Assembly: GCA_002189035.1 (NCBI GenBank)
Contig: NEEC01000010.1
Location: 2,294,001-2,358,000, forward strand
Direction of reading: 5' to 3'
DNA: 64,000 nucleotides
Source: Utricularia gibba
Taxonomy: Eukaryota; Streptophyta; Magnoliopsida; Lamiales; Lentibulariaceae
Both the position numbers and the translations under genes were made by a program. The notes below the pieces were generated by a model, which saw only the letters and a program-made list of their open reading frames with translations, had not been told where the DNA came from and did not search any database. Positions 1-64,000 of the stretch are shown in pieces (positions within the stretch are counted from its first letter, which is position 1; every line of letters starts with the position of its first letter).

Positions 1-633
1 CTCCGTTCAAATCGCCGTTGGATGAGGCGATCCTCGTAAACCAGCCGAGCTAAAGTTGTTTTTCCGATCCCTCCCATCCCAACGATGGGAATCACCTCAC
101 GGCTTTTTACGTGACTAGCAATCAGCTCATCCTTATCCAAGAGAGGTGGCTTTCGAATCCGACCACTTTTGGCCGACAATTTTCGGTAAATGAGGTTGAG
201 CGATTTGATTTCAGAGATCGTTGGCTTACCGGGGTGGATTCCAAATTACACCCAGCAGTAGTTACCTTGCAGCTTAACGACTCTAGATCTCGAATAACTT
301 TATCATATCCTCAGTGGAAGCCGCAGACGGCCATTCATCGCCTTCATCCGTAACATCCTCCGCTCTGAGAATTTGATTCACCAAGTACCTGTCTAGAACC
401 TCAGATGCCGCAATGACTGAATCACGAATGTCAAGGGCGATTTGCTCCATCCGTGGATCATCCGGTCCCCGCGGGAGACTTTCGAGAAATTCCAGGAAAT
501 AAAGAGCCTGCCCTTCCAACTCCTCTATCCGCTCCGGATCTATAGAATTAAGCTTGTACTTGTAGCGAAGCTTCAAGGTTTCCAGAAGCTGCAAGAGGGT
601 GAGCAGGGGAATGTAGGCCGAAACAGCAGCCAT
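1..633 (-). pseudogene. NLR copy A, 5' part (coiled coil to P-loop), cut by window edge
   Basis: N-terminal part of a CC-NB-ARC-LRR immune receptor, nearly identical to the complete gene at 6585-9257. The start ATG is at 631-633 (protein begins MAAVSAYIPLL). The P-loop (GMGGIGKTT) lies near 60-90, and the gene runs off the left edge. Two single-base losses relative to the intact paralogue break the frame: near 298-301 (a G lost in the context aac(g)ttta) and near 134 (a C lost in ctt(c)atcc). As given it cannot encode a continuous protein. Because both lesions are lost G/C bases, like those in unrelated genes of this window, an assembly error is possible and the copy may really be intact. The homology to the other copy continues upstream through the promoter to about 900, so this is a segmental tandem duplicate. 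Confidence 0.85.
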
Positions 634-1844
634 AAGATTAATGGCGAGACGGCAGTATTCCGGTACTTCTAAAAAGAGAGAAAACAAAGGTCGTCGATCG
701 GGACAAGATCTGCAAGCAAAGGAAGACCATACAAACTTTTCTTGTTTGATCCACACGGGAAAGGAAGAGAGGCAAACCTGTCAACATTCACGGCATGACA
801 AATAATTGCAAGCTCGACGGAGTGCCGCAGACAGGGAGCAGTGTTGGTGGATGAGGCTGTTTCGTACGCTCATTTGCACGCGGCTCCTGATTTTGATGGA
901 TCATGGGTAGGTAATTTGTAACCATATTCATAATAAAATATAAAAAATATATATTTTTCGATGACAATGAATATAACGTATTATTAAAATAATGATAATT
1001 ATAATGTTAAACTGCTTTAATTGTGTGAGATTTTATGACTAATATATAAAAATATTTAAAGAAAATTAGTTTATATAAAAATGAAGAATTTAATAAAACT
1101 TAAATATATTTTTGAAAAATAATTTTCAGAAAGATAATTAATTATCTTATATTCGATAAAAGTAAATATAAAAATCATCAAATACAACTATAATAAAATT
1201 AATAGGGTGAAATTTTTCACAAAATAAGTTGTAATAGTACTTTATGAATCATGGAAGCATATCTAATTCGTTGCATGTTATAGAAAAATGTATATAATGA
1301 ATTGTTTTTCAAATTTTATAACTATAACTAGTTATATTTAGCTATTTTAATTGAAAAAATTTAAAACAATTATTATTGTACATTGATTAAAATGTGTTAT
1401 TTTATCTGATAATATATATTTTATTGATATTTTTAAGTCATAAAATTAGTATGTTTAATAATAAAATTATATATTTTAATTATAATTTTTAATATTTTTT
1501 AATTGTATTATTATTTGTATTTTATGTATAATATAGTTTAAATTGATGATTTAATTTATATTGTGATTTACAATATTTTTAAAATATTACTAACAACTCT
1601 ATAGATAAAATTTAACTAATTTATAAGAACAAGTCCATGAATACAAGATACAAGAATGAAATATGATTGATATTCAATTGTTTACAATCGATAAGTATCA
1701 AGAACAGTATAATAATTTTAAAAAATAGAAAAAATGAGACAAAATCCTAAAAGGAGAGTGAGAAAGTAAAAATAAGATTACTTTTTAGAGGAAAAATCTC
1801 CAAATTCACCCTTTAAGTTTGCACACCACATAGGAGCAAAATTG
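634..1844. other. Duplicated NLR upstream region, then AT-rich DNA
   Basis: From 634 to about 900 the sequence matches the upstream region of the complete NLR (9258-9545), with shared blocks such as the stretch starting tcaacattcacggcatgac at 781 and 9426. It is therefore a duplicated promoter/leader. From about 900 to 1805 the DNA is very AT-rich, with no coding potential that I can see. Confidence 0.6.
1807..1844 (-). pseudogene. NLR acidic-tail remnant left of the MULE
   Basis: On the minus strand this short stretch reads NFAPMWCANLKG. That is a degraded match to the SFARMWANLKG motif in the acidic tail of the complete NLR (plus-strand 6748-6785). It abuts the left end of the MULE, and the matching partner sequence resumes to the right of the element at 6059. 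This supports insertion of the transposon into the tail of an NLR copy. The match is short, so this is tentative. Confidence 0.5.
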
Positions 1845-2173
1845 AGGAAAATTCTATGAATAACTGTGTTTTGGGGAATTCATTCCCACTTCTAACTATT
1901 TTTGTCTTTTAGTGTAAATAATACTTTTAATTATTACTTTTTCTACCTCAACTTTATTAATGTTTCTCATATTGACTCATAATTTTACATTTTTTTACCA
2001 AATCTTTCCATATTAATTAGTTTATTACCTTTTTACCCATTTTTTTATTTTATTCCTTCTACCCTACCCAATCCCTTCGCGCTTACGTTGCCACCTGCTT
2101 CTCTTTCACTTCCCCCTTTGTTTTCTTCACATCTCTCGGCAATAAAAATCCATCTTTTCACATTTTTTACCAA
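1845..2173 (+). repeat. MULE left terminal inverted repeat
   Basis: Closely matches the reverse complement of 5719-6058, including the landmark stretches for ctttttctacctcaactt and gccacctgcttctctttcac. The match fades after ttttttaccaa at 2173. It lacks the internal duplication seen in the right repeat. Confidence 0.85.
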
Positions 2174-2308
2174 TGTTGGGTCATTAAATCTTTAAATCAT
2201 GTTTGTTGAATCTCTTTTTTTACTATCTCAAATTTTGTTTACGTAACTGTCTGAATAGATATGATTTGAAGGCTATGAAATCTGTTTGTTTTTAAAACTT
2301 CAATTTAA

Positions 2309-5157
2309 ATGGATGCTACAATGGCCACGGCAAAGATGTTTTTGGGGGGGGGGGGGGGGGGGGGAATTATTAGTTCAAATGAAATGGTATATTATGATAC
2401 GCCCCCTAAATATGTGATACAGTTGCCGAGAGATGTGAGAGCTTCCTATCTTTGCTCCACTATTTGCTCATTTATGCAATTACCAAGTATTATTAATTGT
2501 ATCAATGTTTATGTGAATTATATTGACTTGGATGAAAGTGGTGGAATAAAATGGTTTTATCATCCATTAGTTTTCAATGACAGTTATTTAACATCATTTT
2601 TTCAACAAAATCGTTTGTTAGAGAATATTGATTTTTATATCATTTCTAAACCATCGTTTACCAGTTTATTAATAAGCTTAAATATAGAAGAAGCAGGTAC
2701 TACTTATGCTCTTACTATGATTTTATGGTTTCAAAATTGAAACTATTGCACTATAATGTTTAGATAAATGATATAAAACATTTGCTTTTCTTTGCATTGA
2801 AAAGTTGAAATGGAAGGTGTATAGGGCGATGGTGTTGATCCAAATGGAGAGAGAAATAATAGAGACTATAATACAAATTATGGTATGTTTATAAAATTTA
2901 TTTTATTTTAACATATGATATATTTTGCTGATTTTTGTACTTTAATATAATTTTGTTTATGTAGAGCTTGAGGGTTTATCTATTGATGGCAACGGTACAA
3001 TGTTTAATCAATATATTAGTGATGATGATCTTGATTTAGAATTTGATGTTCACATAAGCGAGTATGAGGGGCCAGATTCAGTTAATGAGGATGACATTTT
3101 ATGGGATAGTGACAAAGCCTCTGATTGTGATAATGAAATTGAGTGTGAAGCAGATATACTTACTGATCCATCACCTACCGTTGATTCTTTTGTGAAATCT
3201 ACTAGATGGATTATTTTGATGGGCGTGCTGGTAAACCTCACAAAAAGCATATTTCAAGAATAAAGAACAAATGAAAGAAGCTTTATCTTTTTATGTAGTC
3301 CATATCTTGAAGCATCCCTTTCTTGTCTACAAAAGTAGTAATTTGGAATATGAAGTTCGTTGTTGTCAAAAAAAGACTGATGTGAAATGCATGTGGAGAG
3401 TTAGAGTGATATACAAGGTTACACAATTTTGGACAATAAGCATGTATCTTCACATTTGCTTTACTAGAAATACACGATCACACTTCATTTTAGAAGTTAT
3501 TATTGACCAAATCAGAAAAGATCCTGTACCCTGTGGTTGATGTGACGTCGACGATAGAACGTCAATTTCATTTTGAAGTTACGTATAAGAAAGCTTTGCT
3601 TGCTATTAGACATGCAATAAAGAAGTTATATGGTATATGAGAAACTTCAGTTTTCCAATTACCATTATATCTAGCAGAGATCAAGAAAGCAAATCCAGGT
3701 AAAACATTTGTATGCATAATGTGTTTTTAATTCTATTTAAAAAAATTTATTTAGATGATTTGATACCTTTTGTTTTTAACTTATAGGTACTATTGTGAAA
3801 TATCAATATTACAATTGTGATGATGGTAATCACATGCTGCATTATGTATTTTTCACATTTGCACCTTGCAGAGCTGTTTTCGAACATTGTTGTCCTATTA
3901 TTAGTGTTGATGCTACACATTTGTATGCAAAATATCGACACAAGCTCCTTGTTGCTTGTACAAAAAATGGTGATAATGTTATAATTCCGTTGACATTTGC
4001 TATTGTTGAGGAGGAGTCCCATGACTCTTGGCTTTGGTTTTTTGAACATGTAGTTCGATATGTTATGATACAGATGCGTAAAACTTGTCTTATATCAGAT
4101 CGACATAGTGGCTTGTGTTCTGCAGTTAAATGTATTCCAGCATTTAATGAACTGGAGGGTGCTCATCGCTATTGTCTACAACATTTATGTTCGAACTTCC
4201 GAAGTAAGTATAGATCAAACTCCCTATGTGACTTGTTTTGGGCAGCAGCATTAGCATCACAGAAATCAAAGTTCAAGACCTTCATGAGTAAGATTAAAGA
4301 TCAAAATGAGGAAGCATATGAATATCTTGCTAGAATACCTCCAAAAAAGTGGACTTTTGCATATGATAAAGATTATAGGTGAAAAATGTGTATATGTTTG
4401 AATTTAAATTTATGAGATTGGTTTCTAACATTTGTCTTTTTTATATTCTTTAGATGCGGTGTACAAAGCACAGCATAGTTATGTAAGAGTCTATGAATAA
4501 TGTGTTGTGTGAAGCACGATGGCTTCCTATCAAAGCTCTAGTTGAAGCTATTTTTTAGCAATGCGTTTTGATTTTTATCCGAAATAGAAAGAAAGTGAAG
4601 TCATTAATCAAGAAAGGTCAGAATCTTTCTACTTACAGCATTGAGACCTATCGAAAATGGGATGAAAATTCAACTACTCATATGGTAAAGGAATATAATG
4701 AAGAAGAGCAGATAGCAGTTGTGATACCAAGAAGCAAATGTAAGCGAGATACTGCAACTTATACAATTTGTTTGAAAATGAAGACATGCACTTGTGGAAA
4801 ATGGATGCAATATTTGATTCCGTGTTTACATGCTATTCAGGTTCAATTTTTACTTCTAGTATAATATGTTTAGATTAATTTAATCAACTATTTATTATGT
4901 TTTCTTAGGTTTTCAAAAAATACGGTGGAGATACAAGGGAGCATATTTCTCATTATTATCTAACAAGGACACTTGCAATGGTATACTTCAAGCAATTCAA
5001 GCCCCCCGTACCCGAGGACAAATGGGGACCTACAGCTTTTTACCTTGTTCATAACCCTGCATGTTTTGTGAAGAAAAAAAAGGGAGATCGTGATCGGATA
5101 ACACCATATGCAAGCTACATGGATAGAAAACATCGAAAGAAAAGAGTTCAGATATAG
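2309..5157 (+). pseudogene. MULE transposase (degenerate)
   Basis: Several exon-like blocks in order. 2309-2700 is an N-terminal block with a poly-Gly stretch. 2965-3263 is acidic (FNQYISDDDLDLEF...). 3271-3540 is a Mutator DNA-binding region with a C-x-C/W-R pattern. 3795-4382 is the MULE catalytic domain, with Asp in SVDATHLY, a PLTFAIVEEESHDSWLWF block, the second Asp in LISDRHSG, and an HRYCLQHLCSNF motif. 4568-4864 is the SWIM finger CTCGKWMQYLIPCLHA. A C-terminal exon ends at 5155-5157. An in-frame stop interrupts the conserved block near 4556-4558 (AIF then stop then QCVL), and the region 3540-3640 is also interrupted. It is therefore unlikely to make full-length transposase. Confidence 0.8.
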
Positions 5158-5718
5158 ACTCATATGTGGTGAATTTTATGGAAATATAAGGTACATGTAA
5201 TAGAATTATGGCAGTGTTTTTCTAATTGAAATATTTTAATATGCATGATGATCTAATATTTTTTGCTGAAAATTGATCTTTAAATTTCTATTATATTGAA
5301 GGGTTTAGTTTGTGGATTATATTATTGATTGTTAGAAGTTTTAATAATTTGTTACGTTCGAAATTGTTTGGTTTTAATAACATGATGTTTTGCATATTCT
5401 ATTGTAAATATGATTATATGAATTTTAATAGTATATAATAAATTATAAAATTTGAAACTTCATTTATTATCTTATTTTCTAAAATAAAAATTACAAATTA
5501 TTCTTCACATAAGTGCTATTACAATATTATTATTTGTAAGTAATTATGTAATTATGAATAATTATTAGTTGCATATATTAATTATATTTTATAATATAAT
5601 ATTATCAATTTTATAAAGAAAAGAGGGAAAATCTAAAAAGCCGGGAGGAATTGGGTAAGGTTGAAAGAATAAAATAAAAAATGAGTACAAAATAATAAAA
5701 TAATGAATATGGTAAGAT

Positions 5719-6058
5719 TTGGTAAAAAATATGAAAAGATAGATTTTTATTGTCGAGAGATGTGAAGCAAACAAAGAGGAGAAGTGAAAGAGAAGTAGGT
5801 GGCAACGTGAAGGAAGCACGACCCGGAGGGATTGGATAGGGTAGAAAAAATAAAATAAAATAATAGATAAAAAAGTAATAAACTAATTAATATGAGAAGA
5901 TTTGGTAAAAAAATGAAAAAATATGAGTCAATATGAAAAACATTAATAAAATTGAGGTAGAAAAAGTAATAACTAAAAGTATTATTTACACTAAAAGATA
6001 AAAATAGTTAAAAGTAGGAATGAATTCTCCAAAACACAGTTATTCATGGAGTTTTCCC
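5719..6058 (-). repeat. MULE right terminal inverted repeat
   Basis: Inverted partner of 1845-2173. A stretch of about 85 bp at roughly 5646-5730 resembles 5827-5918 (both run from a ggattgg/ggaattggg box to agatttggtaaaaaa). The inner part of the right end is therefore partly duplicated in tandem and longer than the left end. Confidence 0.85.
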
Positions 6059-6571
6059 AACAAAACCGTCATCTTCTTCTTCTCCATTATGGAATTCTTC
6101 TTCTTCATCATCCTCGTCTTCTTTCTCTTCATCACCATCTTCTCCTTCCTCTTCTCCATTATGGAATTCTTCTTCTTCGTCACCTCCATCGTCTTCTTCT
6201 TCTGGCCATCCAAATCAATGGTTATACAGAGTTGGTAATTTCCTGATCTCCCTTGATGCTTCAGTATCCCCTTTCTGGAGTGCTCAATGTCTTCCAAGTT
6301 AACTACCTTGCTCATTGAATCCTCCGATGTACAGAAACAGAGGCCTCAGGCGAATAGGCAAGTAGTCATGACTCCAGCTCAGTACCCTTCTGCTGTACTC
6401 ACTGTCTTCCAAGTTAACCAAAGATGCCACATCTTTGGAACCCAGAAACTGTGGTCCAGTACTCACATGACTTGGAGAGCAACCCAGAACTTGTGGTGAT
6501 TGCCAGAGGGAGCCCTGTGCAAGTCTCTGATATTTCCTTTCCAAGAGTCTCCAGCTTATTAAACATACCAC
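6059..6571 (-). pseudogene. Scrambled NLR remnant (NB-ARC pieces joined to acidic tail)
   Basis: Minus-strand pieces of the same NLR family in the wrong arrangement. 6300-6571 encodes SKDVASLVNLEDSEYSRRV followed by YDYLP-like and LFLYIGGF segments (late NB-ARC). Immediately after it, 6230-6315 repeats SKVVNLEDIEHSRKG and jumps directly to ILKHQGRSGNYQL, which in the intact gene lies about 350 residues later. A K/E/D-rich tail then runs to the MULE at 6058. At least one large internal deletion and a partial duplication are needed to explain this. It lies just downstream of the stop of the complete NLR. Confidence 0.75.
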
Positions 6572-6584
6572 CGATCATCACACA

Positions 6585-9257
6585 TCAGTTGTTGCCACCA
6601 ACCTCCTCTTCAAGATCATAGATCTCCACCTTACTCCTTAACTTTGCCCATATTCGAGCAAAACTCCCCTCCCCCTTCTCGTCTTCTTCTTCTTCTCCGT
6701 CATGGTGTTCCCCTTCTTCATCATCATCATCCCCATCTTCCTCTTCACCCTTTAAGTTTGCCCACATTCGGGCAAAACTATCATCATTATCTTCCTCTTC
6801 TTCATCATCGTCGTCCCCGTCTTCCTCTTCATTCCCATCGTCGTCTTCCTCTTCTCCGTCATTGTAGTCTTCTTCTTCTTCTTCTTCATCTCCATCCTCT
6901 TCTTCTTCATCCTGGTCTTCCAAATCAATGGTTAGACGGAGTTGGTAATTTCCTGATCTCCGTTGCTGCTTCAGTATCCACTTCGCTCTCTCAACAACAT
7001 CGTTGTGACAATCAGTCAATTGAATTTCTGTCAAAGTGTCGATATTTTTCAAACCTCGTGGGATCTCATGCAAACCCCACACCTCAAGAATCTCTAGCTG
7101 GGGGAAGTGAATATCCGACCCCTTTCGCCAGTACTTGCACAGCTTAATGATTTCCAAAGATTTCAATCTGCGAAATCCACCTTCAATCGGCGTCCACCCA
7201 CGACCAAGATATTTACTACTGTAGCTGGACACCTCCAGTGCTTCAAGATTAGGCAATGCCCCAAATCCATTCACTTGGCTGCAACTGATTCGGCAATCAC
7301 GCAAACGCAGCACTTTCAGTGACTCCGGGAAACTAAGATGCTCAATATCCCGCGCATTAACCAACATTAGACTCTCTAATTGTGAGGGGAGTGCCACATT
7401 GTTTAAATCTCTTGAGCCGCCTAGAGATAGATGCTTCACATTCGGCATTGCATCAGCCATCTCTCTCGTACACTCATCAGATTTAAGTTCACGAAGGCGC
7501 TCAAAAACAGTGGAGAGTTTCCTTTCATTCACAGGAAAGCTATTGGTCCACAGCTCCAGTGATGAAAGCTGCGGCCAGCTCCATATTTCAGAAACAAGGA
7601 ACTCCATCCCCGTAGCTTGTGTATCATCGAATTTCTGCATGTTCCATAACGCAGAACCAAGTGAAGAAGCCTCCTCGCTCTTATCAGATTTACTACAGCT
7701 TCCACATAACTGGATATCACGCACAAGATAACATGATCCTTTCGAATTCAGGGTGCACTTGGTGCACCTACCCACCAGATCAGAAAACAGTTTTCTGGTG
7801 CTGATCTCTTTCAAGCAAAGATCCCGCAAAAGATCGTGTATCCCCAGATTGATTATTTGCCCAATCTCTTCCCAGGTTCGAATAAAAATTAAGTTTGTAT
7901 GAATAAGCTCGATCGTGTACTCCAATGCAGCCTCTTCGATTCGTCTGCCTTGTATTGGTCTCACAAGCGCAAAGGCAACCAGTGCATTAATCAAATCATC
8001 CAACAGAATGAAAACGTCTTCCTCATAGAATCCTCCGATGTACAGAAACAGGGGCTTGAGGCGAAGAGGCAAGTAGTCGTAACTCAAGCTCAGAGCCCTT
8101 CTGCTGTATTCATTGTCTTCCAAGTTAACCAAAGACGCCACATCTTTCGAAACGCTGCTCCAGTACTCACATGTCTTGTCCGACCTGGAGAGCAACCCAG
8201 CAATGGTGGTGATTGCAAGAGGGTGCCCTCTGCAATTTTCCACTATTTCCTTTCCATAGGCCTCGAGCTCAGTAGGGCAGCACATGCTGCCGAACACTCG
8301 ATCACAAAACAATTCCCAGCTTTTTTCTGGATCAAGAAAGTCGACATTGTAAGCCTTGGATGATCCTAAACCAGCAGCAAGTTGCCAGTCTCTTGTCGTC
8401 ACGATAACTCGACTTCCCTGGTTATCGTCGGGAAGATATTGTCTCAAAGCCTCCCATGCTTTCAGATCCCACATATCATCCAACACAATCAAATACCTGA
8501 AACCTTTTAAACTTTGATACAGATCGGTTCCCAAATCCCTAATGCTGTCACAACCTAAGCCTCCCAGAATACCTTGGAGTATTCGCAGCAAATCGTATTC
8601 TTGTGATACCGTAACCCAATAGCTCCGTTCAAATCGCCGTTGGATGAGGCGATCCTCGTAAACCAGCCGAGCTAAAGTTGTTTTTCCGATCCCTCCCATC
8701 CCAACGATGGGAATCACCTCACGGCTTTTTACGTGACTAGCAATCAGCTCATCCTTCATCCAAGAGAAGTGCCGTTCGAATCCGACCACTTTTGGCAGAC
8801 AATTTTTGGTAAATGAGGTTGAGCGATTTGATTTCAGAGATCGTTGGCTTACCGGGGTGGATTCCAAATTACACCCAGCAGTAGTTACCGTGCATCGGGC
8901 CGCCTCTAGATCTTGAATAACGTTTATCATATCCTCAGTGGAAGCCGCCGACGGCCATTTATCGCCTTCATCCGTAACATCCTCCGCTCTGGGAATTCGA
9001 TTCACCAAATGCCTGTCTAGAACCTCAGATGCCGCAATGACTAAATCACGAATGTCAAGGGCGATTTGCTCCATCCGCGGATCATCGGGTCCCGGCGGGA
9101 GACTTTCGAGAAATTCCACGAAATAAAGAGCCTGCCCTTCCAACTCCTCTATCCGCTCCGGATCTGCAGAAATAAGCTTGTACTTGTAGCGAAGCTTCAA
9201 GGTTTCCAGAAGCTGCAAGAGGGTGAGCAGGGAAATGTAGGCGGAAACAACAGCCAT
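6585..9257 (-). CDS. CC-NB-ARC-LRR immune receptor with long acidic tail (NLR1)
   Basis: Intronless, 890 aa, start ATG at 9255-9257. Order: an Rx/R1-like coiled coil (residues 1-150); NB-ARC with P-loop GMGGIGKTT near 186-194, RNBS-A YWVTVSQEYD, kinase-2 YLIVLDDMWD near 260, RNBS-B GSRVIVTTRD, a GLPL position reading GHPLAITTIAGLL, and the MHD position reading IHDLLRDLC near 474. About 250 residues of irregular LRRs follow. The last 120 or so residues are a run of Asp/Glu broken by two related motifs, SFARMWANLKG and SFARIWAKLRSK. The family senses pathogen effectors in the cytoplasm and triggers immunity. The GHPL and IHD variants are substitutions within known variation. Upstream DNA is duplicated at copy A, suggesting similar regulation. 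The function of the acidic tail is unknown. Confidence 0.93.
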   Translation of the reverse strand: MAVVSAYISLLTLLQLLETLKLRYKYKLISADPERIEELEGQALYFVEFLESLPPGPDDPRMEQIALDIRDLVIAASEVLDRHLVNRIPRAEDVTDEGDKWPSAASTEDMINVIQDLEAARCTVTTAGCNLESTPVSQRSLKSNRSTSFTKNCLPKVVGFERHFSWMKDELIASHVKSREVIPIVGMGGIGKTTLARLVYEDRLIQRRFERSYWVTVSQEYDLLRILQGILGGLGCDSIRDLGTDLYQSLKGFRYLIVLDDMWDLKAWEALRQYLPDDNQGSRVIVTTRDWQLAAGLGSSKAYNVDFLDPEKSWELFCDRVFGSMCCPTELEAYGKEIVENCRGHPLAITTIAGLLSRSDKTCEYWSSVSKDVASLVNLEDNEYSRRALSLSYDYLPLRLKPLFLYIGGFYEEDVFILLDDLINALVAFALVRPIQGRRIEEAALEYTIELIHTNLIFIRTWEEIGQIINLGIHDLLRDLCLKEISTRKLFSDLVGRCTKCTLNSKGSCYLVRDIQLCGSCSKSDKSEEASSLGSALWNMQKFDDTQATGMEFLVSEIWSWPQLSSLELWTNSFPVNERKLSTVFERLRELKSDECTREMADAMPNVKHLSLGGSRDLNNVALPSQLESLMLVNARDIEHLSFPESLKVLRLRDCRISCSQVNGFGALPNLEALEVSSYSSKYLGRGWTPIEGGFRRLKSLEIIKLCKYWRKGSDIHFPQLEILEVWGLHEIPRGLKNIDTLTEIQLTDCHNDVVERAKWILKQQRRSGNYQLRLTIDLEDQDEEEEDGDEEEEEEDYNDGEEEDDDGNEEEDGDDDDEEEEDNDDSFARMWANLKGEEEDGDDDDEEGEHHDGEEEEDEKGEGSFARIWAKLRSKVEIYDLEEEVGGNN

Positions 9258-9898
9258 AACCTTAATGACGAGATGGCAGTATTCCGGAATCCGGTACTCT
9301 TAAAAAAGAGGGAAAACAAAGGTCGTCGACGCCAACTTTTCCTGTTTGCACGACCTGCAAGCAAAGGAAGACCATACAAACTTTTCTTGTTTGATCCACA
9401 AGGGAAGGGAAGAGAGACAAACTAGTCAACATTCACGGCATGACAAATAATTGCAATCTCGACGGAGTGCCGCCGACGGGCAGCACTTTTGGTGGATGAG
9501 GCTGTTTCGTACGGTCATGTGCACGCGGCTCGTGGTTTTGATTGAACATGGTTTATTAATTTGTAACCTTATTTATAACATAATATTAAAAAATATTTTT
9601 TTCAATGGCAAAGAATATTAAATATTATTAAAAAATGAAAATTATTTGATAATTATACATAATAAATTGTTTCGAAAATTTTATAGTTATAACTAGTTTT
9701 ATTAAAAAAAGTTTACTGGTAAAAAAAAATATAGTACTACATATCAATCATTATTGTGCATATAATTAAAATGTGTTATTTTATCATAATGTAATCTTTG
9801 ATGTTCTACTGAACATGTCCAGAACAAATGAAAGTTAGTAGGAATGTGAATGTGAATTTGAATTTGAATTTGGAAGAATTTCATGTAAATATTGCAAG
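9258..9898. other. NLR1 upstream region and AT-rich spacer
   Basis: Proximal 290 bp is shared with the upstream region of copy A (634-900). The rest is AT-rich and includes a short imperfect repeat gaatttgaatttgaatttg near 9853. No gene seen. Confidence 0.5.
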
Positions 9899-11496
9899 TC
9901 AAAGATACATACAAGAAGAGGAACGTGTGAGATTCAGCGGCACCCCAAGATGCTTTTCTCGTAGAGTGACTTGGCACAAGACATTGGCGTAGAAGTTGGA
10001 TTTCACAAGCTTACCCAATATATAGGCTCTAGAGGTTACCAGCACCGTCAGGTTCAACGGCACCGCCATCAGCGCCGTCTTGCTCCGCCCGCTTCCCAGC
10101 CCGCCGTAGAGCGGCACCTGCCGTCCCTGAACCACGACGGCGAGTCTTCTCTGCGTCCGTCTCGGCTGGTAGAACTTGCCCATCTACGAAATCAACCAAT
10201 TAACACGCTTGGCATACTGCAGACGGGGTACTGCGTACTCACTTGGGCAGACGCGATCTCGAGGTCGAAGTATCGGAGATGGAGAGGAGCGGAGTCGACA
10301 TGGACGCCGAAGAACGTCGCCGGATTGGCGTACGCCATCACGACCGTCGAGTTCAAGGACAGCATGTCCGTCGGCACTCCGGTGGCATCCATCCCCGCTT
10401 GGACGTTCAAATTCTCGAAGCAAATGCTCTACATGAAATTCAAACGTAAATGCAACTTCAAATTTGACATGAGATTTTATTAGTTTTTTTATTTAATTAT
10501 ATGATTAAATTGTACTGCAAATTTTTGCAAATTTTTTTTAATTAATGAGTATTTTTCTAATTTTAAACGAATTTAATTATCTTTATTTTCTAATTATGTA
10601 ATTATCTTAATTGATGTATTTTTAATTATCTACTTCGATTTGAAAAGTTAAAAATTAATAATCTATTCTTTAATTTAAAGTTGTACTTCATATTATATGA
10701 AAAAGAATTATCTGAAATGCAATCAGTTTAAAATTAGCAAACTATTTTGTTAGATAATAGAAAATTACATTATAGAATTTAATACAATGAAATATATTGT
10801 GAGATTTAATATATTAAATTATATAATTTTTATAATTAATTTATTATTTAATTTAGAAAAAATATATAAAAAAATTCAATAATTTTTTAAATTAATTATA
10901 AAATATGAATTTCTAATTTACTATAAAATGATTAAATATTAAAATATTAAACAAAATTAAACAAAATCATTGTCTAACCGTTAATTTTTATTTCAACTAT
11001 TTATTTCTGTGGTACGTAAAGATAAGTGCGTGGTGACTGACCGTAACGGTAATCCTGGGCTTGTAGGCGAAGCTGGAAGCCCAGAGAATGAAGGAGAAGA
11101 GAGCAAAGAGAAGCAGAAACGAGAGCAGGAAGCAAACCATGTACACCTTGACCTGCTGCCCACCTTCGTCGTCTTCATCTTCTTCCCTTCCCCGGCGTCG
11201 AAATACCGGCGCCACCCGGTGGTTCTCGAGTTCTTCATCGAGGAGGAGAATCTGGAGGTGGAGGAGTCTTGCTCCTGAGACTGGAACAGATGGTGAGTGG
11301 GGGAAGCGAAGGGGCTTGAGGCGTACGACATCTTCTCTACATCCTGCAGCAGGGAATGGGCGGGGCTCTGGACGAAGTACCGGGGGAGCGGGGCGGCGAC
11401 ACCGCCATTTCCGACTCTGGGTTGCTGTGAAATGGGAGCTGCAGCTCTTGCATATTCATTTGTCGTAGTGGGATGTGGTGGGGTGCCTTCAAGCAT
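9899..11496 (-). CDS. LEA_2/NHL-like single-pass membrane protein (frame broken in exon 1)
   Basis: Three exons: 11042-11496, 10243-10428 and 9899-10183, with donors GTCAGT and GTGAGT and AG acceptors. The protein begins MLEGTPPHPTTTNEYAR, has a Ser-rich cytosolic part and one hydrophobic segment (VYMVCFLLSFLLLFALFSFI). It ends in an LEA_2 domain (TDMLSLNSTVVMAYANPATF, FFGVHVDSAPLHLRY, MGKFYQ..., VPLYGG, YILGKLVKSNFY). The domain order matches the plant LEA hydroxyproline-rich glycoprotein group that includes At1g45688; the biochemical role is not established. The frame shifts by one base near 11185-11195. One extra G in the run gccgggga would join FDAG to the acidic stretch before the membrane segment. 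I suspect a sequence error rather than a dead gene. Confidence 0.8.
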
Positions 11497-12289
11497 TAAC
11501 TTGTGGGGAAAAAAAGAAGATGAGAGTGACTTGGAGTGATGGAAGACCGGAGAAGGCAATAAGTCCGCCATTAAATTGCAACATCCCACCGGGACAGCGA
11601 CTGAGAGAGAATATATGACTCCAAGGCGGTTTCTTGGTCCGGGAAACGAAACACGGTGGTGACTTATTGGGCTCCGGCGAAAATGGAGGACCGTTGGGCC
11701 GAGCTTATTGGTCAACATCAGGCCCATTGGAAGTCCATGCTTTTGAACTATGATACGCATCGGTGGAATGGAGACACGTGTCCCATTCGGGTGCGATGAT
11801 TCTTGGTTGTACCGCCGGTGGGAGTATTCACCGGCGCCTCCTTGTAAAAGGTTCAGGCGTCGAGATCACTGACTCCCGCGATAAGGGATAGGGATGAAGC
11901 CTTGATCCGTATATTCTCCGGCGACCCTCGTCCCTCAGGATGGCAAGATCGCCGACTCCGGCACGGTGGATAAATTCTCCGCAGCCGGAAATATCACCGC
12001 ACAACGACAACACGACGAGGGCAAGCTTTCAGAATCCCAGACCGTTAACTTGTTCTCCGCCGCTAAAAAGATGTAGAAGCCACAGGGTTTCAGGTGATGA
12101 AACTGACTGAGCAACTCGACAACCCTGAATTGTATGCAGTGGTGTTTGAATTTAACTAGACAATGGTGTGTTTATCATGTTCTTAGTGTGGGATTGGATG
12201 AAATTGCTTAATCAAATGAGGGAGATAACATTTATCAACATCCAGAATCAACATGGTCTATCAGATTTGGGATCTAATACAAAGAGAGC
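11497..12289. other. Upstream region of the LEA_2 gene and 3' flank of LHCB3
   Basis: Around 11695-11735 there are GGGCC/GGCCCA (site II-like) boxes, consistent with the promoter of the minus-strand LEA_2 gene. 12060-12289 is the likely 3' UTR and flank of LHCB3. No further gene seen. Confidence 0.45.
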
Positions 12290-13231
12290 TTATGATCCAG
12301 GGGCAAACTTGGTGGCATAGACCCAAGCATTGTTGGCAACAGGGTTATCAAGATGATCCAACAGATTCTCAAGAGGCCCTTTACCGGTGACAATGGCTTG
12401 AACGAAGAATCCAAACATTGAGAACATGGCCAACCTCCCATTCTTAATCTCCTTCACCTTGAGCTCTGCGAGAGTCACAGGGTCATCGGCCAATCCAAGA
12501 GGATCAAAATACTGGCCTCCGGGATAAAGATCATTGCCCTCTCCAACACCTTCAAGCCCATTGATTCTGTATCCTTCCACAAGCCCCATGAGCACAACTT
12601 GGACCCCAAGAACTGCAAGAATGCTCTGAGCATGGACAAGGTTGGGGTTCCCTAGATAGTCAAGTCCTCCTTCGGAGAAGATCTGGGCTCCAGCCTTGAA
12701 CCAGACTGGTTCCTTGAAATCAACATTGAGCCATTTCTGAAGAACTTCAGGGGTTATGGAGCCTAGAGCTCCCAGCATTGCCCATCTCCCGTGAATGACC
12801 TGCATTCCAATCGTTGTTAATACACCCCGGGACTCTAAATTTTGCAGGCTGTGCGAGGGGAATTCGGTATTCACCTCAAGGGCTCTGTTTTTAGCGAAGG
12901 CCTCTGGATCCGCAGAGAGTCCGGCGGTATCCCATCCGTAGTCGCCGGGGAATTCTCCAGTGAGATACGATGGAGTTTGAGCGGAGAATGGTCCCAGGAA
13001 CTTGACGCGGTCGGGGCCGTACCACAGATCATTACCCTGTAGAACTCACGATTAAGAACGTCTGAACTCTACATAACAAAAGCTCTGGGGAATGGCGATA
13101 CTGACCATGGTATACTTGGCGCTTCCCATGGGGACAATGAATCTGAGGGGGTTGGAGTTCTTGGTCTGGCCCAAGAAGGGAGAAGGCTTCACGGCGGTCG
13201 TGGAGCTGGCGGCAGCAACCATTGATGCCAT
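12290..13231 (-). CDS. LHCB3: Chlorophyll a/b-binding protein of LHCII type III
   Basis: Three exons, 13106-13231, 12875-13036 and 12290-12799. All have GT-AG borders in phase 0 and give exactly 265 aa. [14 protein letters not shown] is the start of the plastid transit peptide. The mature part contains [15 protein letters not shown], the helix-B motif [13 protein letters not shown], the stromal [18 protein letters not shown] block and the helix-A motif [16 protein letters not shown], ending [14 protein letters not shown]. The type III assignment rests on the short N-terminus after the transit peptide (no phosphorylatable LHCB1/2 N-terminus) and the overall match to LHCB3. The product binds chlorophyll in LHCII trimers of the thylakoid around photosystem II. 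The gene is complete. Confidence 0.95.
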
Positions 13232-13378
13232 CTTCAAGCACTTCTTTCCGGTCTGCGTGGGATGAAAAGCAGCTACTGAGCGAGTGTATTTCAAGGAGAA
13301 AAATCAAGGGAACGTGTGGTGGTGAGGCTTCGGGATCTTGGCAATGGGTTGCGGAGACGATAGCCTTCCAGAATTCAA

Positions 13379-13462
13379 CCAATCAGAATGCACTGAAAGA
13401 TTTATTGTATCTCCATGTCATATCCTTTTATCCACCACCCACCACGTCAAACGTGATCCAAC
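13379..13462 (-). promoter_or_regulatory. Likely light-responsive promoter elements of LHCB3
   Basis: Reading on the minus strand towards the gene there is an ACGT core (cacgtc, 13443-13448), an I-box GGATAA (ttatcc, 13428-13433) followed by GATA repeats, then a CCAAT box (13379-13383). This order is typical of LHC gene promoters. I do not see a convincing TATA box. Confidence 0.4.
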
Positions 13463-13961
13463 GGCACACATTAATTCATAGATTCCTGATATTGGGCTTT
13501 CTAAACATTCCGGCCCAACATCTCGGCCCATTTTGTAAGTGGCAAATACTAACATCACCCCTGCTAGTCAATTTTCCCCTCATTTTCAATTTGAAAAAAA
13601 TTTATTCTATACAATTTTCTAAAATATGCAATGGATTAATTATTGATTCATATTAATTTAATTCATCAAAAACATGATTCCTCTTACTTATATGCATTGA
13701 TACCTCATAAATTAAGTATTTCTTCGATTTTAAATTACTTCAATTCGGCATAATTACTTCAGAAAAGAGCATAAGAAATATTTATAGAGTTTTGATTTTT
13801 TGAAAATAACAAAACTGCATATGAATTGTTATTTATAGAAACTAAATAATATATCCAAAATCAAATGCCAAAATTTTATATTGATTAATGGGACAAAATT
13901 TGGTGAAGCAAATAGACACGAATAAAGGGATGAGGAGATAAAACTGGGCGGTCAATTTGTA
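13463..13961. other. AT-rich spacer between LHCB3 promoter and BOI-like gene
   Basis: 13490-13540 holds two GGCCCA boxes and one TGGGCT box. The remainder is AT-rich 3' flank of the RING gene. No gene seen. Confidence 0.4.
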
Positions 13962-14955
13962 TCAAAAGGAGCGATTAACGTGGAGTGCTGCGGTTTTGGT
14001 GGATTTACACAGCGGGCAATTCTGAACCGCAGCGACGCAGACACCGCAAACGCACAGATGTCGACAGGGAGGAGGAGGACGCACGATTCCTCTCTCCGGC
14101 ATCTACGGCACATGCTGCTGCTGCTGCCGCTGCCGCTCTCGTCGCCGTTGCTGGTGCTGCCGCAGGACGATTCAGCATCGTTTGCTAGATCCGCTTCCTC
14201 GCCGCGGCGCTGCTTGTCGTCCTCGGCCTTGGCGAGGACCTGCTCCAGATTAGATCGGAGAGCGTTCACCGCCGCCTCATTGGACTGTGCCAAATCGCGC
14301 CACAGTTGGTTCTCGGCAGCCAGAGATTTCAATCGATCCTCCAGTGCGAGATTTAGTTGACTAATTTTCGCGATTTCTTCCTCTTTTTCCTTCAGTTTCT
14401 TTGCGACGGCTTCCTCCACCGTCGCCGCGATTTTCCTCGAGTAGTGCTTCCGCCGCTCGTCGATTTTCCTCATCACGATTTCAGTCTGTGGAGAAGTTGA
14501 TCGAAGGCCGATGTCAGGCAGGGGGGAACGATTCTCGGAAATGTGAAACATCGGTGCTTACATTTTGTGCGATGAATCGGTCCATTTCCGCCATCTGATT
14601 GTGGATATGGCTGGAGATATCTTCGCCGAGAAAAGTGAATACTCCACCGGCTCCGCCGCCGTGATTAGCCTTAGCATCAATCTGATCCGGGAAACAGGGA
14701 GTAGGAGGAGAAATAGTCGATTCTCTCTGCCGCTTCCTCGATAAAGGAGCGTACGTCAAACCGCTATCAGATTTCACCGAGTGAAACCCAGCGGCCAGCG
14801 GCGACCAATACACCGTCTCCGGCGCCGCAGCGGCGGACATCATATTCCCATTCCCGTCAACGGCATATCCTCTGCATCGTATTCCCAAGAATGACTGAAC
14901 ACATCTCCAAAACCGCAACAAGAAGAGAGATCGGCGGGTACCTGTTCGGAAACAT
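13962..14955 (-). CDS. BOI/S-RNase-binding-type RING E3 ligase (frame broken in RING)
   Basis: Exons 14942-14955, 14562-14871 and 13962-14485. The 14-nt first coding exon (MFPN plus two bases) splices in frame to GYAVDGNGN. The central part has SGLTYAPLSRKRQRES and HNQMAEMDRFIAQN. A long coiled coil follows (RKIDERRKHYSRKI to about NLEQVLAKAEDD). The C-terminus is a C3HC4 RING: CRRCRREESCVLLLP, then in the next frame CRHLCVCGVCVAAV, NCPLCKS and the terminal HVNRSF. This matches the BOI/BRG family of nuclear E3 ubiquitin ligases that restrain cell death and gibberellin responses. Exon 3 is 524 nt, one short of a whole frame. The missing base is in the C run near 14066-14070, inside the RING. 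If real, it would destroy ligase activity. Confidence 0.85.
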
Positions 14956-17900
14956 CTCCTGCGATAACAGGCTGAGCAGCCGCCCTTCCACCGCCACCGG
15001 CGACCGGTAATGAAATTCTTGACTCCCTTTGATCATCGAACAATGACCAGTCTTCCCTTTCTTGCTCTTCGTGGGGGTTCTGTTTATTCAACTGGTCTGC
15101 ATTTGAATCCGTGTTTTGGGCAGAGCAGAGACAGAAGTTGCGGGGGGAGAAGAAAAAACAAAGCATGGGAAAAAAGCAACGACGCATCGGAACAAATATA
15201 TACGGAGAACCGAGACAGAGATGGGCCCCATTCGCTTCTTCCCAAGTCTAACCCCACCCGGGTCGACCCGCATCCGCTTCCCGGTATGATTTGACTTGAA
15301 AACAGAACTTTTTTACTATTTTTTATTCTGAACACAAATGTGAAACAGTGGAATATTTAGGTTGTTGCCCACTGAATAAATGATTCACAATCACACACTC
15401 CTTACCCTCCCACAATTTGTCCCTTTTTATTTAATTTCTATATTTAAAAAAATAAGATTCCTATAAATAAATCAATTGTAGAAATTTAGGGGGATCCGTA
15501 CGTGAAAAGATAAATTTCCAAATATGACAGATACGTAATAAATCAGGAGAATTAGTTTCAATTTCCGAATAAGATAATTACCTTCTAAGTACGAGGGATG
15601 GAAGGGAAACCCAGTTGCTAAATATCTAAATAAATTTTTTTTTCCAGACCCAGAGAAAGGATGGCGAGTGGGTTGAATGTGACAAAGAGAGAAGAAAAAA
15701 GGGTGGATTCCCACTGAAGAAAAAATAATTAATATTTCGAATTTTGGTTCGAATTTCAAAACTCTATTATTGCACTTATCTGTCCCGCTCTACTTTTCTC
15801 TTTTACCCACCACCTAAAATCTTAAAAGACAAGCAATAAAGCGTTTTTTCTTTTTTTCCTCATTCAATTTATTATTATTATTTTTTTTGAAAAAAAAGGG
15901 GGGCGGATTCGATAAGATTGAAGGAAACTTCTCGACGGTTTCTTCTCGTGTCGCATTTCATGTGATGGGCACTGCCAAGTCAATTGCATGTATCGTGGGG
16001 TTGGTTCCTCGTGCTTCCAAAGTTGCTGATCCCGTGTAACGTTTTTATTTAATGCCCATTGACGTAGTGTCTATATTCTATAATTATAACACACACATGC
16101 TAATTTTATATTTAACCAATATAATGATCACATGGAACTCATGGGATAAGATAGTTTGATGATATAACACAGTTTGTGTTCAAAACGATTAAATCACATT
16201 ATGTATTATATGTTAAAATTAAGAATTGGATACGTCTGTACCAGCAAATACTAATTTAATATTTAAAATATTAAATTCAATCAATTATTATTAATCTATA
16301 ATTTATTATATATTTCAATTTAATTTCTAATATATAATATTATAAATTCAATTTTTATTTGTGTGCAACCTAAAACTGTTAAATCACATTATGAATACCA
16401 TAGATGGATATCGCAAATATCATTTTAATATTTTAATTTATAAAAGATTAAAATTCAATCAATTAATTATGATTTATAATTTATTGTATACTTGAATATT
16501 TTAATTTAATTTCTCCAAATGTAAGTGTCCAATTGTTATTTGTTTAAATTTAAAAACGGTTAAATGTTGATTTTTCTAAAACCGAAAGTAACTGAATTAC
16601 AAGAGCACATGCACATAAGGTAGCTAGACAGGGTTCCGCGGTCCAGTGCGGCGGTGGGGAGAGTAGGAAGGGGATGACCCACGCCAGCCAGCAGACAGAA
16701 GCATAAAGCGATGATAAGCAATCCATGGCGTCTTCTGATGTTGGTTTTCCAAAGGTAGGGAAGCAGCGTTTCCCTTTTCTCGTTTCGTGGGTTTCTTCGC
16801 CTTTTTTTCTCAGCTTTAACCCACTAAAGTTTCACGGAGTTATTGTGCTGCATATAACACATGCTTTTCTTTTCTTCTCTTCCTCCGGCCCCCGCCAGCG
16901 CCGAATCCACACCAGCGCAGCGCAATGAATGAACAGCAGCATCCCACAGGACTTTGCAGGGATCCACGAGCTGATAAAGCCGAAAGCGATTCATGGAGGA
17001 TGGAGGCGTTTTAGGGCCAAATGCGCATCCAGGAATATCTCATATCAGCCGCAGCGTGCGTGCGTGAGTGAATGAGTGAGAATGCATCCCTTTTTCGGGA
17101 GGCATCTTTCAAGATGGGAAATGGGAGTGGGAATGGAGGAGGAGATCAGTGGGGAGGGGGGGTGCCCATTTGAATATTTGGTCACACAAAGTAGAGAGAA
17201 TAACAAAAAGGCGTTATTCGAGAGAGACTCCTATGGATGATGGAGCAACCAACACTTGCACACTGCTTTCACCTGTAGCCTGCCTCTAGTGCGCTCCTAT
17301 GGATGGCGCACCCGGTACCATCAGATAGTGCTCGTTATCGATTAAAAAATAAAAGTAAAATAATCAAATATATAAGAATTATAAATTATTAATAATTATT
17401 TGAATTTAATTTTTTAATATAATTTATATTTATTATGTATTTAAATTTTAAATATATGATCTTGAATTTTGATACTTTTGATTCCAAATACTATTAAACT
17501 TCTCCATCACCATCCCATAAATTACTAATAATTGATTGAATTTAATCGTTTGTAATATGATTTATATTTATAAAACCCAATGTGGATCAAGAAAATGAGG
17601 TTTTAGGGTGGTTGTCAGAGATCTGTGTAAAGGAATGAGGTTGGGGGTACGTTGTGAAGTCAAATGATGTGTTCTTCAACATGGCGTGTTGAAAGTCGAC
17701 CAAAAACGACGTCGTCCCCTCCTATCAATTCAACACCTACGCTACTTGGCCTCTTCCTTCCCCTCCCCATATATATATTTTCTTTTTGTTTAATTGGGAA
17801 TATGGAATCATGTCTTTTCGAGTAGTAATCCTGTGAGTCCCGAGCAGTGGACCATGGCGCAATACTCATTCTCCGTTTGTGGGGGGCTAATAAATGAGAG

Positions 17901-18496
17901 AATTTATACATTCGCCCCTACTCTTTTTCTTTATTACATAACAATCGCACCGGACACTTGTGTGGATACTTTGAAAGTAGGACACGGCGGGGGTGTTTTT
18001 TCTCTAGTAATCAGTCAGTGGTTTGGAAGAATTATTGGGTACGAAAAGGTTGGTTTTTTTTCAGAGAAAGTCGAAAAAGGTAGGCTGGAAAACAGGGGAC
18101 TTCTCATGCAGATTGGCACATGAAGATCGGTCGGCAGAATGATGGGAGTGGGTCACGGTCAAGCCCCAGGCCCACCATTTGCTCAGACCAGGCCCACCAT
18201 AGCGTGGGCCGACTCACTCTGTGCAAATTTTTTCCCCGCCTCCAGACCGCTCAGCCCTCTGGACCGGGTCTCCCCACAGACTCTCCATGTGAGGCGTGAC
18301 GCAGACAGACCCGGCCTGGCCAGCACCAGCACCATTTTTTATTTTTTATTTTTTATTTTGAAGGACAATAATTTGATGGGCACTTCCAAATGTTATTCTT
18401 TCAAACAAAAAAATAAAGTTTTCAATTTTTTTGGTAGTGGAATCAACGTTCTCCCGTGGTGAATGAACTACGTGTTCTTCAGGCAAAGCGAATGAG
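14956..18496. other. BOI-like gene upstream region and large AT-rich intergenic space
   Basis: 14956-15300 is the probable 5' UTR and promoter of the RING gene. 15300-18480 is AT-rich with homopolymers, AT-rich repeats and a GC-richer patch at 18140-18320. Short open frames at 16725-16928 and 17794-18123 resemble nothing I know and lack splice or codon support. No RNA gene recognised. Confidence 0.4.
16170..16545. repeat. Imperfect AT-rich tandem repeat
   Basis: Two diverged units of about 190 bp share the order gttaaatcacattatg, gcaaata, aaaattcaatcaatta, ataatttatta and tttaatttaatttct (starting near 16188 and 16379). A further partial unit begins near 16557. Similar AT-rich text at 17340-17580 may be a dispersed relative. 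Confidence 0.5.
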
Positions 18497-18632
18497 GGAA
18501 ACGCCAAGCGCAACCGCGAATGTCAGAACTCATGAAGAAGAAACGCAAACGGCTAAACAAGCGGTGTAGAACAAATGGAGTCAGTAGTAGTTAAGGTGTT
18601 TGGAAGCATTCAGATTTGAACTCCCACAATAA
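18497..18632 (-). repeat. Extra diverged copy of the eEF2 3' UTR
   Basis: About 130 bp resembling 18738-18866: gcgcaaccgcgaatgt, agaactcatga, aaggtgtttggaagcatt and agatttgaactcccaca occur in the same order. It lies outside the inverted repeat and indicates an older tandem duplication of the eEF2 3' end. Confidence 0.65.
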
Positions 18633-18707
18633 AAATTGGACAGGAGCAGCATTCATGAGTTCAGAATTGGACAGATGCAAGCATACAATTTCCCCCAGGC
18701 TCCTCAC

Positions 18708-18740
18708 AGCTTATCCTCGTACTTGGACAGAGGTGTGAGA
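18708..18740 (-). pseudogene. Relic of an eEF2 C-terminus
   Basis: On the minus strand this reads TPLSKYEDKL followed by a stop, matching the true C-terminus [10 protein letters not shown] of the adjacent eEF2. The true CDS end lies at 18883. The mirrored relic in the right arm is at about 27918-27951. Confidence 0.7.
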
Positions 18741-18882
18741 AGCGCAACCGCGAATGTGAGAACTCATGAGGAAGAAAAGAAAACGGACAAACAGGCTTAT
18801 CCGTAGTAGTAGTTCAGGTGTTTGGAAGCATTTAGACAGATTTGAACTCCCACAAAAAAGCTGCAAGTGTTGATCTATCCTC

Positions 18883-21637
18883 TCAGAGCTTATCCTCGTA
18901 CTCGGACAGCGGTGTCATCTGCTCCTTGAGGCCCTTGCGCTTCCGGATATCGGCGACCAGAGTGGCGGCCTGGGATCCGGATTCCAGTGGGTCGGACGAC
19001 ATCATGTCCCAGTGGTCGAACACGCACTGCGGGAACGCCTGTCCCGAAGTTGCGGCGCGCAGGGTGCTGGAGAAACCGAAGGACTCGATGACGGGGAGAT
19101 ACGCTTTGATGTTGTAGAGGGGAGTGCCCGGCCTCTGCATTTCCTCGAACACGTGGCCGCGCTTCTGGTTCAGCACACTGTAGATGCCACCCAGGGCCTG
19201 CTCCGGGGCCTGGATCTCAACCAGGTATACTGGCTCCAACAGGCGGGGCTTTGCGGTCAGATGAGAGGCGTAGACCACTCTTCTCGCCGTGGGAATGACT
19301 TGGCCGCCGCCCCTGTGAATGGCGTCGGCGTGGAGGACCACGTCGCACACTTCGAAGCAGATGCCCCTCATGTTCTCCTCCGCCAACGGCCCTTCCTTGG
19401 AAGCCCACTGGAAACCGGCGACCACCGAGTCCTTGATCTCATTCAGGTACTGAACTCCCTTGCACATGTCCACGACCATGTTGGGGCCGGTGGTCTCGGG
19501 GCCGAAGCACCATATCTTCTTGGCGAGCTCCTTGTCCCACCCGAACTCTTCCGACAAGATCTTGGAGCGAACCTTGGGATCATCCCTCGGGCCAATACGC
19601 CCGTCGTCAATGGCTTCTGCGAGTCCATCTTCCAGCGGTCTGGCTTCCATGTACAGACGGTTGTGCTTGTTGGGAGATTTGCTCATGACGGTGCGGCTGG
19701 ATCTCTCCAGCACCGTCTCACGGAAGGACACCACCGGATCAGATTTCACGATCTCGGCACCCCCCATGAAGTCCTCCTGCAGGTCCTTGAGGCAGATCTC
19801 AAGGTGAAGTTCTCCTGCACCAGCAATAATATGCTCACCCGACTCCTCGATGCTGCACACCACCATAGGATCAGACTTCGCCAAACGCTTCAGTCCCTCC
19901 ACAAGCTTCGGCAGATCAGACGCAACCTTGCACTGTACAGCAACACGCACGACGGGTGACACGGAGAACTTCATTGCTCGAATCGGGTGTGCATCCACTT
20001 CCTTCTCATTCGTAAGTGTGGCGTTCTTCGTGATGAACTGATCCAACCCAACCATGGCCACGGTGTTCCCACAGGGGACATCCTCCACGGTCTCTTGTCT
20101 CTTTCCCATCCAAATAACAGTTCGCTGCACACTCTTCACGTACAGGTCCTTCTTCTCTCCGGGCACATAATTCGGACCCATGATTCTCACCTTCAAACCT
20201 GTAGACACCTTTCCCGAGAACACACGTCCGAATGCATAGAACCTTCCCTTGTCAGAGGCCGGAATCATCTTCGAGACATAAAGCATGAGCGGCCCCTCGG
20301 GATCACAGTTTCTGATAGCATTCGCATACATATCATCGAGAGGTCCCTCGTACAGGTTCTCCACACGGTACTTCTGGGCCTTTGCAGGTGAGGGAAGATG
20401 GAATATCATCATTTCCAGTAGAGCGTTGCTGGCAGGAAGCCAGGTCTGCATCACCCGCTTCATCAACGCCTTTCCCATCAGTTCCTTTTCTTCTGATTTC
20501 ATCGTCACGCCGAGCTTCTGCAACATGGGCCACAGTTTCTCCTTCTGGTCATTCATGCACGTGGCAATTATCTGCTTGATAGGCTCGTAGCAGAACTGTA
20601 CAAAACCGCGCTTGCAGGTAGGAGACCCAGAATTCTTGGTAGTCCACTTCTTCGTGGCAGGATCAAAGAAATTCTCTCCCCACAGCCTCTCCATCATCTT
20701 CCCCTCATCCACACCAAATTTGGAAGCATACATCTTGGCGAAATTCGTCAAGGTAAACGCCCAGCCGTGCAGACCCGCAGAAAAAGCAACCGTACCCTTT
20801 TCGGGGTACACCATAACATCACCGAGGAGAGGATCTTCGTATGTGGCCATGATAACGTTGGCATTCTCGATGACCCTCTGAAATGTTTGGTAAGCTTCTT
20901 CTCCTTCAACCTGCAGCTCAAGGAAGCACCTGTCCATCTTGTTCACCGTCAACACGGGTCTGATTCTCTCTCCAAGAGCTTGTCGCAGGACAGTCTCCGT
21001 TTGAACACACACGCCCTCTACACAATCCACCACCACAAGAGCACCGTCGGTAATACGGAGAGCAGCCGTCACTTCGGACGAGAAGTCCACGTGTCCAGGG
21101 GAATCAATGAGATTGATGAGGTACTCGTTTCCTTGTCTCTCCCCCTTGTAGTTCTTGAGAGATTCATCAGACATCTCGTAGTACAAGGAGATGCCAGTAG
21201 ACTTAATAGTGATACCACGCTCAGCCTCGTCAGCTCGCGTATCCGTCATTCTCACATCACCAGCAACCTCCTGGGCAATGATACCCGCAGCAGCAACAAG
21301 GGAATCCGTCAGTGTTGACTTCCCTGGAAGAAGATGAAAATACAAAGCGATCAAGCACTGAACGGACATCCCATGGCACAGAATTAATGCCAAATAACTC
21401 TGATATTGTCATACGAAATATAACCACAATCAAACTGAGGCCTCATACCATGATCAACATGGGCGATAACCGACATGTTGCGTATGTTATGCTTCAGGTC
21501 CATAATTCTACGGAGCTCATCTGCTGTGAACTTCACCTGTAATCATCAAGTACAGTAGCACATTAGGGTCCCAAAAAATAAGCCTGCTAGTTTTTCTCAC
21601 TAATGATAAAAAAAGAAGAAAACTTTCGGCTTACCAT
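18883..21637 (-). CDS. eEF2: Translation elongation factor eEF2, left copy
   Basis: Exons 21635-21637 (ATG only), 21449-21536 and 18883-21323, giving exactly 843 aa, the standard plant length. Starts [18 protein letters not shown]. The GTPase shows G1 [14 protein letters not shown] split by the second intron, switch [15 protein letters not shown]3 DSPGHVDF and G4 NKMDR. Domain IV carries the diphthamide loop ([18 protein letters not shown] region). The C-terminus is YEDKL. It is the GTP-dependent translocase of the cytosolic ribosome (Arabidopsis LOS1). The leader region runs into a telo-box promoter at 22124. The intron directly after ATG is the usual plant eEF2 layout. The sequence is identical to the copy at 25018-27772. 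Confidence 0.97.
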
Positions 21638-22123
21638 CTTCGCAGATCAGATTCAGACGCTAGAGGCTGCTAGTATAAGAAGAATCTGCCACTGGTACAA
21701 ATAAAGATTGTAACTTCGTTCAGAGAAGGATATATAGCAAGTTCAAACAGAACAAGAAAAAACCATATCAAGCTGGAAACTCTAGAAAACTAAAAGAGCC
21801 GCCAAAGCGTAAGTGGCACAAATAATGCCATGAATTTGAAGAACACCCAAATTCTGATTCCTTTCTATGAACGAAAAACAACTGGATTAACCTTAAGAAG
21901 CATTATTATAATATAGCTCTAAAATCGATGACAATAGGGGAAAATGCGATCCATCAAATCATCCAAGTAGCGACGCAAACACATACGTTTAAACACGGTT
22001 AAAATATTCCATTGCCAAAAAAGAAGAATCCTGACACCGCAATCGTAAGGCATATGTATGCATACAGAGAAAACGGAAGAACGTGGCGACAACCTCCGGC
22101 GCACTCTGATGTGTGCCGCGGCA

Positions 22124-22132
22124 AAACCCTAA
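22124..22132. promoter_or_regulatory. Telo-box (AAACCCTAA) near the left eEF2 start region
   Basis: AAACCCTAA at 22124-22132, with a CCAAT box shortly beyond at about 22145. Telo-boxes are typical near transcription starts of plant translation genes. It lies between the minus-strand eEF2 leader and the plus-strand REV7 gene, in a shared upstream interval of about 800 bp. Confidence 0.55.
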
Positions 22133-22448
22133 GCCTTATAACAGGACCAATCACCGAAGTATAACTGAGAATATTCTCGAATATTTTCTTATTGTGATTA
22201 AATTAATCAATTATTGTAAAAACATTGTTAAATATTTTTCTTAAAAAGATGATCATCTTAAAATTACGTTGCAAATCATGATTTAATCATAATTTATTTA
22301 TTATATTTTAATCAAATTCGTTTTCTAAAGACGATTAGGGCCCCTAATTGAACGCACTGATTTGGGTGAAGTTGTCATATTTGTACATTGGCGCCGAATG
22401 TAACCGCCACCGGCAACCGGGCGGCGGTAGTTTCAGGGTGGGTCGTGT

Positions 22449-23837
22449 ATGGATCGATCCAAGGGGAACAGAAGCCATCCCCAAGGTTGTCTCCTTACCC
22501 AATTCCCAAATTCCTTTTTCATTCTACGCTTAATGCTGCCCAATCAAATTTTGTAGGTGAAATTGCTCGGATCCTCGTTGAGTTCCTGGAGGTTGCCGTG
22601 ACATCGGTAGTTTTTCTCAAAGGAGTGTACCCAAATGGTTTCAATTCGCCGTTTTTCTGCTTCCACTTTTTTTTTTTTTTCTAATTTCTGCTCTGTTCGG
22701 ATTATTGACTCCTCGAGGGAAAATCAATGGGTTGCAGGAGCTTTCGAGAGAAGGCGGTACATGAATGTTGTGGTTCATAAAGCCATACACCCTGAGTTAA
22801 GCGAGTATATTCATTCGGTTGTTCATGGGCTCCTACCGTTAATCACCAAGGTTGCGTTTTTTTGGGTTTCTGTCATCTAAAAATCTTGGATACGTCATTG
22901 AGAAGAAATTTTAACGTGTGGCTTTGTAAATATGAATGAAATTGAAGGTGAAGTGAAACGTGGTTTAACACTTGTTTTTTCATCAGGGGTTGGTGGATAG
23001 AGTAGGTGTGATATTCTTCAATGGTGAAAATGTTACCATGGAGCGATTCGTTTTCAAGATCAACGTGAATCAGTCATATAGTTCTAGGGTGGAACAAGAG
23101 AACCTGGAGTTCTCTCTGAGATCATTTTTGATCAAGCTGCCTTTCTCGCGGCTTTAACAAAAGCTCTTCCTCCGGTAAGCTTACATTACATGCCCTTCAC
23201 TTTTCTTATGCTGCTTCTTGAATACTTATAAATTTGCAGTCTTCTTGAAGTATGAAGTTGAATAGTTTACCGAGTGTTTCTTTTCACGGATGCTCATGGA
23301 TTTCTGTCCTTCTATGTGAGCATTCTGAGATAGCAAAACACCACCACCTAATACGAACCTTGTATTGGTGATATTATAGAAGGGGATGCCTCTTATGAGT
23401 CAAGTATTTTCAATCTCTATGTTCGCTTTCTGCTTTTCTGTCTCAATTCCTGAAAATTGCAAATGTTCCGAAATTGTGAATTTGCTTCATTTCAGTTGGA
23501 GTGGTTTTCTTGCCAGCATTAACTAGTCTTTCAACTCACCAAAGACTTCTTTTGGTGCGTGTGATTCATCATTCAAAAGGGCTTGTACTATGATAGACCA
23601 TAACAGGATACTTTTAATGAATCCATAAGAGTGTTGCTGTCACCAGGTTGCAGGTGGGAGATAATCGGCTACTTCCTACGGTTGCCTGATGCTAGCAGTG
23701 TAGGCAAGGATGATGCAGAGACGTGGATCCCAACCGATGCAAGGCAATGGCAGCAACCACCATTGATAACACCTATCAAGTCCATGTTCAGCGATCCGTT
23801 AAGCTTGCAGCTGTATGTAGAGCACCCAGCCTCTTAG
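22449..23837 (+). CDS. REV7: REV7/MAD2B HORMA protein, DNA polymerase zeta subunit (two small frame breaks)
   Basis: Exons 22449-22485, 22557-22637, 22738-22850, 22987-about 23173 and 23647-23837. Start MDRSKGNRSHPQ, then GEIARILVEFLEVAVTSVVF, AFERRRYMNVVV, HPELSEYIHSVVHGLLPL, GLVDRVGVIFFNGENVTMER, LEFSLRSFLIKL, CRWEIIGYF, WIPTDARQWQQPPL and ITPIKSM. This is the HORMA fold of plant REV7, the accessory subunit that links REV3 and REV1 in translesion synthesis. Exons 1-3 and the start of exon 4 join in frame. The end of exon 4 does not: after LIKL the residues LTKALPP are one frame over, and the join to exon 5 needs one more base. One extra C near 23142 and one extra G at the donor near 23174 would repair both. 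It sits alone between the two eEF2 arms. Confidence 0.85.
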
Positions 23838-24685
23838 AACCACAGAGCTAGCAATGGATGGACAGCTTCTCCTTAAATTATATCATGAGTCATATTCCAC
23901 TCGAAATCTGCAGCAAGATCTGCAGAAAAATGCTCAGGGAAGCTGGAACCAGGCCAAATACTTGCTTCTAGCTACGGATGTTTTCCACTTGGTTGATAAC
24001 CTGTCTCGAGATGCAGTTGGCTTTCATGAATGGTTGTTTATGGTTCCCGATGATTCTTTGTAACGAAGGAAGAAGGGATTTACAAGTATTTAGTATTCAT
24101 ACTAAAAAAAATGTGAATAAAAGATAACATGGGAAATATAAGTATATAAAATTATTTAACGCCCCCTTCCTACGGTACGTTAATTTTATATCCAGCTTGC
24201 AGGAGTGTTCACCTCACACTGCTGCTGCGCTGCCACCAAGGTTGCCGCCGTTCTTCGACTCCCTCTGTTTCTTTGCGATTAGATTTTTACAGTCTGGGGG
24301 ATCGGGGTTAGTTTTTTCATGATGCGGATGCGCTGTAGGTTCTTTTCCCCTTTTTTATTTGGCTCTGATGCGTTGTAGTTAACTGCCGTAATAGTTTGAT
24401 GAGATATTAGAATTTCGCTCTTTGCTTGTATTCAGGTGTGCGGTAGGTACTTTTCACTTGTTCCTCGGATTTCTTGATGGATTCATCTCCCCCTGCTGTC
24501 ATTATTCTTTTTTTAAAAAAGTATTAATATTCAGGTTTTAGATGAAAAACAGGGTTTAAGATTGTGAATTGGAGTCGGTTTGTAGGTGTTGTCCCTAAGA
24601 TTTGAATCTGGGAGCATATTCCTTCAGTGGATTCAACGGAAAAGGGGCAAACTTGATTGTAATATTTATCCCATTTATATTTAAC
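23838..24685. other. REV7 3' flank and distal leader/promoter of right eEF2
   Basis: 23838-24160 is probable REV7 3' UTR. 24190-24685 contains a pyrimidine/GC-richer stretch and gt..ag-like intron signals, and probably holds the transcription start and a 5' UTR intron of the right eEF2. It shares no sequence with the upstream region of the left copy, and no telo-box was seen. Confidence 0.45.
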
Positions 24686-27600
24686 ATGCTTCTTAAGGTT
24701 AATCCATCTGTTTTTCGTTCATAGAAAGGAATCAGAATTTGGGTGTTCTTCAAATTCATGGCATTATTTGTGCCACTGGACGCTTTGGCGGCTCTTTTAG
24801 TTTTCTAGAGTTTCAGTGTAGTTAAATCTATGCATTGGATTTGATACGATCTTCAAGGGGCTGTGAAGGATTCTCAAGATAATCTCTTTTGGTTCTAGGT
24901 GTTATAGAACATCATCACTTTCAAGACACTTATAGTCTTTATTGCTCATATGACAGGGTCTTCCGAGAACGGGCCTTTATACTAGCAGCCTCTAGCGTCT
25001 GAATCTGATCTGCGAAGATGGTAAGCCGAAAGTTTTCTTCTTTTTTTATCATTAGTGAGAAAAACTAGCAGGCTTATTTTTTGGGACCCTAATGTGCTAC
25101 TGTACTTGATGATTACAGGTGAAGTTCACAGCAGATGAGCTCCGTAGAATTATGGACCTGAAGCATAACATACGCAACATGTCGGTTATCGCCCATGTTG
25201 ATCATGGTATGAGGCCTCAGTTTGATTGTGGTTATATTTCGTATGACAATATCAGAGTTATTTGGCATTAATTCTGTGCCATGGGATGTCCGTTCAGTGC
25301 TTGATCGCTTTGTATTTTCATCTTCTTCCAGGGAAGTCAACACTGACGGATTCCCTTGTTGCTGCTGCGGGTATCATTGCCCAGGAGGTTGCTGGTGATG
25401 TGAGAATGACGGATACGCGAGCTGACGAGGCTGAGCGTGGTATCACTATTAAGTCTACTGGCATCTCCTTGTACTACGAGATGTCTGATGAATCTCTCAA
25501 GAACTACAAGGGGGAGAGACAAGGAAACGAGTACCTCATCAATCTCATTGATTCCCCTGGACACGTGGACTTCTCGTCCGAAGTGACGGCTGCTCTCCGT
25601 ATTACCGACGGTGCTCTTGTGGTGGTGGATTGTGTAGAGGGCGTGTGTGTTCAAACGGAGACTGTCCTGCGACAAGCTCTTGGAGAGAGAATCAGACCCG
25701 TGTTGACGGTGAACAAGATGGACAGGTGCTTCCTTGAGCTGCAGGTTGAAGGAGAAGAAGCTTACCAAACATTTCAGAGGGTCATCGAGAATGCCAACGT
25801 TATCATGGCCACATACGAAGATCCTCTCCTCGGTGATGTTATGGTGTACCCCGAAAAGGGTACGGTTGCTTTTTCTGCGGGTCTGCACGGCTGGGCGTTT
25901 ACCTTGACGAATTTCGCCAAGATGTATGCTTCCAAATTTGGTGTGGATGAGGGGAAGATGATGGAGAGGCTGTGGGGAGAGAATTTCTTTGATCCTGCCA
26001 CGAAGAAGTGGACTACCAAGAATTCTGGGTCTCCTACCTGCAAGCGCGGTTTTGTACAGTTCTGCTACGAGCCTATCAAGCAGATAATTGCCACGTGCAT
26101 GAATGACCAGAAGGAGAAACTGTGGCCCATGTTGCAGAAGCTCGGCGTGACGATGAAATCAGAAGAAAAGGAACTGATGGGAAAGGCGTTGATGAAGCGG
26201 GTGATGCAGACCTGGCTTCCTGCCAGCAACGCTCTACTGGAAATGATGATATTCCATCTTCCCTCACCTGCAAAGGCCCAGAAGTACCGTGTGGAGAACC
26301 TGTACGAGGGACCTCTCGATGATATGTATGCGAATGCTATCAGAAACTGTGATCCCGAGGGGCCGCTCATGCTTTATGTCTCGAAGATGATTCCGGCCTC
26401 TGACAAGGGAAGGTTCTATGCATTCGGACGTGTGTTCTCGGGAAAGGTGTCTACAGGTTTGAAGGTGAGAATCATGGGTCCGAATTATGTGCCCGGAGAG
26501 AAGAAGGACCTGTACGTGAAGAGTGTGCAGCGAACTGTTATTTGGATGGGAAAGAGACAAGAGACCGTGGAGGATGTCCCCTGTGGGAACACCGTGGCCA
26601 TGGTTGGGTTGGATCAGTTCATCACGAAGAACGCCACACTTACGAATGAGAAGGAAGTGGATGCACACCCGATTCGAGCAATGAAGTTCTCCGTGTCACC
26701 CGTCGTGCGTGTTGCTGTACAGTGCAAGGTTGCGTCTGATCTGCCGAAGCTTGTGGAGGGACTGAAGCGTTTGGCGAAGTCTGATCCTATGGTGGTGTGC
26801 AGCATCGAGGAGTCGGGTGAGCATATTATTGCTGGTGCAGGAGAACTTCACCTTGAGATCTGCCTCAAGGACCTGCAGGAGGACTTCATGGGGGGTGCCG
26901 AGATCGTGAAATCTGATCCGGTGGTGTCCTTCCGTGAGACGGTGCTGGAGAGATCCAGCCGCACCGTCATGAGCAAATCTCCCAACAAGCACAACCGTCT
27001 GTACATGGAAGCCAGACCGCTGGAAGATGGACTCGCAGAAGCCATTGACGACGGGCGTATTGGCCCGAGGGATGATCCCAAGGTTCGCTCCAAGATCTTG
27101 TCGGAAGAGTTCGGGTGGGACAAGGAGCTCGCCAAGAAGATATGGTGCTTCGGCCCCGAGACCACCGGCCCCAACATGGTCGTGGACATGTGCAAGGGAG
27201 TTCAGTACCTGAATGAGATCAAGGACTCGGTGGTCGCCGGTTTCCAGTGGGCTTCCAAGGAAGGGCCGTTGGCGGAGGAGAACATGAGGGGCATCTGCTT
27301 CGAAGTGTGCGACGTGGTCCTCCACGCCGACGCCATTCACAGGGGCGGCGGCCAAGTCATTCCCACGGCGAGAAGAGTGGTCTACGCCTCTCATCTGACC
27401 GCAAAGCCCCGCCTGTTGGAGCCAGTATACCTGGTTGAGATCCAGGCCCCGGAGCAGGCCCTGGGTGGCATCTACAGTGTGCTGAACCAGAAGCGCGGCC
27501 ACGTGTTCGAGGAAATGCAGAGGCCGGGCACTCCCCTCTACAACATCAAAGCGTATCTCCCCGTCATCGAGTCCTTCGGTTTCTCCAGCACCCTGCGCGC

Positions 27601-28020
27601 CGCAACTTCGGGACAGGCGTTCCCGCAGTGCGTGTTCGACCACTGGGACATGATGTCGTCCGACCCACTGGAATCCGGATCCCAGGCCGCCACTCTGGTC
27701 GCCGATATCCGGAAGCGCAAGGGCCTCAAGGAGCAGATGACACCGCTGTCCGAGTACGAGGATAAGCTCTGAGAGGATAGATCAACACTTGCAGCTTTTT
27801 TGTGGGAGTTCAAATCTGTCTAAATGCTTCCAAACACCTGAACTACTACTACGGATAAGCCTGTTTGTCCGTTTTCTTTTCTTCCTCATGAGTTCTCACA
27901 TTCGCGGTTGCGCTTCTCACACCTCTGTCCAAGTACGAGGATAAGCTGTGAGGAGCCTGGGGAAATTGTATGCTTGCATCTGTCCAATTCTGAACTCATG
28001 AATGCTGCTCCTGTCCAATT
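24686..28020. repeat. Right arm of large inverted repeat (eEF2)
   Basis: Reverse complement of 18636-21903. Block 24686-24830 matches 21780-21903. 24831-24985 is unrelated to the left arm. 24986-28020 matches again, including the relic eEF2 C-terminus and second 3' UTR. The arm ends exactly at a poly-T run starting at 28019. Confidence 0.9.
25018..27772 (+). CDS. eEF2: Translation elongation factor eEF2, right copy
   Basis: Exons 25018-25020, 25119-25206 and 25332-27772 (2532 nt, 843 aa). Both introns and all coding sequence match the left copy without a difference that I could find. All GTPase motifs and the C-terminal YEDKL are intact. The 5' leader differs from the left copy: 24831-24985 and everything upstream of 24686 are unrelated. 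Its promoter may therefore have been newly acquired, and expression may differ although the protein is the same. The two copies are transcribed away from each other. Confidence 0.97.
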
Positions 28021-28854
28021 TTTTTTTTTTTTTGACGTACTCTATTTGGAGGCTACGCTGTACGCACTATATATTCGCACTTATACTCTATATTTATGTA
28101 ACTGCAAACTGTACGGTATCAAATTTTACTGGTTAAAAACTTTAGAAGTAAATACAATATGTTACATAAGTTAGATGACGGAACAAACAATCAGATTTAA
28201 TTTAAAATGAAACTAAATTTTATAATACGTTGTTCCACGTTTAATCAAATTATAGGAAATAATGCATATCCATGAAGTATTTCCTAAGCCCTCTCTGATC
28301 ATTTCATGATGCGCCGCCTGCTCTACATTTGTTGGAGTATCTGCAAAAAGCATGGTAGATCTACTTCTGCTCACGCTTCTTCCCACCGTGAAATGAGCAT
28401 CCGAAGTTGAACTTGAAGCGTTTGTCAACCCCTTCATCGTCGAACTTACAGTAATCTTACAACGTTGTCGGCTTCAAAAAAAAAAAAAATGGTATCTTGA
28501 AAAACATAAAACTATTTTTTTTCCCACATTTGCCAACTTAACCTTTGCCTAAAACGCTCGTGTTAGATTAACTTCACATATGCAGCACAGAACGCAGGTT
28601 AGTTAAATATTATGGCTTCAGTTTCATAAAGTTTGCATGCTACGGGTTTGAACTTTTCTGGTTTATTAATGACGCGAAACAATTGGCTAATTGCAGTTAC
28701 TCCAAGTGCATTTTGGAGTCATTTTGCATGTACTCTTAAAGTACATTCGAGTTACTTTGTCTACTCGTAGTGTGTCTCTTTTTCCTCCTCATGCTCTCAG
28801 TCCCTCTATATATATGTCGTGTGTGTGTGCTACAGTCATCACCTCCCTTTTCCG
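27773..28854. other. eEF2 3' flank and expansin promoter
   Basis: 27773-28020 is the eEF2 3' UTR with the relic C-terminus (TPLSKYEDKL, stop, 27918-27951). 28021-28034 is poly-T. The remainder is AT-rich up to the expansin TATA box at 28804. A 74-codon minus-strand open frame at 28213-28437 has no recognisable similarity. Confidence 0.5.
28804..28815 (+). promoter_or_regulatory. TATA box of the expansin gene
   Basis: ctctatatatatg about 45 bp upstream of the expansin ATG (28855). This leaves only a short leader of roughly 15-20 nt if transcription starts about 30 bp downstream. Confidence 0.55.
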
Positions 28855-29871
28855 ATGGCCGTGGCGATCGTCTCCGCCGTGCTGGTTTCCATGCTGTTAG
28901 GCGTCTCGTGTGAAGATGCGGGATGGAGGAATGCCTTCGCTACGTTTTATGGCTCTGAGGATGGGTCCGGTGGCATGGGTTAGTGTCACCAGTGTGCCCA
29001 TTCTTTGTAGCATTAATCAATTCTTACCGCATTCTCAGTTATGAAATAAATTTTTTATTTATGATAATATATTCCATAAAAATGTTTAGAAATGAAAGCT
29101 TTATAAATAAAAGTTTATTTTTTTAATGAATTATGTAAGTTGATTTTGGAAATGTGTAAAATTTGATGCTCATGCATGCATGCATGCAGGGTCGGCTTGT
29201 GGTTATGGGAACGCAAACGAGCACGGATATGGTGCGGACACCACGGCCTTGAGCACTGCTCTCTTTAACAACGGCCAAACATGCGGTGCATGTTTCCAGC
29301 TCCGGTGCATCAACGCACCTCAGAGCTGCATCGGCGGGACAGCCGTCACGGTGACCGCCACCAACTTCTGCCCGCCGAACCCTGATCTTCCTAACGACAA
29401 AGGTGGCTGGTGCAACCCCCGAGGCGGCACTTCGACCTCTCCAAACCAGCTTTCACCAAGATCGCACACTACAAGGCCGGCATCGTCCCCGTCTCCTTCA
29501 GAAGGTAAAATCATGAGTTCAGTAGTCGTTTCTCTTCGCAGGACTTATAGGGTTTTTTTGGTAACAGGGTGCCATGCGTGAAGACGGGCGGAATTCGATT
29601 CACGATGAACGGAAACCCTTACTTCAATCTGGTTCTGGTGTCCAATGTCGCCGGCTGGGGGGATGTTGTTGCAGTTTTGGTCAAGGGATCGGCGACGGGG
29701 TGGCTGAAGATGACAAGAAATTGGGGGCAGAATTGGCAGAGCAACTCGCATCTCGTCGGCCAGAGCCTCTCGTTTCAGGTGACCACCAGCGATGGCAGAA
29801 CTGTCACCAGCTACAGCGTCGTCCCGCAGAACTGGCAGTTCGGCCAAACGTTTGAAGGCAAGCAGTTCTAG
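28855..29871 (+). CDS. Alpha-expansin (frame broken in exon 2)
   Basis: Exons 28855-28978, 29190-29504 and 29568-29871. An N-terminal signal peptide ([19 protein letters not shown]) is followed by the six-stranded barrel domain: [51 protein letters not shown] and, one frame over, [20 protein letters not shown], which carries the HFD motif. The C-terminal CBM63-like domain has [28 protein letters not shown] and [15 protein letters not shown]. Expansins loosen cell walls non-enzymatically in the apoplast. Exon 2 is one base short. Five Cs at about 29416-29420 (aacccccgagg) would need to be six to read WCNPPRRHFD. Otherwise the protein stops being expansin-like halfway. Confidence 0.88.
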
Positions 29872-30293
29872 AATGTTCTCCAACAAGGTCCTCACTGTGT
29901 TAGGTTCAAGATTTCATTTGTAATAAAGGATTGTACTGTCCTGCTACCCCAAAGAAGAGAGTACAAGAAATGGCAATAAAATCTACCATGAAGCAGTTTA
30001 TTACTGACTAATCCTCATTCCAAGATTGAACACAAAAGCCTTGCTAATCTTCAAACAAAAGTTGTCCTGAATGAGGCATCAAGTATATGATGTATTGATT
30101 TAGTTCAAAAAATCTAGCTAGTAGTTTCTTGAGAAGAGGTGTGTAGTGTCTCTCTTCCATCTCCTTAGCTTCTTTTTCAGTCGCAGGGTTGCGATCTCTG
30201 CAATGAAGTATTCTCCCTGCCTCAAGGTTTTGGATAGCTTGCAGATGATTGTTACCATTTGCAATCAGCCATTCAGGTTTGAGCCCCAGGTTT
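29872..30293. other. Convergent 3' flanks of expansin and X8 genes
   Basis: Includes aataaag-type polyadenylation text near 29920 and 29975 on the plus strand. No other feature seen. Confidence 0.4.
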
Positions 30294-31321
30294 CTAGACA
30301 TGATGAGCTACCAAAGCTGCAAGCATGAGACTGCTGAAGGTGATTACATTGAGTGATATGGGTTGTGCGGAGCTGGGCGATTCGTTTCCATAATCGTATC
30401 CTCCGGGTTCCGAACCAGATCCTCCAGGGGAGTAAGGATTACTTGTCGTTGTGCTGTGATGAAAGATGAAACGATTTTCATTAGATTCCCCTTGCATAAA
30501 CGGCATCATCAAGAACATACCTCGGCGGTGTCATTGGAATTGTTGGTGGGTTCGGCATTGTGTTTGCTGGTGAGTTCGGCATTGTGTTTGCTGGCGGGTT
30601 CGGCATCGTGTTAGCTGGTGGATTGGGGATGGTGTTTGTTGGTGATGCAAACCGACAGTTACCATAACCTGTTGGCCAACAAGAGATGTTTAGCGGACAA
30701 AAGTATGCAGCCACTGGTGTAGGTGTAGTTCAGAGTCTTACTTGGATCAGTGCTAGAAAGCTGGGCTATTCCCCAAATGCACAGCTGGTAGGAACAGGGT
30801 TCCTCTGATAGTAGCTATTGAAGGCATAAGAAGCATGGTCACGAACTGTATTCGGATCATAGCACGGCCCACCTGGTTGAATCGCGGAGCAGTCGGCGCC
30901 ACCATAGCCGCACGCATAGTCCAGGGCTACTTGTAATGCAGTCGGGGAAGCATTGGAACTGGCAATGCACCACGCTCTTCCAGAGGGGGTGGTTGTGGTT
31001 GGATTTCCAGCTGGTGTCGTTCCCGGAATGGTTGGGTTTACGACTGGAACATTTCCTGGAGCTGCTTGCCTCTGCACGCTCACCATTTTAGCAGGAAACC
31101 AAACTTGAACTTGTTGATTGTTCTCTTGGTCTGTTTCCAAAGGCATCATCTCTGCCATAGCTGCAGCTGAATGGAGAGGACATGAAGATTAGCATTCTCC
31201 CATCTCTAAAAATAAATCAGTTAAAATCACCTGAAACGAAGAAGATGCCTAGTATGACGAACAAAGAAACAAATCCTGATTGCATTTCCAATGCTGTGGA
31301 AACTTCAGATTTCTTTCTCAT
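30294..31321 (-). CDS. X8-domain GPI-anchored callose-binding-like protein (frame broken in exon 2)
   Basis: Exons 31231-31321, 30742-31160, 30521-30668 and 30294-30453. A signal-like hydrophobic start (MRKKSEV..., [16 protein letters not shown]) is followed by an X8/CBM43 domain: [49 protein letters not shown], then SCAFG and STDPSYGNCRF (the six-Cys pattern). Next come four repeats of about ten residues (NTxPNPPA) and a Ser/Gly-rich spacer. A C-terminal hydrophobic tail ([15 protein letters not shown]) predicts a GPI anchor. This is the architecture of plasmodesmal callose-binding proteins and related X8-GPI proteins at the cell wall/plasma membrane. Exon 2 lacks one base at about 30768-30773, where GGGG should be GGGGG. 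With it, the coding length is a clean 272 codons plus stop. Confidence 0.83.
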
Positions 31322-31939
31322 TCGTCAAGAATAAAATGTAGAATGTGTTTGTCTAAATCCTAATGACGAGAGAATCGAGGTTCCGTGAATGGAGAATAAA
31401 ATGGAGAGGAATATGAGAAAACTTCCAAAAAGAGGCATCAGGGACAAAAAAAGCAAGAACAAGAAACAAAATCGCATGCCCAAGTAACATGAAATTTACT
31501 GTTGAAGATTTCTTTTGTCTTTTCCCCTTTTCATCTCTCACCAACAGCACTAACCGACATTTATCCAAATCCATTGCCGTATGTTCCTGCATCTGACCCA
31601 TATCTCGGCTACCTGGAAAGTTACATACCTACATATCGACCCTGTACTTCAAGTTGAGATCTGTATCTTCGTTTGCTACTATTAGCTCACATTTGAAAGA
31701 AAAATACATGAGACAGAGATTAAACTACAACTTTCGAAATCACAAATTCCATCTTAGGGATCCTTACAATGGAAGAGGAGGAAAAGCATATCACAATGAA
31801 GAAATGACTGAGAATCCAGAAACCTAAGCCATTGAATTCAACTAACCTAAAGAGGGGTTGAATTTTGTTGGATTTTTTTCATTGGTTTGTGGAAGTGGTC
31901 AGTGTATAGATTTCAATGTGCAAATGGCGGATCCTACAC
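31322..31939. other. Upstream region of the X8 gene / 3' flank of CTPA
   Basis: Between two minus-strand genes; presumably CTPA 3' UTR followed by the X8 promoter. An open frame at 31353-31601 has no recognisable similarity. Nothing else seen. Confidence 0.4.
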
Positions 31940-34583
31940 TTATCCCTGTTCTGGCTTCTGGCACTTGGAGAGGTAGCGAGAGGCATCGTCCATGGCTGAA
32001 GTTGAAACTCAAATAGTTGGGAATAGTATATATAATGACAGGTAGAAAAAAACTTCAAATAAGAAATCTTACTAGGGAGATTCTGAAAGTCGGGTTCAAT
32101 CCCATTGCCGTTTATGTCCAAATGATTCGGCGTGACATACTTGCCAACGGTGACAACCACACCCGATCCATCATGAAGCTCAAAGACGGATTGAATCAGC
32201 CCCTTCAAAAGTTTACAGAGCAATATTACACTGGATCCCAATACACATTCATAGTTACTAATCAAATGCTGTGTGGTGTGAAGAACAAACCCAATAATGA
32301 ATCAGAATGAAAAAACGAAGGCAAGAAATAATCTGAGTATTTAGAAGAACGCATCAGACCTTTCCATAAGTCCTTTCACCAACGAGAATGGCTCTACAGT
32401 TATCATGAAGAGCAGACGCAACCTGTAGTAAAGCAACTGTAGTTGAGTGCAACCGACCCAAAAGATAAATCCTGAAATCCTTACAATTTCGCTGGCGCTA
32501 GCAGTATTTTTATTGACCAAAACCTGCATCAAACATTAGTCCTCAGAATGCATGACAAAAAACATGTGAGCAAACAAATAAAAAAACAGGCCAATCAGAA
32601 TATCATGATGAATGTTACTTACAATAACCGGAACATTAAACGAAGGTGATGCTTCAGCAACAATATTGGTGACTGCATGCACATCCCTTCCAACGGTATA
32701 TGTAACCTGGCCGTAATCAAGGAAACAATTCAGAACTTCGCAGAGAGAATTATTCTTTTTTAACGAATCAACAGATTAACTTTCAATAAACTCTACAGGA
32801 CAAGATGGGAAAAGAGAAAAAAAAACCGATTCAGAGAAAAGCTTCAATTCACCTACTGTATCGCCTTTGTTCAGAAAGAGTTTAGCAATCTCGATGCCTG
32901 CCTGCAACAGAAAGTATTTACAGTATCAATTAGGGATCAGAAAAAACCGAGAGCTCTTCTGTTCAGCCTATAATTTCATAACACATTTCCTCCTCACTCT
33001 CTTTAGGGTGCGGAGTATAATCATGAGAAAAAGCACCTGGACGAGTCCACCAAGATTATCCCTTAGATCAAGGATAAAAAGAGAAGCTCCCATGTCTAAG
33101 AGTTTTCTCATTGCTGGAAAAGAAAAATAAATCAGAAATAAAGCACGGAATTTCACCGCAAGACTCAAGGTACCAAGACAACGTGCTTGAAAAAAAGTGC
33201 CTGGGAGCCGTTGAGTGAATTGTGAAGAAACAACCTAGACCACTCATGAAGCAGGGCAGGAGTTCCTAGGATATAATCTCCACAGGCATACCTATAACTA
33301 AATCTTTCCTAGCTAAGGCGTTGAACTCTTTCAACCGAACATAGCCAACAGGGCCTGAACCATAATTCGCTTGTCTCAGTTGATAATAGACAGGGGTTTT
33401 GGCAATAGATTGTCTTTGAATCTTCATGGATTCAACTGATCCACACTTCCCATGCTTGACCTAAAACATACTAACTGATTTAAGGAAGAAGTCCACTAAA
33501 AGAGTCAAAACTGAAAAAAATTTTGCAAATAAACACATAACTCACCATGATGTTTACAAAAGTTTCACTAGGACCTTGTAGCATAGATGATGCCTCAAAT
33601 GATGATTTCCCTTTGACATCTACCCCATTGATAGAAAGCAATTCATCACCCTAATACATGAGCAGAAACAGAAAACATAGATATTGAAATCAAAAGAACT
33701 TCACTTCACAAAGAAGCATTTCTTTAGATTCAACCCCATACAGAACTGTAGTTACAAATACCTGCCTGACTCCTGCAGAGTGAGCAGGACCATCCAAAAT
33801 AAGCCCTAAAACCTTCAATTTTATATCACCGTTATCATCTGGAATTTCTCTAAGGTTGATTCCAATTCCAGTCATATCATACCTAGCCATCTTTGAGAAC
33901 TGTTGTATAAAAGAAATAACCATGCCGTGGTTATACAAAAAATCAGAAATTGTATCTGATATTAAAAAAAAAATCCTCAAATCAAATGAAGACTCAACCT
34001 CAGCAGGAGTAAGAAATCTTGTATATGGATCACCCATACTCGCGAGCATTCTCCTAATGATCTCATGAGCCCGGGACCTTGTCTGGATCGTCGAGGCTGA
34101 TATATCTTCCTTTCTTTTCTGAAACCAATCAAAATGAAGGTCTCTCCTAATAAATCACGAAGTAAGATTCTGCAACAACTTAAAACAAGTGAAATGAAGA
34201 ACACCCACGAGCCAGGAATCTGGCGTCCATTGGCGGCGCCCCGTGGGAAGGTAAGAATCATTCACAATCTGCCACGCCTCCTCTACAATTTCCGCATTCG
34301 TCACCTCTTCCGGCGACTTATCGTCAACAAAATTTTCGTCCTCGCGGCAAACTACCTCCTCTTGCGGTTTAATTAGTTGCAGAGAGATCGCATCCGAAGC
34401 GCAAGTCCATGAAACCCCCAACGATACCGCCAAGGATAGCAGATTAGTGGTAATGATTCGGAACATTGAATGATTCTCTGGTTTACGGTTTCGATTGTCG
34501 ATGGAGCATGACACAGTGAGTGCGCGGCTGAGTGAGACTGCCCTCGGCGGCGGCATTGGGCAGCAAACTAAAACCCTTATCAT
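31940..34583 (-). CDS. CTPA: C-terminal processing peptidase (CtpA, D1-processing type)
   Basis: Twelve exons: 34209-34583, 33999-34118, 33762-33899, 33546-33650, 33292-33460, 33037-33113, 32857-32901, 32623-32706, 32485-32523, 32360-32422, 32073-32202 and 31940-31995. They total 1401 nt (466 aa) with all borders GT-AG and in frame. The N-terminus looks like a bipartite lumen-targeting signal (Ser/Arg-rich, then LLSLAVSLGVSWTCASDA). Then come MLASMGDPYTRFLTP, a PDZ domain (MARYDMTGIGINLREI to GDELLSINGVDVKG), and the S41 core with FILDLRDNLGGLVQ, NKNTASASEIV and GERTYGKG. The catalytic pair would be Ser380 and Lys405, the spacing known for D1 proteases. The family trims the C-terminus of photosystem II D1 precursor, or related lumenal substrates, depending on the paralogue. 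Confidence 0.92.
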
Positions 34584-34949
34584 CTTCCACTTCCAAGTAG
34601 CAGAAGGAACAAGACTTCACGTGAATAGGCAAGTTTCTGCGGTCACAAATAAACACCGAATTAGCTGAAATCAAAGGCCGTAAATGCACAGCACCTCCGG
34701 AGAGCCCCGACCAGGGGATTAGGAGTTTCCGGGGACACAAAGTGAGCAATCGCCAACCTTTATTGCAGTATTCGGTATCTGAGGCCACCGGACAACAACT
34801 GACTTCAAACTCTCCATGCACAAAAGGATTTATTTTCAGTATACATCAGGATGACGAAGAAGCTCAAGAAAAACCCCCATGCAAGTACAACGATGTCAAC
34901 CCATAATCAAATATGCACACATGCAAATCTGGTGAAGATCCAATATGAA
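34584..34949. other. Short spacer: CTPA promoter and receptor-kinase 3' flank
   Basis: Only 366 bp separate the receptor kinase stop from the CTPA start on the minus strand. An open frame at 34483-34821 overlaps the CTPA start in another frame and is not convincing. Confidence 0.45.
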
Positions 34950-37900
34950 TCATCTTCCTTCTCCAATTTTTCCATAGGGCAATGTGGGCTGCCCAGGTTC
35001 AGCAGGGGATATTTCACTTGTGCCAACACTTGCAGCAGCAGCAGCAGCAGTGGCATAGCTTGAGGTTAAGCTATCAGTATTCGTGAAGAAGGATGATGTA
35101 TCATCGAACGTCGGGTTAATTAAGTACCCGGGGCGGGAAGTAACTGGAGCCACCTCAATGTCACCACACAGCATTGCCATCACACGGGACATGGGTGGCC
35201 GTAATGCCGGAGATGCTTGTATGCACAGAAGAGCGACACCAATGACCCTCCTCACTTCCTCTGCGTTGAAGTCTTTCAATACTGGATCCACTAGCTCCAG
35301 TTCACTCTTGGTTTCGTGCAGATTCCAAGCCTGAAGAAGCATCAGTGAAACAATCTTAATGTTCTTACCTCAAGAGAATCAAGTATCATTTTGGTCAAAA
35401 TATGGGAAGACGTACCCAGTCAAGAAGATACGTGCCCTTCTTTTCATTGTCTGTATTAGACCTCCCACTGACAATCTCCATAGCCACGACCCCAAAGCTA
35501 AAGACATCTACTTTTTCAGTAAGATGCCCTCGCATAGCATACTCCGGCGGCATATACCCACTAAGCAAAGAAGAGAAAAAATGAATATTTGGTGCTAAGT
35601 GATATGTGATGAAACATTAAAACTTACATTGTACCGGCGACCCTTGTGCTTATGTGTGTCTTCTTATCATCGTACAGCTTAGCCAGCCCAAAATCTGATA
35701 TCTTGGGCATAAGATCCGAGTCCAGAAGGATATTGCTAGCTTTCACATCTCTATGAACAATTCTAATGCGGGATTTCTCGTGGAGATACGTTAACCCTCG
35801 TGCAATTCCCAAGCATATGTCAAACCTTGTTGCCCAGTCGAGGTGTAAGCTTCGGCTACCATCTCCAAACAGTATTTGATCAAGACTCCCGTTCTCAAGA
35901 AACTCGTACACGAGCATACGTTTGTCTCCTTCAATACAGCAACCATGCAACTTCACAAGGTTACGGTGTTGCACAGCTGATATAGAGGCTATTTCTGCTA
36001 CAAACTGGTTCTTTCCCTGATTTGAAGTCACTGAAAGCTGCTTAACAGCAACAACTCTGCTATCCCCAAGTTTACCCTACAGAATATGCCATTGCAAATT
36101 GCATATGTTTCTGCATCTAGCTGAAAAAACTGAATAGTAAGTACCTTGTAAACTGGACCGAATCCTCCTTCTCCAAGCTTGTTCTCGATGTTGAAGTCAT
36201 TTGTTGCAGTTTTAAGCTCAGAATAACTGAATGTGTACGGCCGGAATTCAATGCCGAGTAGTTCTAGATGTTAATATCAACAGAAGCAACAAAATGTCAT
36301 GGCACATAACAAAATAAACACAGATCAACAGTTACACGAATGCAAAGTCACCTTGATCCTCTAAATCTCTTTGCCTTTTTCGGCGGACAAAGATAACTGC
36401 AAGGAGGACAAGCAAGCATGCAGCAGCAACAACTCCCACAACTGCCCCAACAATACGACCAGTAGAATTCTGAGGGGAGTTGCTGGTGACACTTGAATTC
36501 GAAACTGTTTAAGAAAGTACCAACTGATTTTATAAGACTGTTGAGTACTTCAACATCACCTTTGCTAACAACTTAATACGTTGCTTGAAGATTTTGCTTA
36601 CTTCGTCTTGCACTTAAAGCTGAAATAGCTGGTCCATAGGTCCCTGGTGCTGGTACACAGCAAGTTCCTTTGCCAGCCCAAAACAGATGAACTTCGACAT
36701 AGTTATTCACGACAGAAACATTGAAACTCCTCACCACAGCGCGGAAAGAAACACCACCAGCTTCTCTTTGTATGTCGAAATCTCTCAGTAACAAATTCCC
36801 TGAACCATATAGATTCTCTATACTTGAGAGAAGGAAATGTCTGCATACACATGGAGTGTGAAAGTGGGATTACCTGAATATATACATCAAACACACGTCT
36901 TCCGAGGCTCCTCCACGTTCTTGTATTGACAATGGTAGCCTCTGCAAACTGTAGCGTTACTGTGTAGTTGCCATTTTCAAGACCTAAACCGTAGTATCTC
37001 AATGACCCTGCTGAAATCCTAGAAGTCTGAAAAAGCTCAGAATCTAGAGTACTGGTGAACTGCGATGATGAAAATGTTCGATAGAGTGGGTTAATGTCGT
37101 CACTAGGCAAACCAACATTGCTAACACCCCATCCTCTCTCTTGGGCTACATAGTAGTTTGCAGGGCCGAGAGTCTCATTCTCTCTATCATACAGAGTTCT
37201 ATCAGATAATGATGTGATCGACGGGCCTCCACATTTTACTGCAAATCCTGAATCTGCAAGAGGAAGATAGCAAAAATAAAATAAAATAAAATGGAATACC
37301 ATTTTAAACATCATGGAATTTAAGATGGAATGGAATGGAATACAAAAGAATAGTATTCCTTACTTGTGGGTGGAATACGGTTACAAGAAAAGCTTCTCTG
37401 CAGGCATTCCAACCCACTGTAATTATTGGACAAAATAGCTCTGAGAACTATGAGTAAAACCTAAAATACCATGCATAATGAAATTCGTACCTCGTTGTGT
37501 TGACAGTAAGATTGTTTGACACGGCGTTGCTACAATAAATGGTTCACCACATTTAGCTCATATTAAATTTTAAAACGGTGCAAGCAAGAACTTTCTAACT
37601 CTTTTTGCTCATACAGGCTCAAGTTCTGCACATTGATCCATGATGGAAAGCTTCCTGACAACTCATTGTATGAAACATCTCTACCATGAAGAGTGTAGCA
37701 TTTGAGCAAGGGAACCACATAGTTACTGAGATTTTAGGCATTTGGTACATCAAATAAAATCAGGCACATACATAATCAAAAGGTTGGAACTCTTCTGCAA
37801 AGGAAGCCCGCCGGTTAAACTGTTATTTCCAAGATAACTGTAGAGAAAAAAAATGTAAATGAGGCATTTAGTACAATTAAATTCTTTTTGTCTTCTAGCG

Positions 37901-40380
37901 CATGGGTATCGAAGAATGATTCGTTACAGGTTAGTGAGGGAGGGATGATTGAAAATGGAGTCTGGAATACTTCCTGTCAAGTTATTGAAGCTCAAATCCC
38001 TGAAGAACAACAATGATCATATCTCATTTATAGGCCATAGCTTCCATATTGGTATCATAAATTTTCATTCACAATAAGGTCAAACAAGACTCACAGCGTC
38101 AGCAAGCCTTGGAAGTTGTTGAAGAACGTAGGTATTGAATCCGAGATGTAATTGTTCCGCAATATTCTGTAAGAAAACACAGATGGCTTTGCTTGCTGAA
38201 AGAAATAGCTCCATTCACAATCTAAGTAATTATCCATCTTCTTACAAAGTAGTTAGTGAAGTCAAGTTCTGAAGGAAGACAAGCGAAGATGTTACATTCA
38301 ATACATCACTTATTCTCCTGCGATTATAATTGAAATTAGTCATTCTTTAAACGGAAGGAAAGGAAAGGAAAGTATAAAGAACTTACAAATCAGTCAAGGT
38401 AGTCAAGTTGGAAAATGAAGAATGTATTGGACCACTGAAAGAATTACCTTGCAATCTCCTGTCAAGCATTTATCATCAACAACTACGTTAATATGAAGAC
38501 TATTTTGGTGTATAGCATTAACTATATAAAGCTTTTACGTGGTGCTAATGAACTTCGATATGCAGTGCAGAGAAATTTATTCTTACAATACTTCAAGGGA
38601 CGTCCAGTTTCCTATGTACGCTGGTATCTCACCAATAAAATCATTATCAGACGCCCATCTGAAAGCCATACATTTTTCTAGTAAGTAATCAAATTCCATG
38701 TCCGAACATATTATCAATATCCTTGTAATGGGTGAGCTTCTAGGCATTCGAGTTCTTACACTGTACGCAAGTTTTGCAGATTCGCAAAAGTTTCTGGAAG
38801 TGCACCACTGGCTCCGCAGCTATCAATGTGTCTAATCAGGAATTAAAACCAAACATTAGAATGACAAGGGAAGCTGAATACTTCACGTTTCTTTCTCTTT
38901 CTTTTTAAAATCTTGAAGTGATGTTCTCATATTTTACATCTCTTCAAGCCTTGTCAGGCTCCCAAGTTCTCGTGGAAGTAGACCAGAAAAGTTGTTTGTA
39001 CCAAGTGACCTGCGCATGAGCAAATTGCAAGAGGGCTTGAAATCTTAAATAAGTTCCCTTGTAGTATGCCTTGCTGTTTGAGGAAAATATCAGTATGCAT
39101 TTGGTGAAAGCATTGCCTTCCCTTTTACTTACAGTGATATTAAATCAGTAAGCAGTCCAAGTTCAGAAGGAATCCGTCCCGACAAGTCGTTTATGCTCAA
39201 GCTCCTGATATATAAATGCATCTAAGATGGACGCAGGGCTAGTAAAAACTAATCAATAATTCAACTAAAAAAACAACGAAAATACCAACACCAGAAAAGT
39301 GAACATACAAGTACTGCATACGGCGGAGATTTCTAATCGCCGGAGGAATAGGTCCCGTGAGATAGTTCGCAGACAAATTTCTGAACAAAAAAAGATTACG
39401 CAAACAAACTCATCATAAAGCTAAAAAAAAGGACGCATTTATGTAAGAATCACTGTTTGGTCATACAAATTAGTCAAAAAGGTCAAATTCCAGAGCTCAT
39501 CCGGGAGAGTACCCGATACATCCCTTTGATAGACCTTCCTGCGAACCCATTGGAACAAAATTGAACACAATTTCCTTTCGTCCATAGAACTCATGCAGAC
39601 ATACACTACTTACAATGCCGTGATATGGCAAGTGGAATTATTGTCCGCAGAGCAGTCGCATTTGATTCCTAGCAGAACATTGTCGTCTGAAGAGATCGGA
39701 GTGTCATCAATGGCTTCACCGGTGCACAATTCCCCGCTTATATTCCAAGCATTCGATGCTTGAACCCCCCATCTCCCAAGTATTGTGTTCAACAACCTTG
39801 CTGAACCAACGACATGCAAAAAACTTCTTCATTGTGCAACGCGAAATCTTCACAAAAGTTACCTGGAGATTTGGAACACCGTTTCCAGTTCTTCGTTGAA
39901 ACCTCTTATATTTATACAAATAATTTTGTTATTAAATATTAATATTTTTCATTATAAAATATTTAAAAATATATAATATTTGATTATTTTAAAAAACTAT
40001 AAAATCAAAAAAATTAATTTTTCAAAAATATTTGAAAATTACCAACTGGTAATTGTTTTATTTACTGGTTGATCTTTTCTAAAAGCATCTGTACGGAAGG
40101 GTAATCTCCTTAATTTCAAATTCACTCGTTGACTAGGTTTCACGACTCTGATACGAAGCTGGACAGCGCACGGCGCAAAATAGCAGCAGAAATTGAATTC
40201 TCATGCACACACCCAGGAAGGAGAAGTCTACCTACCTTCCGTCGGATCGGTGGTGGCGGTGGAGTTGGTATTTTGAGCTCCGGCGAGATAGCCCAGTTGG
40301 GAAACGACGAAAACAACCCAAAACCAGGGTAACCGCCGCGGCGGCGACGCAGCCAGCTCCATGTGAGATCTCCCCATCAT
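34950..40380 (-). CDS. Malectin/LRR receptor-like kinase, LRR-VIII type (one frame break)
   Basis: I reconstruct 23 exons: 40236-40380 (signal peptide, [12 protein letters not shown]), 39614-39800, ten LRR exons of mostly exactly 72 nt from 39467-39538 to 37928-37999, shorter exons to 37364, malectin exons 36874-37253 and 36602-36799, membrane exon 36352-36504 ([20 protein letters not shown]), and kinase exons 36145-36263, 35628-36076, 35416-35560 and 34950-35330. The kinase has [41 protein letters not shown] and [14 protein letters not shown], so it should be active. Expected length is about 1029 aa, as in the Arabidopsis At1g56130-type family. The malectin exon 18 boundary is one base short (cag then GGAAT near 36798; GGGAAT would restore QGNLLL). 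A poly-Ala run near the C-terminus comes from (gca)n at about 35030. Likely a cell-surface signalling receptor; ligand unknown. Confidence 0.9.
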
Positions 40381-42240
40381 TCCACAGAGAACCGAGTAGT
40401 CTACCGACGACACAATTAGCTTCTCGGAGGTGAGGAAAGCACCTTGGAGACCATTTTCGAATAGACCCAATTATTAGAAAAGTCTTTCAAGAGCAACTTG
40501 GGAATCAACGTCTCAACTTAAAAGCCGCCAGGTCCCATGTTTTCTTCATATGTGTTGTTTTTTTTATGATAATTATGTTTTGTTCATATGCATTCAATGC
40601 CGGGCTTATTGTGGTGTTTTCAAATCGCCGATCGACCTGAGAATGATACATGACAAAGAGGACAAGGAAGAGAAGGATCATGCATGACTTCGTTTCCGAT
40701 GTGAAATTCGTACAAGAATTTGGTATCATTTTTTTCATTATTATCGTCATATTTGTGATAATTCAAAATGATCGATCGAATTCAATGATTTAATCAACCA
40801 AAGTTACATCACAAACCATCAATGTTGTCTAATTTTCTCAATTAAATATGTTTTCCATAATTAAATTGCACTGTAACATGATGCGAACCATTCATTTATA
40901 AATTCATACATTCTAACCCAATCTCTATCTTGCAGATTAATACAAAAAATTAATATTGGCGATACTAATTTTTTAATACAGATTTATTAGTCATCATAAC
41001 AGGATCTCGCCACGTGGCATCATATGGAGACTTTATGGAACGGGTATTAGAGTAATTCATACATTCTAACTCATCTTCTATCTTGCACGCGATGTTCGTC
41101 ATATCCGCCTCTGTGGAGGCTGCAGGAGCATGGGCCGCCGGCCTACAGGCGACTGGCAACTCGGCCCATGCCCCAGAGGACATTTTGAGGGGATTGGGCC
41201 GCCAAAACAAATCCAGTAGAGGGCAACTACGTCATTGTTGGGCTTTCTTCTTCACGCTCACTCGACGGAAGGAAGCTATGAGAAGGTCAATCGATTGGCG
41301 TGAAGGTGCAAGCAAAAGGGTGTGGTGCGGTGCCGTGGTGCTGATGGCACCTGATTCCCCAACCAGGGTTAAGTTAAGAAAGCCCATGCAGAATAGAATG
41401 GCGTGGAGAGAGAGGGTCACATCAGGTGCATTAATGGATCCCCGGTTTTGTAGTTTCGCCTCATAAATGTTTCTGTTGACTCAGGTTGCTGAGTGTGACA
41501 CAGATCCTGATCATCATCCACCATCCAACTCCATTTCCATTTTTTACATTGTGGGATTTCAACCATCCATCAACGAATACAAACACACTCTTCCTCCGTC
41601 AAAACACAATGCGCATCATACTCCAGTTATAAAAAAACTGCTGAAAATTGAACATAAAAAATGAAATGATTGTTAGTTTAAAACATCTAATTTTTATGAT
41701 TTTACATTCTATTTTTTCAATGAAAAAATCTCATGTAACATTAGTAAAATACTTTTATTTAAGTATGTTCTCACTTCGTCCGTAACCAATGTAAAATTTT
41801 ATATTGTTACAAGTCTCATAACCTTATATTATTCAATAATCCTATAAAAAACGAGATTTACATTTACATAAATTAATAGAACATGGTTGAATATATACAT
41901 CTAACTTTAATGGGTTTGAATGTATATGTCTAATAAATTAAATCATGTATATGAGAACATTAACTTATTATCAAGTACATCTAAACAAAAAATATTATTT
42001 TATATAAATTAATTGAAATGGATTTCAATTAATATGATATTCCACAAATCTTCTCAAATACCATGTTTCCAACAAAAGCATTGTGATCAAATAAACCCCA
42101 TGTTCATGTTCTTCTAAAAGCAGCGTAGTGCTGAATGTGGAATGGAATACTCCTACTTCCCGTCTCCATCCTGGTTCCCAAATCCCGAAACGTGGGTTGC
42201 CTCGCCTCGCCTCACATTGCACACAGTATTATGCAATGCA
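40381..42240. other. Gene-free region with a GGGCC/GGCCCA box cluster
   Basis: 40500-41000 is AT-rich. 41080-41470 is GC-richer and carries three site II-like boxes (tcggcccat, ttgggccgc, ttgggcttt, about 41160-41250), which usually mark promoters of housekeeping genes. An open frame at 41083-41466 shows no family I recognise. 41660-42060 is AT-rich. Confidence 0.4.
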
Positions 42241-45000
42241 ATGCATGATATGAATGCCCCCCAATTGAATGCCACAAAATTTAGTTGAATGCTTGTGCTA
42301 CATTTATGGGCGGGGTGACTGACCCGACCCCTACACTACCCTATCAGCTACCTCAATCCCAATCCCACCACCAAGTTGCTGCTTTTTCTTGAATCATTTT
42401 GGTAGAGATGCATGCAGTTGGGGTGCATTTATTCCATGCTCATTCAATGCCTTCATCTGCTTCTTTCATCCAAGATTAACAGGCTCTAGAGGCTTTAAAA
42501 CATCCCGCTGCTCATTAATGACAGAAGATTAACTAACACCTCTGCAAAACAACATGAAGGTGCATTGGGCCACGCTCAATTACACCAACCAGCTGCTCTG
42601 CTCTTGAGATCATTAAGGCATGGCTTAGGCTCTTAATCTGCTGCAGCTTTAATGGCGTACCGTGGTAGGCCACAGATGCATTAACTCCCCCCGATTTTTA
42701 AGCTTCTGGAGGGAATGGGGAGGAGGCAGGAGCCAACAGATGTGGCGTAATCAACGCTTGAATTCAATATTATTACCTTGGCGCATTTAAATCAAAAATC
42801 AAATCTTTTTCGATATGATCTTATTCTCCCCCTTTGTTCTATTACATTTAAATCTTTTCTATTTTCTTTTCAATGCTATTAAAAAACATTTATCATTCCA
42901 TCTTCAATTTATCAATCTTGAAGAAAATGTATTTCTACATATCAGTCTTTAAATTGTAATTTTTTACTATGGAAATTACAGGTTTTTAAAATAGATATTA
43001 ATGCAATTCGAGATAAATGTTTTTTTTAAGGGAAAAAAAGAGGGGGAGAAGGAGGACTGGAGGACGAGGCATCACCTACATATCCACATGCGTGCATTAA
43101 AGTGTAATAACTCCATTTAAAATTTGTGTCCACTCAAGTTTCCTTTTCTTGGCAGTATTATTTTAATCCCCCTATTTAAAGAACAATGACGTGTCATGTT
43201 GGCGACACGCCTCCTTTGAAATGACAAATAAATTTCAAACAATCGCAACTGGGTTCTGACATGAGATGAGGTGAGATGATATGATGCCACGGGTGCACAC
43301 ACAACATGTTACACTTCAAAAATCATAGTCTCTCAACAGGTTTGTGCGTTGATAAATATCGGGTTTCTGTTGTACTTAATCATTAATATTTCTATTTTTT
43401 TAATACATAAGTGATTTCTTTTTTTTCTTCCCATTTAGATTCTCCGAAACTAATTGTGTTTCATGCTCTTTATTTTTTATGTTAACAGTTAAGGTTTAGG
43501 GTTTTTTTGCACGTGTACGATAAGTTACTTAGTAATAAACTGCGAACAATTGAATTTCATTATGTTAAATTTGTAAGAGAGATTTGAAAAAAAAAACAAG
43601 TTTAACAATCACTCTAATAAATATTAAGTTAAGATTTTTTTAAAAAAAATGCTTTAACCCTTTGCACAAAAGATTTGCAGTTTGATAAATTCAATCATAG
43701 TTCAAACCCTAATCGAACTTTTCATTTTTTAATTTTTTTAATATTTTTTAAATTAATTCAAATTTAACGAAACATGAACAGTTTGTGATTAAACTTGTGA
43801 ATTAGAAAAAATTACAATCATCAGAAACTGTATGATAAAAATGGTCGTTTAATCTTTTTACTTATGCGTGTGAGATAAAGTAACAGCGGTAAATTTTATA
43901 GGATTACAAACCCTCCCTATGATTCCCGAGCTTCTGAGTGCAGCTTAAGCGCATCGGAACATGCAATCCAAATAAAAAAAAAAAAAAGGGAATGGGGGCG
44001 TGGGCTTTGCCTCAGAGAGGGTTCGTGCGGGATAAAAAGGGCAGGAGAGGTGGTACCGGGAACTGGAGGGTGAAAAAATGGAAGTTACTGAGGGAGGGGG
44101 AAGGAGGCGCAAACATCCCATCAGATCGTGGAAGCCGCCATAATGAGGAGTACGAAGAAATGAATAAATGACTCAGGGCGCTTTTATTGCATCCATCCGC
44201 TTGGTGCAGTTGAGTTAAAAAAACTGGGAGAAATTATTGGAACTCTGTAACTCTGCTGCCTTTTCTCTCTGCTTCCATCCTAAACATTTACTTTGTGCTG
44301 CATGTGCATGCATGGCCCCTCTGCCCTTTCACCGTCGTACATTTATATGTAACTGACAAAACCACCCTCCTCTCCTTCTCTGCTCTGCCCCGTCATCTAT
44401 TGCTTTGCACCATACAAGAAGCAACGCGACTTCTTCAGATTCTGTAGTAAAAAAACCCTAATCCCGGATCCCAATTCAGGTTATGTTGCTCAAGTACGAT
44501 TAATCGGGGCTGTTTTTCCCAGAAAAATTGTTACCCTGCGTGGCTGAGCACTGTGGCAGCCCATCATACGCCACACCCAGACAATGGATAAAGTAGACAT
44601 GTCCAGGGCATGCCTGCCATTGATAGAGCCATTGCCTTTGTTTTTTGAAATGCTGTATAATGAGTCGAGCAACTGGGCGTAAACTGGATAACTAGATCAG
44701 AGTTGCACCTCTCTTTGTCAGATACCGCTAAAACCCCTTTTCCTTTGCTTTCGAAACACACATATTCCGGGTGAATCGCGAAAGTAGCGACTGTCTGCAT
44801 TATGGATGATCTCTTTTTTAGTTAACCCCACAAATCTCATCTCAGGGCTAGCTTTCCGTCTTCTTTTGATACAGAAAAGTGGAGGTGGATGATCCTGCTC
44901 ATTATGGAGTTGCTGTTCCACGTTTGTCTGGAAACCCAAATTCAGCAGCGGACATAGAAATTTAACTTAGCCCGGGCCAAACACAACAAATGCAATGCAC
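42241..45000. other. Gene-free region, CT-rich and AT-rich stretches
   Basis: Contains moderately GC-rich text at 42240-42760 and 43930-44470, including aaaaaaccctaatccc at about 44450 (telo-box-like), separated by AT-rich DNA. No coding exon, tRNA or known microRNA precursor recognised. Confidence 0.35.
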
Positions 45001-48000
45001 AGTAAATAAACGCATAAGCATCTTCTTCAATTTTGAACCCTCCACTTTTACGATATTGTTCGAATATCAAACTTCCTCAAGTAGTGTCATTTTATACACA
45101 TTTTAAAATAGTATGATTAATTCTCAAATTCATACTATGTGAATTGAGCCTGCAGAATGGACACGAGACAGCACCAGATCAGCTGTGTGCATTTTAGTTC
45201 ACTATTTTATGTAATTAGGGGAAATATTCGATACATAAATTCACAGTTATCGCTCTCGTCAGTACAAATGTCTGGAAAATCCTTCTCTCGATATGCTCGA
45301 CAAGACATTTGTCTTCTTACAATTTAAAGAAAGGTAATAGATACTTTGATCATTAACACTCCAAACGTGGGCGACACACTGCCCAATACCACCATCATTA
45401 AATAATATTCTGGTTCCAGTATCCCTTTTCCATGATATTTAATATTCAACCATATAATATAAAGTTTCTTATTTGCAAATAGGATGAAAAATTATGATTT
45501 ATGTGCCACAAAAATAAAATAATATTGGGTTAATATCATTAATCAATAATATGATAAATCATCTCCAACTATTATTATTATGACATTTGGTATCATACCC
45601 AAATATGGATACGCACCAATAGTGGGATAATATAAGTATATACTATATTAGTTATGAATGTGAAAATAACGTATATAATTAAAGTTATCCTTTTAATATT
45701 ATATAATATGTTTTTTAGTAAATATATAACGTAAAACTGTAAAAATTCAATGATTAAAATGTAGAATATTGTATATGAATATATTGTGGTTTGTGAGATT
45801 AAACCGCCAAAAAAATGTTACTATTGACTTACGAAGTACAAGGGGTAAGCTTTTTTTCCAATTATTTATGTCTGTCACGTGCATAAATAATTCAAAAACG
45901 CATTGGTACGGCATAAAATATTTTCCAAATTCTGACAAATGCACGCTTCTTGTTTCCACAGTCGACACTGCACAAAGAAGAGCAATCTAATTTTGGCATA
46001 CATTGAGCAATAAGTTTTTTTGTTGACCACGATTATATTAAATAATATTTATTAATGAATTTTTATATTTATTTTTTATTTTCGCATTCAAGGAGAGTTG
46101 GGATGGGCATGGGATAGGGTGATAAAGAAGAAAAATTTAATGATGGAAGGGGTAGGTGTGCAATTTTTAATGGGAATAATGATGGTGGAGAATTAATATA
46201 AGTTAGGTATATGGATTTATGGTGGAATAAATGCCAATTACCCGATTCATGAGGGGGGCATATGCAATTAATCAATCCCCTTTAAATGAATACTTGTAGC
46301 TGGCTACTGCCCCTCTTCTCCTCTCTTCAGACCATTAATATTTCCCCTTCACACGTTTACCTACGCCCTCCCAATGCTTCCTCATTTATTTAAAAATGCC
46401 TACTTCTTGTATTCAAATCCCCCATTGCAATATATTTTATAATTAAAATTATAGATTTTTTTATAAAAATAAAAATAATATATTCGATTCAGATAAAGGA
46501 TACTTAAGAATTTAAATTCGGATCAATATCATTTGTAATTGTTGATTACAAATTTTTATTTATACTCGAATCATTTATTATCCATTCGAATTTATCGGTT
46601 AAAAAACATTCCTATTCCCATTTAATAACAATTTGATCACGAACAAAAGCACAATATTATTAATATTTTAGATTTCCTATTAATATCCGGTTGAACCGGT
46701 TTCTGATTGGACGGGTAGCGTGTTTTACCCAAACGCAGAAGAATCAGGGCTCAGAATCAACCGGTCGGTTGGTGACAAGGACCGCCCAACTTTATTCACT
46801 CCCCGGGTACCGAAAGTGTAATATACGGAAACCGGTGGACTCAAAAGCAGACAAAAGTTTTTGTTACTGGGCATTAAAAGTAATATCATGTTAGTTGGGG
46901 GACGGCTGCCCTAGTTTTCAAGGAATGCAACAGTTCATTTTATTCCTCCAGCTGAAAAATATTCCGTGACATAATTATTTAAGTTCGGTATTTAAAAATA
47001 TGAGAAATAAAAGAAGTATGGCCAAATTTGAAAATAAATTGATTTTAAAGTATTTTTTAAGAGTATAAAATGTTTTAAATAGATCCTAAGAATATAGTAC
47101 AATACTCAGTTTGTTTTATAGACTTCCGGTGCCTTCCCAACACTCGGTATGGCGGCACCGGAGCAAACCCCTGCGTCGGAATCCGCCGAGTGACCAAGAC
47201 ACTCGGTCTGTTTCCGGTGCCGGACGCCGTCCGAGTGTCACATTATCCTCCTCTAATCGCCACGTCATTGAATGATCAATTTGGATAGACTCTTATTCTT
47301 CGGTTTCATTTCTATAATTTACTTGGAAAAATGGCAACCCGTTTGATGAAAAAAATGATTATTTTAATATTAATTTATCGTATTTGTGAAAAATAAACGT
47401 CACGACCCACGTTTCGTTTTACGATATTTTACACTTAGGTCACCTAAAATTCATCATTTTATGTTTTTTTACTTTCAGATAAATCTTCTCATTTGTGTAC
47501 CTTTTTTTAAGCATACATTTTTCTCATTCATAACTAATGTATAATATCGTAATTAAGCATCTTTGGGTTACATTAAAATAAATTGTAGTTAGATACTTTT
47601 ATTCATGAGCACATCATCTTCGAAAATGAATGAAAATTGGGTGAAACTGAATCGGATTAATACGTGTTTTGTATACTCGTCTACGACAAGCATTTGTATG
47701 TAAGAAGGGCGGTTGTCAAGGTTAGGTTTGCGTGCATTAAATGAACCCAATAAAAAAGAAGAGTAAGTTGATGGTCACACGTAATCCCTTAATGACAATT
47801 AAATTGTATGCGTGTCGTGTAGCAATTATTTCCTCAATCGCCTTGTAATTTAGATTATATCCACCATTTGTTTTTTAATACTTGTCACATCCTCAAATAA
47901 AACTACGTTATCAAATGGTTTACAGATCAAAACAAGGTGCTGAAACACACACAAACACAGAAGCCTGTGGGTGACTCGGTTTTCCCAAAATCCAAAGTAT

Positions 48001-49822
48001 TTTACAATAATATCAGAGTTATGTTCTATCTGTAGAAACAGACCGATTGTCCCTAGTTGAATGCAGTATCTGGGAAAGGGATGAGCGACTCTGCTATAGG
48101 AAATGTCATATCAGTGATCTTAAAATGAGGAGCGGATTGGGGAGCTTAGCTGGAGTCTTCGTTTTCTGGTGTTAGGGGGCTGGAGCCCCTCCCAACCTCA
48201 CCTGGGATCCGCTGATGGCTTCTAGGGAAGCTTTACTCGAGTTGCAGTAGACATGTAATGCTCTTTGTAAAGTAGAAGACTGAAGTATGTGGAGCTGTTG
48301 TAGCTTCAGCCTTCTACCTCCAATGCTACGACTGAGTAACAATGATAACACATCCATTTCTCATTAAAAAAGAAAAGAAAAAGAAGAGAAAACAGTCCTC
48401 GAGTGTTATCTCAAAACCCTGTGATTGCTATCGGAGTATGTCAGGGCCCCCACACAAACAGGGATGGTGAATCTCACACTTAGTTACGTTAACCCCATCT
48501 TTTGCTACCCTGATTCCAAAAAATTACCCATACTAAAACTATTTTAGATCAAACATGTTTGATTTTAGAATTTCTATTAAAGTAAATTTCATCGTATTTA
48601 AAGAAAAATTTGTATGATCATTCTAATCAACGTATTTATCTTTTTGTTTTCCAATAACATTGAAGCTAGTGAATGGATGATTACACCCACCAACTCCGTG
48701 TATGTGGTGTCTATTGATCCCATCCGAATTCCGAAATTTTGTCCGTTCTAATGGAACTAGACCACGAAATGTGACTGACCACCTGGATAGGTACTGCGCA
48801 AGTAAACTATAGAGATGAGAAGCGGTGGGTGGAGCATCAATATAGGGTTTTGGAGGTTGCGGGCAAAGAGTTGAGTGCCATATAAATAGCATTAGACGGA
48901 AGTAGAAAGGAGAGCAAATTGAACCAAGCTTCTTCATCATTGTGTTGTGTTGCAACTTGGAATTGGAACCAGGGTTGCGTAGGCCAGACATTGATGCACA
49001 CCTGTCCCTTGGAACTAAGATCACAACAAATCGCACAATTATTACGTCTTTAATAAGCCACTAACCCCAGCCCCTACCCCAATCACTCACCTACACCTCC
49101 TCACTATCTATCTGCTTTTGGGTGATTTTGGAAAGTAGTTACTATAAAATGTAATGTTTAGGATGATCAAGTTTAAAATGAAGATGCCCATTGACCTACC
49201 CACATGTTTCTAACAAGAAAGATGTCTTAATTGGACGTGTTTGTAAGGTAAGAAGCAGAGGTGGATTCTTCGGTACTTGTGATTCGCGGAGCTCAACCAG
49301 ACCAGTACTGGAACACGTCGTGTCATACCATCATCCCAAGTCCACCTATCGATCATCAGAACTCATTAGACAATTTGCATGAATGTATCGAACTACCGCC
49401 GGAATCCGTCACATCACCGCACCGGCCCGTCGCCGGAAACCACCATTGGAACCTGCCTGACCATCATTGTAACCGGTTAGGGAACCACCCCTCACAAATT
49501 TGGTCAAGGGTAAGAGTAATATTATTTTTTTAGATTCTGAAACATGTAAAAGTGGTTCTTGGGTGCCGTACAATTTAGGCAACGCATGCAGTATATGAAA
49601 ATAAAGAGGACGTGGTAACTGGAGGCTTATTTACCGGGTTGTAAATTATTATATGAAAATGAAGAGTGAAAGTCAACGGTTTGAAAATTTGTAGAGAGAT
49701 TACAAAAAATGGCAGTGGGTGGTTCTGTAAAAATATGTTTTCTTTTTTTTTTTCCAGTATCTACAAAATTAATGACAGCAGTGACAGTGAATTTAACCTC
49801 GCCATCACCGGCGAGGCTTTTT
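45001..49822. other. Gene-free, mostly AT-rich intergenic DNA
   Basis: AT-rich throughout apart from 46690-46870, 47110-47250 and 48120-48350. 48361-48394 is an A-rich tail-like run following about 230 bp of more GC-balanced sequence, which could be an old retroposed fragment. I identified no gene. Confidence 0.35.
47112..47250. repeat. GC-rich patch with nested direct and inverted repeats
   Basis: About 140 bp in AT-rich surroundings. ccggtgcc occurs twice and its complement ggcaccgg once. acactcggt occurs twice and its complement (ccgagtg) twice, interleaved so that more than one hairpin can form. It may be a remnant of a small DNA transposon end or a structured element. Confidence 0.45.
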
Positions 49823-50766
49823 TCAGATGGACATGTTGAGATCGATTCGTGGCCTTTTTCCGGGGTTTTTCTGCGGCACCCGGATGTCGGAGTTGCACCG
49901 TGGGCACTTGGGATTGCTCCGAGAAACCAAAACGTAGAGAAGGCAGCTGGGGCACCCCGCGGCGAACGCCGCCGACGCCGACTTCTGCTCCTGATCAGTA
50001 TCGCCGCAGGAATCCTTCACGGAGGAGGAAGACGTGGACGAAGACTTGGAAACCGACATCGAAAGCGATCGCTTTCTCCCGGAGGTTTCTCTCTCCGCCA
50101 TCTCCAGAGCGGACTTCACCTTGTCGAGTGTGCACACGCTCGACGACGCGCCGCGGACGGCGAAAAACGGCGTCGAGGAGAAAAGCTTCAAGTCCAACGC
50201 GCCGTCGTCTAATCCCGTGGACTTCGCCGCCGGCGGGAAGTTAAGGTCTTGCACGGTATCCCCGGCGACGCCCCCAGCTCCGCCGTGTTGTCGGACGCCG
50301 AGGACGAGGAGATGGACACCTCCCGCCTCTGGATGTAGACTTTTCCTGACTGCAAGAGTTTTCAACCAATTAATTTTACCGTACCCTCTCCCTTTTTTCA
50401 CCAACAGTACACGTCTCTTTTAATCAAAAAAACACACTTTCATCCCCGTCAATCATCACCAACTCCAAAGCTTTTTCAACCAAATTTACCCTCACACAAG
50501 AACAAGGCGAATGCAGTGAAAGCTGCATATTACCGCCGGCGATTCTCAAAACACAAATTCCGTTCATCAACACCCATGATCATCATCAACAGAAGAAGAA
50601 AACGTACTTTCAAGTCGAGGCGCTTTTCCCATCCCGCAGGGACCTTCAAATCAAGGTCGAGCTCTTTGGAGTCAAGGGGACAGCACCCTCCGAGCAGGTC
50701 CCGCGTGATCAGAGCCGCCGGCTTTCCGGACTCCACCGAGTCGCCGCCGTTCATCACAGCCGCCAT
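49823..50766 (-). CDS. CFL1-like protein with C-terminal zinc-ribbon and DLN motif (frame broken in exon 2)
   Basis: Exons 50608-50766 and 49823-50349; donor GTACGT, acceptor cttgcag. Start MAAVMNGGDSVESG, then CCPLDSKELDLDLKVPAGWE and KRLDLK|SGKVYIQRR (a WW-like segment spanning the intron). In the next frame come TVQDLNFPPAAK, DLKLFSSTPFF, SVCTLDKVKSALEMAE, the zinc-ribbon GCPSCLLYVLVSRSNPKCPRC and the terminal RPRIDLNMSI, an EAR-like repressor end. This matches the plant CURLY FLAG LEAF 1-like family, nuclear partners of HD-ZIP IV factors in cuticle regulation. Exon 2 is 527 nt, one base short. The break lies at about 50256-50262, where ccggggat would need a fifth G. With it, the protein would be 228 aa. 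Confidence 0.75.
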
Positions 50767-50803
50767 CGTGTAGAAGAGAGTTTCAAGGACGGGGGAAGGG
50801 GAA

Positions 50804-50819
50804 AGAGAGAGAGAGAGAG
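50804..50819. repeat. (GA)n microsatellite in the CFL1-like leader
   Basis: About eight GA units some 40 bp upstream of the start codon, i.e. CT repeats in the sense-strand 5' UTR/promoter. Confidence 0.7.
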
Positions 50820-53650
50820 GGCGGCATGTGAGTGCGGAGGAGGAGGTATTTATAGACGGATATTAAAATAATAATTATAAAGTATATTTTATTGAGTAAT
50901 TTAAAGGAGGAATAATTTCTAATTAATGTATTAATTATGCATATTATTTGAATTAATTAGGAGGGGGAGCGTTGAATAAGAGGGGGTTGAACTGGGGCCG
51001 TCGATACTTAATTGGAGCCACGACAGCTGTGGATTAAATGCTTCATTTCATTTCATTTCCTTTTCCACCTTTGGATACCTGGTGGGTCCCAGTCACCTCA
51101 CTCACTTTATTATTATTTGTTTATTGGTCAAAATTGAATATAAATTCACAAAAATAATGAATATTAGTGCCTCGAATTTTGTGCTCCTCTCTCATCCCCA
51201 ACCTACGGTAACTTTTCAGGGGATTCATACTCGCCGGTGAACTTTTCCACAAGACGTTCAAATACGCAACGCGGCCTGGGAGAAGTCGCCGGCGCATTGC
51301 GCCAAATGTGGTGTTGTGTTGGAAAAGAGCCCTATTTGGACATCCGCCGACGGGCAGGGTGGTTAGGGCTTCGCTAGTCGTTTTATTTTTGTTTAAATTG
51401 TGGTTATGTTATTTTGGGATTTGTTTAATTGTTAATGTTGTTGTTGCTCTTTTGTGTTTCTTTTTTTTTTTTTTTTTCTGTAGAGGTTTCGTGGGTAAGG
51501 TTGATGCACCCCAACCGGAACATGGGTGGCCGTCAAGGAGAAGCCAGATGTTGTTCCTCCGGTTGTACTGCAGCCAGGTACTAATTAAATTATAGATTCA
51601 TGGTAAGTTATAATATACTGTATTTCTGTTGTGGGTGCCTGGAGGATTTGTAGACCATCACATTATCAGCTTTGCTTTTGACTCCAGGTCCAGCAGACTC
51701 AGAGTAATAGTTTGTGTCCGTCTTGACCATGCGCGGGTGGAACTGCAAAGGGCATCCACATAAACAAGTAGGGAAATAAAAGCGAGCACCTTTGATGCAA
51801 ATACAGATCCTGGGAAAGACCCCTGCAGTTGCACCATTTGCCAATTTAAAACGTGAGAAAATGGAGCAGTTTTTAGGGGATGGTCAAGGAAAATGGAAGA
51901 CTCTTCAAAGTCATAAATGGAGTGGTTGGGCTAATTGTCGTTGAACATATTCATTGCGTTTATGGTTTTTATTAAATGCACATTTTTTTTCTACTATCTT
52001 ACTATATTCATTTTCGTTTTCTTCTTTGTTAAATGACAATGCATCTCTATGACAAGACTATTTCTGTCTCAGGAGTACAGTCTTCACATTGGACTGCTGC
52101 TTTCATTTCTGTGGGTATCATTGTTGTGCCTTAAGCTGTGTCATGTCCATTACTGAACACTCTCTAACAAGAAAACATTCAGGATAATCATTGTGCGGAA
52201 AGAATACACTTTTAACGACCTTCCTAGTCTAAGTACTGTACTGAAGCAGTAAATTAACTACCTTCCTAGTTTAAGCGAGTTGGAATGGGAGTGCACCGGA
52301 GACAGATATCCACTTGAGAAGGCATTGAATCAGGAGAACGTAAAACACGGTGTAATGGTGAGCCCCCTTCGAGCTGACCAACAAACACCATTGTGTAAGA
52401 GATGAGGTAATCAGTGAAATTTGGCATCTTTCCAGAAAAAGGGTTTTTTCCTCACCTGAGTGCCAAATTCTTGATGCGGTTTTTCTTTTTGTAAAAGCTA
52501 TGTGTTATTATATGATACTTTTGTCTCCGGATTCCGGAGTACTGCTGTGTCTCCTTCAGGTTGCTTTCGCTTCTGTACGTATCAGTAGCTGTCTGTTTTT
52601 GACTCTACGGCAAACCAAGATTCACAGATGTGCTTCTGCGAGCCTCTTCTGTGGCCTTTCACGGAAATATTGAAATTACCACAGGAAAAAGGTTTGCTTT
52701 ACTCAGGGTGGAGATTGGGATTATAGAAGTAGTCCATTCTTTCAAGAGACCAGATGGTTGAAATTGCAATAAATGGCGGCTCAGAGTGATGGTTGGAGCT
52801 TGCGAATAAATTAAGGGGAATATCTTTTACAACAAAAACAAGGGATATTAATAGCGTGGAAGAAGACCATCAGCTAAGAACAAGAAAATTTATAGTGATT
52901 CATTGTTGAATTGACTATTAAGAATTTCATTCAACGATGCGTTGAACGCCTGACATCTTCATGAATGCGTTTCACTTCATCCATCTCTGACTCTGACCAC
53001 ACCAAGGGGATGTCCTGTGGAGCTGCTTGCTTGCATCAATGTTTCAGATTTTGAACAAAGTTCTGAATTTGCAATGAATTATGAAGAAAAAAAAAAGATG
53101 CCATCTCTATGCTCAGCTCAAGAATAGATGGCGTTGTGCTTTCCAAAGCTGAAGTAACCTACAAGCTTGGGAGCGAAGCAGAGGAGGTGATCATTCGTGC
53201 CATCACTAGTTCGAACTGTAAACAACAAAAACGCAAGGGGGCCAAAATATCCAGAAAAAGAAGTGCTGGTTCATGACTTCGCAATGGTCTTTGTATGTAT
53301 CAGTGGGTCTCCGTTATCGAGTTCATTGTGAACCAGAATGATCATGGAGACCAGAGAAGAACAAACAGAGAGCATCATTTGTACTGAGAGGCAATGTGAG
53401 AGGGCATCCATTGATAAAATGTACAAATGAATCTCTCTGAAACTGTAGGATCATTGAACGTAAGTTTCATCATGATACCAGACAGACGTATACAGCACAA
53501 AAAGGGTTACAGTGGAATAAAAAAATTAAATCATATCACTGAAATGTAGGGTTCTTCATTCAAGAGCCTGGATGGTTGAAAAATGCAATAAATGGGGTCT
53601 CACAAGAGCGACTAAACATCTGGGTTGAAGGGGAAACACACAGAAAATAA
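50820..53650. other. Upstream of CFL1-like gene; region with internal duplications, no clear gene
   Basis: 50820-51200 is AT-rich promoter DNA of the CFL1-like gene. 51200-51600 looks like a transcribed leader with an intron but no identifiable coding exon. From 52070 to 53610 there are diverged duplications: 52070-52140 with 52540-52610, and 52715-52785 with 53545-53610 (both containing caagag..c..gatggttgaaa, then gcaataaatggg). A spliced-exon-like stretch at 52931-53022 (-) is noted in the findings. Confidence 0.4.
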
Positions 53651-54983
53651 CTACGCTTGGATATCTACATCCCGTGGGGGATCAACTCTTGGAGTAACAC
53701 ACGCATCTTCTTCCCCTGGAGAATGTACTGTGGGGAGATGAGAGGAAGTGGCGTTGTCGGGACTTGCTTTCCTTTTGGGTCCCATTTGAGGATTATTTTG
53801 ACCTGGATACGAAGAACGAGAAGGATGTGAGGAAAACCTGTCTGAGCAGAGCATGTCGCAGCAGTGTCTACGTATTCCATCAGAGGCTGACCGGAGACTA
53901 TCCATCCTTGAGCTTCAATGTCTTTGGACGTTTAGCTCTTGGCTATGCTGAAATGCAGCTCGCATCCTTTTGGGCCACTCTCCATAACAAACGAGGGGCT
54001 CCGATAACGAGCCCTTGAGAGGAAAACAAAATTCATAACCATAGAATTCGAGATTTATGCCTTCAGAAAAACCGAGATACAAAAAGCAAGCATCGATGAT
54101 AAGGGAACGCATCTGCATCCCCATTGCAGGAAAAAAATTATAGATGCAATATCATCAAGTAACATTGGAGCAAAAAGTTCATACCATCACTTAGACATTG
54201 AAACATGAGAATGCTCAACTTCAAACTGGTTTTGATGGAAAACTGTTTCCGTGGAGCTATAATCAAATTTAGTCATTGGAAAAAAGCTTGTCACTTCCGC
54301 ATGTTTCAGTATCAAAATTAGGGCATTTCGAAACCGATAACATGAAGTGAATTGTTCTAGTCATCATCCGACACAACGCGTGGTACTGAAACACCAAACT
54401 TGCTTTTTGGATGACATGGTTGTACACAGATAAAACACCAATAAACAACAATAACAAAATGTCAAGCAAGAAGCCCAATCAAGAGTTTATATCGAAGCGA
54501 CTCTGCATACCACTCCACGCCGTTAACATTCCCAGGATACCACTCCACGATGTTCTCCGGAAACATGAACTTTCTCGCCTGGCGCACACAAAAGCAGCAG
54601 AAACACATTAAATGACACCACAAATCAACCGGAAAAGATAGGAACACACAAAAGGTTCGAACTTCCAACAAGAAGCACGAAAATTTTCACTACAGGAAAG
54701 ATTCAACAATCACCTACAACATTCCACGTGCGAGTAGTCCGAATGATCATCTCAGTACTCATGGGGGTGCCCTGACCTCAACCCAGAGTGCCGTACTCAT
54801 CTTCCGTCAATTCACGCATCAACACCTCATTCAGCTCCACGTAAATGACTCCATCAGCCACAAACTACAACACAACCTAAAAAATCAATAAAACAACAGA
54901 AATCAAACCACACCTACACAACAAATTGCGCAAAAAACATCTAGGACAGTAACCATTCGCCGTTTGCTCATCTGAGCCGCCAT
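53651..54983 (-). pseudogene. Ribosomal protein S3 (uS3) pseudogene, introns retained
   Basis: Minus-strand blocks in the order of RPS3: MAAQMSKRRM (54954-54983), then after an intron FVADGVIYVELNEVL with MRELTEDEYG and MSTEMIIRTTRTWNVV (about 54724-54864), then RKFMFPENIVEWY and AESLRYKLLIGLLA (about 54465-54595), and finally [27 protein letters not shown] and a tail ending RDVDIQA with a stop at 53651. Many substitutions in invariant positions, stops and frame changes (for example around EVR/TPM near 54785) show decay. Introns are kept, so it arose by DNA duplication and not by retroposition. The functional gene must lie elsewhere. Confidence 0.85.
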
Positions 54984-55913
54984 TTTCAGGTTTCGCCGAC
55001 GACGAGGTCTTGGACGGATACTAGGGCTTCATAAGCATTTAGTGGGCTCAAGGCCCAATAACTTCCAGTAAGTAGATGTGCCTATTTTCAAGTGCTAAGC
55101 CCAATTGCGTATTTTATTTTTTATAATATTTAACGTTTTCACAATATCGAGTTTTCTCCTACATTTAGTGGGACCTGTAATATTTTTTTATTGTAAATTT
55201 GATTTTTTTATTTTAATTTATCAAATATTAAAAAAATATCAAATATTAAAGAAAACTACAATTGTAAATACTTATCATTTTAAAAATAGAAATCATTATC
55301 TTTTGTAATAATACTAATTTCAAAATGATTTTTTAGAGTACATGGCAGATACTTTTTCAACATGGGTGGGTCCCACACATTTTTGAATTTTGTGTGCAGA
55401 TTTCCATCGTTATTGCTGTAAGTGTTTTGAAGAATATTGATTGTGGAGGAGATCTTTTGTTGTTGAGCTCAACGTTGAGAGAATTTGTAAGAATTGAAAG
55501 TTGTTGCGAACCAAAAAACAACATGTTTCTTGCTGTATTAGAGAGAATTTATAGACAAAGTGGATGTCGCCCGTTGGTTCTTGTCAGGGTTAGAAATCGA
55601 CCGTTGACTTCTTCTCGTAGAGTAGTATCTTTTTGTGTGGTTTGTACGGCATACCCTGTATCCTGAACCGCTTTCGTGGACCAGGGTCTTGGGCAGAGTC
55701 TTGGCCCATCAGGCTTGAGTATTCGGGCCCAAGCGGAACGAGACATCTTTCAGGGCTGGAATCAGATTCGCTCCCCTCAGTGTGCTTCGGGACTGCGCTG
55801 CGTCCTTCGGAGCTCTTGTTTTCACAGTTCTTCAGGACTTCATCATTCACCATCAATTGCCTCCCTCTCTGTGGTGGTGGGAGTGGTTTCCCTCATCCTC
55901 GTCCCGCTCTGCG
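54984..55913. other. RPS3 pseudogene promoter relic and NLR2 upstream region
   Basis: 55020-55095 keeps GGCCCA/GGGCTT boxes and an actagggctt telo-box-like motif, as expected for a ribosomal protein promoter on the minus strand. 55100-55330 is AT-rich. 55380-55913 is the NLR2 upstream region. An open frame continues upstream of the NLR2 ATG but contains no earlier ATG, so the ATG at 55914 is taken. Confidence 0.5.
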
Positions 55914-58508
55914 ATGGGTCTTCTGTCGGCGTACATTCCCCTGCTCACCCTCCTGCAGCTTCTCGACACCTTGAGGCTCCGCCACAGGTACAAGCTTAGC
56001 GTTATAAATCCGCAACAGGTGGATTATTTGGAAGAGCTGGCTCTTTATTTCCTGGAATTTCTCGAAAGTCGCCCGCCAGGGCCCGATGATCCACAGATGG
56101 AGCCTTTCGTCCTTCAAATTCATGATTCAGTCGTTGCAGCAAGTGAGGCTCTAGACGTTTACGTGGTGGATAAAATCCTTGGAGCAGAGGATTTTACCGA
56201 TGAAGACGATGATTGGCTGTCGGCAGCTTTCACCGAAGATATGATGAAAGTTATTCGAGATCTAGAGACAGTCAGATGCAAGGTAGCTAATGCTGGTTGT
56301 AATTTGGGATTCACACCACTAAGCCAACGATCTCTGAAATCAAATCGCTCAACCTCATTTACCAAAAATTGTCTGCCAAAAGTGGTCGGATTCGAAAGCC
56401 ACCTCTCTTGGATGAAGGATGAGCGGATTGCTAGTCGCGTAAAAAGCCTTGTGGTGATTCCCATCGTCGGGATGGGTGGGATCGGAAAAACAACTTTAGC
56501 TCGGCTGGTTTACGAGGATCGCCTCATCCAACGGCGATTTGAACGGAGGTATTGGGTTACAGTATCACTAGAATACGATTTGCTACGAATCCTACAAGGT
56601 ATTCTGGGTCACGAAGGTTGTGATAGTGTCAGGGATTTGGGAACGAAACTGTATCAGAGTTTAAAAGGTTTCAGGTATTTGATTGTGCTGGATGATATGT
56701 GGGATCTGAGAGCATGGGAGGCTTTGAGACAATATCTTCCCGACGATAACCAGGGAAGTCGAGTTATCGTGACGACAAGAGACCAGCAACTTGCTGCTGG
56801 TTTCGGATCATCCAAGGCTTACAATGTCGACTTTCTTGATCCAGAAAAAAGCTGGGAACTCTTTTGTGATCGAGTGTTCGGCGGCATGTGTTGCCCTGAA
56901 GAGCTCGAGTCTTCGGCGAGGGAAATTGCTAAAAATTGTAGAGGGCTCCCTCTGGCAATCACCACAATTGCTGGGCTGCTCGCCAAGTCGGACAAGACAT
57001 GTGAGTACTGGAGCAGCGTTTCGAAAGATGTGGCGTCTTTGGTGAACTTGGAAGACAATGAGTACAGCAGAAAGGTACTGAGCTTGAGTTACGATTACTT
57101 GCCTCTTCGCCTCAAGCCCCTGTTTCTGTACATCGGAGGATTCTATGAGGAAGACGTTATCATTATGTTGGATGATTTGATTAATGCACTGGTTGCCTTT
57201 GCACTTGTGAGACCAATACAAGGCAAACGAATCGAAGAGGCTGCATTGGAGTACACGATCGAGCTTATTCACAGAAACTTAATTTTTATTCGCGCCTGGG
57301 AAGACTTTGGGCGGATTAATTATCGGGACATTAGGCAGATTAATCCTCTGGGGATACACGATCTTTTACGGGATCTTTGCTTGAAAGAGATCAGCACCGG
57401 AAAACTGTTTGCTGATCTGGTGGGTAGGTGCACCAAGTGCGCCTTGGGTTCAGAAAGATCATGTTATCTTGTGCGTGATCTCCGTTTATGTGGAAGTTTC
57501 TGTAAATCTGGTAAGAGCGAGGAGGCTTCTTCACTTGGTTCTGCGCTATGGAACATGCAGAAATTCGATGATACAAAGGCTACGGGCATGGAGTTCCTTG
57601 TTTGTGAAATATGGAGCTGGCCGCAGCTTTCATCACTGGTGATGGGGACCAATAGCTTTCCTGTGAATGAAAGGAAACTCCCTGCTGTTTTTGAGCGCCT
57701 TCGCGAACTTACATCTGATGAGTGTACGCCAGAGATGGCTGATGCGATGCCGAGTGTGAAGCGTCTAACTCTCCGTGAGACAAGAGATTCAAAAAATGTG
57801 GCACTCCCCTCACAATTAGAGAGTCTAATATTGGTTAAGGCGCAGGATATTGAACATCTTATTTTCCCGGAGTCGCTGAAAGAGTTGCGTTTGCGTGATT
57901 GCCATATCAGTTGCAGCCAAGTGAATGGATTTGGGGCGTTGCCTAATCTTGAAGCACTGGAGGTGTCCAGCTACAGTAGTCTATATCTTGATCGTGTGTG
58001 GACGCCGATTGCAGGTGGATTTCGCAGATTGAAATATTTGGAAATCAAGAACTTTTGCAAGTACTGGCGAGAGGGGTCGGATATTCATTTCCCCCAGCTA
58101 CAGGTTATTGAGGTGATGCGTTTGCGTGAGATCCCACGAGGTTTGAAAAATATCGAAACTTTGACAGAAATTCATTTGACTGTTTGCCACAAAGATGTTG
58201 TTGACAGAGCGAAGTGGATACTGAAGCAGCAACGGAGGAGATCGGGAAATTACCAACTCCGTCTAACCATTAATTTTGAACAACAAGATGAAGAAGAAGA
58301 CGATGGGGACGACGATGAAGAAGAAGAAGAGGAAGAAGAATACCATCGTGGAGAAGGAGAAGAAGATGGGGATGACGATGATGAAGAAGAAGAAGAAGAA
58401 TACTATGGCGGAGAAGAATCTGGGAAGGCAATTAAACATTACCTTTTGGCTCGAATATTGCTCGAGTATACTGGGAGTATGCCATTGAAAACATATTTCG
58501 CTTTTTAA
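55914..58508 (+). CDS. CC-NB-ARC-LRR immune receptor with acidic tail (NLR2)
   Basis: Intronless, 864 aa from ATG 55914 (MGLLSAYIPLLTLLQLLDTL). It is a clear paralogue of NLR1 in the opposite orientation 46 kb away. P-loop GMGGIGKTT near residue 187, kinase-2 YLIVLDDMWD, RNBS-B GSRVIVTTRD, a canonical GLPLAITTIAGLL, RNBS-D-like LFLYIGGFYEEDV and an MHD position reading IHDLLRDLC near 481. The LRR region matches NLR1. The D/E-rich tail is shorter and lacks the SFARxWAxL motifs, ending instead in a hydrophobic C-terminus (YLLARILLEYTG). There are about seven extra residues before the IHD motif (INYRDIRQINP). All signature motifs are intact; a functional cytoplasmic immune receptor is likely. 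Confidence 0.93.
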   Translation: MGLLSAYIPLLTLLQLLDTLRLRHRYKLSVINPQQVDYLEELALYFLEFLESRPPGPDDPQMEPFVLQIHDSVVAASEALDVYVVDKILGAEDFTDEDDDWLSAAFTEDMMKVIRDLETVRCKVANAGCNLGFTPLSQRSLKSNRSTSFTKNCLPKVVGFESHLSWMKDERIASRVKSLVVIPIVGMGGIGKTTLARLVYEDRLIQRRFERRYWVTVSLEYDLLRILQGILGHEGCDSVRDLGTKLYQSLKGFRYLIVLDDMWDLRAWEALRQYLPDDNQGSRVIVTTRDQQLAAGFGSSKAYNVDFLDPEKSWELFCDRVFGGMCCPEELESSAREIAKNCRGLPLAITTIAGLLAKSDKTCEYWSSVSKDVASLVNLEDNEYSRKVLSLSYDYLPLRLKPLFLYIGGFYEEDVIIMLDDLINALVAFALVRPIQGKRIEEAALEYTIELIHRNLIFIRAWEDFGRINYRDIRQINPLGIHDLLRDLCLKEISTGKLFADLVGRCTKCALGSERSCYLVRDLRLCGSFCKSGKSEEASSLGSALWNMQKFDDTKATGMEFLVCEIWSWPQLSSLVMGTNSFPVNERKLPAVFERLRELTSDECTPEMADAMPSVKRLTLRETRDSKNVALPSQLESLILVKAQDIEHLIFPESLKELRLRDCHISCSQVNGFGALPNLEALEVSSYSSLYLDRVWTPIAGGFRRLKYLEIKNFCKYWREGSDIHFPQLQVIEVMRLREIPRGLKNIETLTEIHLTVCHKDVVDRAKWILKQQRRRSGNYQLRLTINFEQQDEEEDDGDDDEEEEEEEEYHRGEGEEDGDDDDEEEEEEYYGGEESGKAIKHYLLARILLEYTGSMPLKTYFAF

Positions 58509-59276
58509 ACATTTTGGTAATCTACGCAAATTTACATATATATTTAAAATATACTTTGATTTTAAAATTTATTTATAAATCAAATTTATGTTATATTTGG
58601 TACTGTCAATAAACATATCATATTATATATTAAAAATAAATTTATTATTTCAATTTCGATAAAAATAACATATGATTTTAATTACAACTATTTCATTCTT
58701 AAATTTTAAAGAATATATATTTAAAATTTTTTTTTTTCAATTGACTATCTTAAACATATATCATATCAAATGTTAATTACAATATTTTATAACATTGATA
58801 ATTATGCATAAATTATATGTTATTTATACTTTTTATAAAGTGATCATATTCATTTTAAATGTACAAAATGAAATATAAAAATCATATCTATTGATTGGTA
58901 TATAATGTATGAATTAAAATCTTAATTGATTGATTTTATTTTTTAAGTACATATTTATTTTAGTAAAACTAATTATTTTTTATTATAAAAACAAGAAAAA
59001 TTACCTAAATTGATTAATTTATTTATATCACAAATTTTAAAATTTTTATAAACATATATTTATCATATATATATATATAACTATAACTATTATTTTGATC
59101 AGACAAAACATGTGAGTACGGATGAATTAGAAATCTGATAATGCATAATATAGTGAAGAGATGATTAGGGATTTTCTAACTTCAAACATCTAGAAACAGG
59201 ATGGGTTTACAGCTTCGTGAATGTGAAAAAATAGGTAACCGTATTCTGACATTCATGTGAGCACAAGGGGAACTTG
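58509..59276. other. Very AT-rich spacer
   Basis: 3' flank of NLR2, with an (AT)n run near 59069, then the 3' flank of PAB. No gene seen. Confidence 0.45.
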
Positions 59277-62200
59277 TTACTCCACTTCCTGCAAATAGTC
59301 CTCAATTTCTGAGGGAGTGAGAACCCTACCAACAAAACAAAAGGAAAAATTCTCCATCATGTGGTTAATGATAGCTATTAAAGGAGAAGCCTGAGCTCAG
59401 GGCAAAACTTACTTGAATGTTTTGTCGTTGCCAATGACTCCAATCTCGATGTTCTTGCCTGAAATCTGTCCTTCAAAACTGGTGCAAGTAGAGAGAGTAG
59501 GAAATTATTACATCACCCTATTGTTCGGAACAGATGTGATGAATGAGTAGCATTCAGTGGAAAAAAGGCACTTGAGACATGAAACAAGATGCAACGTCCA
59601 GACTCTATGTAAACATTGGGATCAATTCTGTACATTACAATGGACAAGTTCTTTACTAGAGGACCCTATTATTCATTGCATTTTAGTGACATGAGGGAAA
59701 TACAGAGCCCCATGCGTTGCAACCAGCAACTTTCGTATCTTAATCTCAGTAAATCAAATTATGGATTCTGTGCAGCACCGGCTACAGCGCACAAACAATT
59801 GCTTACCCTTCTTTCAATGTCAAAATAGCCGTATGTACTGCATCATCAAGTTCCATATCTTCGGTGTACCTGCAAAATCCAGGCAGCAACAAATAATTCA
59901 AATGAAAAGCATAGAAACATCCAACGAAAATCAATAATGTATTTTGAGGATTAGTCATCCTGATAATTACATAGAATCATAGATCTGATTTGATTAGAGC
60001 TTGCTAATAGAAGGGTTGGTGTCAGTACATAAAAAAGGATGGGATGCCTAACAACTGTGGTAGCTTGTAGAGCAGAGGCTAAGCCAGGTCAAGTTCAGCA
60101 TTTAAGAATTTAGGACTAATTTCACAAGCGATTATGATATGGCCACACAATAATGTTAGGTGCGGCACGGAATAGAAAAAAAGGCTATTGAAGTGATTAA
60201 AAACGGATGCCACTCAAATAAAACACCACCTCTTCTCTAAGAAGGTCTTTGCGTTTGACACATTCTTCCCCATAGCTGAAGCTTTCCAGGAAAAGTATGA
60301 GCCTGAAGGATCCACCTACGCAAAAATTGAAAATCTCAGAGGATTAAAGGGCAAAGAAAATACTATAAGAAAAAAAAAAAAAAAACAAACCCCATTATAT
60401 TTAAGTCTTTAGAAAGAGCAACCAATAGGAAATGGAGGATATGATCCATTCAAAAAAAGTTATCCATAAAAATGCAAGGACACCATTTCTCACCTGATAT
60501 AGCTGTGGACCCTTATCATCAAATCCAGCCACCAGCAGAGAAACACCAAAGGGTCTCACACCACTAAAACCCAAAGAAATAACAGCAAATATTGAATGAG
60601 GAACTAGTTTCCAGCATATACATGGACAACAGCATACTCAGGATTTGGCATTACCACAGCACAAAGGATGAATAGGAGAAAATCTTGGTGATAGATAATA
60701 CCATAAAAGGCATCAAGAGTATAGAGATTAAGCAAAACCTACCCAGACTGAGTAAATTCCTGCATAACAGTTGCAGTCTCCCTCACAAGTTGAGTAACTG
60801 GAATGGGTTCCTATTTCATCATCCAAACACATAAAACACAATGTACTAAACAACAGTTACAATTCAGAATGTCAACAGAATCTTCTCAGTACAAGGAATG
60901 GAAAACATCAAATAAAAAATCAATTTAATAAAATAGAATAATCGCTGAATGCTTCCATGATGCAAACATGGAAGTAATGAACAATTCAACAACTATAAAG
61001 ATGCAATGGAGGTAAATCTCCACTGTATCAAATGTGTGCATCAAAGCAAAAGACAAGATGCAGAGACTGATGGTCAAAAGATACGAGTGGTGGAGACAAA
61101 AAAGATTACTTTGTATAGACGATAATATTGCTCTGCTTGCTTTCTGCTTTTACGAACCAATACTCGAGAATCAGGACCCATGCCACTGCAAAGAAAACAA
61201 AATGATGGAGCATGGTATCTGAAAATCTACAGGGATTCCAAATGCTGCAGGATACAAACTCCCAAAATCCCTAGATGCCCTTTGAATTTCTCGGTTATCT
61301 AATATTATGTAATATCCCTCAACCTGGTTTGTCTACTTTACTCCTGATGCATTTCATTGATTATCTTACATGCTCAGAAGTAATCATTTTGGACAGAAAT
61401 ACTTAGAAAATAGGTCCCCAAGTGAATAAAAGGGAACACACAAAGAGCACGATGAAATTGTACATATCTAGAACATGAAAACTCAACCTGTAGACAACAC
61501 CAATGTTAGGAGTCAAAATCTGAATCTTTTGCACCTGCAAGTGGTGAATTTGAAATAAAAAATTAATTGTGTTTAATAATAAAAAAAATTTGATTCCCAA
61601 TATCAACCGAGATATAACTCAAGTATTCAAAGGCCCGATGACAAAATCCAGACTCAGTAATTATAAACAACAGGTTTTCAAATTTTTCATACAAAAAAAT
61701 TTAAAACTCATCATGAACTTCCAACAACACGAAAATGGAAAAAATTAACATTTTACATTATTCATGTTTGTCAGTAAAATTGAACGTAATTTCTTACAGA
61801 TGCCTCATCAACCAAAATTGAAGGTAATTTCTTCTCTGTGGCGATAACAACACCATTAGCAGCTGTAGTCATGCAAGATGATCGTAATCAGTTTTTTTTT
61901 TCCCGTTTGACACCGCTGATATAACAGCTTATGCAGACTCCACTAGTTAGCACTTGCTCTTTAGAATGCAAACCAATAAAAACTCAAGATGAAAATTACT
62001 TTAAAATCCCTTTATAGGGTACTTCACTCAAAATAAAAGCATGAAGTATCCGAATCACAATGTATTTCCAACATGGAGATCTAGTGCATTTCAAATGACC
62101 CTGTAGATGAGAAAAATAAACAACCTTTAATTCCTAAAGATGTTTGACCGGATCCAACAGCAGTCAGCGCATGTTCTATCTGAACGAGCTTGCCAGATGG

Positions 62201-62319
62201 ACTGCATCCACCATAATAAGATTAAGCCAAGAACCAAACATGAAGGAGAAACATAATTCCACGATTTATTCTGAGTACCTGAAGGTGGTGAGGGAAAAAC
62301 TGTACTGACTATCACCCAT
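59277..62319 (-). CDS. PAB1: 20S proteasome subunit alpha-2 (PAB)
   Basis: Eleven exons: 62279-62319, 62125-62201, 61798-61862, 61488-61534, 61110-61185, 60743-60810, 60494-60563, 60230-60315, 59807-59869, 59413-59478 and 59277-59325. They total 708 nt, 235 aa, the exact family length. Start [18 protein letters not shown], then [127 protein letters not shown] and the terminal [15 protein letters not shown]. The proteasome alpha-subunit signature is complete. It forms part of the outer ring of the 20S core that gates substrate entry. No defect seen. Confidence 0.95.
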
Positions 62320-63546
62320 TGATTTCTGTCACGAAGCTTACCAATCGAGAAAATCCACTGAAAAGTTAAAACACTAGCTCTGAAGACCATAGATTTTCCA
62401 AAAAACAATATATGAGGCATAGGTCCTGAACCCTTTTCAGTTTATCCATTGTGGAAAAAAGGCTAAGACAAGGTATACCCAGTCTACGCTTCATCTCCAC
62501 ATAAAAGCTCAACAGAGAAAACAAAACTCCATTGCGGGCAATGAAGCTCGATTATTAAGAAAATCAACTGCAATGCACCATTCTATTCACCTGAAACAAT
62601 TATCCCACACAAAATGCAGATCACGCTTACAGATTCCAAGTACCAAAACGACGAGACTGCAAATTGCAAGCTTTGTAGCGAGGTTTCTTGTTGGAGAAGA
62701 TGGAGTTTGTCGCAGGTACGGGCTCAGTACTAATGGGCCGAAAAGCTCAACGGGGTGCCTAAACTGAGCCGAACCTAGACATAAGTACATTCAAGCCCAT
62801 ATAACCCTGGAAAGTGAACCCAGCCCATACTGGATTATTAAAAAAAAATCTAAATTCATTTTATATAAAAAATGATTATATAGTCAGTAAAATGGATAAT
62901 TCTTATAGTTAAATGAATGAACAACACAAATTAAATACATGATGATTTTAATAGTACATTTCTCATCATAACTCATTGCCAAAAAATTTAACAATACTAT
63001 TTTTTATACAATATTTTTCATTAAAATTTTTTTTTTACAGTTTTATGTTATATAAGATTTACGTGGATATTTTATTTTACTTTACTTTTTTTCATTTATA
63101 ATTGACGTGAGGTTAATAAACATTCTTTGCCAAGATATTATACTAAAATAAATTTCATTTTTTTAATTTCGACTTGTAAAAGCATCTTCAATTAATTATA
63201 TTTGACACTACCTAAATGGAAAGTATGAGTCATATCAATTTTCATTATTAATTAATATTATTTTACATAAGTAAGAATTATTTTGATTTAATTAATAGGA
63301 TATTTTCATTTTATCAATTTTTGCTGTATCCCATAGCTTACCTGGAAAATGGCGGTGACCACTGACCAGAATGGCTTGGAGTTCGGAAGGGCTTGGTGAC
63401 TCCGCAAATCCAGTCTTTCAGATCACTACAGAAAGAGATCCCGAGAGCCAAGGTGTTTGGAGGGAATCATTGGCGCGAATCCCTAAAAAGACCCTCTTCT
63501 GCCCTGAGCTTGTGGGGTAACTCTTCACTGTAAAGTCACTTACGTT
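62320..63546. other. PAB promoter and AT-rich spacer
   Basis: 62320-62700 is the PAB 5' UTR/leader. 62733-62830 contains the promoter boxes listed separately. 62840-63330 is AT-rich. 63340-63546 is the leader of the next gene and includes an upstream ATG at about 63350. Confidence 0.45.
62733..62830 (-). promoter_or_regulatory. Site II-type promoter boxes of PAB
   Basis: atgggccga (62733), aagcccata (62793) and cagcccata (62821). GGGCC/GGCCCA-type elements are recognised by TCP factors in promoters of plant housekeeping genes, including proteasome and ribosomal protein genes. Confidence 0.4.
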
Positions 63547-64000
63547 ATGGCGTCGAATATTTTGTCCAGAACGCTCTTGTCTCGTTTCGCCTTTCAATTT
63601 TCCTCATCCTCCTCCTCCATATCGAAATCCCACTACATCGCTTCACTCTTGCCCGTGAGATTTCATCCATCATCTGCGTAAAACTTTTTTTTTATGTGCG
63701 CCTTTTTGCTCTCCTGGAATTGTTGTTGTTGCTTTTTTTTTTTTTTTTTTTGTCGTCAAGTTTTATGTTGGCCGGAATTCTTGTTGCTGACATTAAACTT
63801 GTTGAAACAAATGAATGAGATAACCGGAAATAGAGGGATATAGAAGTTTATAAAATGGAGTATCTCATGATGAGTGACTTTTTGTTTGTGCAGGAGTTGT
63901 TTACCTCTGATCTGCTTCATGTTTTACTAGTTTCCTCTTTCTAGGATAAAAAATATGTTTTTTATCTTAGGCAGCATGTAGATTCTACTACCCACACTCC
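63547..64000 (+). CDS. First exon of an unidentified gene with presequence-like N-terminus (partial)
   Basis: ATG at 63547. The first exon probably ends at 63654 before GTGAGA (36 codons, phase 0). It encodes MASNILSRTLLSRFAFQF followed by a Ser-rich stretch and HYIASLLP. It is Arg/Ser-rich, free of acidic residues and able to form an amphipathic helix, as expected for a mitochondrial presequence. The rest, to the window end, reads as intron with a poly-T tract near 63732. An ag acceptor before gagttgtttacc at about 63892 could open exon 2. The family cannot be identified from this. Confidence 0.5.

Follow-up and report, generated by a model that had tools for sequence, protein, structure and literature searches.

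Reading frames of conserved genes interrupted by single-base losses, mostly beside short G/C runs, in the Utricularia gibba assembly

Why do seven conserved genes in one stretch of the Utricularia gibba assembly fall out of frame for want of one base each, or two in one case, when genes beside them read through? The stretch analyzed here (the window) is 64,000 nucleotides long and corresponds to G000:C304:2294001-2358000 in a genome of 100.09 Mb on 516 contigs. The PacBio/HGAP assembly of this plant was described with 88x coverage and a contig N50 of 3.4 Mb (PMC5793159), and Unitig_8 was given as 6.8 Mb (PMC8333044); contig C451, which is referred to below, measures 6,822,880 bp. The initial annotation had placed one lost base at each of eight positions in seven genes and had attributed the losses to the assembly. 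The sites were read in three frames, and family homology and paralogs within the genome were used to place the losses. This reading bore out all eight losses (Table 1). Family identity was given by Pfam matches for the RING, expansin, X8, malectin kinase and GIR1/CFL1-like genes, whereas the Pfam match of the LEA_2 gene was below the cut-off, and REV7 was identified by its match to human REV7 (MAD2B) chains of a solved structure. Seven of the eight losses are backed by paralogous DNA or by a gap-free match to the solved structure; the exception is the LEA_2 gene, in which the frame break proposed at about 11190 is clear but its place is loose, to within about 50 bp by homology.

Table 1. Sites of base loss and the eEF2 inverted repeat in the window.
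Feature	Position	Strand	Observation
LEA_2 gene (exons about 9899-11480)	11190..11193	-	Loss near CCGGGGAAGGG (coding strand), located to within about 50 bp by homology alone
BOI-like RING gene	14067..14069	-	CTCCTCCTCCCTGTCGACAT reads LLLP|VD, expected LLLPCRHLC; paralog L026 has CTACCGTGC
REV7, lesion 1	23140..23144	+	IKL|(P)FLAALTK; CTGCCTTTCTC one base short
REV7, lesion 2	23172..23175	+	ALPP|(G)CRWE at exon end CCTCCG|GTAAGC; one base short
Expansin	29416..29420	+	C5 run in NPPRRHF; one base lost
X8-domain gene	30771..30774	-	TTTGGGGAATAG vs TTTGGAGGAACAG in paralogs (two agree); one base lost
Malectin receptor kinase	36798..36800	-	CAG|GGAAT vs CAG|GGGGAT, GGAAAT and GGGAAT in three paralogs; splice acceptor one base short
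CFL1-like (GIR1 zinc-ribbon) gene	50260..50263	-	One base lost between GASPG and QDLNFPP; paralog open across the site
eEF2 inverted repeat, arm 1	18631..21678	-	C5 at about 18692
eEF2 inverted repeat, arm 2	24977..28023	+	C4 at the matching place

In the BOI-like RING gene, one base at the third position of a Pro codon restores ESCVLLLP|CRHLC, and the paralog carries that base. When REV7 was translated with an X at each lesion, the product matched human REV7 through both sites with no gap, and thus both losses are needed; the alternative of a single +1 insertion fails, because the stretch between the two sites, AALTKALPP, is in the frame that matches the family. The base missing from the expansin motif is present in intact expansins, and the same motif is likewise broken in several other expansins. 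In the X8 gene, the comparison with paralogs suggests that the lost base may be either a G of G5 or the A of GGAGG. The claim that neighboring genes are sound held for LHCB3 and for both eEF2 genes of the window, which are intact; the latter two, however, are nearly identical and do not serve as independent intact controls.

A misreading of exon structure was considered for some of the sites, the receptor kinase in particular, where an upstream acceptor, TATAGAG|AATCTATATGG, would keep the frame with five extra residues. Comparison of the acceptor in the window (CAGGGAAT) with those of its paralogs (CAGGGGGAT, CAGGGAAAT and CAGGGGAAT) revealed that all three paralogs keep the standard junction, with an additional base immediately following CAG. 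Furthermore, no splice site was seen that mends the other seven lesions, and the second REV7 lesion needs exactly one residue. A misread exon is therefore extremely unlikely, and the loss of a base is the preferred reading at the receptor kinase as at the other sites.

The initial annotation had further proposed that lengthening a short G or C run by one base mends nearly every site. To set this against chance, random one-base deletions were simulated in ten intact coding sequences; adding a base to a G/C run of at least 2 could repair 65% of them, and adding one to a run of at least 3 could repair 23%. In the window, a G/C run of at least 2 lies beside every one of the eight sites (p=0.03) and a run of at least 3 beside six of them (p=0.003), both REV7 sites adjoining only 2-base runs. 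Taken from the window alone, the run-lengthening argument is thus only moderately above chance: it fits all eight sites, but chance alone allows 65%, and that the lost base is G or C is unproven from protein, with an A a candidate in the X8 gene. The losses in the window lie mostly at third codon positions, and the protein therefore does not fix the identity of the lost base; only near-identical copies reveal it directly.

Such copies, and lesions of the same kind, were found elsewhere in the genome. A survey of LHCB genes, performed with a frameshift-aware protein-to-DNA aligner written for this purpose, revealed a single -1 lesion in each of 4 of 11 genes, with no stops and no gains. A tandem array of six LHCB1 genes with about 99% protein identity (G000:C3:3490806-3502546), three of which look intact and three of which have lost one C, allows three of these losses to be fixed by comparison with sister copies: CAG[C]CCCTGG, ATG[C]CCCCAG and TGT[C]CCCGG (C4>C3 or C5>C4). 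Outside the window, seven of nine expansin genes carry nine losses, one of them of two bases, again with no gains and no stops. Among the eEF2 genes outside the window, three losses were found in the C451 copy and one in the copy at 1.56 Mb of C304; an apparent +1 in three copies proved to be a -1 in the reference copy itself. Two HSP70 genes have a clear -1 lesion, and further -1 lesions were present at a G run in a LEA_2 paralog on C98, in a receptor-kinase paralog with G5 where its sister has G6 (G6>G5), and, judged from match coordinates, at three KCS junctions, each beside GGG or CCC. Histone and tubulin genes showed no obvious broken exons, as judged from match coordinates only.

With the eight in the window, 32 lesions were counted, spanning genes of many functions (LHCB, expansin, eEF2, HSP70, KCS, LEA_2 and receptor kinase). 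All 32 are losses and none is a gain, as the claim of one-directional change had anticipated. About 28 adjoin a G/C run of at least 3, an assignment that for some lesions is a reading of context and is least secure in the expansins. Among the first 27 lesions, 23 lie beside such a run, compared to 23% expected by simulation (p about 1e-11), and the five later lesions behave likewise.

Frameshifted copies beside intact paralogs are also what fractionation after whole-genome duplication leaves behind, and single-base deletions could have ended the function of these copies as real pseudogenes. Duplicate blocks do exist: a block on C451 at about 5.998-6.036 Mb, inverted relative to the window, carries copies of the eEF2, X8 and CFL1-like genes and of three receptor kinases, and redundancy of this kind could relax selection. 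Each broken gene in the window, however, bears one lesion (REV7 two), with no nonsense codon, and no gains occur among the 32 lesions, whereas pseudogenes are expected to show nonsense codons together with disabling mutations of various kinds; neither stops nor gains were seen in the aligned LHCB and expansin genes. Nor is there the further decay of a fractionated copy, and the downstream frame is conserved. In the CFL1-like gene, the 142 codons after the lesion, read in the corrected frame against the C451 copy, gave an omega of 0.18 and no other damage; this frame is under purifying selection, unlike that of an old pseudogene, and relaxed selection past the lesion was not found. The tail of the X8 gene gave an omega of 0.39 over 20 codons, which is too short to judge. 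Moreover, no DNA paralog of REV7 was found in the genome searches made, the broken LHCB copies are broken in C runs only, and duplicates with no substitutions at all, described next, show the same run differences. Altogether, real pseudogenes are a very unlikely account of the lesions, and genes that are sound in the plant remain the favored one.

The strongest evidence on cause came from DNA that appears to have been assembled twice. Contig C241 (31 kb) repeats C304 near 2.23 Mb in inverted orientation (C241:16598-28500 vs C304:2225560-2237462). Over 7,001 and 2,999 aligned bp (10.0 kb), the two contigs differ by no substitution and by five one-base changes, each in a homopolymer: G4/G3, G5/G4, T8/T7, C4/C3 and C3/C2, four of the five being G/C runs. 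Divergence by evolution should bring substitutions first, and differences in run length without substitutions therefore point to consensus noise. The G5/G4 difference lies in an AP2/ERF gene that is an open frame of 286 codons in C241 and is split in C304, the contig of the window; the other four lie in no gene recognized. The first 2 kb of C241, at its far end, did not align at the expected place in C304, and the match may end before it; it is conceivable that C241 represents a haplotype or a genuine recent duplication. The two eEF2 arms of the window offered a second such comparison, with C5 against C4 as the sole internal difference in about 3,049 bp (3.05 kb). When the three exact-copy stretches of the contig pair and the eEF2 arms were pooled, five of six differences were in G/C, although runs of at least 4 numbered 185 for A/T and 52 for G/C (Fisher p=0.002). 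The claim of G/C specificity thus stands for most lesions and for five of the six exact-copy differences, but not without exception, because a T8/T7 run is affected and the REV7 sites lie beside 2-base runs only.

A pattern that is one-directional and run-specific throughout the genome is also what a true mutational bias would produce, for instance a germline deletion mutator that strips single bases from short G/C runs as part of genome shrinkage, the broken genes being tolerated or rescued. Five run changes and no substitutions in 10 kb would, however, mean that indels arise far faster than substitutions, and the breakage of 4 of 11 light-harvesting genes would hardly be tolerable. In addition, each copy is the shorter at some sites (C304 at three, C241 at two), as expected of noise. 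Such a bias is almost vanishingly improbable.

From the zero-substitution run differences between C241 and C304 and the recurrence of the lesion across the genome, systematic base-calling or assembly error, the cause first suggested for the window, is strongly supported. The broken genes are very probably intact in the plant, with an assembly consensus that under-calls short homopolymers, chiefly of G/C. Such a consensus would drop one base from short runs about once per few kilobases, and where the run is exonic the reading frame would shift and a sound gene would look broken; the errors presumably arise from long, noisy reads polished only with themselves. This accounts for what was observed, namely the differences in run length, the direction they take in genes and the way they recur throughout the genome. 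Since the REV7 sites adjoin 2-base runs only, a minority of the lesions could have another cause.

Residual homopolymer-length errors (PMC8812927) and gene-fragmenting errors (PMC12007338) are known from long-read consensus assemblies, in both cases from work on bacteria and small genomes. The lesions described here resemble these in being one-base run-length errors that are spread genome-wide, break genes by frameshift and occur where substitutions are rare; they differ in that every one found in a gene is a loss and most involve short G/C runs. A literature search found no paper reporting a homopolymer fault in the U. gibba assembly. The truncated DCL3 published for this plant was considered as a further instance, but transcript and 5' RACE evidence from its authors bears out the truncation (PMC8333044), and it is not called into question here.

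The apparent gene breaks are almost certainly an ordinary assembly artefact rather than a real feature of the plant, and they are a useful warning for annotation, as automated gene prediction would mistake sound genes for dead ones. Five differences per 10 kb between two copies correspond very roughly to one error per 4 kb per copy, and scaling up roughly from this small sample puts the total for 100 Mb in the tens of thousands. Claims of gene loss, pseudogenes or truncated proteins made from this assembly alone would not be reliable before the sequence has been corrected with accurate reads.

Some of the breaks may be genuine. A divergent HSP70 gene, 71% identical to the others, is frameshifted at one and the same G5 run in both contigs (C241:17650-17950 and C304:2236110-2236410), which could be a shared error or a true pseudogene. 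The eEF2 arms, 99.97% identical, flank REV7 with a 3.3-kb spacer, whereas other eEF2 copies are 83-88% identical; this inverted repeat may be a very recent inverted duplication, a product of gene conversion or an assembly fold-back. Dispersed long repeats with 88-90% identity, inverted and direct, lie near both ends of the window (55932-58396 and 6790-9239; 1-1002 and 8623-9645) and are probably transposable elements.
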